DNA of 64,000 nt from Powellomyces hirtus (taxonomy: Eukaryota > Chytridiomycota > Chytridiomycetes > Spizellomycetales > Powellomycetaceae). Of this stretch, positions 1 through 64,000 are shown one piece after another; the stretch's first letter is position 1, and every line of letters starts with the position of its first letter. Where the stretch lies: assembly GCA_025526995.1 (NCBI GenBank), contig JAHLKG010000025.1, positions 1-64,000 of the forward strand. Direction: 5' to 3'. Made by a program: the position numbers and the translations under genes. The notes under the pieces were generated by a model. The model was not told the origin of the DNA. It saw only the letters and a list, made by a program, of their open reading frames with translations, and ran no database searches.

Positions 1-179
1 ACGACGATGTCCCGGAAACCACATCCAAACCCGGGATGGTGTCTGGTTTCTCGGAGAAAATGATAATGGCGGGTGGCGCGGAGAGCTTCTTGAGAGCGGT
101 CGTCGTATTTCTCAGAACCGTATTCTTGGGCGTAACCGATGGCGCTGTTGGTGGCGATGGCAACGACCAGGACAACAGC
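1..179 (-). pseudogene. P-type cation ATPase, exon fragment
   Basis: Read on the minus strand, the stretch encodes the end of a membrane helix followed by IGYAQEYGSEKYDD, then in a second frame KKLSAPPAIII, then VVSG. This matches the start of the actuator domain of P-type cation pumps (calcium or sodium type), where the motif IGFxQEYxxEK is followed by a leucine-rich stretch and a PGD motif. An AG acceptor with a pyrimidine-rich tract lies just upstream at 180-181, so this looks like an internal exon. At least one frame change is needed between the QEYGSEK part and the KKLSAP part, so I treat it as broken or as a relic; the rest lies outside the window. Exact pump class cannot be told. Confidence 0.55.
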
Positions 180-1746
180 CTGAGTCTGCCGAACAGAAGG
201 GTGAAGGAAAGTTGAGATTCTACTGAAAGAAGCGGGAAAAAAAGACGCCTCAGAGTTAGACGTACCCACTCATTGTCAGCGCACGACAAGGCCAGTGCGA
301 GAAGGAAGACAAGTTCATTGGGTTGAGAATGTTGGAGAGCACTACATACCCCAGAATCTGTGCCAAGAATGTTCTCTCCGTTACCAGCCTCATCACGATC
401 GAGTCCCTGATCGTTGTCTGTCGCAAAAACAAAAGGATGGAAAGGACGCAAAGGGAGTGAGTCTTGCGTCAGATACAGGCGCATTCCGTCTTTGGCTAGC
501 AAACTGAGGCTTATCTGCGTTCATCTGACGAGCAGTATCTTGGAATGCCAGGAAAGTTCTCCACGTATTGAGCTCTTTCAAATTAGTCCTGTACTGGAGG
601 AATATACTTACACGAATCTTCCCACATCACATACTTCCTATAAGCAGCATGCTAGAGTTTCGATGCATATACGAACGGTGAGGGTGAAGAGATATTTGAG
701 CTAAACGCTTACCTCCGGTCCATATGAGGTCACACTTATACCGGTTCGTCAAGACAAGCTCTATGGTGAGCGTTACACACTATAGGCTACGACAAGCGGT
801 CTGGCCCATGAGTTACTCAGATTTGATTTTGTCAAGTTCAAGGTCTGAGCCCTGTACGCGTATGTTCGCAGTACTAAACTCGCGCATGCCGAGAAAGTAT
901 TGCAATCTAGAATGCAAGACCATTTTAAGAGGGTTTTATGTTCCCGCTCAGAATGTCTAATAAACGGTGGCTCCGTAGAGTCAACCTGCGACGCTCAGCT
1001 CAACTCGCAGATTATGGAGGTAGTCAATGCCCTTTGTTCCTCACTCTAAAGTGTAACCCAAACTCACGATATCCTTGGACCTGGTTGTTATCTGCGAGTG
1101 CTCATGTTGTAGAAATCTCTGGAGGGGAGGACATCATAAAGACATCTGTCAAAATGATTAAACAGTGAGAGAACATTATTACCTATTGCTGAAAATCGGG
1201 AGCTTTATGACCATGAAACTAATAGGTTGACGTTTATTGCGAATGATTAAAGACACCTTTAGTTCAGAGATCCATAGGCCCGTGTTACCCCCAAACAAAC
1301 TGACAGGAGTCAACACCACTGAGATCCATCCAGCTCCGAGTCTTACGACACCGAAAGAAACACCAGCGTCAACATTGGGCGAAGTGTTGCCAGCAGATGC
1401 CTTCTTTTCACAGTGTAAACCTGGTGGTGGCGGTGTAAACCGCAGGTCCGGATACCACCTTTGAATTATCGGCAAGCTGGTAATCAAGGCTGTCCCGTTC
1501 GCTGTAGCAAGCACATACACATCCCCTGTCAGCTCAATTGGAGTTTTGCACGCGGTATTAACAATTGAGGAAGAAGTCTGAGCACCACCGTAGAGGAGTG
1601 TGCAGAGAGTGGCACACGAGTTTGTGGAAAATGTGAGTTTGAGAGATCCAGATAAGCACCATAGCCAGAAATATTCCCAGCAAGGGGAATGCCATGAACG
1701 ATACCGAAAGATTACATTTCAGTCTTTGTACTTGCTGCAGTTCCTT
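180..1746. other. No firm gene; one possible minus-strand exon
   Basis: No protein family is recognised. A minus-strand reading frame at 1179-1520, extendable upstream to about 1640, is rich in small and hydrophobic residues and could be an exon of a surface protein, but it has no homology I can name and no clear start. The rest shows short unrelated frames in all directions. Confidence 0.3.
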
Positions 1747-1872
1747 TTTAATTGGACCTTATGGTGGACGTAATCGAAAAATTCATGCAGGATATCAATT
1801 CTTTCTTTATACTTTATTTGGTTCTTTATTATTATTTATGGCTTTAATTGTACTTTATATTGAAACTGGATA
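1747..1872 (+). pseudogene. nad4: Nuclear copy of mitochondrial nad4 (NUMT)
   Basis: This 126-bp patch is strikingly AT-rich compared with its flanks and encodes GPYGGRNRKIHAGYQFFLY followed by a hydrophobic TLFGSLLLFMALI-type helix. NADH dehydrogenase subunit 4 (complex I) has the same arrangement: a short loop ending in RKIHAxYQFFLYTLFGS. Synonymous positions are almost all A or T, as in a mitochondrial genome. The match stops abruptly on both sides without start or stop, so it is a transferred mitochondrial fragment rather than a gene. Confidence 0.75.
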
Positions 1873-2089
1873 TATGCAGACCTGAACCTTCAACTTGCGT
1901 TTGATGGGCAATTCAATTGGGCATAGATTGATCACAGAGGTAGCAATCCTAACGATTCCTTTAATTCCTAATGTGGTGTTGAAAACTTCCGGGACACCGG
2001 AAAGACCGTTTTAAAACGTTGAGTTATGCAACATAGCAGGCTTCAACAGTGCAATAGTTGCTCACGGGTGATGGCATGAAGAGTGCCAT

Positions 2090-2474
2090 CATATCCTGGT
2101 TGCCGCATCCTTTCGCCCAACAGCCGTTAACTTTCGTGCGGCGCCGGTGGTGTCGCGCGCTGTTTCGCATGCAGTTAACTTTCGCTTGACCAATACGATC
2201 TTTCCATACAATACATGGTTGCTGAGTCCCTCAATGCTGTCTGTAGACCAGGCCCAAGACCATGGGCAGGGTTTTGCATTAATGTGAGCTCGCAAGACCT
2301 TTTCAAGAATGTACCGCTTTTTGCATGTCGTGGCTCGGGTGGAGTGCGGCGCGCAGCGACGCACCTGTTTTTGCGCTTGCCCATGCGAAAGTTAACAGCA
2401 TTGGCCCGAAATCATCAATTAAAAGCTCGAAAGTTAACGGCTGTTGCGGGAAAGGATGCAGCAACCAGGATATG
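2090..2474. mobile_element. MITE-like inverted-repeat element
   Basis: The ends are inverted copies of about 45 bp (left 2090-2134, right 2430-2474) beginning CATATCCTGGTTGC and ending GCCGTTAACTTTCG, with two or three mismatches. Further copies of the 11-mer GTTAACTTTCG lie inside in both orientations (near 2174 and 2388). The 385-bp interior has no coding frame of note. I see no clear target-site duplication, so a non-autonomous DNA transposon is likely but not proven. Confidence 0.55.
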
Positions 2475-3089
2475 CAGAAACACCAGCATCCGAGAGAGCA
2501 CCTGAAATCAGACAAGTCTGGACATGATCAGAGACGCACATCAGAGTGGCGCATCGCGTAACCTGTAACCTCCATTGCCACGGGAAATCAAAATTACGGT
2601 AGTTTTATCGATATCGATAACACTTTGTCTGTGTGCTAGTACTGTACTTGTGCTGCTGTAATTTTCCCTGTGTTGTCCTGGCTTCGTCCAGAACGCCTCA
2701 GCGCGGGCACAAATGACGTTTGGCGGCTCAACGGTTGGGCTTGTGCTGAAAGCGAGCGGCTACAGATTCAGCAGCCAATGAAATTGCTTCTTGTGTCAGC
2801 AGGGTAATGGGCCAACTTCAGGCCTTTCAACCCACCGGGGGAGATGCTCTCACAATAACACGCGTTCTCGGGCGGCACGCGTATATACAACTACCGGCAG
2901 TATTGGCGCCGAGAAGTTTTGGTCAGGGCGTCGCCCGAATCTTGGCCATGCTCCGAGCAGGCGACATTCGTAGACTGAAGCGCCGTCCGACGCTCGGGCA
3001 TAAAAGATCTCGGGGTTCCACACGACCTCCAGGCCTCTGGTGATCACGTCCGCTGCTTGCCCATTTTCCGACGGCATTCACTCACAGCA
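2475..3089. other. Intergenic, upstream of serine hydrolase
   Basis: No gene recognised. Several short plus-strand frames exist but show no family resemblance. A candidate core promoter, CATAAAAGA at about 2999, lies some 90 bp before the ATG of the downstream gene. Confidence 0.4.
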
Positions 3090-4998
3090 ATGCTCCTCTC
3101 CAAGATCAAGACACTCGCCGCAGCGCTTTCATGCACTGTTGCGCTTTCCGCGAACTCGGCACTTGCCCTTCCTGTCGAGGTGGCAGCCCGTGGCGATGAT
3201 GCTCCTTGGCAGGAACCCTTGGCCGCCCGCCTCGATGCCTTGCGCCGCAAGGTTGAAGTGCGTGGCTCCTCTATTGCGGTTGTTCACGGCGACAACACTT
3301 GGCTGCACGCGTTCGGTCACAAGAACTTGGACAGGACTGACCCCGTTGACGTCGACACCTCGTTCCTCATTGGTTCGGTGACCAAGGTAATTCGTCGGAT
3401 TTGAATGGCTCCGATAATTGGCCTGGCGTTTATTGGACTTTTGATTTTCTGTCCGAACAGTCCTTTACGGCCCTCGGGGCTGCCAAAGCGGTTGCGCAAG
3501 GCAAGATGTATTGGTCTAAACCACTGAAGGACTACGTACGGGAATTCTATCCCGGGTACCTTGGACTCTGGGACCCGGAGGCTGACAACAAAGTCACTCT
3601 CGGGGACCTGCTTTCCCATCGAACGGTGAGCCCGGGCATGTCTCAAGTTGTCAGTGACGTTTATAGGTAACTCGGATATCTGATAACTTCATTCCCCGGA
3701 AATAGGGCGTCGCTGGCAATTTCCCTGTTATACTTGCGTGGAACACCACCGAGGCATTGCTCCAGCATCTGAAGCTCCTGCCGCCGTCCGCACCGTACGG
3801 CACTCGTTTCCAATATAATAACATCATGTACGGCCTCGCAGGGTATCTCACGGGCAAAGCTACAAGACACGCCGACTGGGCGTCGCAAATCCACGCGGAC
3901 ATCTTCGAGCCCCTTGGGATGAACGCCTCCACAGCGACAATGAAAGACTTCATGGAAACGGCGAACCGCAGTCCCGGGGAGAGCCCCGAAACTGATTTTC
4001 TCGAAGACTCAGTGCTGCCAGTGACCCCTGCGGGCGTAATCTCCTCCACCGCGAGAGACCTTGGGAAGTACGCACACGGCTTATTGCAGATGTTTCGTGG
4101 TGAATCCGGTCCTTTTGCAATTCCCCCGGAGGTTTTCGCGCCATTCCGCGAAAATCAAGTCGAACTTGACGCCGAAGAACAGCAGGTTATGCAGGGCTTG
4201 TTGTTGAACGGTCGCAATATCTCTGACGTCAGTTGTAAGTTCGGCATCCACTCTTACGGATTGGGGTGTTCATGTGTCGCAAACGTTCTGACCACTGACA
4301 ATTGGCTATTCTCGTCCTCCCCATTTTCTCCGGCCTGTCCTCGCATTTTAGACACATTCGGCTTTAACAAAGCAAAGTGGCGCAACTATACGCTTTTCGT
4401 GCACGGAGGCAACAATCACGGATACGCGAGCAACCTATGCTTGCTTCCCGAAGGCAACGTGGCGGTCTCTGTGTTGACAAACGCCGAAGGCTCACGAGGC
4501 TGTTTCCGAGAGGCTGCCTGCGCTGCGGCGTTCGACGCGGTGCTCGGGACGGGTGACTCCACATCGTACGACTGCCCGGTGATGCCCATGCCCCCGTTGC
4601 CGTCAGCCGGCCGGCTTCCGCTCTCCACTTCGGCGTACACGGGTGCGTTCGAATCACCCGTCATGGGCAAGATGATCGTGGGGGTGGACGCTCAGGGAAA
4701 TCTCACCATGTCGGTCGGCGAGCGCCGCAAGTTCTTTGAAGGTCGCCTGTACGCGCCGGAGGGCGCTGCACCCACAGCGATGGACTTGCTGGGCGTGGGC
4801 CCACCGGGCAGTTTCCCACTTACGTTCACGGCCAAAGCCGACGCCAACGCCACTGCCGTTGAGGGTTACTACTTCGTGCTCGACCCGCGCGGAATGACGA
4901 AGATCTGCGATAAGCCTGGTCCGGAATGCCAGGAGTTCTTCAAACGCGTCGGCGACTTCACTCCCACACCGCCCAAGTGCCCCCTTCGACCTAACTAG
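3090..4998 (+). CDS. Secreted beta-lactamase-fold serine hydrolase
   Basis: Three exons fit: 3090-3386, 3461-3625 and 3706-4998, all splices in phase 0, giving 584 aa. The first ATG in frame starts a typical signal peptide (basic start, hydrophobic core, ALA-type cleavage site). The mature protein has the class C beta-lactamase / DD-peptidase (PF00144) signature: SxxK as SVTK at the end of exon 1, LLSHRTG across exons 2 and 3, the YxN motif as YNN in FQYNNIMYGLAGYL, and HGG in place of KTG near the C-terminal half. Fungal relatives are secreted esterases or peptidases of unknown substrate rather than antibiotic-resistance enzymes. Cysteine pairs in the second half fit an extracellular fold. 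Both introns are short with good GT and AG ends (74 and 80 nt). The exact substrate is unknown. Confidence 0.85.
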
Positions 4999-6239
4999 GA
5001 TTGATTCGAGTGATATGTCTCGCGTCAGTTGGAACTTTTCCTCGATGTTGTGAGAGTAGCTGTATCGCGCCCCTAGTCAACCGTACAACCTAGACTAGTG
5101 GCTATATTAGAAGCGAATTGAGTGTTTTTTAGTGAAAAGAGATATTTGCACTACCGAGAGGACCTCGGATCCATGAAGGGGCTCGCTAAGGGTCAAGGAC
5201 AGACGAACAGAGCATCCAGTTTCTCCTGTTCCGCGCCATCATTCGAGTAAACAGCATATGGCGGCGCTTCCCGAATATTACAGCCTGCCACGTACCCAAA
5301 TAACCACCTTTTCATTTAACATCACCTTCAACATACCTGCTAACTATGGCCTGATTTCCATCAACATGTTTAGTGAATCGGGCCCAACCGGACGACGAGG
5401 GCAAGAACCACACGCCACCAGAAATGCGGGGCATTTTCAATAGACGGACCTGAAAAATTTGACAGACTTCGACGAGTCCAAACGTTCAAACTTCAAATCC
5501 GCTCGGATATTTCGGTGAAATTGTTCACTCAATTCTCAATTCTCCACTCAAAAACAAAAACAGTTTAGGCTCATCAAGCGTACACATAGTGTTTGTGGGT
5601 CGTGCATGGTTGCTTGCAAAAATGTACGTGGTTGTCGGACTCCTCCGCGACGTCACTTTTCTGGATTTCAACCCACGCCACAGGCATATGGAAACAAAGG
5701 TGCCTTTAGTGGATCCAAGTGGACATGCAGTTCATTTCTGGAAAATAACAGTATGAAGGGCCAGGAATGTTTGCGCATAACACGGGCTCATGATTGGACT
5801 GGCGAGGAGATGTGCTTCTCTAAACATACAGACATTCTCTTCCTCCACCGTCCGTGCAAAATGGCACCCCCACCACCGTTCAAGGATGTTGAGCGACCTT
5901 GATTTGAATGCCGCGTCGAGCAACAACGTGTCCAAGTGGCTTGATTTCATGTAACTCTGGATTAAGTGTGGCTGGAGTGTGGGTGGAGTCCGTGAGTGAG
6001 CGAAGCCCGTGCAGTTAATCTACTTGAGGTTCTTTGTTGCCGATCGTGCATCGGTTGGGTGAACATCGCAGATCAGAACTCCCAGGAAGGAAAAGGCGTA
6101 AGGGCTGCCCGCATTGGAACAAACAGTACATTGAGACAAAGATACCGACCGAATTAAAACTCCCCTCACCACGCTTCGGCATACCCAAAACGACGCATCT
6201 CTATCCTCTCGAAGCTATTGCCAGTTCTCGGATACAAAA
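4999..6239. other. Intergenic, no gene seen
   Basis: No family resemblance in any frame. The last 100 bases before 6240 are the presumed promoter and leader of the SF3B2 gene. Confidence 0.4.
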
Positions 6240-8687
6240 ATGGCGCTCGCCACAAAGGTCGATTACAAGCTTCTCAGCGACACCGACCTGAAGCAGCATA
6301 TAACCCAACTCGGGCTCGATCCGATCGGACCTCGGACCACATTGTTGGACCGCGTTGCGAGACATGTGGCTATGACCGCACCTACCCTGATGAATGGGAA
6401 AGCGGCGGCGAATGGGGGGAAGAAGGGCGGTGATAGTAATAATAAGCCGCGAAGAAGAAAGGCGAAGAAGAGGGGGGGAGTGGAGGCGGTAGTGAATACA
6501 GACAAGAAGGTATGAACAAAGGTACAAGGCCCGGGGTTATGGAAGTGGTGGGGGACTGACCATGTTGTCATTATTTCTGAAGACTGATGAGCCGGAAGTT
6601 GAGCAAGTAAAAGATGTCGAAATCGAATACGTTGCCGCACCCCTGGAAGTCGACGCCGAATCCGCATTTGCCGACTACGCACGTGTGTTTGCCAAATTTG
6701 AAATCCAACCTGATGAAGAGAGCGCGGAGAATGAGGACGCTGAGCAACAAGCGGATGGTGAAGACAAGGCAAAAGGAGATGCAGAGGATGCGAAAGCTGA
6801 ATCGGGTGATAATGACAGCGATTCGGGAGAGGAGGGGGAAGGCGAGGAGGGCAAGTTGTCGCGGAAAAAGATGCGAAAGATGAATCGGCTGACGGTGGCG
6901 GAGCTGAAACAGTTGGTGCGAAAGCCGGAGGTGGTCGATGTAAGTATACTGGTAGACGAAGGAGTTACTGGTGGCCGACCTCGGCTGGAGCGGCATGGCG
7001 TTTGAGACGTCATTAGTGAAAGCCAATGACAATCGGTGATTCTAACGAGTATCGAATCTGTAGTGGGTCGATGTCACCGGCGCAGATCCCAAACTCCTTG
7101 TCCACCTCAAATCGTACCGAAACTCTGTCCCCGTCCCGGTGCACTGGAGCCAAAAACGGAAGTATCTCCAGGGCAAGCGCGGTATCGAAAAGGCACCCTT
7201 TGAATTGCCAGGTACGGCATTGTATACGTACCCGTTGTGGAAGTGTTGTTGTATGAGGTGTATAGGTTAATGTCTTGTGCTGTTTATTCAGATTTTATCA
7301 AGGCCACGGGCATCATGGAGATGCGGATCGCGGTGAAGGAAAAGGAAGACGCACAGAAATTGAAATCAAAGACCCGCGAGCGACATCAACCCAAGATGGG
7401 CAAACTGGATATTGATTACCAGAAGTTGCATGATGCATTCTTTCGGTGGCAGACAAAACCAAAGTTTACAATCCATGGGGATGTGTAAGTTGGCATCTGT
7501 GCTTTTTCTCCTTCCTTGCTTCTTCGTTGAACTCTAAATCCCGCGGACGTCATGTCTCCAGATACTACGAAGGCAAAGAATTCGAAACCAAGCTCAAAGC
7601 CAAGAAACCGGGCCAACTGAGCGACGACCTCAAAACCGCGCTCAACATGCCCCCACTCGCCCCCCCACCATGGCTCATCAACATGCAGCGCTACGGGCCC
7701 CCGCCCAGCTATCCGCAACTCAAGGTCGCGGGTTTGAATGCACCGATACCCGAAGGTGCCCAGTGGGGTTACCACCCGGGAGGGTGGGGTAAACCCCCCG
7801 TTGATGAGTATGGACGACCCCTGTATGGAGATGTATTTGGGACGATGGCGCAGGAAGTGCAGTTGGAGGTGTGTAAGCTCCTCTATGATCATGGCGAATA
7901 TAAGAACGCAAACTGACGATCTCGTGTTTGGGGGGGTCTTTTTTCCGTTCTCAAACAGCACGTGGCACCGATTGAAAGGACGCCGTGGGGTGAACTTGAA
8001 GAAGAGGAGGAGGAGGAAATGGTTGAAGAGTCGAGCGAAGGCGAGGAGGAGGACGAGGGTGGGGAAGACCACGAAGACGCGGCGACCGACAGTGGGTTGG
8101 TCACCCCGAGTGGGATCAGCAGCGTGCCCTCTGGCCTGGAAACGCCCGATTTTATCGAGCTCCGAAAGGACTCGCGAAGGTTCGTGACTCTATCTCTTGG
8201 GGACCAAATCTTCTACAACGACTTATTTCAACCCCATTTTTTTTTCATTCTGTGCAGAGCTGCCGATGAAACCCCCAAACACCTCTACACCATCGTCCCC
8301 GAACGCCCCTCCACCTCCTCTGACGGCGCCTTTATGGGCAGCGCCCACACCTACGACCTCACCTCCACATCGGCCTCCACGCAACACGCGCCCATTGACG
8401 CCACGCAACCGACGTATACCAGAAAGCGCAAAACGCCGCACCCCTTGGCACCCAGCTCCACGATTGACGTGGCGCTGAACCCGGAAGATTTGGAAGAGGG
8501 TCTCACGGATGCCACGATGATTCGGCAAAAGTATGAAGCGGAACTGAATGTGGGCAAAGTGGCGACTGAGGATTTCTCGGATCTTGTGGCGGAGCATGTG
8601 GGCCGGCAAGCGCGCAAGAAGAAGAAGGACGAGAGTGGCAAGCAGCACAAGGAGGGCAAGAGTAAAGAAAAGGTGTTCAAGTTTTGA
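6240..8687 (+). CDS. SF3B2: Splicing factor 3B subunit 2 (SF3b145/Cus1)
   Basis: Seven exons fit: 6240-6509, 6583-6939, 7064-7211, 7292-7484, 7562-7868, 7959-8179 and 8258-8687; together 1,926 nt, 641 aa, with every junction keeping frame. The product is a U2 snRNP component that binds SF3B4 and anchors U2 at the branch site in the nucleus. Residues 1-45 form a SAP DNA/RNA-binding domain, followed by a basic then an acidic linker. The highly conserved core begins with the DUF382 region (WVDVTGADPKLLVHLKSYRN, then VPVPVHW, SQKRKYLQGKRGIEK) and continues into a PSP domain with IPEGAQWGYHPGGWGKP and DEYGRPLYGD. A second acidic stretch and a lysine-rich tail ending KVFKF follow. It is intact, which contrasts with the broken genes in the central mobile region. 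Confidence 0.95.
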
Positions 8688-9016
8688 GTTTTCCCCCCCG
8701 CCCCGGCACAGGGCCGGCCCACGGTGAAACGAGAACGGGATAAATTCAAAAATTACCCAGCCCTAACCTATTTCACCAGTGTGTTTGTACGTTATGTATG
8801 TTAACGTGTATATGTATGTATGGGGTGCGCATGCCCTTACCCCACCATCAATCCAACACGACCCCGAGAAAATCGCAACCCCGCCGTATACACCCTCCCC
8901 GCTGCGGCAATCACGCACCACCCTACATATCACATGCTTCCCACCCTTCCATGACCTGATGTATCTATCCACGTACCCGTCCATCCAATCCAATCCAATG
9001 GTGGATGGCATGACCC

Positions 9017-9053
<37 letters not shown>

Positions 9054-9610
9054 AACAATTGTCCCCGTTTTTTTTTTTTTTTATTCTTCTCTTTCTTTAT
9101 GTTTATTGTTTGACTTTTGTGGTTCTTGTTCTTGTCTGGTCTGGTTTGGTTTGGTGTGGCCTCGTAGGGCGGGTTCCTAGTTTTTGGGTATGTTTTCTTC
9201 CTCGGTTTTTTGGTTTTTTTTTCTTTTTTTTTTTTTTTTTGTGTGTTCTCGGGGGTGCTGGTGTCGCCTACTGTACCTCACCGACACCCCTATATCGATT
9301 CCCGATTCCCGATTCTCGATTGATTGATTGACTGATTGATTGATCTACCCCCCCCCCCCCCCCCCCGCGGGGGGCCAAAGGTACGAGGGTGTACAGTCTC
9401 TGCTTGTTTGCTTGTCTGTGAGTAAGAACAGATGCGCGGGTGGAGTCCAGCGCACTCGGACAAGGACAGTAGGTTTCGTCCTTGTTCTTGTTGTCTCCAC
9501 TATCGCTGTCGCGGTTCATGTTGTGGAGTGCTTCGTTTTTTGGTGCTTGTGCGTTCGGCGGCAAAAACCACCAACCAGCGTCCCAACCCACCACCCAACC
9601 CAACCAGGAA

Positions 9611-9641
<31 letters not shown>

Positions 9642-10187
9642 TTTCGAACCACGGCAGAGGCAAAAACGAGGACAAGACAAGCAAATCCAAACACAGATAG
9701 TTTCGCAAGGGGGTTTCTGTCCACATGGAACGGGCGGGCGGTGGATGAATCAGGAATGAATGCACCCTAGAAAGACCGTCAAAACCAAAAAGCGAGCTTC
9801 CCCACTCGCCCACACCCGCGCAAAGTTCAATTTGTTTTCTCACAGTTCCTATTCCTTTCCACCTGTACAAAACAAACACAAACAAAACAAACAAAAACCA
9901 CACAACAAAACAATCCTTCCTCCGTCGCCAGCCTATTCTTCACATCCACTCCACACCACACCACACAAACTCCCGCATCCCGCATCTCTCAATCCCAATA
10001 CATGTTCGCAAAAGAGTGGGGTGCAGCGAGCGGTTGGGGTGGCGCGTGTGCTTTCTAATCCCTAGTTCCAACAAAGGGGCGAGCGAGGGTAGAGGTAGAA
10101 GCTGAGCTGACAAGTTTTTGTACATCGTTTTATATTTTTGCCGTCGTGTGTTTGTTATTTGTATCGCTGTATTGTCGTCATGTTTGT
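8688..10187. other. Low-complexity intergenic region
   Basis: Contains a 31-nt A tract (about 9020-9050), several T tracts (9069-9081, 9225-9240), a C tract of about 16 nt (9351-9366), a CA repeat (9613-9635) and a CAAA-rich stretch near 9870-9910. Open frames here are made of these repeats and are not believable genes. It separates convergent genes and so contains both 3' ends. Confidence 0.7.
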
Positions 10188-10969
10188 TTAACGAAGACGA
10201 CGGGCCTCACGCTCGGACTCGAGGAGGGTGAGGATATCTAAACCGGAAAAACCCATAAAAAACACTTGAGTCTCGCAGCCCCGTGTATCGCTCTAATCGC
10301 TCTCGCTCCCCCTCCTTACCGTTTTCGCGCACAGGACCCTTGACGTTGCGAATAATCGATCGGTTCGAGTCGTCCATGAATTCGACACGGACCTGCGTCA
10401 CTCCTCCACGGGAACCGGTACGGCCCAGCACCTTGACGACACGGGCAAGCTTGGGGGCGGCGGCTTTGGCGTCCTGAGAGAGGAGAAATGGAAAGAAAAT
10501 CAGGTCGTTAATTGGGCATGCGGAAGGGATCCCATTTCCATTTGGTTCGATGGTGGCCGGGTGGCGGGTGTAGTGAGGGTGGCCAGGTTCATCGCATCCC
10601 GTTCCTGATGTAGAATAGGCTGGTTGGGTCTGGCAGCTGGAGGGGCGACACGGTGGGGAATGGATTTGCGAAGTGGAAAGCAAATGCAAATCCCGCAAAT
10701 CCATGACCATCCCAATCCCACACCAACCGCTCGTCCGCACCAATCTACCCTCCGTCCGCCGCCTCATCTCCCTTCCTCCCCAGACTCCCTCCCAACAACC
10801 TCATTCCATTCCACAGCCATCATTCCACCCATTCCGCAACGTCCAGCCCCCACCCCATCCATCCATCCATCCCGTCCCCCGCCCATTCATAGCTTCCCTC
10901 TGCCATCCATCCTCCATCCGTCGTACATCTCCTCGTAACGTGTTGTATCGTATCGTTCCCACGTACCAT
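10188..10969 (-). CDS. RPS28: 40S ribosomal protein eS28
   Basis: Exons on the minus strand are 10967-10969 (the ATG alone), 10320-10473 and 10188-10237, giving 68 aa, the usual size for eS28. The central exon carries [20 protein letters not shown] and [20 protein letters not shown]; the last exon supplies [16 protein letters not shown] and stop. These are near-invariant eS28 sequences; the protein sits on the small subunit near the mRNA exit and E site. The start is inferred: the exon 2 reading frame has no in-frame ATG before its acceptor, and ATG directly followed by the donor GTACGT lies 493 bp upstream. Introns inserted right after the start codon are common in fungal ribosomal protein genes. 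The two C-terminal exons are certain; the ATG exon is the weaker part. Confidence 0.85.
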
Positions 10970-11761
10970 TGCGAGATGATGATTCGAATGGCGGTGTTCG
11001 GAAAGGAGGGCTCAAACATTGGGCTGCGCCCAATGCCCGCCTGGTATACCCAGAGCCGCGCCCCGCCGAGCAAGAGACATGTGGCACAGTCATGGGTGGA
11101 CGCTGAGAGAGGGTTGATGTAGGATGGGGTTTTGAATTTACGGTAAGCTTTTTGGAGTTCGGACACTGCGCAGCACTCGTTGTATGTTACCGTCTAGTAT
11201 AAAGATATGCTGCGAAAGTGCACAAGGTGACCAAATAGTCTCTTGGTGATCTCAAACCGCAGGTATAACTATCAGGGGACAGCCATTATTGCTTGAGCGG
11301 TGTGCTGTTGCTGGGGGGTTCGATGGAGAACCTTTGTTTGCCCTTCAAATCACGTCTCATCTATCCCCCACAAATCGAACGATTGATGATGACGGTTTGC
11401 TATATAACCAGGAATAAACGGGGGTGGTATACAGTCCACACCATCCAGCGACACAATCAAACTTCCAACGGCAAAGAAAGGGTATGAATGATGATAAAAA
11501 GTCACGAGATTGTTGTTGCAGATGATGGGTGTGCAAGTCACATAATATACAAAAAAGAGAAAATGCATCCTCCCAATCCTCCACCCACTCTCTCGTTCGC
11601 CCTTGTTTTTGGTGTGCAAACGCATCGGTTCAGACTACGTTCCGCTCCCCCACCCCAGAGATGATCTAGAAAAATATTCCCCAAGTCTTCATTTTCACCA
11701 CCATGTTCCACCCATTCAACAAACACGGAGGAAAGGTGAAGCAGTGAATGTTTTGGTTGAT
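10970..11761. other. Intergenic between eS28 and RACK1
   Basis: Holds the promoter and leader of the leftward eS28 gene (10970 on) and the 3' flank of the leftward RACK1 gene. No further gene recognised. Confidence 0.4.
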
Positions 11762-13599
11762 TTAAGCGGAGCGGGTGACGGACCAGACGCGAATGTCGTT
11801 GTCGGTGTAACCAGAGAACAGAGTCTGACCGTCAGCGGACCAGGCAATGGAGATGCACTGGGGAGCTGTGGCCTTCTTGCCCTGCTCGGGGAACTCTGGG
11901 CGGAGCTCGTCGACAATGGACTTGCTCTCGAGGTCCCAAATCTTGATGCCCGATCCGGTGGCGGCACAGAGCCAGTACCTGTTGGGGGAAAAGCACAGGG
12001 CGTTGATGACATCGCCGGCCTCGAGCGAGTAGAGGTGCTTGCCCTCGTTCAGGTCCCACAGCATGGTGATGCCGTCCTTGCCACCAGTGGCGCAGAGAGA
12101 ACCGTCGGGGGAGATGGTCACATTGTTGATGTAACCAGTGTGACCAAAGTGGTTGGTCTTCAACTTGCACTTGCCGAGGTCCCAAACCTAATGCAACGTC
12201 AACAGAAACGAAACACGATGAGTCATATTGTCCCTTCTTGCGGTTGCATCGCTCTCTGCCCCCAACGACGTGAGCTCGCATCATTTTCTATGGGTGGAAT
12301 AGTAATCTCATCGACCGGAAGGCCTCTGAAGTAGCAAATATAATTCGTGTTCTAATCCTCTGCGAGCTCGACCGTCGTCAGAGAGTCCAGAAATGTTCTC
12401 GATACGTACCTTGACGAGCTTGTCCCATCCGGAAGAGACAATGACGGGGTTGGCGGGGTTGGGGGAGAAACGCACGCACGAGACCCACTCAGAGTGACCG
12501 TCCTCGGTGATGTTGAACTTGCACTCGCCGAGAGTGTTCCACAGCTTGATGGACTTGTCGCGGGATCCAGAGACAATCTGACGGTTGTCGGGGGAGAAGG
12601 AAACGGACAGGACATCGTTGGTGTGGCCGACAAAGCGACGGGTGGTGAGACCGCTGCTCAGGTCCCAGAGACGGAGAGTCTTGTCTGCAAATGTCACGGT
12701 TGTGTGAGTCGATCGACACCGGCACAAGCTGTCCCAACGGGATCCTTTTGAGCCGGGTGGGCTCCCAACTTACCCCACGAGGCGGACAGAGCAAACTGGC
12801 CGTCGGAGGAGATGACAACGTCGGACACAAAGTGGTTGTGGCCGGTCAGGGACTTGCGAGGAACACCGCAGGCTTCGCCGCCGTCAGCAGTCAAGTGCCA
12901 GACGATGATGGTCTTGTCTGTGAAGAAAGGGAAAGCCAAGTACAAGGACGTTGAGCGTCGGTGCAAGCCACAGCGAGGGTGATGATGCCACAGCGATGCT
13001 CCCGAGATTCCTCCTGCCATTGTGGAATTGCAGCATGGATATCGCCATCATAGAGCGATGTCCCTTCCCTGCTGGTGGCGTTGTCTTTTGTTCATACGTC
13101 TGGCAGAGGGGCGATCTGCAGATTCCCCTTCCCCCCGGCGCGTCCTCATCCATCCATCCGGGGCGACCGGGGCGAGTTCATCCATCCATCCATCCATCCA
13201 TCCATCCTCCATCCACCTCGACGCATGCAAGTGGCCGGTTGTGATCCATTTCGTCGGGCACTGTCCGCCAGTCTCTCATGTCCATAATCGATGACAATTG
13301 TTGCATAGTTCCCCCTATTTGTTGCCTTACGTACCACGGGAGGACGACAAGATCATGTCAGGAGACTCGGGGGAGGTGGCAATGGCGGTGACCCAGCCAC
13401 TGTGACCTAGAGGACAAAGGTGGAGGGGAAGACATACAGGCCGGTCAATACATTTTGTGTACAGGTCAGATTCATGTCGCTTCCTTTTTTTGACATTTGT
13501 GCAATCAATTGACGGCGGGCCTGTCGCTTGCTGAGCGAGTGGTGGTGGGTGGGTGGTTGACATACCCTTGAGGGTTCCTTTGAGCATAAGCGAGTCCAT
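11762..13599 (-). CDS. RACK1: RACK1/Asc1 WD40 ribosomal scaffold
   Basis: Five minus-strand exons fit: 13566-13599, 13335-13406, 12774-12917, 12410-12684 and 11762-12187; 951 nt, 316 aa, the standard length. The protein is a seven-bladed beta-propeller bound to the 40S head that links signalling kinases to translation. It begins [18 protein letters not shown] and each blade ends in a WD-type dipeptide within motifs such as [55 protein letters not shown] and DIRVWSV. Four of the introns fall just before the DKT of a blade or close to blade edges, as often seen in this gene. Intact, no lesions. Confidence 0.96.
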
Positions 13600-14703
13600 G
13601 ATTTTGCAAGAGGGGGGGGGGGGGGGTGGAGAGCAGGGAAAGGAAGCGTTCTCTCAAGGGGTGAATTCCTCGAATGCGAACGTCGCTGGTCGTGGGCGAA
13701 AGAGAAGGAGGGAACGGGGAATACGACCAGCGAATTGGTGGACAAGCAGCCAGGCGGCCGGGGGGCAGGGAGAGGCTAGTCACATGACTGGAATGAACCA
13801 AACGACGGGCGCACTGGAATGCAGCCTGAGTGACTAGATGGAGGATGGCTAGAAGTGGGATGAGAGAGAGAGAAAGGACACGGAATCAAAGGAATCCAAT
13901 CGTGTCATCAGTCCGTCATTTTGGGGGGCTCAGCCACAGGGATGGATAGATATAGGCAATGCGACTCACGAGACTCACCGACTCACTGACTCACGGACTC
14001 CCAGCTATGAATGAATGAATGAATGAATGAATGAAAGAGAGAGAGAGAGAGAGAGCATCGATGACTGACTGACTGACTGACTGACTGACTGACTGACTGA
14101 TGGACACATAAAATGTAAATCATTTCCGCTGACTTTGTGACTGACTCGTGAAGGGGGGGTCGGCTGATGGGAACTGGACATGGGAAAGATGATCGACAGC
14201 ATCATCATCACAAGTGCGTCATAGACAATCCCCATCACTCACTCGCGCGCCCTTCGCAGACTCCTCTCTCTCTCTCTCTCTCTGTCTCTCTATTATCATT
14301 AGCCCAGATGTCTATCCACCCACCCACCCGTTTGTCTATCTATCTCGCTACTCTTGTCCCATTGGAGTCTGTTGTTGTTCAGCATTTCCCCCCTCTTTCT
14401 TTCCCTCACTCACTCAGTCGTTCGTCATCATGACTCTGGCTGACTGACTCATCCACCACCAACCGACTTGCCCTATTGACGCTGCTGCTCTCATTCCCTC
14501 ATAAAGAACCCCTCTCCCCTCTCCTCATCCCCCATCGCTTGTACCACATTCCCACATACATACATTAATACATATACTCTCGTCCACTTGCGAATCCCTT
14601 TGCTACTCACGCTGCTCCATCCATCCGCCACCTCTTGCCTTTCTTCTCAGGCCGACCTCTCTGTCGGCTATCCTCACCCCACTCTTCCATAACGAATCGC
14701 AAA
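13600..14703. other. Divergent promoter region with microsatellites
   Basis: Lies between the leftward RACK1 start and a rightward gene, so it holds both promoters. It contains a G tract (13611-13626), repeats of GAATGAAT (about 14005-14034), GAGA (14035-14056), GACT (14060-14100) and TCTC (14264-14290). Reading frames here are translations of these repeats. Confidence 0.6.
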
Positions 14704-15500
14704 ATGTCTCCCGTGAAAGACCACCCGTTCCCATCTCCTACCGCATCCGCCCCAATCCCGCGCTCCTTCAAATATGCCTCGGCCCTTCCCAAACGCATGC
14801 AGTCGCAGACTCTTATCCGCAGAGGTACGAGTCTCAATCCGTCGTTCTGCGCACCCTCGTCGCTGTGCGCAGCACCATCGTTACTGTCTGGTGTCGCACT
14901 TTCCAACTCTTTTTCACGCCCTTTTAGAATCCGACCTCCTGCTCGAAAACAAACCCTTTGGACCAGAAACCTACTTTTTCTGCGTCATGGACGCGTCCAT
15001 CTACACATCCTTCTGCGAACTCTTGCTGGCCACCGAACCATCGGTGCAGTTGCTCCATGTCAACCCGGCCGCCCCCGGCGACCGGCTACTGTGCATTGCA
15101 GTGGACCTGGGATGGGTCAGCTTCCTCTTCAAGTTTGTCCTCGACTATAACCTGACCTTTGGCCAAGGAAAGACGATTGTCACCTGGCATGGACAGACTC
15201 CACCGGCAAGTATCTGGCCTTGTGATGGTGGAAGGTGGTGCAAGGACAAAAGCCATAGAGTCAAGACTGTCCAGTGGGAGCAGTCTGACAAGCGTTACAA
15301 GTAACGCGCATCGATATGACAAACATGTCGCTTACCCTTCTGTCCCGTCCGCTCCCTCACAGTGCATCCCCATTGTTCCCCAATCACCACCTCGATCGCC
15401 CAAAGACATGTTTGCCGCAACCCGGACACCCACCCCGCCGCAAGCATGTTTTGAACCACCCAGGTCGCCGTCGTTGCCGATAGCCAGCACCGTGATATAA
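14704..15500 (+). CDS. Unknown fungal protein, 2-3 exons
   Basis: Exon 1 is 14704-14824 (start MSPVKDHPFPSPTAS) and joins by a clean GT-AG intron to 14928, restoring ESDLLLENKPFGPETYFF. Exon 2 encodes a folded-looking stretch (VMDASIYTSFCELLLATEP, then DLGWVSFLFKFVLDYNLTFG) with no family I recognise. The 3' end is uncertain. Option one: the frame runs on to a stop at 15304. Option two: a GC-AG intron from a GGCAAGT donor at 15206 to the acceptor ending at 15362 keeps phase and adds a proline-rich tail, ending at 15500. The N-terminal part is basic and serine/proline-rich. Function unknown. Confidence 0.55.
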
Positions 15501-17122
15501 GAAGCAACCACACTACCCGCTTACTGCGTCCGAGTACGGACTCGGACCGTTCTCAACTCGTAGGGGATTTCCTCATTTCTTTTGTACATTTCCTTCTTTT
15601 TTTCGTGGATTTTAAATGGGAGAACCCAGCCCCGCACGCGCGCGGGGGCCTGGACCCTGTCATTCATTTCCATTTTGCTTTTTTTTCGCTCTCTATATCT
15701 ATCTCCTCCCTTTGCGCTTTAGTCTCCCTCGCCCGCCGTGAATAGAATGCGCGTTCTACCTCGTACACTGACGACAGTCTTGTCAATGCAATTGATTCAG
15801 TTCAAGTTGGACTTAGGAATTCATACCAGGGTAAAATTTTTGCAGTATCTAAACATCCTCCCACCCTGAGGACACTGCCCAGTGGTTTCGCTCCCGCCCC
15901 GAGTCAACCACCACCAAGAGCTTTGGGGACCCAGTGTGATGCGGCGGACCCGGTTCGGAATACCCGTTTGTACAGCATGTGTAATAGTGCGGAAGCAGTA
16001 ATTTTAGCTTGCCCTTTTCCCGGGCTGTTAAAACTTTCCCTACTGGTGTTCGGAGAGCCATGACGAGAATGGATCAAAAGGCTGCTTGCTTCCGCCCATT
16101 TGTGATGAGAGGTCTCAAATGTTTCTGTTTCGAGCAGCCTCTGCTGTGACAAAACCGTAACAAACTGTCCTGGGGGTGGGGAGGGGGGGAGGCGGTGATG
16201 GTCAAGGTTGCACATCTATGCGCTAGCCAGCTAGAGGTGGCTTCATGCAGTCTTGCTGCTCTTAACGCATTAGCAGCAACACCTGTTAGCCCACAAGGAG
16301 ACAAAAATGTGTCAATCTCAAAGAGATTGTGCTCGGCAGCAAATTATCGTCCTGGGCATACAACGAACAGAAAGAGGAAAATCGGCGAAACGCATCCAAC
16401 ATTACATTTCAGCAATGAGCGGTGAAGGTGGTCGGGCAAAGCCTATACTTTATGGCTGTTGGCGCAGACTGTTCCAGATAGCCCAGGTCGACTAAAAGCA
16501 AGCAAAAGCGACAAGTGGGGTCTAGCTGTAGAGCCCTCCAACGTAGCCAGTCGTAGGATAGTGATGAAGGATTGTTTCCGAAAGAGGCGCGATTCCGCGG
16601 AATCGGACATGTCTTCCACTCTAATAAAAACTGCGAAGGGAGAACGCAAAAGAGAAATAACGAAACGTGGATGGGTGTGTGACACACGCAGAATCTGAAA
16701 GTTAGTGGTGTGGCTGCGGATCTCGCTGTCCAGTCAACATTCAGGTGGGATTCCTTCCGGTCGGTTACTTTAGCCACGGTGTAGCAAAACCAGGCGTAGG
16801 TGGCAGATATCAAGTACGTCACGCCTTGGTTTCATGCGGTCAATACAGGCCATGCAGGGGGTACCCATCGTTTTTGCGTCCGGAAATCATCCGTGCAACG
16901 TGGCCTTTAAGCAAGCAATTCACAGGGTGACGGGGCAAGTCGTGTTTCCGTAACGACGCCAGCCGTTTATCCCAAAAGCGATCAACTGCGAGTCATTTCC
17001 AGATCATGTAAGATTGTGTATTGTGTGTTTGTGTTTTGAAGACTCAAAAGTCCATGCAGTGAAATAAATGCGAAGAAGGGAGCCAAAAGGGGAGGAGGGC
17101 ATAGCGGCGGGAAGAGAAGGCC
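15501..17122. other. Intergenic, no gene seen
   Basis: Small frames on both strands (for example minus 16409-16822) have no start context, no splice logic and no family resemblance. T-rich 3' flank of the upstream gene occupies the first 250 bases. Confidence 0.4.
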
Positions 17123-18379
17123 TTAAACAATCAACGACTGGGTGCTCCCACTAACACTGATCGCGAAATCATCCTCACTATCACCTCTCTCCAACACCCG
17201 CTTGCGTTCCTGAACCGTGCGGACATGCTGGTCCATGCGTTGGAGCTTGGCCGCGAGTTTCTCGAGTTCTTTTTTACGGTTGCGTTCGGCGAGCGCTTCT
17301 TTTTTCTGCAGCCGGATCCGCAGCTGTTCCTGCTCCTCCTCCGCGGTGAGGTTGTTGCTGGTGCTGCTGCTGCCGTCTTCCCCCCCGCGCCCGGCTCGCG
17401 TTTTGGGACGGGAGGAGGACGAAAGTTCGGGTTTGGAGCCGGCGGCGCGACGGCGGCGGGTGGATTTTTTGCGTTGGATCTCGTGGTCGTCGAGATCCTA
17501 GTACAACGATGCAGGAAGAAGCATCAGCAAAAACAAAGTAAATAGAAGATAGAGTACCCAAATCGGGAGCGGTGAAGGCACACACACCTTCCATCTCTTG
17601 TCCGCGTTGGCCAGCTTAGCCGCAATAGCCTCACTGGTGAGTCCCTTCAAACTGGGGAGTTTTGCCGCAGCGGCGCTTGTCAATGCTGCCGGCTCTGGGG
17701 CAGTGAAGAGCGTTTCACCCAGCGGAATCTCGAACGCGATGGGTTTGGAAGGGCCTTCTGCTGCTGGAGTGCCCCGCAACGAACGAAAAAAAAAAAAAAA
17801 AAATATCACGCGTATCAAGAAGCCATGGTCAACAGGGAAGGAAGAGAAAGGGGATGCAAAATTCAATTAAGCGCCCACCTTTGGAGTATGCGGGTATGGA
17901 GTCGTCAACTGAGGTGGCGCTATTTTTGTTTGCGGAGGGCGGGGATGCGGGTTTCTTCGAGATTGCGGTGGTAGAGGAGGTACCGGAGGCGATGTTTGTG
18001 ATGGAGGAGGAAGTCTTTGAAACGATGGGGGGCATAGGAGCTTTATCCAAGGATGCTGCAAAAAACCGATCAGGGGAAGCAACAAAATGAGGATGGGGTC
18101 AGTTGTCGTTTCTGACCGTTGCATTCCCACATCTGAAAAATACTCACATCGGCTGCCCAACGGCAACTGCTCCGCACTGCGGATCCTGTCTGCCGATGAT
18201 TGTGGCGTGGTCGGCTTGCCCGTGGTCGTTACGGCTGGCGGTGGTTGTGCAACGGGTTGTGCGGTAGTAGGGGAGTCTGCTGCGGCTGCGGTGGACTTTG
18301 CGGACGGTTGCCCCAGCGTGTCTTCCGGCACGACCTTGCCGGTGGATGCGGACGGCTGCTTAGAGGATGTACAACCCAT
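17123..18379 (-). CDS. Myristoylated, stathmin-like coiled-coil protein
   Basis: Four minus-strand exons, 18148-18379, 17879-18055, 17588-17763 and 17123-17497, sum to 960 nt (319 aa) with consistent phases. The start MGCTSSK is a textbook N-myristoylation site with an adjacent palmitoylatable cysteine, pointing to membrane attachment. A long Ser/Thr/Pro/Ala-rich linker follows. Then come AFEIPLGE, LPSLKGLTSEAIAAKLANAD, a basic patch, and a charged helix ending EKLAAKLQRMDQHVRTV. Stathmin-family tubulin-binding proteins share the pattern of an FEI/FEV strand followed by a long charged helix with repeats of xAKLxxxD/E. That similarity is my inference; an alternative is an unrelated membrane-anchored coiled coil. 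Ends in SLIV, a possible PDZ-type tail. Confidence 0.65.
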
Positions 18380-20111
18380 CGCGTCGGAAGTGATGTATGT
18401 GTGCTTGGGGGGATGTGGCTAGTGACGTGATGTGGAGGTAGGTTTAGAAATCTACTGTGGTGGGTGTGATATCGACTGCAACAAGTTTGCCAGAATGCAC
18501 GTTGCAAAAAAGAGCACAAAGAGCGGCAGCGATGAGGGGGGGCGGAAGGGGGCACGAGCGCACCCGTGCTCGCCGTTTTATAACCGGGGCGGAGTTCTGT
18601 ATCCCAGTCGGAGTGCAAAGTCCGTGGGGGGGAATGGATTGTTCTGAGGGTATGTTTATGCAACACCTCAAATTTTCTTTTGGGAGTCTTTTTAGGGGGG
18701 GGGGGGGGCCAGTGCTCGCGTCCACATATATAGGAAATAAACTCACGGCTGTGGAGGGGGGTGTAACTCCGCTGGGCGGGGGACACAAGGAATCTATATG
18801 TCCATTATAGACGCAACCTACGGATGTATAGACGCTTTTTGCCGACTATTTTTTGCGGTGGCTGACGTACAGCGGGTTGCACTCCAAGTAAACTGATGCA
18901 AAACAGACTTGTCTCTGATGGTCCATTTCAAGGAGGGAATGGAGAGACAACGGCACACAGACAGACCTCCTTCCCGCTCTTTCTCCACTGATGCAGACAC
19001 AGAACTAACCAACCATCTACCGACTCTGGCAATCCGGCTTCCGCTGTCGAGAAAATGGGACCCCCGATATCCTCGCCTCTTACTGACGGCCACAGAAACA
19101 CAAAAGTCCGATTGCTTACGTGCTGTGGCGCGGTGAACGGCAGATTATGCAATAGTACGTCACTTTCAACAACCTGTTTGCTGATTGTCCACGGGCTTCA
19201 AAAAAAAAGCATCATCTATTGCTGCAGTTGCGTATACCATATCTGGACGGCGAGACGAGACGGGTGTTGATGCGGGCCCGGGGGGGGGGGGAAGATGTAG
19301 GACGCTTCCATGTTCGCCGGACAGCGCCGCCAAGTCGTCCCTCTGTGGTGCACTGTTATACCCGGAGCGGGGAGAAAGGACATTTGCAAGTGTCTTTTCT
19401 GCATGTAATAGCAGGTCACTTCATGCTCGCCGGACAAGGCCGCCAAGTCGTCCCTCTCTTGTGCACCATTATACCCGGAGCGGGGAGAAAGGAGATTTGC
19501 AAGTGTCTTTTCTACATGGTGGGAAGAGCGTGTGGTAGGATGGGGGGGGGGGGGGCCGGTATGGGGAAGTGAAGGTTGTGGAAACGTAGTTCGCTCATAC
19601 GAATCCTATGGGCTGCTGCAAGGAATCAGCACACGAGATGATATTTGTCTATATGGTGGAAATCCTTCTCTATGCACATTCCGGACGGGGGCCGGTCGTC
19701 TTCGTTGTGGACAGGGACCTGGCACCAGCAGAAGCACTTGCCGTACTTTCCTGCCCACCCTCATGGTATAGTGAGCGCAACGATCCAGTCACAGTAGTTG
19801 CCCAAATTTGTAGGCCTGCACCAACATCGTGGCAGAATGGGTTTGGGATGTAGCGTGTATTTTATCTCGCCACCCGTATGCAACCCGCGTCAACACCATA
19901 CACGTCACAAGACTAGATGTAGCTCAAGCTCCCAATCGCCATGTCGTTCGCGTAGGAGCGCAGATGGTTGTTTTGTGCGAAAGAGCGTTGGGATATATTT
20001 CACAGCAGCAGATATGTGAGATGTTTTTCTTTGGGGGGGGGAATGGTATATACGTATTTCGGCTATTTACATTGCCTAATCAGAGCAAAAAAGAAAAAGC
20101 ACCATGCCACT
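18380..20111. other. Intergenic with G tracts and a tandem repeat
   Basis: No gene recognised. G tracts sit at about 18697-18708, 19281-19290 and 19541-19553. Leader and promoter of the stathmin-like gene occupy the first part; the 3' flank of the C2 gene the last. Confidence 0.4.
19306..19522. repeat. Tandem duplication, two units of about 114 bp
   Basis: Two adjacent copies share CGCCAAGTCGTCCCTCT, TATACCCGGAGCGGGGAGAA and GATTTGCAAGTGTCTTTTCT-type blocks with a few substitutions. Unit one starts near 19306, unit two near 19421. Neither copy has a convincing gene. Confidence 0.7.
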
Positions 20112-20567
20112 CTACTGGAATCCAACCTTGAGGTTGACGAGGCCGGCGTGGCGTTTGAGGATGTTTTTCTTGAGCTCGACGGCGACATCGCGTTCAGCAC
20201 CGACATCCGAGAGCGAGATTTTGGCGGTGCCTAATTTATCGTCGGTGCCGACATCCTTGTCCCAGACTTCGAGGTAGAGGGTGCCCGAGGGGTCAGTGTT
20301 GAAGGTGAAGACTTCGTCGAATACGGCTTGTTTGCCGGCACCCTTCTTGACGGAAGAGTCGACCCAGGTCGAGTTGTCGGTCGAGAGGCGGACGTAGAGA
20401 TCCTGGAGGGGGGGGGGGCGGGGGGGAAAAGGAGTGGCCATTAGAATCAAAATGGATAGGGGCCCGAAGAGCGCATGCTATGGCCGCAATGCTATGCTTA
20501 CGTTGCCACCGAGGTCGTCCTCGTCCTTGAGGCCAGCGACAGAGATGAGTTTGACGATGAGAGGCAT
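20112..20567 (-). CDS. Single C2-domain protein
   Basis: Exons 20502-20567 and 20112-20402 on the minus strand give 118 aa. The start MPLIVKLISVAGLKDEDD is strand 1 of a C2 domain, followed by DLYVRL, a W/V-rich core, FDEVFTFNTDP and LYLEVWDKDVGTDDKLGTA, the classic calcium-binding loop pattern of aspartates (D..DD..., DP, D.D...D). C2 domains bind phospholipid membranes, usually in a calcium-dependent way. The protein is nothing but this domain, like plant and fungal small C2 proteins. The TATA-like context and the 99-nt GT-AG intron containing a G tract are seen in the sequence. Confidence 0.85.
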
Positions 20568-22233
20568 GATTGTTATATGTGGGGGTTTGTGCGTGTGTGT
20601 GTTTATATGTCAAATGTGTGAGGTGAATGTGCTGAAGAACACGGCGACGAAACCACCCCAGTTCCTCCTTTTATAGCCCCAGGAGGACCGCACGGTCCCT
20701 TCCTTGGCACACTCATCACGTCATGTCGCCACGCCACGCATGCATGCAAATGATCCCATGCACTGCCATGTAATGCTCGGGCTGCAAGTGTAATTGCGCC
20801 AAAGGTGCACACACATGGAATCCGCCTTGAGTGCGTGTTACGTGTACCCGCCACGCCCCAGCGCAGTCTCCATTGCGCCAGCGAGGGTGACCTTTGTGAC
20901 TCTCGCCCCTTGTTGTGCGTGTGGTGTAAGGCCAAGTCAGTGTCGGCATATACATATATACCGCCATAGGGGAGGCGCATGTCTGGGTTGTAAATGATCA
21001 TATATATCGATTTCCAGTGTGTGCAAAACCCGAAAAGGGCACCTTTGGAACGGCTTCTCCAATCCACCCACCCATTGACACGTTTTCCTCATGGAGGGCT
21101 TCGGACCGGCCCATTGACGTGTGATGTGCACGATCGTGGTGTGTGCGAGAAAGACAGGGCCATGATGCGATGCGATGATGATGACAAGCACGCGAACTTT
21201 GAAGTCGCCACGCGATGATAGCGGCAAGTGTTCCATTTAGGTGTTCCATGCCGGTGGCTTTTGCGCCGATCGTCTCGCGTCGTCTCCGTCATCCTCAATC
21301 ACCCTTTCCTATACAGCTTTTCTTTTTCCTTTTTTTTTTCAACATTTTTATTCATTCATTTGGAGCTCCTGCGGTCGGTCCTTGCTGTTTGCCGAGACTA
21401 CCAGACCGTGCTCTGCCTGCGCGCGTCATAATCATCATGGAGAGAGGGAAAGCCCGTTCTGCGCATCCCGCCATGAGGAATACCGTACCGCAGTCGGTCC
21501 ATTCCTCGGACTTTTTTTCAGCCCTTCCTGTCTCGTAAATCCATTCTATATACGTAGCGGTATCTACTTGTCCCGTAGAGCAGTTGAGGACCATGTATAC
21601 TCTAAGCATCTATCGACGGGTTCCCCACATTCGGCATTTCAGGCCACCGTCTGCGGTTCCTATTCCCGAACCAGGATACGATACGATACGATACCAGTAT
21701 CACCGTAGTGTACCACTATCTACCCATCTATCTATGTAACCCTCCCCCCCCCCCCCCCCCGCGCTCTTTTTGTAAAAATCCACTCACTAACCCAAAGCGC
21801 CGGGAATCGATTTTTTTAGTCTTTAACCCTAACCCTGGACCCCAATGGTTTCTTTTGCGGCAAAGCCTCGATCGTTGAACCGTCGGATGGCCGTATTGGG
21901 ACATAACCCAGCGGCGTGGTGGGGGGTGAGCCCTCGCGGTTTGGTTACCGCTCATGCCTCTCCTTCTGATGTTTGTACACATGGGGCTCGTCGGGTGGGA
22001 GGTATTTCAGCCGGTATTTTGCTTCAATGCAGTACCCCCGTTACCCGGGTCGTGCATGGGAGAGGTTGGAGCAGTAGTTTGACGGGTAGTGGAGAACCAG
22101 CCCGCGCGTCCCCGGAGATTGGTTGGTATTGCAAATGTACGCTTGTGGTGGGAGCGACACTCTCTGTGGCCAGGTCCCAAGCGTGCAGTGCGTCCCCCCC
22201 CCCCCCCCCGCGGCCGCGCACGACCAAACCATC
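20568..22233. other. Intergenic, no gene seen
   Basis: Starts with the promoter of the C2 gene (TATA-like TTATAG near 20671). Contains a C tract at 21738-21761 and a short telomere-like TAACCCTAACCC at about 21825. Frames near 21845-22237 overlap the C tract at 22193-22209 and do not look coding. Confidence 0.4.
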
Positions 22234-23685
22234 TCATACAACCGCACCCGCAGCCCTAACCTTCTCTCCGCTCAACCGGCTCGACCTCCCGGGCAACACC
22301 AAGAACCTCTCCCTACTCTCCGTCTCCCTTCCATGGTGGGTCGTACAAGTGGCAGAAGTAGTCGTTGTATTCGTAGTCGTAGTCGAGGTCGGGTCCGCCG
22401 CGAACTTGGTCGCTTGGCAGCTGTGGTGCAGCTCGAACGCATTATTCGCGCCGTTGGGGTGAGCGGCGGTCTTGAGCGCGGGCATGGAGAGGTTTCGGGG
22501 CGTGTGTTGCGCAATCACCCGAATGAGGTGGATGTTGTGCAGGATCCAGGAGCAGAAGACGGCCGTGTCTGAGAGAGAGAGAGAAATAGAGAGAGGACAG
22601 GGTGTGAGGGAGATGTGGGTCCCAACATGTGTAGAAACCAAAAAAAGAAAAGACATGTGGGGGTTTTTGTTTTGTGTGTTGTTTTCTTTTTTACTCACAA
22701 ATTGTCATGACACCGTCCAAAATGGCCGAATAAGGGTACAGGGACGCACACCCTACGACAAGGGTTACAGGAATCGCGAGGCACGTAGACACGACCGCGC
22801 GGCGCTGGATGGTCTGGAGGAGGGCATGGGCATGGAGCGCGGCCGTGTCGTTTTCCGGCTGGTCGGGCGAGAGTCTGAAACTGAGGTTGAGGTTCTGTTT
22901 GACGGCAATGACCATGCGGATGACGAGGATGGAGATGGTGGCGCATAGGAGCGGCGCGTAGGCGGCCCACATGGTGAAGAAGATGTTACGTAGGCTGAGG
23001 AGGTGCTCGAGGCCCGTGGTTTGGCGGAGCTGCACTTGCCGGTACCCGATGATGATGGTTGTGGTGAGCACCCCGACGGTGGTGAAGACGAATACGGCGT
23101 ACGTCAGCCCCTTGGCGGCAGTGTTCCACCGGACGTCGTACGACATGCAGAGCTGAAAGGGGGGGGGGGGGAACAAAAGTTTAGCTAAATGCGATAATGA
23201 CTCCAGAACCCCAGGGGGGGAATCTGACGAGATGGGCTACGGATGGGGTTGGGGGGAGGGAGTGACGAGATTACTCCACCTGCACAGCGGGAAGAAAGGC
23301 ATGAAGCGCCAGGATTAACAAAAACGACCCGAGCATGAGGGTTGGCGCCGAGAGATGCCACGACGCATAATACGTATACCTAGCCGCCCCACAAAAAAGA
23401 AAAGAAAAGACGCGTAAGCTTTCTTCTCCACTTGAGCGCTCTTCGCTCTCGCCGGTTGCTGAGGGTCGTCACATACAAATCTCCCTTTTCATACGCATAG
23501 CCTCCGACGAGGGAGGAGACGTACGAGACGAGAATGACGGTTTGCGAGTACAGGGTCATGTATCCGCGCTGGCCGCGGTGCTGGAACATGTCTTGGCGGA
23601 GGACGTAGGTGCCGTTGAGGATGCCGAGGACGACAGCGCCGACAAAGAGAACCATGGAGAGGATGAAGCTTGTGCGGTCCTCCAT
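22234..23685 (-). CDS. Seven-helix membrane protein
   Basis: Minus-strand exons 23477-23685, 23280-23379, 22699-23152 and 22234-22568 sum to 1,098 nt (365 aa). The first donor is GTATGT and joins EKGDL to YTYYASWHL. Hydrophobic segments fall at about residues 7-29, 44-63, 75-100, 118-142, 158-184, 218-242 and 250-280, with basic cytoplasmic loops and a Thr/Asn-rich tail. This is a fungal 7TM topology but I cannot assign it to a receptor family by sequence. The ATG at 23685 is chosen because helix 1 begins seven residues later. Confidence 0.65.
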
Positions 23686-25160
23686 ATCTGCCAGGCGGTT
23701 TTTTTGGGTGTGGTAATGTGTGCTGTGGATGCCGGGATTGGGGTTATGTTAGATGAGGTGGGGGTTTTTTCACATCGCAAAAGTAAGTGGAATGGAGAAA
23801 TTCCTTCCTTCAACATTTTACCTCGGCTAACAACAAAAACTTGCAACGCTCGTTCTGAACCATGCACTATGCGACGGGTGCCGCCGTTGTAGTTTTTCTA
23901 ACCAGCAGGCTACGGGTTATTGGGGGGCAGAGTTGGAGTGAATGGCCTTGTCTTTCAAGTTTCCGTTTAGGTCCTATATCCGCCTCCTCACAACATACGT
24001 CCGTCCAAACTGAATACTCCAAACTTTAATAAACTTAAAAGCTATCTACCCCAGTCCTGTCGCGGATTGGTAATGTAATTCAACCGACAAACAAGAGACA
24101 AGGTCCCCGCGGTGAACCCAAACTTGAGTCCTCGCCACCGCTTTTAAAATAAAACCAGGCGGATAACTTGAACCTGCCCTCCCTCATACGCCCGGATACC
24201 GTTTCCCCCACCACTGTATACGATATCAGATGTTGGCCCTTCTCTCCCCTTGTTCAACTGAGTCTCCCATACACACCTTCAAAGAACAGAATTCCGGCGG
24301 GAACTGCACACGGAAAACAAATAGTGAACAAACACTCTTTTTATTTTTGGGGGAGGAGCGAGCCACGCCGGCGTGCACGTGGGCACGAACAGAACTCACA
24401 TCGGGTTTAGGGTAAATCCGGTTCGAGGGGTCCCAGACGCCAGCAGGAGATATATTCTGTAGTAGCGGGCTTTTGTGGTGGCGAATAGCAGTAAGTCTCG
24501 AACATGGTGTTGGGGGGCGGGAAGGTAAACAAAAGAAGCTTGGAACTTTTGCACACCCTCACGCGAAACGCCACATTTGTGGAAGCACACACGCGCGGTG
24601 ACCAAAAGCGCGTTGTCTCTATCGAGCTCAATTCAAGTTAACATGCCGAGTGTTTACGGGTTCAGGTTGGGGTTTTGGGCGGGAAAGGAGAGTGGGTTGT
24701 CGCAGAAATGCCTGCTGACTGTTACGGTTTAGGCCAGAGACTGCCCGTCTCCGCATCGGCAAATCAATTTGGCCACTAGTAACCAAAGTGTCTGTGAAAG
24801 GAAAACATTCCGAAACCCTAACCCCGACCTGTCAATGGAAGCAGCGGTAGAGTGATTTCGCTGTAGGCAATGATCACAACGTGCTTGCGGTGTTTTACTG
24901 CCGAGTCAAGACGCAGTTTCACATAATCTGCTTGCTGGGAAAGTGAATGTGCTCGCGCTCTCCGTAACGTTTTCTGGCTAGTAGCCCGCGTCCTTGATGA
25001 TTGCTTCGAGTTGAACAATATCCATGGCTGGACAATCCATGCAGGACGTACTGCGCGCGCTGTTATCAATAAGATTTAAGTCCTACCTTTGTGTACCAGT
25101 GATCGTAGAGGCGAGTATAAAGGACGAATACACTTCCTTGCGAGTGGCAGGAAACAACTC
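23686..25160. other. Intergenic left of the nested elements
   Basis: No gene recognised. Two telomere-like CCCTAACC words occur near 24813. The final bases, AACTC, adjoin the target duplication of the MULE. Confidence 0.4.
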
Positions 25161-25168
25161 TAAAAATA
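25161..25168. repeat. 8-bp target-site duplication, left (MULE)
   Basis: TAAAAATA, repeated directly at 58746-58753 immediately outside the other terminal inverted repeat. Confidence 0.9.
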
Positions 25169-25382
25169 GGGGATTGTTATTTCCACCCCCCCCCCCGGTG
25201 GCACAGCGCGACACGTGACTAGTCGAGATGAAATTTAAATGATTGCGCAGCGCGACACGTGACTCGTCGGCGCGTCGCGATGAAATTTAAATAATATATA
25301 AAGACCAGAATCATGAACGGCATGCCCATTGTGACTTCCTGACCCAGAAAACTCGTTTAAGCACACCGTTCGCGATCCTGAC
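25169..25382 (+). repeat. MULE left terminal inverted repeat
   Basis: 214 bp, pairing with the complement of 58578-58745. It is longer than its partner because a block of about 45 bp (CAGCGCGACACGTGACT through GATGAAATTTAAAT) is present twice in tandem here and once at the right end. Confidence 0.9.
25295..25303 (+). promoter_or_regulatory. TATA box in left MULE TIR
   Basis: TATATAAAG lies inside the TIR about 92 bp before the ATG of the histone-H3-like gene. The mirror copy at 58657-58665 faces the acidic-protein gene. Only one strand of each TIR has this, so each TIR looks like an inward-facing promoter. Confidence 0.6.
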
Positions 25383-25394
25383 CCCCTCCTCACC

Positions 25395-25843
25395 ATGGCT
25401 CGCACCAAAAACGGCCTACGCATAAACGGCTTCGAGCCTACTACTCCTGCCAAGACTGTTGGATCTCAAACCCGTACCGCAACAGCAGAAAAGCAGCCAC
25501 GCACCTTACCCACACGCAAACGCATCGTTCGCAATACTCCCAAGCTCAAAGCTACTCGCAGGAAGCGGAAGCAGACTGCCTGGCTTCGTGAGATCAAGCA
25601 GTATCAAAAGTCGACAGACCTCCTGATTTGCAAGCTCTCATTCCAGCGCATGTTCGCGAAATTGTTTCGGACATTAAACTGACCCCTATCTGATGGCAAT
25701 CCAGCGCACTCCTAGCTCTTCAAGAGACAGCCGAAGCCTACCTTGTAGCCATGCTTGCAAAAGCCAATAAGGCTGCAATCCACACAGGAAGAAAGACAAT
25801 CAAACCGGTCGATCTTAACCTAGTTAGAGCATTTAAGAAGTGA
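25395..25843 (+). pseudogene. Histone H3-like gene carried by the MULE (broken)
   Basis: Starts MARTKNG, keeping the ARTK start of histone H3, followed by a basic tail and the histone-fold entry WLREIKQYQKSTDLLICKL, then SFQR. A one-base-type frame change near 25652 moves the frame to HVREIVSDIKLTPI, a TGA at 25691-25693 falls where H3 has arginine, and then WQSSALLALQETAEAYLVA, NKAAIHTGRKTI and LVRAFKK complete the fold and stop at 25843. The divergence from canonical H3 in tail and loop resembles centromeric or other variant H3 proteins. It begins 12 bp inside the TIR. Whether the element captured it from a host or it is element-specific cannot be decided here. Confidence 0.85.
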
Positions 25844-25929
25844 TACATCTTCCAATATACAATATATTGAGCTTATCATTGAATACCCTATAAACACGGA
25901 GCAGAGGCTATAAGAAAAGGGATGGATGA

Positions 25930-26870
25930 CTACATATTGACACTTTGCTGAGAGAGAACAGCAGAATCACTCTGTGTCGTACACAGCAAACGTTGCGGAC
26001 ATTTTCGTGCATCATGGTCCTGTCCTTTGCATATGCTGCACTTTCGAGGGGCTCGACCGGTTTGCAAATGTTGAACATATTCGAAGTGAGACGGGCTGCA
26101 CTGGATAGAGGATTTGTTGACAAACCCTCCTAGATTAGCTTGAGTTGACCGAGACGATGCACTTGCTATAGTCTGCTGTCAGTTTTTCAATTTGACGGAT
26201 CGTCCATGTCCTTGTTGCATGAGAGGATTCGCAATGGGTTGCACTTCTGTGACAATCTTGTCAAGTTGCAGGAGGATTGCTGCTTGCTGATAAGGTCCCA
26301 CCATCTCATAACGTTGACTGACTGCCTGAAGCCTTGGAGCAACTGCTCCGCAATCTAAAGAGTTGGGTTGAGCCAACACACTCTGCGGCAGTGCAGCATT
26401 GTCTAAGTGCCACAGTGGATGGAAATTATGGACGGTGAGAGGATCGCCCTGCGCAAAGAGCTAGTGAATGAAGTGCTTGCATGGAATGCCCATAGTTGTT
26501 GATAGAGTGTTGGTGCATGGAGTCGATGATGAATCAAGAGACGTTTTGCAAGCGCATGCTGATCGAAGACTTTGTTGAGTGCGTAAACTGAAATCCGTCG
26601 AACTACGTGAGCAAAGAAGGGATCTCTGTGCTTGTGGAAGACCCGTGTAGTTTCAGCTGAATGTTGAGCTTGGATGTTACGGACTTGAGTGTCAATAGAA
26701 TGGGCAATGCGTGTTTGAACGTCTCGCAGATCTCGAGTGGAAACACTGATATAGTTCTTGATCATTGAGTGAAGGCGCTCAGCCCGTGAAGAGGTGAGAT
26801 TGCCGAAATGTCGGAGGTTGTTTGTGAAAGTATGCACAAAACGCTCTTTGTGTTTGAGCCAGGTTGCTTC
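25930..26870 (-). pseudogene. MULE transposase, C-terminal part
   Basis: This is the downstream part of the transposase whose upstream part lies at 56815-57895; the copia element separates them. It resumes at ATWLKHKERFVHTFT and continues NNLRHFGNLTSSRAERLHSM, the region after the DDE core. A SWIM zinc finger follows (GIPCKHFIH, then a TAG codon, then LFAQGDPLTVHNFHPLWHL). Near the end is a CCHC knuckle, CSICKGQDHDARKC, at 25999-26040, and a stop at 25930. SWIM and CCHC motifs are usual in MULE/FAR1-type transposases and bind DNA. At least one frameshift (between 26403 and 26460) and two stops break it. Confidence 0.85.
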
Positions 26871-27115
26871 TGTTGAGATTGGACTTTTGAGATAAACCTG
26901 TCAAATCGACAGCGCTCCAAGACTCCACGTGACCCCCGCTGCGCAATGGTGCTTCATCTGACCGCGACTGCTTATATAGCTTGCACAGCCACCTTTCTTC
27001 TTTGTAGTGTAGCTCTCCTTCACCCATCGTTTACACTTAACAATAACACAATCATTCCATTGTCATCAAGAGTGTCGAGCTAGCTTTTCTCTGTTGCACT
27101 ACCCCTTAACCGGAC
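26871..27115 (+). repeat. Copia 5' LTR
   Basis: Begins TGTTGAGATTGGAC and ends TTAACCGGAC; matches 56570-56814 with four substitutions. It contains TATATAGC near 26971, altered to TAGATAGC in the 3' copy. A candidate primer-binding site (GGTTATGAGCCC) follows at about 27128. Confidence 0.93.
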
Positions 27116-27208
27116 CTACGCACAACAGGTTATGAGCCCTGTCAGCCCGCTCAACGCTTAAAACGACAAACATCCTGCATCCTTCTTCACATTGTTCAAT
27201 ACTCAATC

Positions 27209-28141
27209 ATGCCATTGTCCCGTAGCCCCATTCGGACCAGGTCCGGAACAAACACTGCCCCTGCGCCGACGCAGGATTCTGCAGATGAGGGTCCTCACAG
27301 TGAGGACGACAAGAGTCAAGCTGCTCGACCTGACGACGAGATCGTCACCAAGGAGTATTTGGAGAAGGCGCTGTTGGAATCCCAACGCATTATTGCCGAA
27401 ATGCAGGAACACATGCTGCTGGAATCGCAGCGACTCGCCGCCGAGTCACAAAGGGAGTCTCAGCACCTTGCGGCTGAATCCCAACAAGAGATGATGGAAA
27501 AGATGATTTCTACCTTTGCACAAATGCAAATGCAGACGGCCGCCGCTGCAAACCCTCACGTCTTCCCGGAGGACCGCCCACACTCTCGCTCATCAGAGAA
27601 TTCTTCTCCCACGTCGTCCTCAATGAATTCCGTTGCAAAGGAGCTCCTTAAACAAGTTCCCAACTTCGATGGCGATATGAGTAGCCCGCAATTACTTCTC
27701 AAATTCATTGCAAAACTGGACGACTTTTTCGAGGTTACATACCTCCTGCCACTTCTCAAAGCAAAAATGGCGGTAAGCAAACTCACATCTACCGCTCACA
27801 TCTGGTGGAGGACCCAGGAAAGCCAGGGGACCGCCCCTCGAACATGGAATCATCTCAAAACAACGCTACGCCTGAGATTCACACCACCAGCGTTCAGCTC
27901 AATGATCCGCGATAAACTGGATGATCTTTCGCAGACCACGTCGGTTATTGCATACAACAATGCGTTCAACAAACTCGTCATGCAGATTCCCGACATGAAC
28001 AAAGGAGAAATCGAGCATTGCTATCTCAAGGGACTCAAGCGTCCTATCTACTCAGCCATCATCTCAAAGGATCTCTTGGATCTGGACGCCATGCAGGAAG
28101 CCGCAATCCGACAGTGTGCCCAAAACCGAGTCTCACGTTGA
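27209..28141 (+). CDS. gag: Copia Gag capsid polyprotein
   Basis: 310 aa starting MPLSRSPIRTRSG. It has an acidic N-terminal part, a glutamine/serine coiled-coil repeat (SQRLAAESQRESQHLAAESQ), and the retrotransposon Gag core (VPNFDGD, then LTSTAHIWWRTQESQGTAPR and LRLRFTPPAF), which assembles the particle around RNA. It ends at a stop that overlaps the pol frame, so Gag and Pol are in different frames, either by a programmed shift or by a mutation. Confidence 0.85.
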   Translation: MPLSRSPIRTRSGTNTAPAPTQDSADEGPHSEDDKSQAARPDDEIVTKEYLEKALLESQRIIAEMQEHMLLESQRLAAESQRESQHLAAESQQEMMEKMISTFAQMQMQTAAAANPHVFPEDRPHSRSSENSSPTSSSMNSVAKELLKQVPNFDGDMSSPQLLLKFIAKLDDFFEVTYLLPLLKAKMAVSKLTSTAHIWWRTQESQGTAPRTWNHLKTTLRLRFTPPAFSSMIRDKLDDLSQTTSVIAYNNAFNKLVMQIPDMNKGEIEHCYLKGLKRPIYSAIISKDLLDLDAMQEAAIRQCAQNRVSR

Positions 28142-28538
28142 AGCCCATGTGATGCATGGGAATTCGGACGCCAACACCAATGAACACGCGCCCCGAAAAT
28201 CGTGGAAGAAACAACGCCGCCGCTCAGTTCCAGGATCTCCCTGCCTCCTCTGCAAACAAACCGGTCATTGGATGAAGGACTGCCCAAAAATGAAGGACGT
28301 GCGCGAGCTCCTTAAACAACATCAGCAAGAACCTGCTGCCAAAGCAAACCTCGTTTTGGCAACTAACCACAGGTGTTCGCACTCAATCGCCCTTGATTCT
28401 TGCGCAACGCACCACATTATCAAGGACACTATTCTCCTTACTGACCTGCGACCCATCCCGGCAGTCCAAATCAGCGTCGCAAACGGCGAAAACCTTACTG
28501 CTCGCGAAGCAGGCACACTCACCATCAGCAATAACGAC
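28116..28538 (+). pseudogene. pol: Copia Pol, 5' part (zinc knuckle and protease)
   Basis: Carries the nucleocapsid CCHC knuckle CLLCKQTGHWMKDC and the start of the aspartic protease at IALDSCATHHIIKD. The usual active-site triplet is DSG/DTG; here it reads DSC, so the enzyme may be inactive. The frame is cut by the PLV exactly after NNDT; it continues beyond the virus at 53155 as DEAIVCVDVLYVPEASRN, in the same frame once one copy of ACGGA is removed. Confidence 0.85.
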
Positions 28539-28543
28539 ACGGA
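28539..28543. repeat. 5-bp target-site duplication, left (PLV)
   Basis: ACGGA, repeated directly at 53150-53154. Five to six bases is the size made by polinton and retroviral-type DDE integrases. Confidence 0.9.
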
Positions 28544-28595
28544 TGTCGCAGGCCACTGATCCAACTCACGTGAGTTGGATCAGTGGCCTGCGACA
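28544..28595. repeat. 52-bp perfect palindrome at left PLV tip
   Basis: The outermost 26 bases of the virus are followed at once by their exact reverse complement, with no loop. The same palindrome sits at 53098-53149. Confidence 0.95.
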
Positions 28596-29360
28596 GGTAC
28601 AGTTGGATGGTTTGTGCCTATTTTGGGCACTGGTACATTTAGCACGGTTTGCCCAGGGTCATTGGTACATTTGCCATGGTTTGCCAATGAAAAGACACTT
28701 TTGGCGACCTAAGTACAAGTTCAGTTAACACTTTGCGACGTTTTGGAGCTGTGTGTACTCAAAGGTCACTTAGCTGCCGTGTGCTCCCTTTTGGCCTCCC
28801 TTCCACCGACGCGTCTGTCCTTGCCCAAGCCACACCTTGTCCGAAAGCCCGCGACTTTGATTACGTAAGCACCCTCTCTCATCTGTGCGTACTTTGCGCC
28901 AAAACAGCAAAACCCCCCTGGGAAAGAAGGGTTTATGCCCCAGCATCCAAACGGACACCAGTTGTATTCTTCCACTTGGTCTAAGTAGAAGCGCTGTATT
29001 GTTTATAGCGCATCCCATAGCTTGATGTATGTGTCCTAAATGAGCCGCTTGGCTCCTTGTCCTATATGGCTCTTTGGCCTCCTCGTCCTCCCACTGTACT
29101 GAGGCTACCACCAGTTGCGACTTTGCTTAAATAGGATTCTATTCACACCTCTTCCGCCTATCGATAGCTTCCCGTCGTAGCTGATACACTTGTAGTTGAA
29201 CAGCTGACCCCCTTATCCCCTCCCGCCCCATCCATCCCCCTTTCTCATCCATTGCCTCCTCTAGACCTTGGGTACCTTGGGTTCCATTGACAAATGCCTC
29301 CATGGCTCCATCGAGGTAATGCCTTATACCCATGTTCCATTTGTTTCCATTCATCAAAAG

Positions 29361-29518
29361 AAACCCAAGAAACCCAACCCAAATTCTATAAAAAACTTAT
29401 ATTGTAAATCGTATTTCATATTTTTTTGTTCACTCACAAGTTGTCAACTTCTTTTTTCCACTTTGCCTCTCTTCTGTCAAGATTAATATTCCTTTTGGGT
29501 ACTGGGTTTCTTGGGTTG
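29361..29518. repeat. PLV internal repeat, copy A
   Basis: Begins AAACCCAAGAAACCCAACCC and ends ACTGGGTTTCTTGGGTTG, so the ends are inverted copies of each other. About 158 bp, AT-rich inside. Nearly identical to 44999-45155; mirrored at 52175-52332 in the right TIR. Confidence 0.85.
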
Positions 29519-29798
29519 CCTCTCGATGCCCTCTCCATAAGCCTTCCCAACGTTACCCAACTTGACCCATTCCTCCATACTCTCCCTACATACCACTCCC
29601 TCTACTGCTAATATGGGAGCCTTGTGCCCCACTCGATTCTAAGCTCTGCCTTTCACATCCTGGCCTCCGCATCCTCCTCTGTCCCTTTGAGATTCCCAGA
29701 GCTGCATATGTCTTGTTTTTTTCACGCGTTTTGGCTACCGGTGTGTCCAATGTCCAACGCGTTCCTTCTTTCTCATAGCCACTCCTTTCTCGCTTACC

Positions 29799-29953
29799 AA
29801 ACCCAGGAAACCCAACACAAATTTTATAAACTTCTTATACTAGGATTCCTTTTTTCAGTATTTTCTCTCTCACACGTGCTCAACTCTCTTTTCCACTCTT
29901 ACCCGCCTGACTTGCAGCTTTCTTTGTCCCCTGGGTACTGGGTTTCCTGGGCT
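29799..29953. repeat. PLV internal repeat, copy B
   Basis: Diverged member of the same family: AAACCCAGGAAACCCAACAC at the left end and GGGTACTGGGTTTCCTGGGC at the right. Mirrored at 51740-51894. Confidence 0.8.
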
Positions 29954-29965
29954 TACTCGAGGGGG

Positions 29966-30384
29966 GATTCTGTCCACCCCGCTCTTTCCCCTGTTTTCTC
30001 TTTTGCATTGATCGATCAAAATGGCCGACTTGGCACTGCTCACTGGTGGGACAGTCTCCTACTGTCTCCTCCCGCGCAAGCCGACAGGTGGGACAGTGAC
30101 GTACTGTCTCTTCCCGCGCAACCCGACTGGTGGGACACTCATGGCCAGGCAACCGGTAATCGCCAAAAGCGCGGTTTTCTGTCGATAGAAGTGGGAAATT
30201 TTTTTGGATAAAAGCCAACGGAAAAATGCAGGCCAAAACTGCCCTCCAACCAATTCCTCGGGCAACAACCAATTCCTCAATCACCAACCATCAGCGCAGT
30301 CACCAACCATCAGCGCAGTCACCAACCAATTCCTCAAGTCACCAACCATCAGCTCAAGTCACCAACTAATTCCTCAGTCACGCA
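29966..30384. other. Iteron-like repeats inside the left TIR boundary
   Basis: Three copies of GGTGGGACA start at 30045, 30087 and 30129, exactly 42 bp apart, each followed by a related TACTGTCTC and TCCCGCGCAA block. A second short tandem array of CACCAACCATCAGC and CACCAACCAATTCCTC variants fills 30236-30381. An AAAAGCGCGGTTTT box lies at about 30167. These may be a replication origin or the promoter of the RING gene. Confidence 0.6.
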
Positions 30385-30798
30385 ATGCCAGCTCAACGCA
30401 ACCGTCAATTTGCACCGCTCGCAGAGGCTGCCCTTCAAAGGCTCACCGTGTCGGGCGCAAGACTACACTATCGAGTACTTGCCCGCCACTATCGACTCCG
30501 TCTGGCCAGGCTCACGTCTCGCTTGGAAGAGGATGCACAACTCGAGCAACGCAACGCGGAGCATTTGGAAGAACAGCTCGGCAGGCTTCGAGTGCAACAA
30601 ATCGCACAAAGTCAATCATTGGAGAAACCTGAGTTGGACTGTCCTGTATGTTTCGAAACATATGAGCAACTTACCATTGTCGTCTTAGCTTGTGGTCACC
30701 ATACATGCGGAAAATGCATGCTTGAACTAGATGCCTTTGATGACATGTTCTGCCCCCTGTGCCGTCACCCTATTACAGATATTAAGATTCTCCTCTAG
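30385..30798 (+). CDS. RING-finger protein of the PLV
   Basis: 137 aa. Residues 20-85 are an arginine-rich coiled coil; residues 91-132 are a C3HC4 RING (CPVCFETYEQL, then CGHHTCGKCMLEL, then CPLCRHPI). RING domains usually recruit E2 ubiquitin-conjugating enzymes, so a viral E3 ligase acting on host proteins is plausible, as in many large DNA viruses. The ATG follows a tandem-repeat leader. Intact. Confidence 0.85.
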   Translation: MPAQRNRQFAPLAEAALQRLTVSGARLHYRVLARHYRLRLARLTSRLEEDAQLEQRNAEHLEEQLGRLRVQQIAQSQSLEKPELDCPVCFETYEQLTIVVLACGHHTCGKCMLELDAFDDMFCPLCRHPITDIKILL

Positions 30799-30852
30799 TA
30801 GGATAGTTATCCCTCAACGATGTAAACACTTTTCAATAAGACATAATGCTTT

Positions 30853-31203
30853 TCATTCCTTGTCTTCTGTTTGGTCGCCAAAGATAGCAACAGGCTCCTC
30901 TTCCTTCCCAGACATTGCTGCACGGCGGACATCAAACGACTTCTTCTTTGGGGCTGACTTCTTTTTTGAATCTTCATCCTCCTTCTTTGGGGCTGCCTTT
31001 CGTTTCCTTGGCGTCTTTGGCTTGGATTCGCGGAGTAGTTCTTCGACGCGGTTCTCTGCCAAGTCCTTGTAGAAGGCATCTAGGATCTCCCTCCTGACAT
31101 TTTCAGGGACAATGGAGAACACTGGGTCGTCTTCAAAAGTTTTAACAATAGCGTCCACAGAAGCCTTGTCTTTGAATGTAGATGTCTCTCGGTTAAAGTA
31201 CAT
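30853..31203 (-). CDS. Small basic PLV protein, unknown
   Basis: 116 aa beginning MYFNRETSTFKDKASV. The first 65 residues look like a helical folded domain; the second half is lysine/proline-rich (RKRKAAPKKEDEDSKKK), which suggests a nuclear localisation signal or nucleic-acid binding. It is followed by a 68-bp gap from the receiver-domain gene, same strand. No family recognised. Confidence 0.6.
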   Translation of the reverse strand: MYFNRETSTFKDKASVDAIVKTFEDDPVFSIVPENVRREILDAFYKDLAENRVEELLRESKPKTPRKRKAAPKKEDEDSKKKSAPKKKSFDVRRAAMSGKEEEPVAIFGDQTEDKE

Positions 31204-31270
31204 TGTTTTACCTATACAATACTGAAAAATTTACAAGCGCGGTTCATTGAAGCTTAACAAACGCCGACGT

Positions 31271-31960
31271 TTAGATGACGCCGCAGTAACGCTCTACTAA
31301 AGTATGACAATCCTTCATTTGGAAGCCTACCCCCTTCTGTACAAAATCAGTGAATCCCAAAGCCATACCCTTTTCTTGGTACGAACGCGTAGAGTAACCA
31401 CTTACGCCGATGACGGGTACCGGTGGTGAAGAGGTCTCTCTTTTGAAAGCCCGTATTTCACTAACAACAGTAAGGCCATCCTTAAATGGCATTTCAATAT
31501 CGGTAAATGCAATGGAGAAGCGTTGTTTCTTAAATAGAGCAATGGCTTGGACGCCATCTGATGCAGTAGACACTGAAACGCGAGGGGAGTACTTTTTCCA
31601 ATAACGCTCAAACATTCGTTGTGTAATGACATCGTCATCCGCAAAGAGGATGTGGATGGTGGGAGTATCCGCCGAAGGTTCAAGTGTCGCAGGGGTCACA
31701 TGGTTGGGTATAGTCCAGCCTAACTCGACTTGAAACTGTTCAGTGTTCTCGGAAGAGTTTTTGTTGCTTGTTCGCGTATCCTGGTCGGACGAGTCGTAGA
31801 GACTGGTGTGAAGGCCTTCAACGAGTTCCACAACGTTGGTGGTGAAATCTTGTATTATCTGTTTTGCCTCACTGGTGGATGGGGTCAAGTCCTTCTTCCG
31901 CACTTGGAGCTGCAGAAGCAAGTTAAAGCAGCTTTTTTTGCTTTCAGTACTCATTTCCAA
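31271..31960 (-). CDS. Response-regulator receiver-domain protein
   Basis: 229 aa. Residues about 1-100 have no recognised domain. Residues 105-229 are a two-component receiver (REC) domain with all key residues: the acidic pair in LFADDDVITQRMF, the phospho-acceptor aspartate in IAFTDIEMPFKDG, the serine in PVIGVSGYS, and the lysine in VQKG. The fold receives phosphate from hybrid histidine kinases, common in fungi. No output domain is attached. It looks like a gene acquired from a fungal hybrid kinase or regulator. Intact and therefore probably expressed from the shared intergenic region at 31961-32227. Confidence 0.88.
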   Translation of the reverse strand: MEMSTESKKSCFNLLLQLQVRKKDLTPSTSEAKQIIQDFTTNVVELVEGLHTSLYDSSDQDTRTSNKNSSENTEQFQVELGWTIPNHVTPATLEPSADTPTIHILFADDDVITQRMFERYWKKYSPRVSVSTASDGVQAIALFKKQRFSIAFTDIEMPFKDGLTVVSEIRAFKRETSSPPVPVIGVSGYSTRSYQEKGMALGFTDFVQKGVGFQMKDCHTLVERYCGVI

Positions 31961-32227
31961 TAGTGTTCAAAATTGTAGCTCCATCTGTCATTCGGTGGGA
32001 TAAGTGAGGTAGAAAAACAAGAGTGCCAAATCAATGGTTCCGCTTCTCATCTCAGTGATGGAAACTCCCTTGGTATCGGAAAGATTAAGATCCAATCAAT
32101 CTTCCCAATCAAAAACTCACGGTGCAAATTAGTGTACGCGTCGCCAAACCGTACTGATCATTGGAGGCAGTTTATCGCGTCTTGCCTAGGACGTTATAAG
32201 CTTGTTACTTTAGTATAACAAAAAACA
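31961..32227. promoter_or_regulatory. Divergent promoter region in the PLV
   Basis: Lies between the leftward receiver-domain gene and a rightward 113-aa gene. It includes ACGCGT at 32136-32141 and a TATA-like TATAAGC near 32196. Assignment as promoter is from position. Confidence 0.45.
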
Positions 32228-32569
32228 ATGAATCCGCCAAACGCGCGTACAATTGACTGTAACACGGAAGCCGAGTTCGTAAAGATTGCAGTAGAGTACC
32301 GAGAAATTCATGGCGAGGATACAATGTGGATTGTAAGGCCCACTATCGAGAATAGAGGTCTCTTTCACAAATTGCTTTTGTGTAGCTCGTTCAAAAGCGT
32401 GCACAAAAGCAAGATGCTCTGGAAGAACCGTAAAGGATTCATAGCATTCCAAAACTTGGAGACAGAGGACGGCGAAAGGCGGAAGCTCCTTGTGTTCGCT
32501 AGGTATCAATGCAAAGAGTTAACGATCCATGATTATTTGGAGATCACGTACATCAACGAGAAGTACTAA
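32228..32569 (+). CDS. Unknown PLV protein, 113 aa
   Basis: Starts MNPPNARTIDCNTEAEF and ends YLEITYINEKY. Alternating charged and hydrophobic residues suggest a small globular protein. Its stop overlaps the stop of the convergent fibre gene by four bases, typical of compact viral genomes. No family recognised. Confidence 0.6.
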   Translation: MNPPNARTIDCNTEAEFVKIAVEYREIHGEDTMWIVRPTIENRGLFHKLLLCSSFKSVHKSKMLWKNRKGFIAFQNLETEDGERRKLLVFARYQCKELTIHDYLEITYINEKY

Positions 32570-35500
32570 GAGGCTGCTATCAGTTGACCAGATAATTTCG
32601 ATATGCAGTTCCAATCCAACCCAGCGGTGTAGCAAGCGATTGTAGGGTTGAACTTTAACGAAATTATATCATTCGCGTTCAGTAGCAAATGAAATGTGCC
32701 TTGCACGGTGGAATACTGGTTTGGAAACTGCGCATTAATGGTTGCTTGAGTGGAGATACGGTCTGGAGGTAGTTCTCCATTCACGTCGATGGAGAACATT
32801 ATATTGTTATTCCCTATAAAGTTGGTCAATCCAATCGAAACGTGGAATTGCCAAAGACCAGTTTTTGGTATAACGTAGTCATAGGTCCCGTTCCTCCAAC
32901 CAGATTGAACTCCTTTGTTGTATCTAGTTGTAGTGACCATTTGAATTTTGGTTACAACGTTGGCTGGTAGATTCTGGTAGGTAGTAATTTGGGTGTTGTC
33001 GACGATAAAAAATGTTGGTACCTTTGAATCCACGGAGCCATTGAGACTAAGATTCCCCACTGCATCCAATCGAGCGATTTGAGTAGTGCCCCCATACCAC
33101 TTGAACCCTAAAGTGTTATTTGTATTAGGCACTGAATTCCATATGTGTCCCCCTTCCATCCCCACCGCATAATCGACATAGTCTGCAGCAATTTGTGGAT
33201 AGAGGACGATTTTGGTTCCAGTCGACCGAGTTGAAAATGTCGGCGCTTGAACTCCAGCCGAAGAGAAATGAATCAAATTTCCGGTTGAAGCAGTGTTTGT
33301 AAGATTCAACAACCCGCCATTAAGCGCCAATTTACCAGTCATGTCTATGGTTGCTACTGCTATTTCGCTTTGACCAGCCAGTCGAGTGAAAAAGTAAAAA
33401 GGTGTACCGCCGGCTCCAACCCCCCTTCCATCAATGCGGAGGGCAGCCGCTCCACTTGTCGTAACGGGGGTGTGCCGGAAGTTAACTCCAATATTGAGGA
33501 GAGGAGTAGACCCCCCGACCTCAGTAGTTATTCCGCAGGGAATTGTTCCTGTTCCAATATTGAATGATTTTTGTATGCTTAGGCCTCCAGCTACCTGGAG
33601 GGCTCCGGTCGTGGAAGAGGTGGATTCTGAAAGTGTTCCTAAGATAACATTGTTGCTATCGGCCAGAATTCGGAAACCTAGACCGGCCCCATTTCGGCCT
33701 TGGAGTAAGAGGTCACCAATGTCGTTTCGAATAGTCGTATTGTTAACACCACCATCACCAGTTCTTGTAGAACTGTTTATGAAGATGTTTAGGTTACCAA
33801 TATCGTTTCCAACTACCAAATTGTTGTAAGCGGCGTTTCCGTTACTTAGATTTTTGAACACACTGGTCCTTCCTCCATTGAAAGATCCTTGTGAAGCCAG
33901 GGTTCCGGTCATACCAACAACTCCACCAACCTGTAGAGATCCAGCAACGCCAACACCTCCTGCAATCTGCAAGGCGCCGCTCGATGCCGATACCGAATCT
34001 TCAGTGGAGGTAATCTTTACTGCAGAGTGATCGAGGGCCAAGGGGAACCCCCCGGTGGTTGTTGTAAGACTAAAGGAAAAGTGACAGAAGGTAAAAGGTG
34101 TTCTTGTTCTGAGACACACAAGTCTTATGTACTTGTAGGAGCCTGCGGTAAAGTTTAGCGTATGACTTGGGACGTCTGGTATATTATCTTGGTCGACCGC
34201 CACTGTCATGGTCCCGGTTGATTGTCCAACTAGCACCGCGATTCTCAGAGGCATTGATGGAGAGGGTTCGCCGAGTCTTTGATAAATTGTCACGGAAGAG
34301 ATTGTTCGAGCAGCGGGGAGATCTACGGCAATCCATTCGCCCGGTACGAACGTACTATTTGAGTCAATCCAGGAGGCTGTTGAAGTAGTATATACACCAG
34401 TTGTCGAGTTATAAGTACCGTTTCCAGAGACCCATGGAGCGGTTAACCGTTCCGATTTGAAACCTCTGTAGGCTTCATATCCAGCCGAGTAGATACTTGA
34501 AGCCGTTAAAGTATAAGTTCCATTCAAGTATTCCCACGTTGTTGGAGTAGAGGTTCCTGCCGTAAGGGCAGCCCCCCCTGCTGGAGGAAGAGGGACGGGG
34601 ACTGTATCACTGCCCTTGATTTTACTCCAGACGGTAATTTCTTTATTTGTTGAACCCCCGCTTTCCAGAGAGACCACTCGACCCGTGAGGTTCGTGACAT
34701 TAGTGTTTGTAGCAGTCAAGGATCCTATGGAGGCAAATGATCCATCAACATAAGTTTTGTTTACAAGATGGTTACCTAGAGTCGGCGCAGTGGCTACCGT
34801 AAGGTTTCCACTGTTGAGAACCATACCTCCATCGAAAATATCAACGATTGAAGCATTTGTATTTGTCCCTAGCCTAATGACTTTCGAGCCTGATGCTCGA
34901 ATGATTGCATCTCCGGTTTGTGCGTTTGAAAACCACTGCGTGTTAGACCCGCATCGTCCAAAGGATACATTATCTGCTATAGACAGCGCTACGCTTCCAG
35001 TGTTGGTTATATTGATGTAGCCATTGACCGCTAGTGATGTAAGTGTTCCAACTGAAGTTATCTGCGGCTGAGAAGCATTGACTGATAGCGTCGCTCCGGT
35101 TTTGGTAAGTCCAGTCCCAGCGGTCAGCACATCCTGCTTCGATGTAGCGAGAGCATCAACTGAACTTTTGGTTGCTATGATGGCCGAATCATAGCCAAGA
35201 ACGCTATTGGTTAAAGTAATCCCTGCAGCGACCGAGAGCGAGTTTTGCTTCCCGGTTTGCAGTGTTGTTATGGACAATTCAGTATTGGTAACTCTAGTAG
35301 CCAAAGCATCGGTTGAAGCCTTTGTAGAGATTATAGCCGAATCATAGCCAAGAACATTATTGGAAAGAGTGATACCTGAAGAAACACTGAGCAACCCCTG
35401 TTTCCCCGCTAAAGACGATTCAGTATTGGTAACTCTAGTGGCCAAAGCGTCAGTTGAAGCCTTTGTAGAGATTATAGCCGAGTCGTATCCAAGGACATTG

Positions 35501-38500
35501 TTGGAAAGAGTGATACCTGAAGAAACACTGAGTGTCCCCTGTTTCCCAGTTAATGAGGTTTCTGCACTTGTAACCCTGGCTGTAAGCGATGTCAGATTAG
35601 TGTTAGTCCCCCCCAAGGCTGTAATGGTTGCATATGTAGCATCCGTGAAGGTTCTATTCACAAGATGACTCCCGATGGAGGGAGCTGCCTCGGCAGTGAC
35701 TGTCTTTGAAAATGTGGCGGTCGATCCCGTGAGCCGGTTACCAATGAATAACGGCTTGTTAATTGTAACGGAATCAAGTGGAGTGAAATACTCCAACCTG
35801 ACTCCACAATATGCGTAATTGCCTCCATTGGTGAGACATACGAACCTGAGATAACTATATGCTGTGGAGGTAGTCGAGGTAAACCATTTCGGATCACGGT
35901 TGGAATCGCTCCAACCAACGGGTGTAGACTGGTGATACAACAGATTCCAGGATGCCCCATCATTCGACCCCAAAATTGCGAACGTCTGAGGCATCCCAAG
36001 GATGTTGCCTCCATCTCTATAGCGCAGCCTTGTCGCAGAGATACTCTTTGCAACAGGAAATTGAATCTGAATCCACTCACCCTTGTACGAAACTCCCGCC
36101 GCTGTGGTTTCAGTTGTTCTACTCGAAGTTCCTCCAGCACCCGTATACAGGTTTGTGAACCACAAACTCGAACCCCAATTTGCAAACGATTTATGACCCC
36201 TATTAACGTTGTCAGTATGACTGGTACTAATTGTATACAAGCCGTTACCCCAAGCCTCCCCGGCCACGGTGGTTGTCGAGGGCTCACTATCTGTAAAGAA
36301 AACCGTGGAGGGGACCCATCGCTGCATGCCAAACACAACGTCACCAATGGCAGAGAGTGTCTCTGATTGGTACGGGTTGATTGAGATAATGTTGCTATTC
36401 TTGACCAGTCCTTTCCCAACGGTTATTGGGCTGTTACTTTCCAAAATAGACACTTTGGCTTCCACAGCATCTAGAGCGATTTCTGCCCCATAGAGTCGCC
36501 CGCCGTGGTTGGCGATTGATGACTCAGCAGTGAGCAGACGCGTGTCCAAAGGCTCGACAAGACTAGAAACTGTTTCGATCGTCCAAGGCCTCGATATCTT
36601 CTCTTCAAACTCCCAAGTCTTTTCCAAGTTCATTCCATAGCACCACCTCCCAACCCTTACGTCCTCTGGCCAGGAGTCGAACATCAATGTTGTGCGTCTA
36701 GTATCCTTGTCCGAGTGAATAACAACATTGGATCCTTCGGACCAGATGTAGTTTCCATCATCATCGAGATCGTAGATTGGATTTCCATTCTCGTCGACTT
36801 GATCAGTACCGTCCGGATTCTTCTTCTTCTTGCGTTCCCGCTGGTACCCGAATATTACAGCAAACCCACCGAGGAACCCAAGTAGAGAAGGCAGGACGCC
36901 AATAATAGGAAAGATCGGCACCAGAGGTATGGGAGGGATCGGTGCAATAGGGACAAGTGGGAGGGGAAAGATCAAACTTGTAGGACTTGTCGACTGCACA
37001 ACTTCATTGTTTTCGTTCTTCAGTGTGTCATCTTCGTTATCAGTCTTTTTCTCATCATCATCATCGTTCTGGGTCTTCAGGTTTTGGCTCGAGATTATGT
37101 ACCCGGTAGCTGCGCTACCCATTACGGTTATGCCCATCCCCGCGCTGATTCGTAGATCATTGATAAAGGTACGGCCCATCAGGTTCAAACCAGCTCCTGC
37201 GCTGTAGTCCTGTTCTTCAGGAATGTTTACAGAGATGGTGTTGTTGCTGATTGTAACATTTTGGCCGGCGGTGTAGGGTTTCAACGTTGTCGAAACGGTG
37301 TTTCCCTGCACTTGGATATGTTCGCTCCCTTGTAAATCGAGTGCGACACTGTTCCCTGTTCTTTTTAATCCACTTTCAAAGGTCATGTTTTCCTTGATTG
37401 TGTTGAGTCCGACCTTCTCTAGTGCCCCCTCGACATTAAGCGCCAATTGGACATCATTGTTGGTGCCCTCCCGCAAGCGGAGTCCGTTTGCCGATTGGAA
37501 GATGTAGCCACCGCTTATCTTACCATTCCCGTCGATCTTAACAGATGACCCATTAACCAAAGGAGAAACGTTAACACCTAGATTGTTGTTGGCATCAACT
37601 TGTAAAGTTGCATCAGTGCGAACATTGAGGAGCCGTCTATTATTGGTTTCGGGTGCTACATCAATAGCCGAGCCACTTTGAATATACTGTGCTACATACG
37701 ACTGCGTTACAGCCTCGTTTGAATTGGGATTGAAATTCTGACTAAGTTCTACATGCGGGACGGACAGCTCAGAGAGCGTGTCATTGTATTCCAGCCGACT
37801 AGAAACATTGAAACCATCGAAGACCCCGTAGAATGGAATCTTATTGTTTCCTTTGGACTTGATAGCCAGGGCCTTGCCTCCAAACGATGCAAGTGTGTTC
37901 TTCTGGGTAAAGTCATCCGAGGTCCGCAAACGCAGCAAAGTGATGTCTGTATCAGGTACTTCATCTGTAAGGTCTGCCAATGCGTCGTAGCCCAACTCGG
38001 TCAATTCATCCATTCCCATGTCAAAGATTCCCCCGTTGTGAAGCGCACCCAAGGGCTTCAGCACATCCTCAGTGTTACTCACCAGTTCTCCGTCCTCCAG
38101 TTTCAGGCCTCGGCCGTAATTGAAAGTAATAGACCCGTCCTCCCCCCGCGCGATTGGCTCCCTCAAGGTTTCACGAACAACCGAGAGCTGCCCTTCGGCA
38201 TTCACCTGCAGTGTTGAATCATGGTCGAGTGTTAACTTGCTTTCAGAATCTATAAATAGCGGATCAGAGTAGTCCAGTCCTAGCATCCCATGTTGGACCT
38301 TAAGTGACTCGTCAAGTACCAGTTTGATCCCGTTGGCGTCTCTGGCCAAAGGGGCTTGTACTGTTTCCTTTACAACCGAGAGATCCCCGTCTTCCTTGAT
38401 CTCCAACGAGGCGTCATGGAACAAGGAGAGGCCTTCCTCTGTAACTGCGAATGGCGCTGCGGTGATTAGTTCTACAGTTTTGGTTTCTAAATCATGGGTT

Positions 38501-38817
38501 AAAGGAAACTCGTACATATCCGGCTTGTAGTTCAGGGCACCCTCATCTATCGATAGGTACTTGTCGTCAATCTCCAATCCAAGGGACACGACGCCCTCAC
38601 CTTCTTTGGTAACAGTGATTGGATCCGAGGATGTAACATCGTTAACCAACAAAGGACCGTGCTTGTTCTCTATGGTATCAGCAGCGACTTTTTGGAATCC
38701 AGTAATCTTGCTATTGGCAGTGAATGCCTTCATGTTGCCCGAGACAACGGGACTAATGAGGTTGGTATCCTCTAGATTTCGCAAGCCGGAGGACGTTCTA
38801 CTGTTCAATCCGGACAT
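32566..38817 (-). CDS. Giant fibre-like protein, 2,083 aa
   Basis: One uninterrupted frame, a quarter of the virus. Residues about 30-250 are repeats of the type PLxxxxxGLxLxxDxxLxVxxGxL, like the triple-beta-spiral shaft of adenovirus fibres. A very hydrophobic proline-rich segment (residues about 612-662, ending in RERKKKK) could be a membrane segment. Residues about 840-1005 resemble an F5/8 type C (discoidin) domain (WIQIQFPVAKSISATRLRYR, FAILGSNDGASW). About 1090-1260 are three near-identical 50-residue repeats (SSGITLSNNVLGYDSAI). A second discoidin-like domain spans about 1420-1585 and a C1q/TNF-like jelly roll ends the protein (about 1940-2083). Such domains bind surface sugars or lipids, so host attachment is the likely role. 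Confidence 0.8.
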   Translation of the reverse strand: MSGLNSRTSSGLRNLEDTNLISPVVSGNMKAFTANSKITGFQKVAADTIENKHGPLLVNDVTSSDPITVTKEGEGVVSLGLEIDDKYLSIDEGALNYKPDMYEFPLTHDLETKTVELITAAPFAVTEEGLSLFHDASLEIKEDGDLSVVKETVQAPLARDANGIKLVLDESLKVQHGMLGLDYSDPLFIDSESKLTLDHDSTLQVNAEGQLSVVRETLREPIARGEDGSITFNYGRGLKLEDGELVSNTEDVLKPLGALHNGGIFDMGMDELTELGYDALADLTDEVPDTDITLLRLRTSDDFTQKNTLASFGGKALAIKSKGNNKIPFYGVFDGFNVSSRLEYNDTLSELSVPHVELSQNFNPNSNEAVTQSYVAQYIQSGSAIDVAPETNNRRLLNVRTDATLQVDANNNLGVNVSPLVNGSSVKIDGNGKISGGYIFQSANGLRLREGTNNDVQLALNVEGALEKVGLNTIKENMTFESGLKRTGNSVALDLQGSEHIQVQGNTVSTTLKPYTAGQNVTISNNTISVNIPEEQDYSAGAGLNLMGRTFINDLRISAGMGITVMGSAATGYIISSQNLKTQNDDDDEKKTDNEDDTLKNENNEVVQSTSPTSLIFPLPLVPIAPIPPIPLVPIFPIIGVLPSLLGFLGGFAVIFGYQRERKKKKNPDGTDQVDENGNPIYDLDDDGNYIWSEGSNVVIHSDKDTRRTTLMFDSWPEDVRVGRWCYGMNLEKTWEFEEKISRPWTIETVSSLVEPLDTRLLTAESSIANHGGRLYGAEIALDAVEAKVSILESNSPITVGKGLVKNSNIISINPYQSETLSAIGDVVFGMQRWVPSTVFFTDSEPSTTTVAGEAWGNGLYTISTSHTDNVNRGHKSFANWGSSLWFTNLYTGAGGTSSRTTETTAAGVSYKGEWIQIQFPVAKSISATRLRYRDGGNILGMPQTFAILGSNDGASWNLLYHQSTPVGWSDSNRDPKWFTSTTSTAYSYLRFVCLTNGGNYAYCGVRLEYFTPLDSVTINKPLFIGNRLTGSTATFSKTVTAEAAPSIGSHLVNRTFTDATYATITALGGTNTNLTSLTARVTSAETSLTGKQGTLSVSSGITLSNNVLGYDSAIISTKASTDALATRVTNTESSLAGKQGLLSVSSGITLSNNVLGYDSAIISTKASTDALATRVTNTELSITTLQTGKQNSLSVAAGITLTNSVLGYDSAIIATKSSVDALATSKQDVLTAGTGLTKTGATLSVNASQPQITSVGTLTSLAVNGYINITNTGSVALSIADNVSFGRCGSNTQWFSNAQTGDAIIRASGSKVIRLGTNTNASIVDIFDGGMVLNSGNLTVATAPTLGNHLVNKTYVDGSFASIGSLTATNTNVTNLTGRVVSLESGGSTNKEITVWSKIKGSDTVPVPLPPAGGAALTAGTSTPTTWEYLNGTYTLTASSIYSAGYEAYRGFKSERLTAPWVSGNGTYNSTTGVYTTSTASWIDSNSTFVPGEWIAVDLPAARTISSVTIYQRLGEPSPSMPLRIAVLVGQSTGTMTVAVDQDNIPDVPSHTLNFTAGSYKYIRLVCLRTRTPFTFCHFSFSLTTTTGGFPLALDHSAVKITSTEDSVSASSGALQIAGGVGVAGSLQVGGVVGMTGTLASQGSFNGGRTSVFKNLSNGNAAYNNLVVGNDIGNLNIFINSSTRTGDGGVNNTTIRNDIGDLLLQGRNGAGLGFRILADSNNVILGTLSESTSSTTGALQVAGGLSIQKSFNIGTGTIPCGITTEVGGSTPLLNIGVNFRHTPVTTSGAAALRIDGRGVGAGGTPFYFFTRLAGQSEIAVATIDMTGKLALNGGLLNLTNTASTGNLIHFSSAGVQAPTFSTRSTGTKIVLYPQIAADYVDYAVGMEGGHIWNSVPNTNNTLGFKWYGGTTQIARLDAVGNLSLNGSVDSKVPTFFIVDNTQITTYQNLPANVVTKIQMVTTTRYNKGVQSGWRNGTYDYVIPKTGLWQFHVSIGLTNFIGNNNIMFSIDVNGELPPDRISTQATINAQFPNQYSTVQGTFHLLLNANDIISLKFNPTIACYTAGLDWNCISKLSGQLIAAS

Positions 38818-38915
38818 GTCTTATAGTTACTAGATGACCAAGAGATAAATTCAGCTCAGCTAGGAGCTCTAAGCTTAGGTAAACATGTCACGACGCGTCT
38901 TGCCCCCACGCGTTT
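38818..38915. promoter_or_regulatory. Fibre-gene promoter with paired ACGCGT boxes
   Basis: Two ACGCGT hexamers at 38893-38898 and 38908-38913, start to start 15 bp, lie upstream of the leftward fibre ATG. The same spacing recurs at 45806 and 45821. Confidence 0.5.
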
Positions 38916-40574
38916 TTAGATGACTCTTTGGCGTTTGGTAGGCCTTGTTGCACCTGCAGCAGGAGGTCGCTTCTTTCTAAGTCCGGTTGCTTCCTCAATC
39001 ATTGGATTCACTTCAAAGTTTGGAGGAATGGCAAAGTCGACGTGTGGCTGACCTCGTAACTTGGCAATCGGTCTAAGGAAGCCAGCCGCCACGGCTTCCG
39101 TTCGTTGCGGGCGGGGGTCTATCACGGCCGTTCCATCGATCTGTGCATTGATGTTGCGTCCACGGCGTTGTTTGGTTACCGCCTTGACGGATCTTAGAGT
39201 GATCTCCTCGACATCAGCATCAGTTCGTTGCTTCTTGTGAACAGTTGGCCTCCCGGGGGCACCAGCAAGTGCAACTCGCTTTACGCTTGGATTCAATCTG
39301 TACGCCTCTGGAAGATCTCCAACGCGTGGCTTTTGCGCAGGACGTCCGGATCCCTCCTCTGCATCATTGCTTCGCTTTACACCACGGGTTGATACAGGAT
39401 TTAATGTTTGCGCTCTGACTCTAGGATTTATGGTTTCGACCTGAATTTCCCTCGATGGCTCCATGCCAACAGCCATCCTTTCCTGAGGGAAGGATGAGGC
39501 TACAGCCTGCGCTCTGACCCCCCTAGGGTTTATGGTTTCGACCTGAACTTCCCTCGATGGCTCCATCGGCCCCAGGGCAATCCTTTCTTGTGCGGCATCC
39601 ACTGTTCGTAACACGGCCTTTTCAACTGTTGGCTTTTCCTTCTTGGGAGCCTTCAACCTTGCATAAGGCTTGCGGCGAAGATTGGCAAACGGAGAATGGG
39701 CAGATGCTGCAACAAAGGTATCCCTGGACATTTCAGTATTGGCAATGATATCCTCGACCTCTTTTGGATCGTTAATGGTCGTCAAGGCAATCTCTGGCTT
39801 TATTTCAATAGGTTCTGACTTGATGTAAAAGGCATCTGTCATCTCTTCTTCTCTCTTCACATCAACAACACCCATGTCCGGGAAGGCGCCCGGCATCACT
39901 GGATCCTGATACTCGAAAGGATTACTTACCACAGGAGGCTTGAGGACGCTGCTGGAGCCCCAGGTTATGGTGCCGGCCCCCGTTGCATTGTCGATGGAGA
40001 TGGCCTTCTCCCTTGTAAGGATAACAGGGTTGATACGCGTGGAATTAGCGTTCAACTGATCGGCAGACTGCGGTACCTCGGGGAGATCGTGGGGCGCTTC
40101 AAACATCATGCCAGTTGCAGCAGTCGTAGCAGCGTTATAGTGGAACACGTTGCCTTTGGTATCAGGGATAGGTAAGCCACTAGTGGACGTAGAGGTTCCA
40201 ATGCTTACGGTGTGGTTCCTCCTAGATGGAGTGATGGAGTCGAGGTACCTTTCCTTTGCTCGAAAGTCCCGTTCAGCCTTCACATATTCTTGGCCGTCCT
40301 TGTAGGCTTTGGTGTGGTGCTCCCCAGCCGACATCCGCATGACTTCAGCAGACGAGACCTGTTTTTCACGAACGGGGGCGACATAGTTCTTCTTGGTGGC
40401 CATGTCCTTGTCGTGGATGTTCCGGTTCCAAGAGTACGTCACATTTGGGCGGCCGTATTCGTCGAGGTCATTGTAATCTAATGCCTGCCCAATCTGGTGT
40501 CGCTGGACATTAGGCACACCTTTACTCTGATTGATTCCCTGGAATTCCAAGTAGTTTGCTCTATAGAATGCCAT
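38916..40574 (-). CDS. Basic PLV protein, 552 aa, possible virion core
   Basis: Starts MAFYRANYLEFQGINQ. N-terminal 150 residues are polar; the second half is Arg/Lys-rich with two copies of MEPSREVQVETINPR-type sequence (near 39430 and 39530) and ends ATRPTKRQRVI, a nuclear-localisation-like tail. High isoelectric point and position next to the fibre gene suggest a virion or DNA-binding protein, but no family is recognised. Intact. Confidence 0.6.
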   Translation of the reverse strand: MAFYRANYLEFQGINQSKGVPNVQRHQIGQALDYNDLDEYGRPNVTYSWNRNIHDKDMATKKNYVAPVREKQVSSAEVMRMSAGEHHTKAYKDGQEYVKAERDFRAKERYLDSITPSRRNHTVSIGTSTSTSGLPIPDTKGNVFHYNAATTAATGMMFEAPHDLPEVPQSADQLNANSTRINPVILTREKAISIDNATGAGTITWGSSSVLKPPVVSNPFEYQDPVMPGAFPDMGVVDVKREEEMTDAFYIKSEPIEIKPEIALTTINDPKEVEDIIANTEMSRDTFVAASAHSPFANLRRKPYARLKAPKKEKPTVEKAVLRTVDAAQERIALGPMEPSREVQVETINPRGVRAQAVASSFPQERMAVGMEPSREIQVETINPRVRAQTLNPVSTRGVKRSNDAEEGSGRPAQKPRVGDLPEAYRLNPSVKRVALAGAPGRPTVHKKQRTDADVEEITLRSVKAVTKQRRGRNINAQIDGTAVIDPRPQRTEAVAAGFLRPIAKLRGQPHVDFAIPPNFEVNPMIEEATGLRKKRPPAAGATRPTKRQRVI

Positions 40575-40586
40575 TCTCTTTACACT

Positions 40587-40928
40587 ATGGAAGCGATTTA
40601 TTTTCCAAAGCTACAAGAAAAAGGGGGAATGGGAAAATTCTTTGCCAACTTAAAGAGAAAGGCTAATACATTCATCTCTCATGCACCAGACTACGCCAAG
40701 AAGGCCCGCCATTTTGTCAACACAGCGGTTGGACACGCAGGGAAGGCGTCAAAGTTTATTACAAACGTTAACGACGCCGTTCAGGACTCTCCATTATTCT
40801 CTGATAAGATTAAGGAGACATCTCGGCGCGTTGATTCCACGGCGACGAAGGGTGTAAGAAGACTGCAAGAGATCAACAAACAGGGTCAGGAATTCATAGA
40901 TAAGGTTCAAGGTGGTGAATTGAATTAA
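40587..40928 (+). CDS. Small amphipathic PLV protein, 113 aa
   Basis: Starts MEAIYFPKLQEKGGMGKFFA at the ATG that follows a TTACACT leader; upstream in-frame codons overlap the divergent neighbour and are not used. It is almost wholly amphipathic helix with many Lys and Ala/Val (HFVNTAVGHAGKASKFITNV). Small capsid-associated membrane-active proteins of adenoviruses and polintons look similar in composition; that role is inference. Confidence 0.55.
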   Translation: MEAIYFPKLQEKGGMGKFFANLKRKANTFISHAPDYAKKARHFVNTAVGHAGKASKFITNVNDAVQDSPLFSDKIKETSRRVDSTATKGVRRLQEINKQGQEFIDKVQGGELN

Positions 40929-40933
40929 GCCAG

Positions 40934-41088
40934 AAACCCAAGAAACCCAACCCAAATTTTACAAACTTTTTGTAGTATGAATTTTAAATGTTATTTCCTA
41001 TCTCACAAAACGTCAAGCTCTCCCATCACTACAAATATAATAGGCTAAATAATAGTTGTCGCTCTGTGTGCTGGGTTCTCTGGGTTGA
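40934..41088. repeat. PLV internal repeat, copy C
   Basis: AAACCCAAGAAACCCAACCC at the left and GCTGGGTTCTCTGGGTTG at the right, with a diverged AT-rich middle. It lies between two convergent genes, where it may supply 3' ends. Confidence 0.8.
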
Positions 41089-41156
41089 CCCTCCACCCCA
41101 GCTCCAGCTCGTCACACATCATCACCCAATAGGCACATCACCTACATACTCTTCCT

Positions 41157-44100
41157 TCAAAAAAATCTACTACTTCGCTCTGATAACTGCCATCCACGCC
41201 AGAAGTCTGTCTTCCTAGTGTCCCCCTTTCCTGTATCTATATAGTGCCGCCCCAAGCAGGCCGAAAGGCGGTCGATGAGGTGGTCTTTGCTCTTGAAGCG
41301 ATTCTTCATGCTTGGTGACATTCGTTCCTTTATGGCCTTCAGTTCCAAAACATCGTCCTCATCGCCCGTCTCCACCAAATGCTCATCAATGAAATCCACC
41401 AAGTTGTCGACTGCGGCAGACACGTCTTTCTTCCATTCCTTGCACGAGGCAGGAATGTTCCTGAAGCCTTCCTTCATGTAGTGTTGATATCCTTCGAGCG
41501 CCCACTCCATAATATAAGGTGCCCATGCAGGGAACTTTTCACCGACATGAGGATCCATAAGATGTTTGTACGGATGGTTGGATGCGTTGAATTCTTCCAT
41601 GGTAGGAAAGAACTTTGCGCGAAAGCAGATAACCAGAATTCTGGTAACTAGCGCTATGTCCCCAGTGTCAAATTTCGGTTGGCAAAGATCATTGAAGATC
41701 AGGATCCATTTGGTGATAAAGTCAATGTGTTCGTCCACTTTGGAGTGCGGGCGTCTTCCGTTCCCCGACGCATTTCCCCCGTGCACATCCTTCGCCTTCT
41801 TGTTGTCGAGGTCTTTCTTTTCGTCCAACTCCTCGAATATGGCCAATCTGCGCCCTTCGGTGGCAAACTGCGCAGAGTTGTGTCCGTTTTGATTGGAGAA
41901 GCCAGTGTTCGCATAGATGTGGGTATTAACCCCCTTTATTGCATAAGTGCCCAGGGCCTTCATAAACGCCTCTGCGAACTTCGATTTGCTGCAATAGCCT
42001 CCGCTCTTGTCCATGAACATCGCAAAGATTTTCTCCGGGTGGTCTCCCCGCAAGCAGTATCCCATGTAGATGTGAACAATATGTCTCTCCTCTTCAATCG
42101 GGAACAATTGTTCCACAAACTCAAGCCACTCCGCTTTCAATTTGAGGTCTTTCTCCGAGTCGTCCAGAAAGTAATCGTAGCCGACACTCTTGGTGATGAG
42201 CACATCTTTCGTGTAGGAATGGGTCTTTCCAGTACGAATGTCGATGTAGCAGTTGTTTGCCCCTATCTTGAAGGGATCGGTGTCCAGTTTCTCGAGGAAC
42301 TTTTCGTCCAAGACTTCTGTTTGGAAACATTCCACCAGTGCATTAATTTGGCTGTTGGTTCCAAGCATCCTGATGAACTTTTCCATCCCTCGCTTCTTTT
42401 CGGCCCAGACTTCGTACATATCCGTGATTGCCTCGCACTTCTTGGTCTTCTGCGCGTTGGTCATTTTCTTCTCGATGCTTTCAAGATTGGCAACTATCTC
42501 GTCGAATTTGCTGGTGAAGATGGGGGTAATAGTCTGATCGATGTAAGAGCGTACCCTTTGATTAACCGTTGGATGCCATTTCTTGTCGAACATCCAAAAC
42601 TGCTTCGCGTCGAATACAAACACCCCGTTGCAGATGACGTTTGTGAGTTTCGCAAAGTCAACATGTGTCATACTGTTGGACGCCCGTGCTATGGCTGCCT
42701 CCTCTGTTGTCAAAGGAACTTCCTCCTCTTCGCCATCGGTGTCATCTTCATCTGAGGACTCCACATCCTCCTTTGCCGCAAGTAATTCGCTCAATCGGTG
42801 TTTCTTGTAGAACTCGGCGGAGACCGTCATTGGCTTCTCCACGATTTTCATGTCAAAGTTCGTCTCTGCTTTAATAGCCGCAGAGCACTTTTCCAACACC
42901 GTGCTGTCCACGATTCTCAAAGGATCCTTACGAACAAGTCCCCCGTCAAAGATGGGAACGTCGAGTTCATAACCCATCTTATGCAGTTCGGAGATCATGG
43001 GCAGCAGAGCGCGGTTCTCGAAAGTCTGCATGACGAGGCTGACAAAGGACCCTTCTTTATTTCCTTTAATGTCGTTGTGTCGTATTGTGCGAATGTGGTC
43101 CCACAATGACTTGTAATAGGGATTGTCGCTTTGCCATAAGGGCACGAGGCGCTTATAGATGGCGGAGTGGATACCCGCAAAGAACTCGTTGGTGGGTACA
43201 GAACCCGAGTTCAGCATGAGGGCAATGGCTCCTTTCTTGGTTAAGCGCTGCTCTTTTAGCACCTTTGGCCGGTTCTCGATGTATTCGTCCAGTTTGTCAC
43301 ATTTGATATTCTCCTGGTGGAACATTTGAGAGAGTTGGGTAGGCATTGAGTTGACGAAATCAACATCGACGTAAAACTCTTTGGCGATGAAAGCCCTAAC
43401 ATCGCGAGGGAAGGCCTGGAGGCCAACCCCATTCCGGGCGAAAAGTCGTCCGCTTTCGTTGATGGAGTACTTCGAGTAGGTGTACTCAATTCAATACTGA
43501 TTGACGGCGACATTGCATTTTCTGAACAGTTTCAACTTCTTCTTCAAATTCGAGTCGGTGTACGTGCAGTTGATCAACATGTCCACTTTGGCCTCGTTGG
43601 CCCATTCAACCTTCTCCATGGCGGTATGCATTTTGACGTTGTCGACAGGAAACTCCCAATAATATCTTTCCTCTTCATCCTCGGGGTCACAGTTGACATT
43701 ATTGGGAACGCAAACAGTGACAATCGTAGGCTTCTCTGACTGCTGGTTGGCATCTGCAGCCTCGTCCGCGGGGAGAACATCCAAAGCCATATGATATTGG
43801 CTTGAATCGTCACCTTCATCGTCGTCTTTGTGGTCGTTTGCATCTCCGGCAGCAGCAGGTTCGAGCACTGTGGAGACGTTGGGTTCGTTCTGCTTCTGGG
43901 GGATTTGATGGACAGTTGCCTTGGGGGCAGCTGATGCCTTCTTCCCTTTCTCGTTGATCTGCTTCCCCTTGGGCTTGTTCCCCTTCTGGGGAACTTGCTG
44001 GACAATTGCATTGGGGGCAGCTGGTGCCTTCTTCCCTTTCTCGTTGATCTGCTTCCCCTTGGGAACGTCGGGTTGGTTCTCTTTCTGAGTGGCCATGGGG

Positions 44101-44471
44101 AGTGCTTTGGCATTGCTGTCGGGAGCAGCTCGCTTGCGCTTCACCGGCTGGTTAGCAGTCAGAGGCTGATCCTTATTCTCTTTTGCTTCAGGTTTATCGG
44201 TGGTAAGTACTGCCGAGCCAACGCCTGCTTTGGGTTGGATAATGGAAACCGTCTCGTTGCCATCCTTATCGGTCTTGGTAACGGTTTGGACACCGGCTGC
44301 ATCATACTTTGTGTAGGTTTCGACGCCGTCCAGGTCACGCTCCCACACGGCAATTCTCCTGTTCTGGTGATCTTTATCAATCCATTTGTAGAGTTCGTTG
44401 TTTGAAAAGAAGCGACACTCGATGCGTTTGCCGTAGTCGGTTTCGTAAGAGGTGTTTTTGGTTCCGCTCAT
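41157..44471 (-). pseudogene. PLV polymerase-palm plus SF3 helicase, one in-frame stop
   Basis: Two parts in the same frame are separated only by a TGA at 43491-43493. Part one (326 codons) starts MSGTKNTSYETDYGK and has two KGKQINEKGKK repeats and an acidic stretch. Part two has FYVDVDFVNSMPTQL, then Y-x2-NR, a K-x-AIALMLNSG helix and ELDVPIFDGG, which resemble motifs A, B and C of a polymerase palm of the TVpol type known from Tlr elements and virophages. A superfamily 3 helicase follows: a degenerate Walker A (DKSGGYCSKSKF), Walker B (LAIFEELDE), and NDLCQPKFDTGDIALVTRI. The SK in place of GK in Walker A is unusual. Replication protein of the virus. Confidence 0.8.
43491..43493 (-). other. 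In-frame TGA between the two halves of the replication gene
   Basis: The frame reads NVAVNQY, stop, IEYTYSKYSIN and then continues for 777 codons. A change of CGA (Arg) to TGA would explain it. Confidence 0.85.
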
Positions 44472-44998
44472 TGTTGACTGTTGACTGTTGACTGCAGGGT
44501 GTTTTCCAAGGTTGGATACCGGTTCGTTAATATTAGTGAACAGTCTTTATATTGTCCTCTAAACGCACATAGGCATGCGGAGTCAGAGGAATTTGGCCTA
44601 CGCGTGGTGCAGTGCTGATGTAAGAACGCTTCAAGCTACACATACCCGACACACAGGTAACAGTGGCAAAGTCACTGCGCAAAAGCTTCAGCGGTCACAA
44701 GGTCGCATTCTGATATAATAATGTAGTAGGCGTCCAAGCCGAAGGACAGGTAAGCTCGGGCACAGTCACTGTGCAATGTTCGCAGCTCCACGTGATGGTA
44801 GAGCTGATGTAATAGCGGATGGCACAGTCATGTTTTCGATTTTCTTGGCATGCACGTGCTGCGATCCTGATGTAATATCTGGTGGGACAGTCACTCAGCT
44901 GCACCCTGGGCAGCTTGGGTGCTCCATGTGACTCCCTCCATACCAGCATCGAGGCAGTACCACCAACCCGGATTCCCTCTCACTCGATTAATGGAGGG
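44472..44998. promoter_or_regulatory. Promoter and degenerate repeats upstream of the replication gene
   Basis: Contains TTTATATTG near 44544, ACGCGT at 44600-44605, and repeated variants of CTGATGTAATA followed by GGxACAGTCAC (near 44619, 44703, 44812, 44868). The ACAGTCAC part recalls the GGTGGGACAGT iterons at 30045. No gene. Confidence 0.5.
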
Positions 44999-45155
44999 AA
45001 ACCCAAGAAACCCAACCCAAATTTCATAAAAAACTTATATTGTAAATCGTATTTCATATTTTTTTGTTCACTCAGAAGTTGTCAACTTCTTTTTTCCACT
45101 TTGACTCTCTTCTGTCGAGATTAATATTTGCTTTGGGTACTGGGTTTCTTGGGTT
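44999..45155. repeat. PLV internal repeat, copy D
   Basis: Nearly identical to copy A in the TIR, including the sequence just beyond the right end (CCTCTCGATGCCCTCTCC). Confidence 0.85.
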
Positions 45156-45354
45156 GCCTCTCGATGCCCTCTCCACCACTTGTCCCATTGGAACCCAAAG
45201 TCCATCATGTCCCTCCGTGCGTCAAGGCAAGGCAAGGCCATGTTATACGAAAGCTCTCCCGCGCGTTTGATCGATTGAGCTCAGAGCAAGTCATATTTAA
45301 GCAAACGCACACATGAGAAGAAAAACCTGTAGCTTAATACTATACTACAAAAGA

Positions 45355-45573
45355 ATGCCTGCCAGTAACTTTGACTACATAGGGACTTTTGAGAATTATG
45401 GGGTAACCAAGACGTTTATCGCCCCAAGTATCCGTTCTCTAGCCCTTCAAATGAAAATAAATCCAGGAACGGCTAAGAAGATTGCAGATCTGGATGGGCT
45501 ACTCTATCCCAATGGGCATCTTCACATAAGAATAACAAGGACGCCAAAAAGCAAACGAAAGATGGCCTTATGA
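45355..45573 (+). CDS. Small PLV protein, unknown
   Basis: 72 aa from ATG 45355 (MPASNFDYIGTFENYG); an upstream ATG at 45313 would add 14 residues. Ends in a basic tail (RTPKSKRKMAL). It overlaps the convergent zinc-ribbon gene by six bases. No family recognised; a small DNA-binding protein is possible. Confidence 0.45.
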   Translation: MPASNFDYIGTFENYGVTKTFIAPSIRSLALQMKINPGTAKKIADLDGLLYPNGHLHIRITRTPKSKRKMAL

Positions 45574-45753
45574 GTCCTCTTGATCGGTATCAAGCAGACT
45601 CCACTTGGCAGCCTTGGCGGCAAGTTTCTCTTGATAACATTTCCAACACCAAGGCCTATGGGGGATCCAGTCGATCTCCTTTCCACAGCCTCCTTTACAG
45701 TCGCGTTTTCGTGTAGTAGCGGTAGTTGTGGCTGGTGCGTTGGTTTCTTCCAT
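45568..45753 (-). CDS. Small zinc-ribbon-like PLV protein
   Basis: 61 aa starting MEETNAPATTTATTRK; an in-frame ATG at 45771 would add six residues. The core has four cysteines in CKGGC and CWKC, spaced like a zinc ribbon, around IDWIPHRPW. Function unknown. Confidence 0.5.
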   Translation of the reverse strand: MEETNAPATTTATTRKRDCKGGCGKEIDWIPHRPWCWKCYQEKLAAKAAKWSLLDTDQEDS

Positions 45754-45771
45754 GTTACAGTATAGATACAA

Positions 45772-45861
45772 AATACAGCTCGTGTCTTTAAATAGACGGT
45801 TGGCTACGCGTCAAAATCAAACGCGTTAGTTTACGTGATGCAGGAGTCCAGCAAATTTGCC
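45772..45861. promoter_or_regulatory. Paired ACGCGT boxes near the capsid gene
   Basis: ACGCGT at 45806-45811 and 45821-45826 (15 bp apart) with TTTAAATAG at about 45787. The TATA-like element lies between the boxes and the leftward zinc-ribbon gene, so this probably drives that gene. Confidence 0.5.
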
Positions 45862-47112
45862 TTACAAAACGGTAACTAGCCCTCCGATGGACAATGTGAC
45901 ATTCTCGTGGTAAGTAGTCAACAAACGCACTTTTTGGGATGGAGGGGGACTGGCATGTTCCGTGTGAATTTTCAGGATTGCATCGGTCCCGGTGAAGGAT
46001 AGGGCCGCAGTGGAGCCTTCGTCCTTTGATTGGAAACCGTAACTGAAAGAGAACTGTTTTTGGTCGTAGTCTGCAAAGTTTATGTCCAGGTCCGCCATTT
46101 GCTCAAAGTCGTTGTTGGACAATTGAGATACCAACAGCGTCTGCCTATCGTAAGGACTATGCGAGATACCGGTGGTACCCGATGGAATCGTAGCATTGGG
46201 CCCTAATTGAAGTCTCCAAGACCTTAAATTCTGGGAAGAGAACATCTCGGACTTGTCTTTGGTAGGATCAGAGAGAACGTCATCGTCGACAAAACAACAC
46301 TCAATCCCTACGAGACTCCGGACTCCGCTCATATGTAGATTGAAGGTGTTCTTTTGGCCTCCGGAACATGGGTTCTCGGTCTGAGTGCTACGTACGTAGT
46401 CCCAGAAGATACTCTTGCCATCTGCGATCGCACGCGTGACATTGTAGACGACGCTGGGAGGGGGCGTAATGTATGGAACAAGACAACGGATATTGGACAC
46501 TCGAATCTCGTTCACATTTCCACTGGTGAACACTGTGGACGGGTCTGCGAGTACGATTTCGATGGTCAAGGCCTGGTTTGGCAATGCCCACGTGGGGAAA
46601 CTTTGGCCATTGCTAGCGTGGAGTGCACCTACCATTGGATGAAACGACACCGATGCGGTATGGGTTCCAGAGAAGACGTTGTTGGTTCCATACCCGCTCA
46701 TGTTTTGAAGAAGTTGCTTGTAGCCCTTGTTCAAACTACGGTAAGTTTGGGCAAGGTATGCGGGGTCTGAGTCGATCTTGGCCATGACCTCGTTTCCTGC
46801 TTTGATGGTAAGGCTTTGGATAATGGACTCCATTCCAAGTTTGGTGTTAACCAAACCTGCCCCACTGACAGGTACTCCATCATTGACGGCAGTGATATCC
46901 ATGGACAAAATAAGTTTCTGCAGTAGGAAACTGACAGAGTTGGAATCGCATGTAATCTTGATTGGTGTAAGGTTACGGCTCTTTGTTGAATATTCACTTT
47001 GACCAACAGGGCTATATACAGCAAGTCCTTCACCCCGAGGATCACTGAATGGCTTTGACCACGTGTTGGAGGAATAGATCCAGTTGCGAGGAATTGATGC
47101 TACTTGAGACAT
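45862..47112 (-). CDS. MCP: PLV major capsid protein (double jelly roll)
   Basis: 416 aa, intact, starting MSQVASIPRNWIYSSN. Length, beta-rich composition and position beside the penton gene and ATPase fit the hexon-like capsid proteins of PLVs and virophages. Features seen include LILSMDITAVNDG, a helical stretch (LAQTYRSLNKGYKQLLQNM), LPNQALTIEIVLADPSTVF followed by IRVSNIRCLVPYITP, the usual junction between the two jelly rolls, and ALSFTGTDAILKI near the C-terminus. The ATG lies 36 bp from the previous gene. The protein would form trimeric hexons. Assignment rests on pattern and context because I cannot compare structures. Confidence 0.8.
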   Translation of the reverse strand: MSQVASIPRNWIYSSNTWSKPFSDPRGEGLAVYSPVGQSEYSTKSRNLTPIKITCDSNSVSFLLQKLILSMDITAVNDGVPVSGAGLVNTKLGMESIIQSLTIKAGNEVMAKIDSDPAYLAQTYRSLNKGYKQLLQNMSGYGTNNVFSGTHTASVSFHPMVGALHASNGQSFPTWALPNQALTIEIVLADPSTVFTSGNVNEIRVSNIRCLVPYITPPPSVVYNVTRAIADGKSIFWDYVRSTQTENPCSGGQKNTFNLHMSGVRSLVGIECCFVDDDVLSDPTKDKSEMFSSQNLRSWRLQLGPNATIPSGTTGISHSPYDRQTLLVSQLSNNDFEQMADLDINFADYDQKQFSFSYGFQSKDEGSTAALSFTGTDAILKIHTEHASPPPSQKVRLLTTYHENVTLSIGGLVTVL

Positions 47113-47148
47113 ATTTACTACAGCTGTAGAAAAAAAATAATAGTAAGA

Positions 47149-47655
47149 CTATCCGAATATACCTCCATAATCATCATCTTCACTCTCTGACTGATCGAAT
47201 TCTACAAAGGTTGTGTATGGATTAGTGGCAGGAGCAGGCGATGGAGCGGGCTTTGCCTTGGGTTTAGGTTGCGCTTTGGGTACAGGTTTGGCTTTTTGCT
47301 TTTCTTCCAACGCCTTCTTTCGTGCCTCGCGCTTAATCCTGCGTTCCTCCTTCTCCTTTTCAAGAATGCGTTTGGCCTCGTCGATCTTCCTTTGCTTCTC
47401 GAGAACAGCATCCTCCTTCTTTTTCCGGGCCTGCATCTCCCGGAGGTTCTTGGCTCTGGCTTCGGTGGCCTTCTTCATGGCTGCGATTTGGCCGGGGGAG
47501 CGGGGCTTCTTGAGTGGTGCCGGAGCTACCGCGGGCTCTCGCACCTGTTCTTGTTCAGGCTGTTGGTCGGTATCTTGCACCGATTGGGGTTCCTCTGAAG
47601 ATTCCCCATCGGCACTCGAATGTTCATGTTGCAATTCGGGATCTTCTTGGCTCAT
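47149..47655 (-). CDS. Highly charged coiled-coil PLV protein
   Basis: 168 aa. An acidic Gln/Glu-rich N-terminus is followed by a lysine/arginine/glutamate helix (about residues 55-120) and a Pro/Lys/Ala stretch (KPVPKAQPKPKAKPAPSPAP), then an acidic tail ending DDDYGGIFG. It is located between the capsid and penton genes on the same strand, so a scaffold or core role is plausible. No homology recognised. Confidence 0.55.
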   Translation of the reverse strand: MSQEDPELQHEHSSADGESSEEPQSVQDTDQQPEQEQVREPAVAPAPLKKPRSPGQIAAMKKATEARAKNLREMQARKKKEDAVLEKQRKIDEAKRILEKEKEERRIKREARKKALEEKQKAKPVPKAQPKPKAKPAPSPAPATNPYTTFVEFDQSESEDDDYGGIFG

Positions 47656-47684
47656 TTTTTAAAGCTTACCTTAGAAAAAAAAAC

Positions 47685-48413
47685 TTACACATCGCTTTTA
47701 TCGTCTAGAATGGCGAAACGCACAGATAACGGGCTATTTAAGGAAACCTCTGTTCCCGTGAGACTGTTAACAAGGTGGAATTCTATTCGAGACACCGTTT
47801 CTTCAACCGGGAGGTATTCGCCTCCATCGTTCGTCCAAGTAACAATGTCTCCGAAACTATCTGGTGTCATGGAGGCAACAATAGATTGCGCAGCGTCGGT
47901 GTAGTCAGTGAGATACACTTGACCCTTTACGGAGATGTTGGACGTCAGCAGGACCGGGTAACTCCCGCTCAAAGTTAACAGGATTCTTCAAGGTAAGACT
48001 CTTTCCATATCCCGTCTCGTACCTGCTCGACATGCCGGTTAAGACATAGGCTGTGGTGCCGCGATATCCTTCGAGAATCTTGAAATCAACACCGCTCGTA
48101 GAAACTGTTAGTCGTCGGCTTACTGGGCTATATGTCACTTCATAGGTGTTGCCCGCCCCCGATGCTGCTGTCAAGGCGGAGGCGATAGCGTCCCCAAAGT
48201 TCACGATCGAGTAGTTACCGTTGGGGATGGTTGCGTATAGAACAGTGTCAGCTTCCTTGTTCGGCAAAGGCAATCTTATTGTTCACCCCGTTTTCTACCA
48301 GGATCCCAGTCTTGCAGGAACGAAACGGAGAGGATCTTGAACGCCTCCACCCGCCTAGGTTGGATGTTGTAGACACGTTGCTTCAGAGATGAGTAAAGGA
48401 ACTCGCCGTACAT
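47685..48413 (-). pseudogene. PLV penton-like minor capsid protein (frameshifted)
   Basis: Starts MYGEFLYSSLKQRVYNIQPR, then changes frame twice near 48300-48265 (FLQDWDPG, NNKIAF, then EADTVLYATIPNGNYSIVNF), and again near 47975 (LTLKNPVN to LSGSYPVLLTS), ending SVRFAILDDKSDV. The stretch ATIPNGNYSI followed by a helix and YEVTYSPVSRRLTVS is characteristic of the minor capsid proteins that form pentons in polintons, PLVs and virophages. Three frame changes mean no full-length product is made unless the assembly is wrong. Confidence 0.8.
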
Positions 48414-48449
48414 TCTTCTCTGCTTTATGTAAAGAAGAGGAAATAAGTT

Positions 48450-49161
48450 ATGTCGTATAAGCCGAAGCCCATCTTTCCTACTAAGAGAAGGCAACGGGAT
48501 CCTCGAATCCCGCTCGATATTCAAGACCCGCCACTATGTACCACACTTATCGCTCCAAGAAAATCCGGGAAGTCCGCTTTGGTAGCTGGGTTGATCGAAG
48601 ACGTGTATGCCAAGGTGTTTTCCAAAGTTGTGATCATGTCGGATACAGTCATGTACGACAAGTCAATCAAAGAACTGGCCGAGAAAACAAAACATAAGAA
48701 CATCTACTTCACCGACGAGGTGACCAATGCGTCTATAAAGGAGATTCTTGAGGAGCAAAAGGAACTGTCCAACGAATGGGAAAACACTTCTCTTGATGAT
48801 TGATGATGCGGGAGATAATGCCCAAGGCAAAGAACTGAACAAAGAACTTTCCAAGTTGTATACACGTGGAAGACATTTTGGGATTTCCTCCATGGTTTGC
48901 ATACAGTCCGTATCCGGGCAATTGACGCGTAAGATGAAAAACAATACCACGGAGTTCATTATATTCAAAAACAACGCGGAAGACATGGAGGCGTTGGCGC
49001 GACTGCTCACGTCAGCCTTTAAAAACAGAAAGGAAGTTCTCACATATCTTACCGAGTGCACTTCAGAGCCATACAGTTTCTGCTATATCAATCTCGCAGC
49101 CGACGATGCCAAAACCATGTATAGATACTGCGACAAGGATGGCTTCAAGGACTACTTTTAA
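48450..49161 (+). pseudogene. PLV A32-type packaging ATPase (one frameshift)
   Basis: Starts MSYKPKPIFPTKRRQRDPR. Walker A is IAPRKSGKSALVAG; Walker B is LLLMIDDAGDN; these are the motifs of FtsK/HerA-like genome-packaging ATPases of polintons and nucleocytoplasmic viruses. The frame changes once at about 48785, between NEWEN and KTLLLMIDD, close to Walker B. The rest (TRGRHFGISSMVCIQSVSGQ, the sensor region) is intact to the stop at 49161. Runs opposite to the capsid genes. Confidence 0.88.
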
Positions 49162-49196
49162 ACAAATATGTAAGTTACAGCTTAAAGAATCACGAG

Positions 49197-50560
49197 ATGT
49201 CTTTTGTTCCACTATCACCGGAGGAAGAGGAACTTGTTTCGAAGGTCTATGAAACGTACCCGTTTGGAAGAGATCGCTTAAGGGACGCTGTTCTCGCTAA
49301 GCACCCAGAGTTTAAAGGAAGCAGACGTGCCATACTGTACTGGTTGAAAAACCAGAGCTCTTGGCAAACCCAGAACAAGCCCAACTCTAACCGCTCCACT
49401 ATTGCCCCCCTACAGATCACAAAGCCGGGTTACTTGCAGTTAGATAATGTCTCTATGCGGACGTATCCCGACAGCGGTTACATAGCATTCTCCCATGTTA
49501 TAGACGGCTTCACCAAGAAGTCATGGGCGCGACCTTTGCGCACTGAAGAGGAGAAAGAAACGGTAGACGCAATCGAGTCCATGTTGGATCAGATGCAACA
49601 GGAAGGAAAGAAGGTCACAATTATCCAATCAGATAACGGGAGCACCTTCCAAGCGCGCTACAGGGCCCTCCTAGACAAGCGTGGGATCAAGTATACCTAC
49701 TCTGCACCTGCAAGACCACAAGCAAACTCCTTCATAGAAAGACGTGGAGGGGACATCAAGGCAGCACTCTACAGGCTCATGGAGCTCCACGGAGACAAGA
49801 GGTGGGTGCCGCGTTTCCAGGGAGTTATAGATTCAATCAACAACTCAAAGTCATTTGCTACAGGTGTCACCCCGAACTCTTTGGAGAACGCAGGCGATTG
49901 AGATGCAGCAGAGAGTGCAGGAAGAAGATTGCGTCCAACCTTGCCTCGCGCTATAAGACGAAAAAGATGATGCGCCCTCTTTACGTTGGACAGCAGGTGA
50001 GGGCGCGCTAGAGTTCTCCAAGTCGTCAGTGAAGAAACCCTGGCCTGCTTGGATACTGGAACAAGGAGGATCCTAACCGTTGTCCAACGGCTTAACTCGA
50101 CGTATGCCAACTTTCTCCCATCGTACAGACTAGCCAACGCGAATGGAGACGTACTTAAAGGAAGGTACGCGCGAACGGACCTGCTAGAGATCCCGCCCAT
50201 CCTCAGTAGGGACATAGAAGAAGCCGATGACTGACTTGGAGGACTTGTCTGATGAAGACATTGAAGACTCAAACGCACCACAAGATGACACTCTCGTACA
50301 CAACGAGCTGGTTAATCGTGGAGCACTCTGAACAAGTACAAGTACGACAACGGAGAAAGTCACTGAGAATAAGCAACGCCAACAACGATGAAGAAGCAGA
50401 GTACGAGATTGAGTTTATTTTAGGTAAACGACGATACAGGGGGAGGGTAGAGTACAGGGTCCGTTATCTAGGCCTATAATAGTGATAGTGATGAATGGAG
50501 GGGGGAAAGGGAGTTGATAGATCTTGCGCCAGAGTTAGTAGAAGAGTATAACAGCCTGCA
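49197..50560 (+). pseudogene. PLV DDE integrase with chromodomain (frameshifted)
   Basis: The first frame (49197-49901, start MSFVPLSPEEEELVSKVYET) holds an N-terminal helical domain and the RNase-H-like core with the triad seen as LQLDNVS, QSDNGSTF and SFIERRG. The C-terminal part continues through other frames: KTKKMMRPLYVGQQVRAR, RILTVVQRLN to GRYARTDLLEIP (50078-50195), and a chromodomain (YEIEFILGKRRYRGRVEY, then after one more shift NSDSDEW and LAPELVEEYNS at about 50480-50556). Polinton integrases commonly end in such a chromodomain, which steers insertion to marked chromatin. At least three frame breaks. It is the likely cause of the 5-bp duplication. Confidence 0.88.
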
Positions 50561-50567
50561 CACCGCA

Positions 50568-51674
50568 TTAGTCCTGCTCCAAGCGCCCCGGGAGGGACTT
50601 GAACAGATTGTAGTATCGCTGGTGCACAGCATAGGTGTGCCCCATGAAACTTTCAATGTACCTTTGGTACTTGACATCTCCCCGGTCCTTCTCAGAGAGT
50701 TTGATTCCCATGGAAATTCGAAGCATGCTCACCGTCACGTTCTTATCAAACATTTGGAAGAGCCTCTTCTTGAATTCCCTGCCAAACCAGTGTGTGTCCG
50801 GTTGTTTTCCAACCCCCTGCCTTGACTGTACCTTCATGAAAAGGTAGTCTTCCTTCCGGGCGCGTCGTGCTTTCATCAACATGCACACATAAGGCTCGAT
50901 GATTTTGCTGAACTCGATATGGCAGTTCTTCACCTTGGTCTTGGTGGTCTCTTTGATGGTGAACCCGCTACAGTCGTCCTTTAGGATGGCGTTATCGTTC
51001 TCTTGAATGTTTCTGAATTTGATCATTGCTACATCCAGGCGTCTGATCTTGTTGGACATGATCAGGATTGCAAAGGCAACAATCATCTGGTTGGCGACAA
51101 TGTTCTTCCGGTTAAGGGTTTTCAGTTTCTCCAAAAGTTTCTCTTTCATGTTGTCCATGTCAATATAGTTGTTGAGGTTCTTGTCACTCATCAACTGGCT
51201 GTCAACGTCCTCGATGTGCGTCTCCTTCATGCGATCATTAGAGTGCGCTTTGAAATAACGATGCACATGCTCGTCAAAGTACGTTTTAACATCTGCACCT
51301 TTTGGTAAGGTGTCTCCAAGAATGATAGCCTTCTCTTCAATGGTCGCATTTTTACAGATTTTGCTGTACACTTTGGCGTAGTTGGATTGAGCGTCGATTT
51401 TACCATATACACTCTCGAGGTGATTCATGAGGGCCTTTCCACTTTGGAGACGGTGCAAGTTATCCCTCTGAGCGTGCAAGTAAATGAAGTCGTTCTTCTT
51501 TGTGCTATCCTGGTACTTTCGCGAAGTGTGCGCACGCTGCATAATGTCATAGAAGAATTTGTAGTTCAATTGAGGGTCCATTGTTTGGGTCAGTTTTCCA
51601 ATTTTAGTATTGTACACTGTTTGTCCCTTTATATAGCTTTTTAAATTCATCTGTCTCCGCGTATATGTGGTCAT
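50568..51674 (-). CDS. PLV tyrosine recombinase
   Basis: 368 aa from the ATG at 51674 (MTTYTRRQMNLKSYI). The N-terminal 180 residues are helical, as in core-binding domains. The catalytic half shows the first arginine in MSNKIRRLDVAMIKF, VSMLRISMGIKLSE with the second arginine, and ESFMGHTYAVHQRYYNLF with the histidine/tyrosine pair, i.e. the R...R..H...Y tyrosine-recombinase pattern. Intact, and the gene ends within the chromodomain end of the convergent integrase. Tyrosine recombinases occur in Tlr-type PLVs and some virophages; possible tasks are resolving genomes, excision, or alternative integration. Confidence 0.85.
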   Translation of the reverse strand: MTTYTRRQMNLKSYIKGQTVYNTKIGKLTQTMDPQLNYKFFYDIMQRAHTSRKYQDSTKKNDFIYLHAQRDNLHRLQSGKALMNHLESVYGKIDAQSNYAKVYSKICKNATIEEKAIILGDTLPKGADVKTYFDEHVHRYFKAHSNDRMKETHIEDVDSQLMSDKNLNNYIDMDNMKEKLLEKLKTLNRKNIVANQMIVAFAILIMSNKIRRLDVAMIKFRNIQENDNAILKDDCSGFTIKETTKTKVKNCHIEFSKIIEPYVCMLMKARRARKEDYLFMKVQSRQGVGKQPDTHWFGREFKKRLFQMFDKNVTVSMLRISMGIKLSEKDRGDVKYQRYIESFMGHTYAVHQRYYNLFKSLPGRLEQD

Positions 51675-51727
51675 CCACCAGGATTCCCGGCAGCCAAAAC
51701 GCTCCAAAACAGGCAAGACATCTGCAG

Positions 51728-53149
51728 CCCCCTCGAGTAAGCCCAGGAAACCCAGTACCCAGGGGACAAAGAAAGCTGCAAGTCAGGCGGGTAAGAGTGG
51801 AAAAGAGAGTTGAGCACGTGTGAGAGAGAGAATACTGAAAAAAGGAATCCTAGTATAAGAAGTTTATAAAATTTGTGTTGGGTTTCCTGGGTTTGGTAAG
51901 CGAGAAAGGAGTGGCTATGAGAAAGAAGGAACGCGTTGGACATTGGACACACCGGTAGCCAAAACGCGTGAAAAAAACAAGACATATGCAGCTCTGGGAA
52001 TCTCAAAGGGACAGAGGAGGATGCGGAGGCCAGGATGTGAAAGGCAGAGCTTAGAATCGAGTGGGGCACAAGGCTCCCATATTAGCAGTAGAGGGAGTGG
52101 TATGTAGGGAGAGTATGGAGGAATGGGTCAAGTTGGGTAACGTTGGGAAGGCTTATGGAGAGGGCATCGAGAGGCAACCCAAGAAACCCAGTACCCAAAA
52201 GGAATATTAATCTTGACAGAAGAGAGGCAAAGTGGAAAAAAGAAGTTGACAACTTGTGAGTGAACAAAAAAATATGAAATACGATTTACAATATAAGTTT
52301 TTTATAGAATTTGGGTTGGGTTTCTTGGGTTTCTTTCGATGAATGGAAACAAATGGAACATGGGTATAAGGCGTTACCTCGATGGAGCCATGGAGGCATT
52401 TGTCAATGGAACCCAAGGTACCCAGGGTCTAGAGGAGGCAATGGATGAGAAAGGGGGATGGATGGGGCGGGAGGGGATAAGGGGGTCAGCTGTTCAACTA
52501 CAAGTGTATCAGCTACGACGGGAAGCTATCGATAGGCGGAAGAGGTGTGAATAGAATCCTATTTAAGCAAAGTCGCAACTGGTGGTAGCCTCAGTACAGT
52601 GGGAGGACGAGGAGGCCAAAGAGCCATATAGGACAAGGAGCCAAGCGGCTCATTTAGGACACATACATCAAGCTATGGGATGCGCTATAAACAATACAGC
52701 GCTTCTACTTAGACCAAGTGGAAGAATACAACTGGTGTCCGTTTGGATGCTGGGGCATAAACCCTTCTTTCCCAGGGGGGTTTTGCTGTTTTGGCGCAAA
52801 GTACGCACAGATGAGAGAGGGTGCTTACGTAATCAAAGTCGCGGGCTTTCGGACAAGGTGTGGCTTGGGCAAGGACAGACGCGTCGGTGGAAGGGAGGCC
52901 AAAAGGGAGCACACGGCAGCTAAGTGACCTTTGAGTACACACAGCTCCAAAACGTCGCAAAGTGTTAACTGAACTTGTACTTAGGTCGCCAAAAGTGCCT
53001 TCTCATTGGCAAACCATGGCAAATGTACCAATGACCCTGGGCAAACCGTGCTAAATGTACCAGTGCCCAAAATAGGCACAAACCATCCAACTGTACCTGT
53101 CGCAGGCCACTGATCCAACTCACGTGAGTTGGATCAGTGGCCTGCGACA
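51728..53149 (-). repeat. PLV right terminal inverted repeat
   Basis: 1,422-bp inverse copy of 28544-29965. Contains mirrored internal repeats B (51740-51894) and A (52175-52332) and the terminal 52-bp palindrome (53098-53149). Confidence 0.95.
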
Positions 53150-53154
53150 ACGGA
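53150..53154. repeat. 5-bp target-site duplication, right (PLV)
   Basis: ACGGA, direct repeat of 28539-28543. Confidence 0.9.
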
Positions 53155-56086
53155 CGAAGCCATTGTCTGCGTCGACGTGCTCTACGTACCTGAAGCGAGC
53201 CGCAACTTGGTTTCCACATCGCCACTGAACCGGGACGGTTACGAAATCACGTTCTCAACTAACGGTTCCTCCATTTTAAAGAATGGCCGCATTATCCTAC
53301 CGCTCCGCCACAACGGAAACCTGCCATTTATCGATGGTTATGTTGAAACCACCGCCGCTGCTTTTGCGACCGAAGCTGCAAAACAAAGGACCGCAATGTC
53401 TATAAACTATGGCATCAACGCTTTGGGCACATTGGACAACGAGCGCTTCAAGCTGCGAATCTGATCTACTCTCTCGATCTGCCAAACAACGTTGAACCGG
53501 AACACGCGCTGTGCTCCGGCTGCTCCTTTGGTAAATCCACTCGGCTGCCCTTCAATGGGCAAAACTCTCGACCTGCAACCAAACCACTTGATCGCATACA
53601 CTCGGACATTCTTGACATGGGCGCCAATCTTCTCTCCCTCTCTGGCGCCCGCTACATCCTCACGTTAATTGACGAATACACACGGTATTCCGTCATCTAC
53701 CTCCTCAAGACCAAAGATCAAACCAATGAATATTGGCAAAACTATCGCGCGTACGCTGAACGCCATCTCGACTCCAAGATCAAGGCGCTGCGCTGCAATA
53801 ACGGCGGTGAATACTATCCCCTACAGGCTGAGCTGCTCGCTGAGGGGATCACGTTAAACCCTACTCACCCGTACTCCTCTCAGCAAAATGGCATTGCTGA
53901 ATGGTTCAACCGTACGCTCATGGACCAGGTCCGAGCGATTCTTCATGACAGCCGCGCTCCTTTCAAACTTTGGGGAGAACTCGCTATGGCTGTCAACTAC
54001 CTGCGTCAACAGACGCCATCAACGTCTCTCAACGGAGAGACCCCATACCAACGTTGGTTTGGGACCCCTGCCGATGTATCAAACCTCCGCACCATCTGGA
54101 GCGTGGCCTATATGCATCAACCTGTGCGCCGTCACACACACCGCAAGCTCGGAGCTCGCGCTGTCGGACCGTTCCGACTAATGGGATATCACCCCACTAA
54201 ACAAGGCAACTATCGCCTTTACGATGCATCGACGGATTCGATCATCGACGCACGAGACGTCACAATTAACGAGGCTGATTACGTCAGCCCTGTCGCTCAG
54301 AGCGACACCACTCCTGAATATGTGGTTGAGCGCATCTTACTCTCTCGCAACGGTGAAGGGGGAGAGGAATTCCTGGTCAAGTGGCTTGGCTACAACGAAC
54401 CAACATGGGAACCCCTCGACAACGTCAAGGATTCAGAGGCCCTGACGCGATTCACCGGAATCGAAGATGACGGCACACCCGTAATCGCCGAACTGCATGC
54501 CGCATGCAGCACTGACATTGACGAGCCCGCCACTTACCAGGCGGCAATCAACTCGCCGTACGCGAAAGAGTGGAAACAAGCGATCGACGCTGAACTCTCG
54601 TCTCACCGTACTAACAAGACGTGGGACACGGACACCACGCAAACACCGTCTGGCACTCACCTTGTTGATTCCAAATGGGTCTTCAAAGTCAAACGCAACG
54701 CTGATGGTTCCATCAAGAAGTTCAAAGCCCGCCTCGTCACCCGAGGCTTCACACAGCGTGAAGGCATTGACTTCAACGAAACATATGCGCCCGTCGTCAA
54801 GTTTAACACCTTGCGGGTGCTACTCGCGCTTGCCGCTAAGCTCGACCTTCACGTCCATCAGATGGATGTCATCACCGCATTTCTCAACAGAGATCTCGAC
54901 GTAGAAATCTGGATGCGGCTCCCAGCTGGCGTCGCTGACGACGTCGTCAAACTACGCCGTTCCCTTTACGGCCTTAAACAATCACCGCGCCTATGGAACA
55001 AGGTTCTCGACTCCTTTCTTCAACAGCTCGGGTTCTCAGTATCAGAACTCGACACCGCGCTCTACATTAAGCGGACTGACAACACAAGGATCCTGATTGT
55101 TGCCGTCTACGTGGATGATCTCACGATTTTCGCATCAAACCTTGATGACCTGCTCGCTCTCAAATCCGTGCTTGCCGAACGCTTCAAGATGGAGGACATG
55201 GGGGAGATCTCTTTCCTTCTCGGTCTTCAGATTACGCGCGACCGGTCAAAGCGATGCATTACCATCGGCCAACAGAAGTACATCAAAGACATGATCGACA
55301 AGTTTAACCTTAACGGCATGCGGCCGCATCACATCCCGATGGACCCGACCTTACATCTAAATGCGCACGATGGAGCCGACGCCCTTGACGCATCAGGAAT
55401 CAAGGAATATCAGTCGATCATTGGAACACTAATGTATCTGATGTTAGGGACTCGCCCTGACCTGGCCTACTCAGTTTCCCGTTTATCTCAGTTTCTGGCA
55501 GCACCGACGGACGCACACATGACGGCCGCAAAGAAAGTTTGCGCGTACGCAAACACAACCAGTGATCTCTCTCTTGTCTTCCAAGATGGGGGAGATATTG
55601 TCGGATATTCGGATGCCGACTACGCACGCTGTACGGACACGCGTCGCTCAACCTCCGGCTATGTATTCATGCTCAACGGAGCTGCTATTTCATGGAAATC
55701 TCAACGTCAAAAATCAACGGCGCTATCCACAGCAGAAGCAGAATACATTGCACTCGCGGAATGTGCAAAGGAAGCACTCTGGATCCAGGGTCTCCTATCC
55801 GAACTGTCAGCAACGGAGCAGACAGCAGTTCTCATCTATGAGGACAATCAGGCCGCTATCAAGCTTGCCGCCAATCCGACGCATCACCAACGAACCAAAC
55901 ACATCGATGTCCGTTATCACTTCCTGCGAGACCTTTGTCGGTAACGAGCGCATTCACCTACAGTACATTGAGTCCAAGCTCATGCTGGCTGACGCCCTGA
56001 CAAAACCGCTACCTTGCTCATTACTTAATGATCTGCGACATCGAACTGGACTCCAAACGAAATCAGATTACGCCAAATCTCACTGA
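53155..56086 (+). pseudogene. pol: Copia Pol, 3' part (integrase, chromodomain, RT, RNase H)
   Basis: Frame one (to a stop at 53464) gives the rest of the protease region (VDVLYVPEASRN). A shift at about 53450 leads to the integrase zinc remnant CSGCSFGKSTRLPF and the core from 53593: HSDILDMG, then LRCNNGGEYY where the second catalytic Asp is Asn, then QNGIAEWFNRT. A chromodomain-like stretch (PEYVVERILL to WLGYNEPTWEPLDNV) lies at about 54316-54435. Reverse transcriptase follows (WKQAIDAEL, VDSKWVFKVKRN, KARLVTRGF, AVYVDDLTIFA) and RNase H (GYSDADYA, STAEAEYIAL, EDNQAAI, HIDVRYHFLRD). A last shift near 55935 joins NERIHLQYIESKLMLADALTKPL, ending at 56086. Confidence 0.9.
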
Positions 56087-56389
56087 TATACACCCGTTAT
56101 AAGTCTAGTTGAAATACACCCGCCGCAACCACCATCTCAATCGACGGTCCGACTTGTTGCATTTCGGGCAACGTATTTCTCCACTTCAATGCACCAGACT
56201 CCGTGAACAGCTCTCACACAGAAAACAGGGGTTTCTTTCTCCACAGGCGTGCGGCGTCTGACAGTCTTTTCTTTCGTAACACCTGTCACACCGCCTTTTC
56301 GTTACTTCCCCTTCAAAGAGGTTAATCCACTCTTTTCTGTGCAATGCGAGATATCAGTACCCTGAAACCAGCACAACGGAGCTCCTTCC

Positions 56390-56545
56390 TCACCTGCAGA
56401 TAACACATCTGCGTGCGGCGTCGTCAGGTGTCACCCAAATGTACTTCAAACACCGGAAGCACAGCAGGTGCCCGCAGTCCCCACAGAATTCGGCATCTCA
56501 AAAAAGACAAACGGGACACTTCGCAGCTCGACCGTTTTGTGGCAT
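56390..56545 (-). pseudogene. Small antisense RING-like zinc finger in copia 3' region
   Basis: On the minus strand an ATG at 56545 opens MPQNGRAAKCPVCLF, then a TGA, then DAEFCGDCGHLLCFRCLKYI and finally RRCVICR with stop at 56390. The order CPVC, C-x2-CGHLLC-x2-C, CVIC is that of a C3HC4 RING finger. It is antisense to the retrotransposon and lies between pol and the 3' LTR. About 51 codons; one internal stop. Whether it was ever expressed is unknown. Confidence 0.5.
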
Positions 56546-56569
56546 GTTTGGTCTCCAAAGTCGGGGGAG

Positions 56570-56814
56570 TGTTGAGATTGGACTTTTGAGATAAACCTGT
56601 CAAATCGACAGCGCTCCAAGACTCCACGTGACCCCCGCTGCGCAATGGTGCTTCATCTGACCGCGAATGCTTAGATAGCTTGCACAGCCACCTTTCTTCT
56701 TCGTAGTGTAGCTCTCCTTCACCCATCGTTTACACTTAACAATAACACAATCATTCCATTGTCATCGAGAGTGTCGAGCTAGCTTTTCTCTGTTGCACTA
56801 CCCCTTAACCGGAC
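56570..56814 (+). repeat. Copia 3' LTR
   Basis: 245 bp, four differences from the 5' LTR. A polypurine tract (GGGGGAG) lies immediately upstream at about 56563-56569, as expected for plus-strand priming. Confidence 0.93.
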
Positions 56815-57895
56815 CTTCCAGATAATCGATCATCGTTGGTAAGACACCATAGATAGTTTTGAGTTCATTCCACTTGGTGTGGAACTCTTCAACAGACGGT
56901 GCGGAAACAACTGCCATCCAGTTATTCATAAAGCCTGTCCAGTCCTCTTCTGGACCGAAGTACTTGCGGCAGTTGGCGAGAACGTTTTTCTGTATGTGCC
57001 AGATACACAGAATGGGCGAAGATGTCGGAAAGTGAGTGGGTAAAGCATTCATCAATGCAAGCTCTCAGTCTGTCGTGATGGTGAGCGCGGGTGGTATATC
57101 TCCGTAAAGAGACTTGAGATGCCTCAAAGCCCAATCATAATCGGATTTGGTTTCACTCTGAAGAAAAGCGACAGCAACTGTGAACGAGGTGTTGAAACTT
57201 GTGATTCCGATAACGTGAAAGAGTGGCATGCGACAGCGGTTGGTCTTGTATGTGCAGTCCATGACTAGTGCATATGGATACTTGTGTAAGAGCTTGACCG
57301 CTTTTGGAGCTGCATAGAAAAAGTGCGTAACCTGATGTTCAAGATCAAGCTTTGACTTCGGGTTCCAGCCTTTCTCATGAAGAGTGTTCATAAGAGCTTC
57401 GATAGCAGAGCGATCTCGGAGCTCAATCGTACGCTGTTTAGCTCTCTCATTGTAAATGGTTTGTCCAATAGCAAGAGTGGTCAGATCGATTTGGCGTAGA
57501 CTTGTGAGAATGTCTTTGGCTGCCACACCAGCAGTCAGCAACTGCTGAGTCACAGTACGCTGCTCAGGTTGAAGACGGCGGGCAGTTGGGTGACCGCTCA
57601 TGTCGTCCGAAGCAGGATGGTTATGCTCTTCACAGAGCACTCGAAGCTTCCAGGTATTGCCATGTAAGCGGGCTGAAAGTCTGAATGGACAATCAATCAA
57701 GCGTGTTGCACAGTTGCGCTTAGAAGATGTATTGGTACGTTGGCGGAAGGTGCCTCCTCGATCACACTTGATGATAATCTTGGCCTTGTCAGATCGCAGC
57801 TTAGAGACAGCGTAGCCTTGAGTGTGCGCAAATTGTCGTACATCTTGCATCAGTGCATCTGCACTAGTGTACGTGTTCTCAGGAGGCGCGCGCAT
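56815..57895 (-). pseudogene. MULE transposase, N-terminal and catalytic part
   Basis: Starts MRAPPENTYTSADALMQDV. A FAR1-type zinc-binding N-terminus (GYAVSKLRSDKAKIIIKCDR, then TRLIDCPFRLSA) is followed by the MULE DDE core: YPYALVMDCTYKTNRCRMPL with the first Asp, and ALTITTD with the second. A TGA at about 57068-57066 follows TTD where relatives have arginine (TDRELALMNAL); the frame then continues ELALMNALPTHFPT, CIWHIQKNVLANCRKYF and reaches MIDYLE at the copia junction. The remainder is at 25930-26870. This enzyme would cut the ends with 8-bp duplications. Confidence 0.9.
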
Positions 57896-58090
57896 GATGA
57901 CACGTAACGAAAATCGTGAATGTGTATGTGAAAGTCACTTCTCAGGTCAACAAGTGCAGTTGGGAATGTCGTTCGTGATCCTGGTTGAAATTTGTCCAGG
58001 CACCGCACAGGGCAGGAAAACATTTATTTCGATGCGTGATTGCTAAGCCACATCCAGCCACACCCAGCTGTCCTGGTCTAAATCCACATA
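57896..58090. other. Spacer between MULE genes
   Basis: 195-bp gap holding the transposase promoter and the 3' flank of the acidic-protein gene; no gene. Confidence 0.4.
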
Positions 58091-58573
58091 TTATTCAGAA
58101 AAGAAATCTGAAGTTGACTCATCAGAATCTATAGCAGAAGCATCTGCTTTGGTGTCCCAGTCTGTCTCTGTCTCCATCTCTGTCTCCGTCTCTGTCTCCG
58201 TCCCTGTCTCTGCATCTGTCTCTATCTCCACAATCTCACTGCCATCACCATCTTTAGCTGGAACTTCAATCAGGTTATTGAGAAGCGTAATTGGAACAAG
58301 AGTGTATCGGAGTTTGCCACTAGCGTTTGCGTTCGGCGCAGGGAGAGGCTGGCTGGAGATGATGCCCAAATGAGCTCCAGTCAAGAGGTCAGTGACTAGC
58401 TTTTTGGGAAGAGCCGAAAATGCGTAATAGGGTGTGTTTTTGAAGGTTTTGATGTCACGGGAGGCTGGTAGCTGTTGAAGAATGCGAGAGACCACTTGTG
58501 TGCAGATGTTGTCAATCATGCTCTGGAATTCGTGCTCTTCAAGTGGGGTCCTGTGTGGTGCAGAGTTGTCCAT
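58091..58573 (-). CDS. MULE-borne acidic protein, 160 aa
   Basis: Starts MDNSAPHRTPLEEHEFQSM four bases inside the right TIR and is transcribed away from it. The first 110 residues look globular (SRILQQLPAS, FSALPKKLVTDLLTGAHLGI). A tail of Glu/Thr repeats (ETETETEMETETD) follows, encoded by a CTGTCTC repeat that may expand and contract. No family recognised. Intact in contrast to the other two genes of the element. Confidence 0.6.
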   Translation of the reverse strand: MDNSAPHRTPLEEHEFQSMIDNICTQVVSRILQQLPASRDIKTFKNTPYYAFSALPKKLVTDLLTGAHLGIISSQPLPAPNANASGKLRYTLVPITLLNNLIEVPAKDGDGSEIVEIETDAETGTETETETEMETETDWDTKADASAIDSDESTSDFFSE

Positions 58574-58577
58574 AGTA

Positions 58578-58745
58578 GTCAGGATCGCGAACGGTGTGCT
58601 TAAACGAGTTTTCTGGGTCAGGAAGTCACAATGGGCATGCCGTTCATGATTCTGGTCTTTATATATTATTTAAATTTCATCGCGACGCGGTGACAAGTCA
58701 CGTGTCGCGCTGTGCCACTGGGGGGGGGTGGAAATAACAATCCCC
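58578..58745 (-). repeat. MULE right terminal inverted repeat
   Basis: 168 bp, inverse of the left TIR without its internal 45-bp duplication; includes the inward TATA box (58657-58665) and a G tract (58720-58728). Confidence 0.9.
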
Positions 58746-58753
58746 TAAAAATA
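58746..58753. repeat. 8-bp target-site duplication, right (MULE)
   Basis: TAAAAATA, direct repeat of 25161-25168. Confidence 0.9.
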
Positions 58754-58867
58754 GCGGCTTATGAAGGAAGGGAAGATGCACTACAGGATCAAAAAAATAT
58801 AAATACTCGCCCTCTTCGCCTTGCCGCTGTCTTAGATACTGTACCTGTCTTCAGACCAGCCCGACCA

Positions 58868-60725
58868 TGTCGGCCCCCGTCGACGCGTCGCACCCTGGCT
58901 TTCTACCCACTACGCCGCCCCAGCGGTTTGCACGCTTCGAAGACAAGCACTGCTGGAGAGCGACGAAGCTTTCGGCGAGAGCATGGCGGAGGACAGCGTG
59001 ATCTACTACTTCTCGTTCGGAAACACCGTCGAAGAAAACGTGTCGCAAGAGCTGTTGACCACCCCGCCGGGTGGTCAACAGCGGCGGGGTGGTCAACAGC
59101 TCTTGCGACACAAGGCTTACCTCTTTCGTTCTTTTGTGTCAGCTCTGCGGGCAAAAGACACAAGTATCCCCGAATGGCCAGTCGATTGCGCCGACAGCGA
59201 AGGCCGCGCGCTCTTTGAGTCCATTTTGAAGTCCGTGTTTGCCAAGGGCAGCACAGTCGTTTACGACGAGATCCAAGCGCATCCACATTTCACTCGAGCC
59301 TTGCTGCGTGTGCTCGCGGGGGCCAAAACAGATCCCAATGACCGTCTCCGTCTTTGCCGTCTCGCCTTGATCGGCACGCCGCCGTCGGTGTTGTCGGCCG
59401 ACGCCCTGGACTTCGCCGTCGACGAAATCAACAAGGTTGATTTCCAGATTACCATCGGACCTTTGACAATCGAAAGTTTCATCCGCGCAATTGAACAAGC
59501 GATAGGATACCTGCCAGGAATGGAGCTCCTCGTCCTGTGGACGGTTACGGGCGGCATTGCACGGCACCTCCAGAGCCTGCTGAGTTCCATTGCTTCCTCA
59601 TACGCAAACAAGGAAAACACGGCTCGGTCATTCCGTGCCCCCCAGTACATTGCTATCAAGCGATGGCTTCAGCTGCGCACCAGCAACATGTCGGCGGAGC
59701 TTCGCAGCCTCGAGTGGCAGTTTCTCCGGAACATTACCAGTACCCAAAGCCGGGGAGCTGCCATTCCAAGCACTCCAATACTTGAAAGCCTTCTCACCAA
59801 AAATGTGGAGGTGGCCCCACTATATACCGATCTATATCAAGTGGATGTCGCCTCGTACACGGTCAACAATTCATACATCCGGGCCATCGCCCGATCCCTC
59901 ACCATGCTCCACCAGGCTCCCAAACAGCTGGTGATGGACCTGTGCGACTTCGGGCTGAAGGATTTCGTGGAGAAGTTGCTCACGGATTGTCGACGCCAGG
60001 CCGAAAGTAATGGAGAGGAAGCCGACAACGATGACGACGACACGGATGACGATGAGGACTGTCAATCTCACAACACACCGCAATGGGCGCCGGACCCGCG
60101 GATCCTCGCTGCAGCCCGTCTGATGTCGCTGTCATACGACGATTTCGACATTGATCTCGTGCTCCAAAAGGAGGAGACGCGTCGCGGGGTCCATCTCCTG
60201 TTCGGCTCGTTCAAACTGAACGAGAAGGAGATGAGTCCGCCGAGTATCAAAGCTTTCTGCGACAAGAACGTGACGAAGTTTCTGACCACCAAGATTCCTG
60301 ATGGAATCAAAGTGCTCAGCGTGCACATCATCGGCCTGGCGGTCGGGATCCGCATGGACAACTGCTCGGTCCGCGAGAATTGGATGAAATCGGCCAAGCA
60401 GCTTGAGGCGACCATCTCGATCCCATGCTCGGGGGACTTGTGGTCATTCGACGACATGATCAGGCCGCTGCGCACGATCGACGTGGACGATTCGCCATTC
60501 CCGCTGGCAGATGCGACGAGCCTGCGGAATGCGTGGTCAACAGTCGACCGACGCGAAGATGCCGCCGATGCGGTGGAGATCCTGCAGGGCGGCGGCTCGA
60601 TCATCGTGCGAGGATACGCCGGGGTCGGCAAGACGACCATATTCAAGGAGATTGTGATGCCTGCGCTGGAGAGCCGCGGCGACGTGCATTATATAGACGG
60701 ATTCCAGTTGGTGTCGGACCAGTAA
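58868..60725 (+). pseudogene. P-loop NTPase-type gene, broken
   Basis: An ATG at 58868 opens MSAPVDASHPGFLPTTPPQR and FARFEDKHCW; the frame then changes and continues in the frame of 58983 (AEDSVIYYFSFGNTVEENVS). That frame runs 580 codons: VVYDEIQAHPHFTRALL (Walker-B-like), RLALIGTPPSVL, a helical middle, an acidic DDDD stretch (near 60030) and finally GSIIVRGYAGVGKTTIFKEI, a clear Walker A, before a stop at 60725. The arrangement resembles the large NTPase genes of Crinkler-type effectors or STAND ATPases of fungi; I cannot choose. A 29-bp inverted repeat sits in the coding region. Truncated at the 3' end, so probably a relic. Confidence 0.5.
59040..59111. repeat. Inverted repeat, 29-bp arms, 14-bp spacer
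   Basis: GTGTCGCAAGAGCTGTTGAC and onward to CCCGCC, a 14-nt spacer, then the exact complement. Within the broken NTPase frame. Confidence 0.9.
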
Positions 60726-60770
60726 ATAACCAAAAATTCCCAAGCGCGCCGATACCGCGACTTTTGTGTG

Positions 60771-60830
60771 TCTTGAACAGTTACATGAAAATTACATGTA
60801 ACCGTTCAATTTTCATGTAACTGTTCAAGA
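60771..60830. repeat. Inverted repeat, 23-bp arms, 14-bp spacer
   Basis: TCTTGAACAGTTACATGAAA plus ATT, a 14-nt spacer, then the exact complement. It lies just after the end of the NTPase frame, and a shorter copy of CATGAAAATTACA follows. It could act as a terminator or be a small mobile palindrome. Confidence 0.85.
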
Positions 60831-61275
60831 CATGAAAATTACAGGTGGCCCGGGCTTTTCTCTTATTCGAAACTGCTCCGTCTGTCTCTTGAAGTCTTGA
60901 TTCTGGCCAAGTGTGTCATTACGATTTGCGGTACTTGGTTCATCTCTAATAAAGTTGCGCTTGGACCCGATACAGGTGCCATTGTTACAAGCAGCACTTC
61001 CTTTTATAACCTGTTGGAACCGTGCAGCTGGTAGCAACCACCTTGGAAGCGTCGGCAATGTGGCGTTTACAGTGATCTATTTTTGTGTCTGATTCCCCGG
61101 GTCCAGTTTATTTCAGGCCCAACGAAGTTATATCACTGGCAATCGCCATCCATTTTCCAGTACCGCTGGCAACTGCTGTTTTCCAATTCCACCCTCCGAG
61201 AACCAGGCCGATAGAAATGGACTAAGATCTTTCATTTACCAAATCGGACATCAAGCGTAGCATCAGGCTGCCGGA
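60831..61275. other. Intergenic, promoter of 7TM gene
   Basis: No gene. The final 60 bases before the ATG are the presumed leader. Confidence 0.4.
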
Positions 61276-62328
61276 ATGACTATGTCAGACAACACATCCC
61301 CATCAGTCACCTTCGTCGGTGTTACAGTTGGCATCGAAGTGTTTACTCTGCTGTATCACACTTTCAACGTCATCTCCGCTATCCGTGCTGTCGTCGCCCC
61401 CCCAAGCGTCCCTGATATACAGTCCCCAACACCGAGCAGAACCACACAAACCTCATCGACTACACAATCCGGCCAGAAAGCGTCATGGTTGGACCGGGCA
61501 TTAATGCTTCTCATGGTTCTTCTCTGGGTCTATGCTGTAAGCTGCGTTGCCTTGACCGCTTTGGCCGCTTGGGACGGCCATATCGCGTACCATCTGATGG
61601 TACTATTCAACGACGCCTCCTACTATGTGATTGCAGGCGGGTATGCGTGGCTGGTCGTGCGGAGATTCAGCAAAGTTCACGGAGGGATCAATCCAGACAT
61701 TGACAAGAGATGGTACAGGGCACTGGAAGGGTTGACGATACTAGTATGGGCTTGCGTTTCTCTTCCGGTCACAATATTCGACGTGGTCTGTCTATTTCAG
61801 CTCCCAGATATCCCAGATTGGGAACCAACCGGGGTTTCTACACTCGGGGTTGCGATGACCTTTGGCTTGAATGCTTACGTTCTCATCGTCGACACGGCGG
61901 TGGGGGTCACGATGTACAGCTGCATGAAGAAAGCCATTCGAGAGCTTACGGCTACCATGAACGTGAAAGAGGGCGACTCTTACGCAGTTTCATCCGTGTT
62001 ATCTCCGGATGGCCCACCAAGTACGAACATCCGATCCATTGAGGCCGCCCTGGTACCGAAGCCGCAATCCGTCCGGTCTCAGCAGCGGCGACTGAGGCTT
62101 TTGCGCGCAACCGAAGTTGGCGTTTGTTGGATGACTGCAATCAGCTTCGCAGGCGCTCTATGTGCCATTGTCGCCAATCTCTTCCTCTACGACCCGGACA
62201 ACCCTTACTATCTCCCTTATGGAGTCCTCGTCTCTCTCGCGTGGTCTACCCCGATCTGGCATGCAGTCTTTGCCTTTTCTTACATCAAAGCAGTCAAGGA
62301 TTTGATGAAGCAGATCCAACGGGCATGA
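61276..62328 (+). CDS. Intronless seven-helix membrane protein
   Basis: 350 aa starting MTMSDNTSPSVTFVGVTVGI. Seven hydrophobic segments at about residues 10-35, 74-97, 105-127, 147-172, 188-213, 287-309 and 316-340; a Ser/Thr/Pro/Gln linker between helices 1 and 2, and a polar loop with SSVLSPDGPPSTN between helices 5 and 6. Topology is that of a fungal 7TM protein, but no known receptor motif is seen. It resembles the 22-24 kb gene only in general layout. No introns, unlike most of its neighbours. Confidence 0.7.
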   Translation: MTMSDNTSPSVTFVGVTVGIEVFTLLYHTFNVISAIRAVVAPPSVPDIQSPTPSRTTQTSSTTQSGQKASWLDRALMLLMVLLWVYAVSCVALTALAAWDGHIAYHLMVLFNDASYYVIAGGYAWLVVRRFSKVHGGINPDIDKRWYRALEGLTILVWACVSLPVTIFDVVCLFQLPDIPDWEPTGVSTLGVAMTFGLNAYVLIVDTAVGVTMYSCMKKAIRELTATMNVKEGDSYAVSSVLSPDGPPSTNIRSIEAALVPKPQSVRSQQRRLRLLRATEVGVCWMTAISFAGALCAIVANLFLYDPDNPYYLPYGVLVSLAWSTPIWHAVFAFSYIKAVKDLMKQIQRA

Positions 62329-63385
62329 AACACAGATATCGAGACTCGAGATAGTTTTGACGGCCCGGCCCCCGCGTCATCGCGGAGTGACGACGTAGAG
62401 GGAAGCGGCCGGATATGAATCAAGTAATAGTAGGAAAAGCTAGTGGACAGTGTAGTAAAGATCGTCTAGTGCTACTGTATTATGATATCAGACTACGATA
62501 CTACTTGCATGCCACGTTACCGGGCACAGATAAGTGTATAATGGTCATGTTGTGCTTGTCGATTTGATATCGGTCGCTCGCTCGCCTCAAAGTATGAGGA
62601 AAGCCTGTGCTACCAGCCAGCACGTTTAGGACCAATCTATAGACATTACTTCGTTGCGCTGGTCCTAGGGACCACCGTGTTGTTGCCGACATAGTTCATC
62701 GGCCTCCTTGCCGTCCTGCAGGCTCACATAAGACTTTCACCTTGCCTCACCATGGGGCAGCCATCCGGCTGACGATGCGCTCCGCTGCAACGAAGGTCGA
62801 CAACCTTGTCTGCGCCTCGCATGTCGCAGATGCCAAACGGCGTGAGTCAGGGTTTCCAGAGCAGAATCTACTTCAGTGTTATCAACATTAAGGATGCACC
62901 TCCAGTCCTTCCTCTACGTGCACAAGAGCAGGAACCAAGTCTTGTTTGCCTCCGCGCACCCCAGGTGTAGGACAGAGCTCCCGGCCCAACAAATGGGATG
63001 ACTGTGCAAATCTCCTTCCATCGCCTCCTTTGCGGTCGTCGCTCAACATCATTCAATCGAGGACCAAATGCACAAGCAGCTCAATAACCGGTTGATGTTG
63101 GTCAGCCATATCGCGTCTTTGCTGGTGACAGTCGGCGTGCACAAACGAGCTCTCAACCCAATATATCGCGACCTCAAATCTCGTCGCCCGAATTAAATAG
63201 AATGGATTATCAAACACTTTTGTATTTGCTGCGCAATTCTTGCAACTTTCGTCATCCCCTTCCCGACAAACCTTCCCATTAACACCCATTACCACTTACT
63301 TCTAAACTATTCCCATATATCTCTCTCTCTCTCTCTCACTCTCTCACACACACATACGCACACGTCTCAAGTGTCAACGAACGGG
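62329..63385. other. Intergenic, upstream of kinase
   Basis: No gene recognised. A CT/CA microsatellite (about 63321-63355) lies just before the kinase start. Confidence 0.4.
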
Positions 63386-64000
63386 ATGCAGCACAGCAAC
63401 TCGCCTCCACAACAACGCAAGGCCTCCCTCGTCGAGCGCGCCCAAAACGCAATCGAGGCAAAGCTGCTCAACAACACGGGCCTCAGAAGAGTCTCCACTA
63501 CCCCCGTCTCCTACCACCACTCCTCCTCCAGCAGCCTCAACACAAACAACAAAAGCAGCAACCCTGTCCTCCAGTCCTCCGCCTCTCTCGGCGTGCCCTT
63601 CTTCACCTCAAACACTTCCTCCTCTCAACATGGCAGCATCTCCAATCTGCAATTGTACTCGGACTCGGCACTCCCTGTGCAGGACCCAATGTCCATGAAC
63701 ATTGACGACTATGTCATTGGGGATCCCATCGGCTACGGCTCCTCGGCAGTTGTCTACATTGCCAAATACAAACCACTCAACATCGACGTCGCCATAAAGA
63801 TGATCGACTTGGACATGTTTGAAAGGAACCAGATCGATGAGCTGAGGGTAAGCCGTTCCCATTCTGTATATTGGGCCGAAGGAAAGAGAAAGAGGGAACA
63901 GAACGAGTGCTAGATGGGAGGCACCGACGGACCATGTGGAGTCAAGGAAAATGCGAGAGAAAAATGGAGTGGAGTGATAGAGAGTTCATGAAGAGCGTGG
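63386..64000 (+). CDS. STE20-family kinase (OSR1/SPAK-like), first exon
   Basis: Starts MQHSNSPPQQRKASLVERAQ (ATG 63386). The first 110 residues are Ser/Asn/Gln-rich and probably disordered. The kinase domain begins at MNIDDYVIGDPIGYGSSAVV, with the glycine-rich loop GxGSSAVV, and VAIKMIDLDMFERNQIDELR including the ATP-binding lysine of VAIK. The hydrophobic VVxIA and the sequence after the lysine match the germinal-centre-kinase VI (OSR1/STK39/Fray) group. The exon ends at 63847 with GTAAGC; the rest lies beyond the window. A frame continuing to 63913 is intronic. Confidence 0.8.

What the first reader, a model, noticed from the sequence alone, without database searches (positions are those of the whole stretch)
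28544..53149. 24.6-kb polinton-like virus integrated in a fungal-type genome
It carries a capsid protein, penton, packaging ATPase and replication helicase of the polinton/virophage/PLV group next to host genes that look fungal. PLVs are best known from algae and other protists; a well-bounded copy with fibre, RING and receiver-domain genes in a fungus would be a notable addition.
Basis: partly seen in the sequence, partly recalled or inferred. Interest (0 to 1): 0.95.

Follow-up and report, generated by a model that had tools for sequence, protein, structure and literature searches.

The report
Fungal virus insertion with palindromic tips
A 24.6-kb DNA virus of the polinton-like kind sits in the genome of a chytrid fungus, and each end carries a 52-letter perfect DNA palindrome, which hints at an unusual way for such viruses to copy or release their ends.

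Summary
The element is real, with exact borders at 28544-53149: 1422-nt inverted repeats (99.6% alike), a 5-bp target duplication (ACGGA), inside a copia retrotransposon whose reading frame returns once the element is left out. The capsid model is a double jelly roll; the host is the chytrid Powellomyces hirtus. Polinton-like viruses in chytrids are already known (Spizellomyces, 2021; GenBank "Powellomyces chytrid fungus MELD virus 1-6"), so the headline novelty falls.

Each of the seven capsid-bearing elements in this genome has 52-54-nt palindromic tips, in five sequence types; outer letters are conserved, inner letters are replaced on both arms together. One more palindrome stands alone with its own 5-bp duplication, like the scar of a lost element. 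Six of the seven carry an rve integrase plus a tyrosine recombinase whose class follows the tip class (the seventh tentatively); a cryptophyte survey saw no such genuine pairing.

Best reading: rve inserts the virus; the palindromes are telomere-like ends (probably hairpins in free DNA) on which the recombinase works. Hairpins and the recombinase's role are inferred. The window copy looks decayed.

The parts
28544..53149 (.). whole integrated polinton-like element, 24606 bp
   Evidence: inverted repeats, target duplication, restored copia frame
28539..28543 (.). left copy of 5-bp target site duplication ACGGA
53150..53154 (.). right copy of 5-bp target site duplication ACGGA
28544..29965 (+). 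left terminal inverted repeat, 1422 nt
   Evidence: 99.58% to the right one, 6 mismatches
51728..53149 (-). right terminal inverted repeat, 1422 nt
28544..28595 (.). left tip: 52-nt perfect palindrome (26-nt arms, no loop), inner neighbour GGT
53098..53149 (.). right tip: the same 52-nt perfect palindrome
30385..30798 (+). RING-finger protein, 137 aa
   Evidence: zf-C3HC4_3 E 3.4e-9
30853..31203 (-). small basic protein, 116 aa, kept in siblings
   Evidence: no Pfam hit over cut-off
31271..31954 (-). receiver-domain (response regulator) protein, 227 aa
   Evidence: Response_reg E 5.7e-17; 99-100% in C8, C11, C3 elements
32228..32569 (+). 113-aa protein of unknown role, kept in C8, C13, C3
32566..38817 (-). 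2083-aa fibre-like protein with F5/8 type C stretches
   Evidence: F5_F8_type_C E 9.4e-15, two stretches; fibre role inferred
38916..40574 (-). 552-aa protein of unknown role (virion protein likely, inferred)
   Evidence: no Pfam hit; homologues in the C8, C13, C3, C50, C30a and C30b elements
40587..40928 (+). 113-aa protein of unknown role
   Evidence: no Pfam hit over cut-off
41157..43346 (-). D5-type primase-helicase, 729 aa
   Evidence: D5_N E 2.2e-13, phrog_1156 primase E 1.5e-38
43491..44471 (-). 326-aa frame; its C8 counterpart is 533 aa
45862..47112 (-). major capsid protein, double jelly roll, 416 aa
   Evidence: 7 copies in the genome
47149..47655 (-). 168-aa charged protein next to the capsid gene
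47905..48282 (-). 125-aa frame (stop to stop); 241 aa in C8; penton or minor capsid candidate (untested)
48450..49161 (+). packaging ATPase, split over two overlapping frames (48450-48803 and 48739-49161)
   Evidence: Pox_A32 E 3e-6; single frame of 251-257 aa in the C30b and C50 copies
49197..49901 (+). rve integrase, 234 aa here (454 aa with C-terminal chromodomain in C8)
   Evidence: rve E 1.3e-11
50568..51674 (-). tyrosine recombinase class A, 368 aa
   Evidence: AlphaFold model matches Cre, XerA, topoisomerase IB; no Pfam hit
44935..45198 (.). internal copy of part of the terminal repeat (84%)

Best explanation
SHOWN: this is an integrated polinton-like virus of the chytrid fungus Powellomyces hirtus, one of at least eight related elements in the genome, inserted into a copia retrotransposon with a 5-bp target duplication. 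The tips of the elements are 52-54-nt palindromes. INFERRED: (1) the rve integrase makes the insertion, hence the 5-bp duplication. (2) In free viral DNA the palindromes are the chromosome ends and fold into hairpins; copying through a hairpin makes both arms the same, so that inner letters change on both arms at once. (3) The D5-type primase-helicase with host polymerases makes genomes joined tip to tip by a full palindrome, so no protein-primed polymerase is needed. (4) The element's own tyrosine recombinase recognises the tip of its class and cuts and rejoins there: it resolves joined genomes (telomere-resolvase-like) and, when it acts on the two tips of an inserted copy, can release the element and leave one palindrome behind, as seen at C3:481967. 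The part before INFERRED I hold at about 0.97; the number below is for the whole chain.
Confidence: 0.52

Rival explanations
1. The palindromes are lox-like sites only. The Cre-like recombinase recombines the two tips of an inserted copy to cut it out as a circle, or breaks multimers; the free genome has no hairpin ends.
Against: A lox-like site needs matching, not self-complementary, inner letters (recalled); it does not explain why inner letters are replaced on both arms at once. One scar only, and it could arise by ordinary deletion between the tips.
Confidence: 0.24
2. The tips are self-priming fold-back ends, as in parvoviruses: the 3' end folds on itself to prime copying, an unknown nickase reopens it, and the tyrosine recombinase has another job.
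For: Perfect palindromes with concerted arms; no polymerase B found by Pfam among 18 element frames.
Against: None of the Pfam or PHROG hits above chance is a nickase (not all frames of the siblings were scanned), and recombinase class follows tip class.
Confidence: 0.13
3. The palindromes are only symmetric binding sites for the rve integrase, kept alike by gene conversion.
For: The integrase also tracks the tip class; the outer 12-15 nt are the conserved part.
Against: The centre is perfectly symmetric over 52-54 nt although its letters are not conserved; sites for integrase binding would not need this. Integrase-bearing polintons are not known to me to end so (recalled).
Confidence: 0.07
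4. Not a virus element of a fungus: contaminating algal or protist contig, or an assembly artefact at the tips.
For: Integrated polinton-like viruses are reported in bulk from protist genomes (PMC10120064, start of abstract).
Confidence: 0.02

Closest known systems
Spizellomyces punctatus group of polinton-like viruses (Bellas and Sommaruga 2021, PMC7805220)
   Same: Integrated in a spizellomycetalean chytrid; capsid relatives in S. punctatus at 65-66% identity; the paper reports integrated elements in a fungus and oomycetes, seven with inverted repeats, three of them with 5-7 bp duplications.
   Different: The passages read do not mention palindromic tips, and the words palindrom- and response regulator do not occur in its main text; the paper says its S. 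punctatus group lacks E3 ligases, while this element has a RING protein; chitinase, seen in 52% of that group, was not found among the frames scanned here.
Powellomyces chytrid fungus MELD virus 1-6 (GenBank TPA; NCBI taxonomy)
   Same: Same host genus, same capsid family; hexon of MELD virus 5 is 65% identical.
   Different: Which record, if any, covers this insertion is unknown: only one hexon was seen. No description of the tips was available to me.
Polintons / Mavericks
   Same: Inverted repeats, rve integrase with C-terminal chromodomain in the C8 and C30b copies, packaging ATPase, double-jelly-roll capsid.
   Different: No polymerase B hit; exactly 5-bp duplications (136) where 6 bp is called typical for rve (PMC12220804; 5-6 bp for polinton-like viruses); a tyrosine recombinase in addition; palindromic tips.
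N15-type telomere resolvase and telRL palindrome; phaeovirus EVEc (PMC13236599)
   Same: Palindrome of about the same size as N15's 56-bp telRL (PMC13236599 passages) beside a tyrosine-recombinase-type enzyme in an integrating eukaryotic DNA virus.
   Different: Here the palindrome lies at both ends of the inserted copy, not inside it; the resolvase-specific Tyr is absent; activity unknown.
Cre / lox
   Same: Closest solved fold of the class A enzyme; two identical sites in one element.
   Different: 7-10% identity to the Cre rows; no HxxR histidine; tip is a complete palindrome including its centre.

Membership tests
Polinton-like virus | double-jelly-roll major capsid protein | tested here: met
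Polinton-like virus | FtsK/A32-type packaging ATPase | tested here: met
   Pox_A32 E 3e-6; split over two frames in this copy, one frame in the C50 and C30b copies
Polinton-like virus | minor capsid / penton protein | not tested
   candidate 47905-48282 has no Pfam hit; not folded
Polinton-like virus | 14-40 kb with terminal inverted repeats | tested here: met
   24606 bp, 1422-nt repeats; size range from the start of the PMC12220804 abstract
Polinton / Maverick | protein-primed polymerase B | tested here: not met
   no polymerase B hit in Pfam at E 0.1 or better among 18 element frames
Polinton / Maverick | rve integrase | tested here: met
   rve E 1.3e-11
Polinton / Maverick | 6-bp target duplication | tested here: not met
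   exactly 5 bp in 6 of 6 sites
S. punctatus group of polinton-like viruses | capsid gene of that group's cluster | tested here: inconclusive
   capsid relatives in S. punctatus at 65-66%, but the paper's accession was not seen
Tyrosine recombinase (class A, 50568-51674) | fold of the family | tested here: met
Tyrosine recombinase (class A, 50568-51674) | catalytic Arg, Lys, Arg, His, Tyr | tested here: met
   invariant R211/R212, K245, R319, H346, Y355 in 4 of 4 sequences, two of which are 99% alike; assignment by eye; the HxxR histidine is absent
Telomere resolvase (protelomerase) | Tyr at the HxxR histidine position | tested here: not met
   S/R/K in class A by eye; rule from PMC3558466 passages
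Telomere resolvase (protelomerase) | palindromic substrate of about 50 bp at genome ends | tested here: met
   52-54-nt palindromes at the tips of 7 of 7 capsid-bearing elements; that they are the substrate is not shown
Telomere resolvase (protelomerase) | makes covalently closed hairpins | not testable with these tools
   needs long reads or biochemistry

The most novel reading that the evidence does not exclude
Chytrid polinton-like viruses are hairpin-ended linear viruses: they combine an rve integrase for insertion with a dedicated tyrosine recombinase that resolves palindromic telomeres, an end-replication system that I found described for no polinton-like virus or virophage, and one that resembles the hairpin ends of large DNA viruses that also use D5-type primase-helicases (recalled).
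Probability: 0.38. Interest if true: 0.85.

Novelty: new variant of a known kind. Interest (0 to 1): 0.62.

Why it matters
How polinton-like viruses without a protein-primed polymerase complete their ends is, as far as I know (recalled), open. Palindromic tips with concerted arms, matched to a recombinase class and kept while the rest of the terminal repeat is exchanged, give a concrete, testable answer in a chytrid with a sequenced genome. If right, it links small capsid-bearing mobile elements with hairpin-ended giant and pox viruses, and gives a way to mark borders and scars of such elements in fungal genomes. The presence of the virus in a fungus is, by itself, already known.

Tried and rejected
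Capsid, ATPase, recombinase and integrase queries and the tip pattern were sought in viral contigs: 6 scans, no confirmed relative, so tips outside this genome could not be checked. Capsid against phage records: none. Capsid against sequences of solved structures: none. Recombinase profile against the same: only chance hits such as troponin. PHROGs gave nothing for the capsid and nothing of note for the recombinases (best E 0.013, unknown function; 33). Class A against the C30b 462-aa frame: no profile similarity. Telomere resolvases do not appear in the 50 rows listed for the recombinase model, which excludes nothing. RACK1 as a marker: fungal-looking Gib2 is first by a fraction of a bit over vertebrate chains, so it does not place the host. 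Papers: searches for these viruses with hairpin, telomere or palindrome (27, 20 of 104 shown; 89, 13 of 13; 110, 10 of 10; 135, 25 of 44 shown) listed no paper whose title or abstract start describes palindromic tips in these viruses; of these papers I opened only PMC13236599 and PMC3558466, by passages. The adintovirus paper (Starrett 2021) is not held; its link to the MELD names is from a reference list. Considered and rejected: algal host, assembly artefact, tips as chance palindromes.

I first took the inverted repeats as 100% identical; one search shows 6 mismatches. I first counted C13, C50 and C19 pieces as separate elements; one search pairs them. The reading of the outer Mutator-like nest was not proved: joining across copia did not give one frame and no copia target duplication was seen.
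Full report
What is there. The 24,606-bp element at 28544-53149 has 1422-nt terminal inverted repeats that differ at 6 positions. Both outer flanks are ACGGA. If the element and one ACGGA are left out, one copia reading frame runs through the site...ISNNDTDEAIVCVDVLYVPEASRNLVST..., so the insertion is exact. The copia itself has 247-nt long terminal repeats at 26871-27117 and 56570-56816, 98% alike.

Host. The window is C25:1-64000 of a held 29.26-Mb assembly in 60 contigs. Capsid relatives named Powellomyces hirtus lie on contigs of 1113204, 323471 and 23907 bases, equal to C8, C30 and C50 of that assembly. P. hirtus is a chytrid, order Spizellomycetales. A WD40 frame at 11762-12187 is RACK1 but does not place the host. 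Of 26 capsid relatives listed (the second scored only the 7999 best candidates), 22 bear a name, all from four chytrid genera or their MELD virus: Powellomyces, Spizellomyces, Gaertneriomyces and Phlyctochytrium, the last filed under Chytridiales; four are unnamed.

Copies. The capsid has 7 matches in the genome: C25 (this one), C8 98%, C50 86%, C13 85%, C3 80%, C30 78% and 53%. Five elements have both tips on one contig: C25, C8 (760242-785197), C3 (285069-309186), C30b (86357-111551) and C30a (114665-139423). Others are cut by contig ends; matching 5-mers pair C50:3910 with C19:665168 (GCGTC) and C13:781246 with C50:972 (CCCCC, low complexity), so these are probably two elements; C11 holds one end of an eighth. 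The elements are mosaics: replication-type genes differ (D5-type 729 aa in the window; another D5-type of 923 aa in C3; a Herpes_ori_bp-like 981 aa in C30b; a cytosine methylase frame in C13 and C50), while the fibre-like protein is 84-97% alike outside C30b, where it is 53-63%.

State of the window copy. Compared with siblings the ATPase lies in two frames, the integrase frame is 234 instead of 454 aa and lacks the chromodomain, and two further frames are shorter. The reverse also occurs: the C8 helicase frame is 564 aa against 729 here, the C8 fibre is in two frames, and the C3 integrase frame is 333 aa. Introns were not excluded. I read this as decay of several copies and did no mending.

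Tips. Each end of the window element is TGTCGCAGGCCACTGATCCAACTCAC followed by its exact reverse complement. A pattern search found 8 whole tips of this class, plus half a tip on C10 (25 single matches in all, of which 16 form the 8 palindromes, 1 is the half tip, and 8 one-mismatch matches stand alone; the reversed control pattern gave 5). A second class, TATSACAGTGCA..., has 8 whole tips and 0 in the control (this pattern demands mirrored outer arms and so cannot find other ends). Of these 16, 15 adjoin element sequence and 1 stands alone; 15 are perfect, one has a single mismatch (C3:309135). Several tips were first found without the pattern, by repeat or general palindrome scans. There are five types. 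Types 1 and 2 share the outer 15 nt and differ at 9 of the inner 11; types 4 and 5 differ only at positions 13-18; all changes are on both arms. The inner neighbour is GGT in all five types. Between the window and C3 the terminal repeats hardly align, save a 169-nt stretch at 76% and the tip's outer parts. Chance would give about 6.5e-9 such palindromes in this genome.

Target duplications and a scar. The five elements with both flanks on one contig have ACGGA, TCGGA, ACCGT, GGCGT and AATGT; a lone type-2 palindrome at C3:481967-482018 has CATGC on both sides; none of the six extends to 6 bp and none of 30 mismatched flank pairs agree. Its flanks have no second copy in the genome at that search's sensitivity. 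It looks like what remains when the two tips of an element recombine, whether by the element's recombinase or by ordinary deletion.

Two recombination enzymes. Class A recombinase genes occur in C25, C8 and C3 only, whose tips are types 1 and 2. Class B genes occur in C13, C50 and C30a only, whose tips are types 5 and 4; class B shows only a weak Phage_integrase hit (E 0.02). C30b, with tip type 3, has a 462-aa frame whose end reads like a tyrosine recombinase by eye, but no tool confirmed it. All seven capsid-bearing elements also have an rve frame. In the cryptophyte survey (dataset of 8300), rve and tyrosine recombinase met in 11 viruses and one virophage, always with the rve fused to a reverse transcriptase of an inserted retrotransposon (PMC12220804 section 10). 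Here the two full rve frames that were scanned (C8, C30b) end in a chromodomain and show no reverse transcriptase. So the recombinase probably has a job other than insertion.

Mechanism. See Best explanation: insertion by rve is well supported by the duplications; hairpin ends and the recombinase's work on them are inferred from anatomy. The strongest counter-evidence is that the residue typical of known telomere resolvases is missing and that the closest fold is Cre, which favours the lox-like rival. A brown-algal giant virus gives a published precedent for a telomere resolvase with an N15-like palindrome in a eukaryotic integrating virus (PMC13236599 passages).

Novelty. A polinton-like virus in a chytrid is not new (PMC7805220; GenBank MELD virus names). 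The palindromic tips, their concerted arms, their match to the recombinase class, the lone-tip scar and the genuine pairing of rve with a tyrosine recombinase were not seen in the listings of four searches (68 of 171 rows shown) or in the passages and sections read. That is a limited search: subscription papers and preprints are mostly not held.

Noticed in passing
window 25245-58715: Probable three-level nest: a Mutator-like element (97% inverted arms 25245-25382 / 58578-58715; MULE domain at 57065-57934) around the copia (26871-56816) around the viral element. Not proved: no continuous frame or copia duplication was found.
   Followed up: partly
window 53347-55944: The copia pol has a chromodomain between the integrase region and the reverse transcriptase (Chromo E 2.5e-9).
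   Followed up: no
window 59040-59111: A 72-nt near-palindrome (arms 31, loop 10) inside a coding frame (58836-60725) that begins GTGTCGCA, like the start of the viral tips; unexplained.
   Followed up: no
window 44935-45198 and 40932-40996: Pieces resembling the terminal repeat (84% and 75%) inside the element, perhaps scars of module exchange.
   Followed up: no
window 31271-31954; L037:4243-4626; C16:1542 and C43:32576 of G000: Receiver-domain genes recur: a 227-aa one in C25, C8, C11, C3 elements, a different 127-aa one in C30b, and 33%-identical frames on C16 and C43, that on C16 lying near the contig start.
   Followed up: partly
L046:3983-5053: The C30b element has a papain-like protease (Peptidase_C1 E 4.9e-11) with a CBM_5_12 match just under its cut-off (chitin-binding type, recalled).
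   Followed up: no
L032:5796-7943 and L042:1598-3745: C13 and C50 elements carry a 715-aa frame with a cytosine-5 DNA methylase domain next to the class B recombinase.
   Followed up: no
L037, C30:87209-87896: Four near-palindromes about 205 nt apart inside the left tip of the C30b element.
   Followed up: no
L026, C10:909778-909803: Half of a type-1 tip with 2 mismatches, without a partner arm: an old remnant.
   Followed up: partly
G000 C50:1026-3909: Two elements of the same tip type lie only about 2.9 kb apart, and contigs C13, C50 and C19 seem to follow one another through them.
   Followed up: partly
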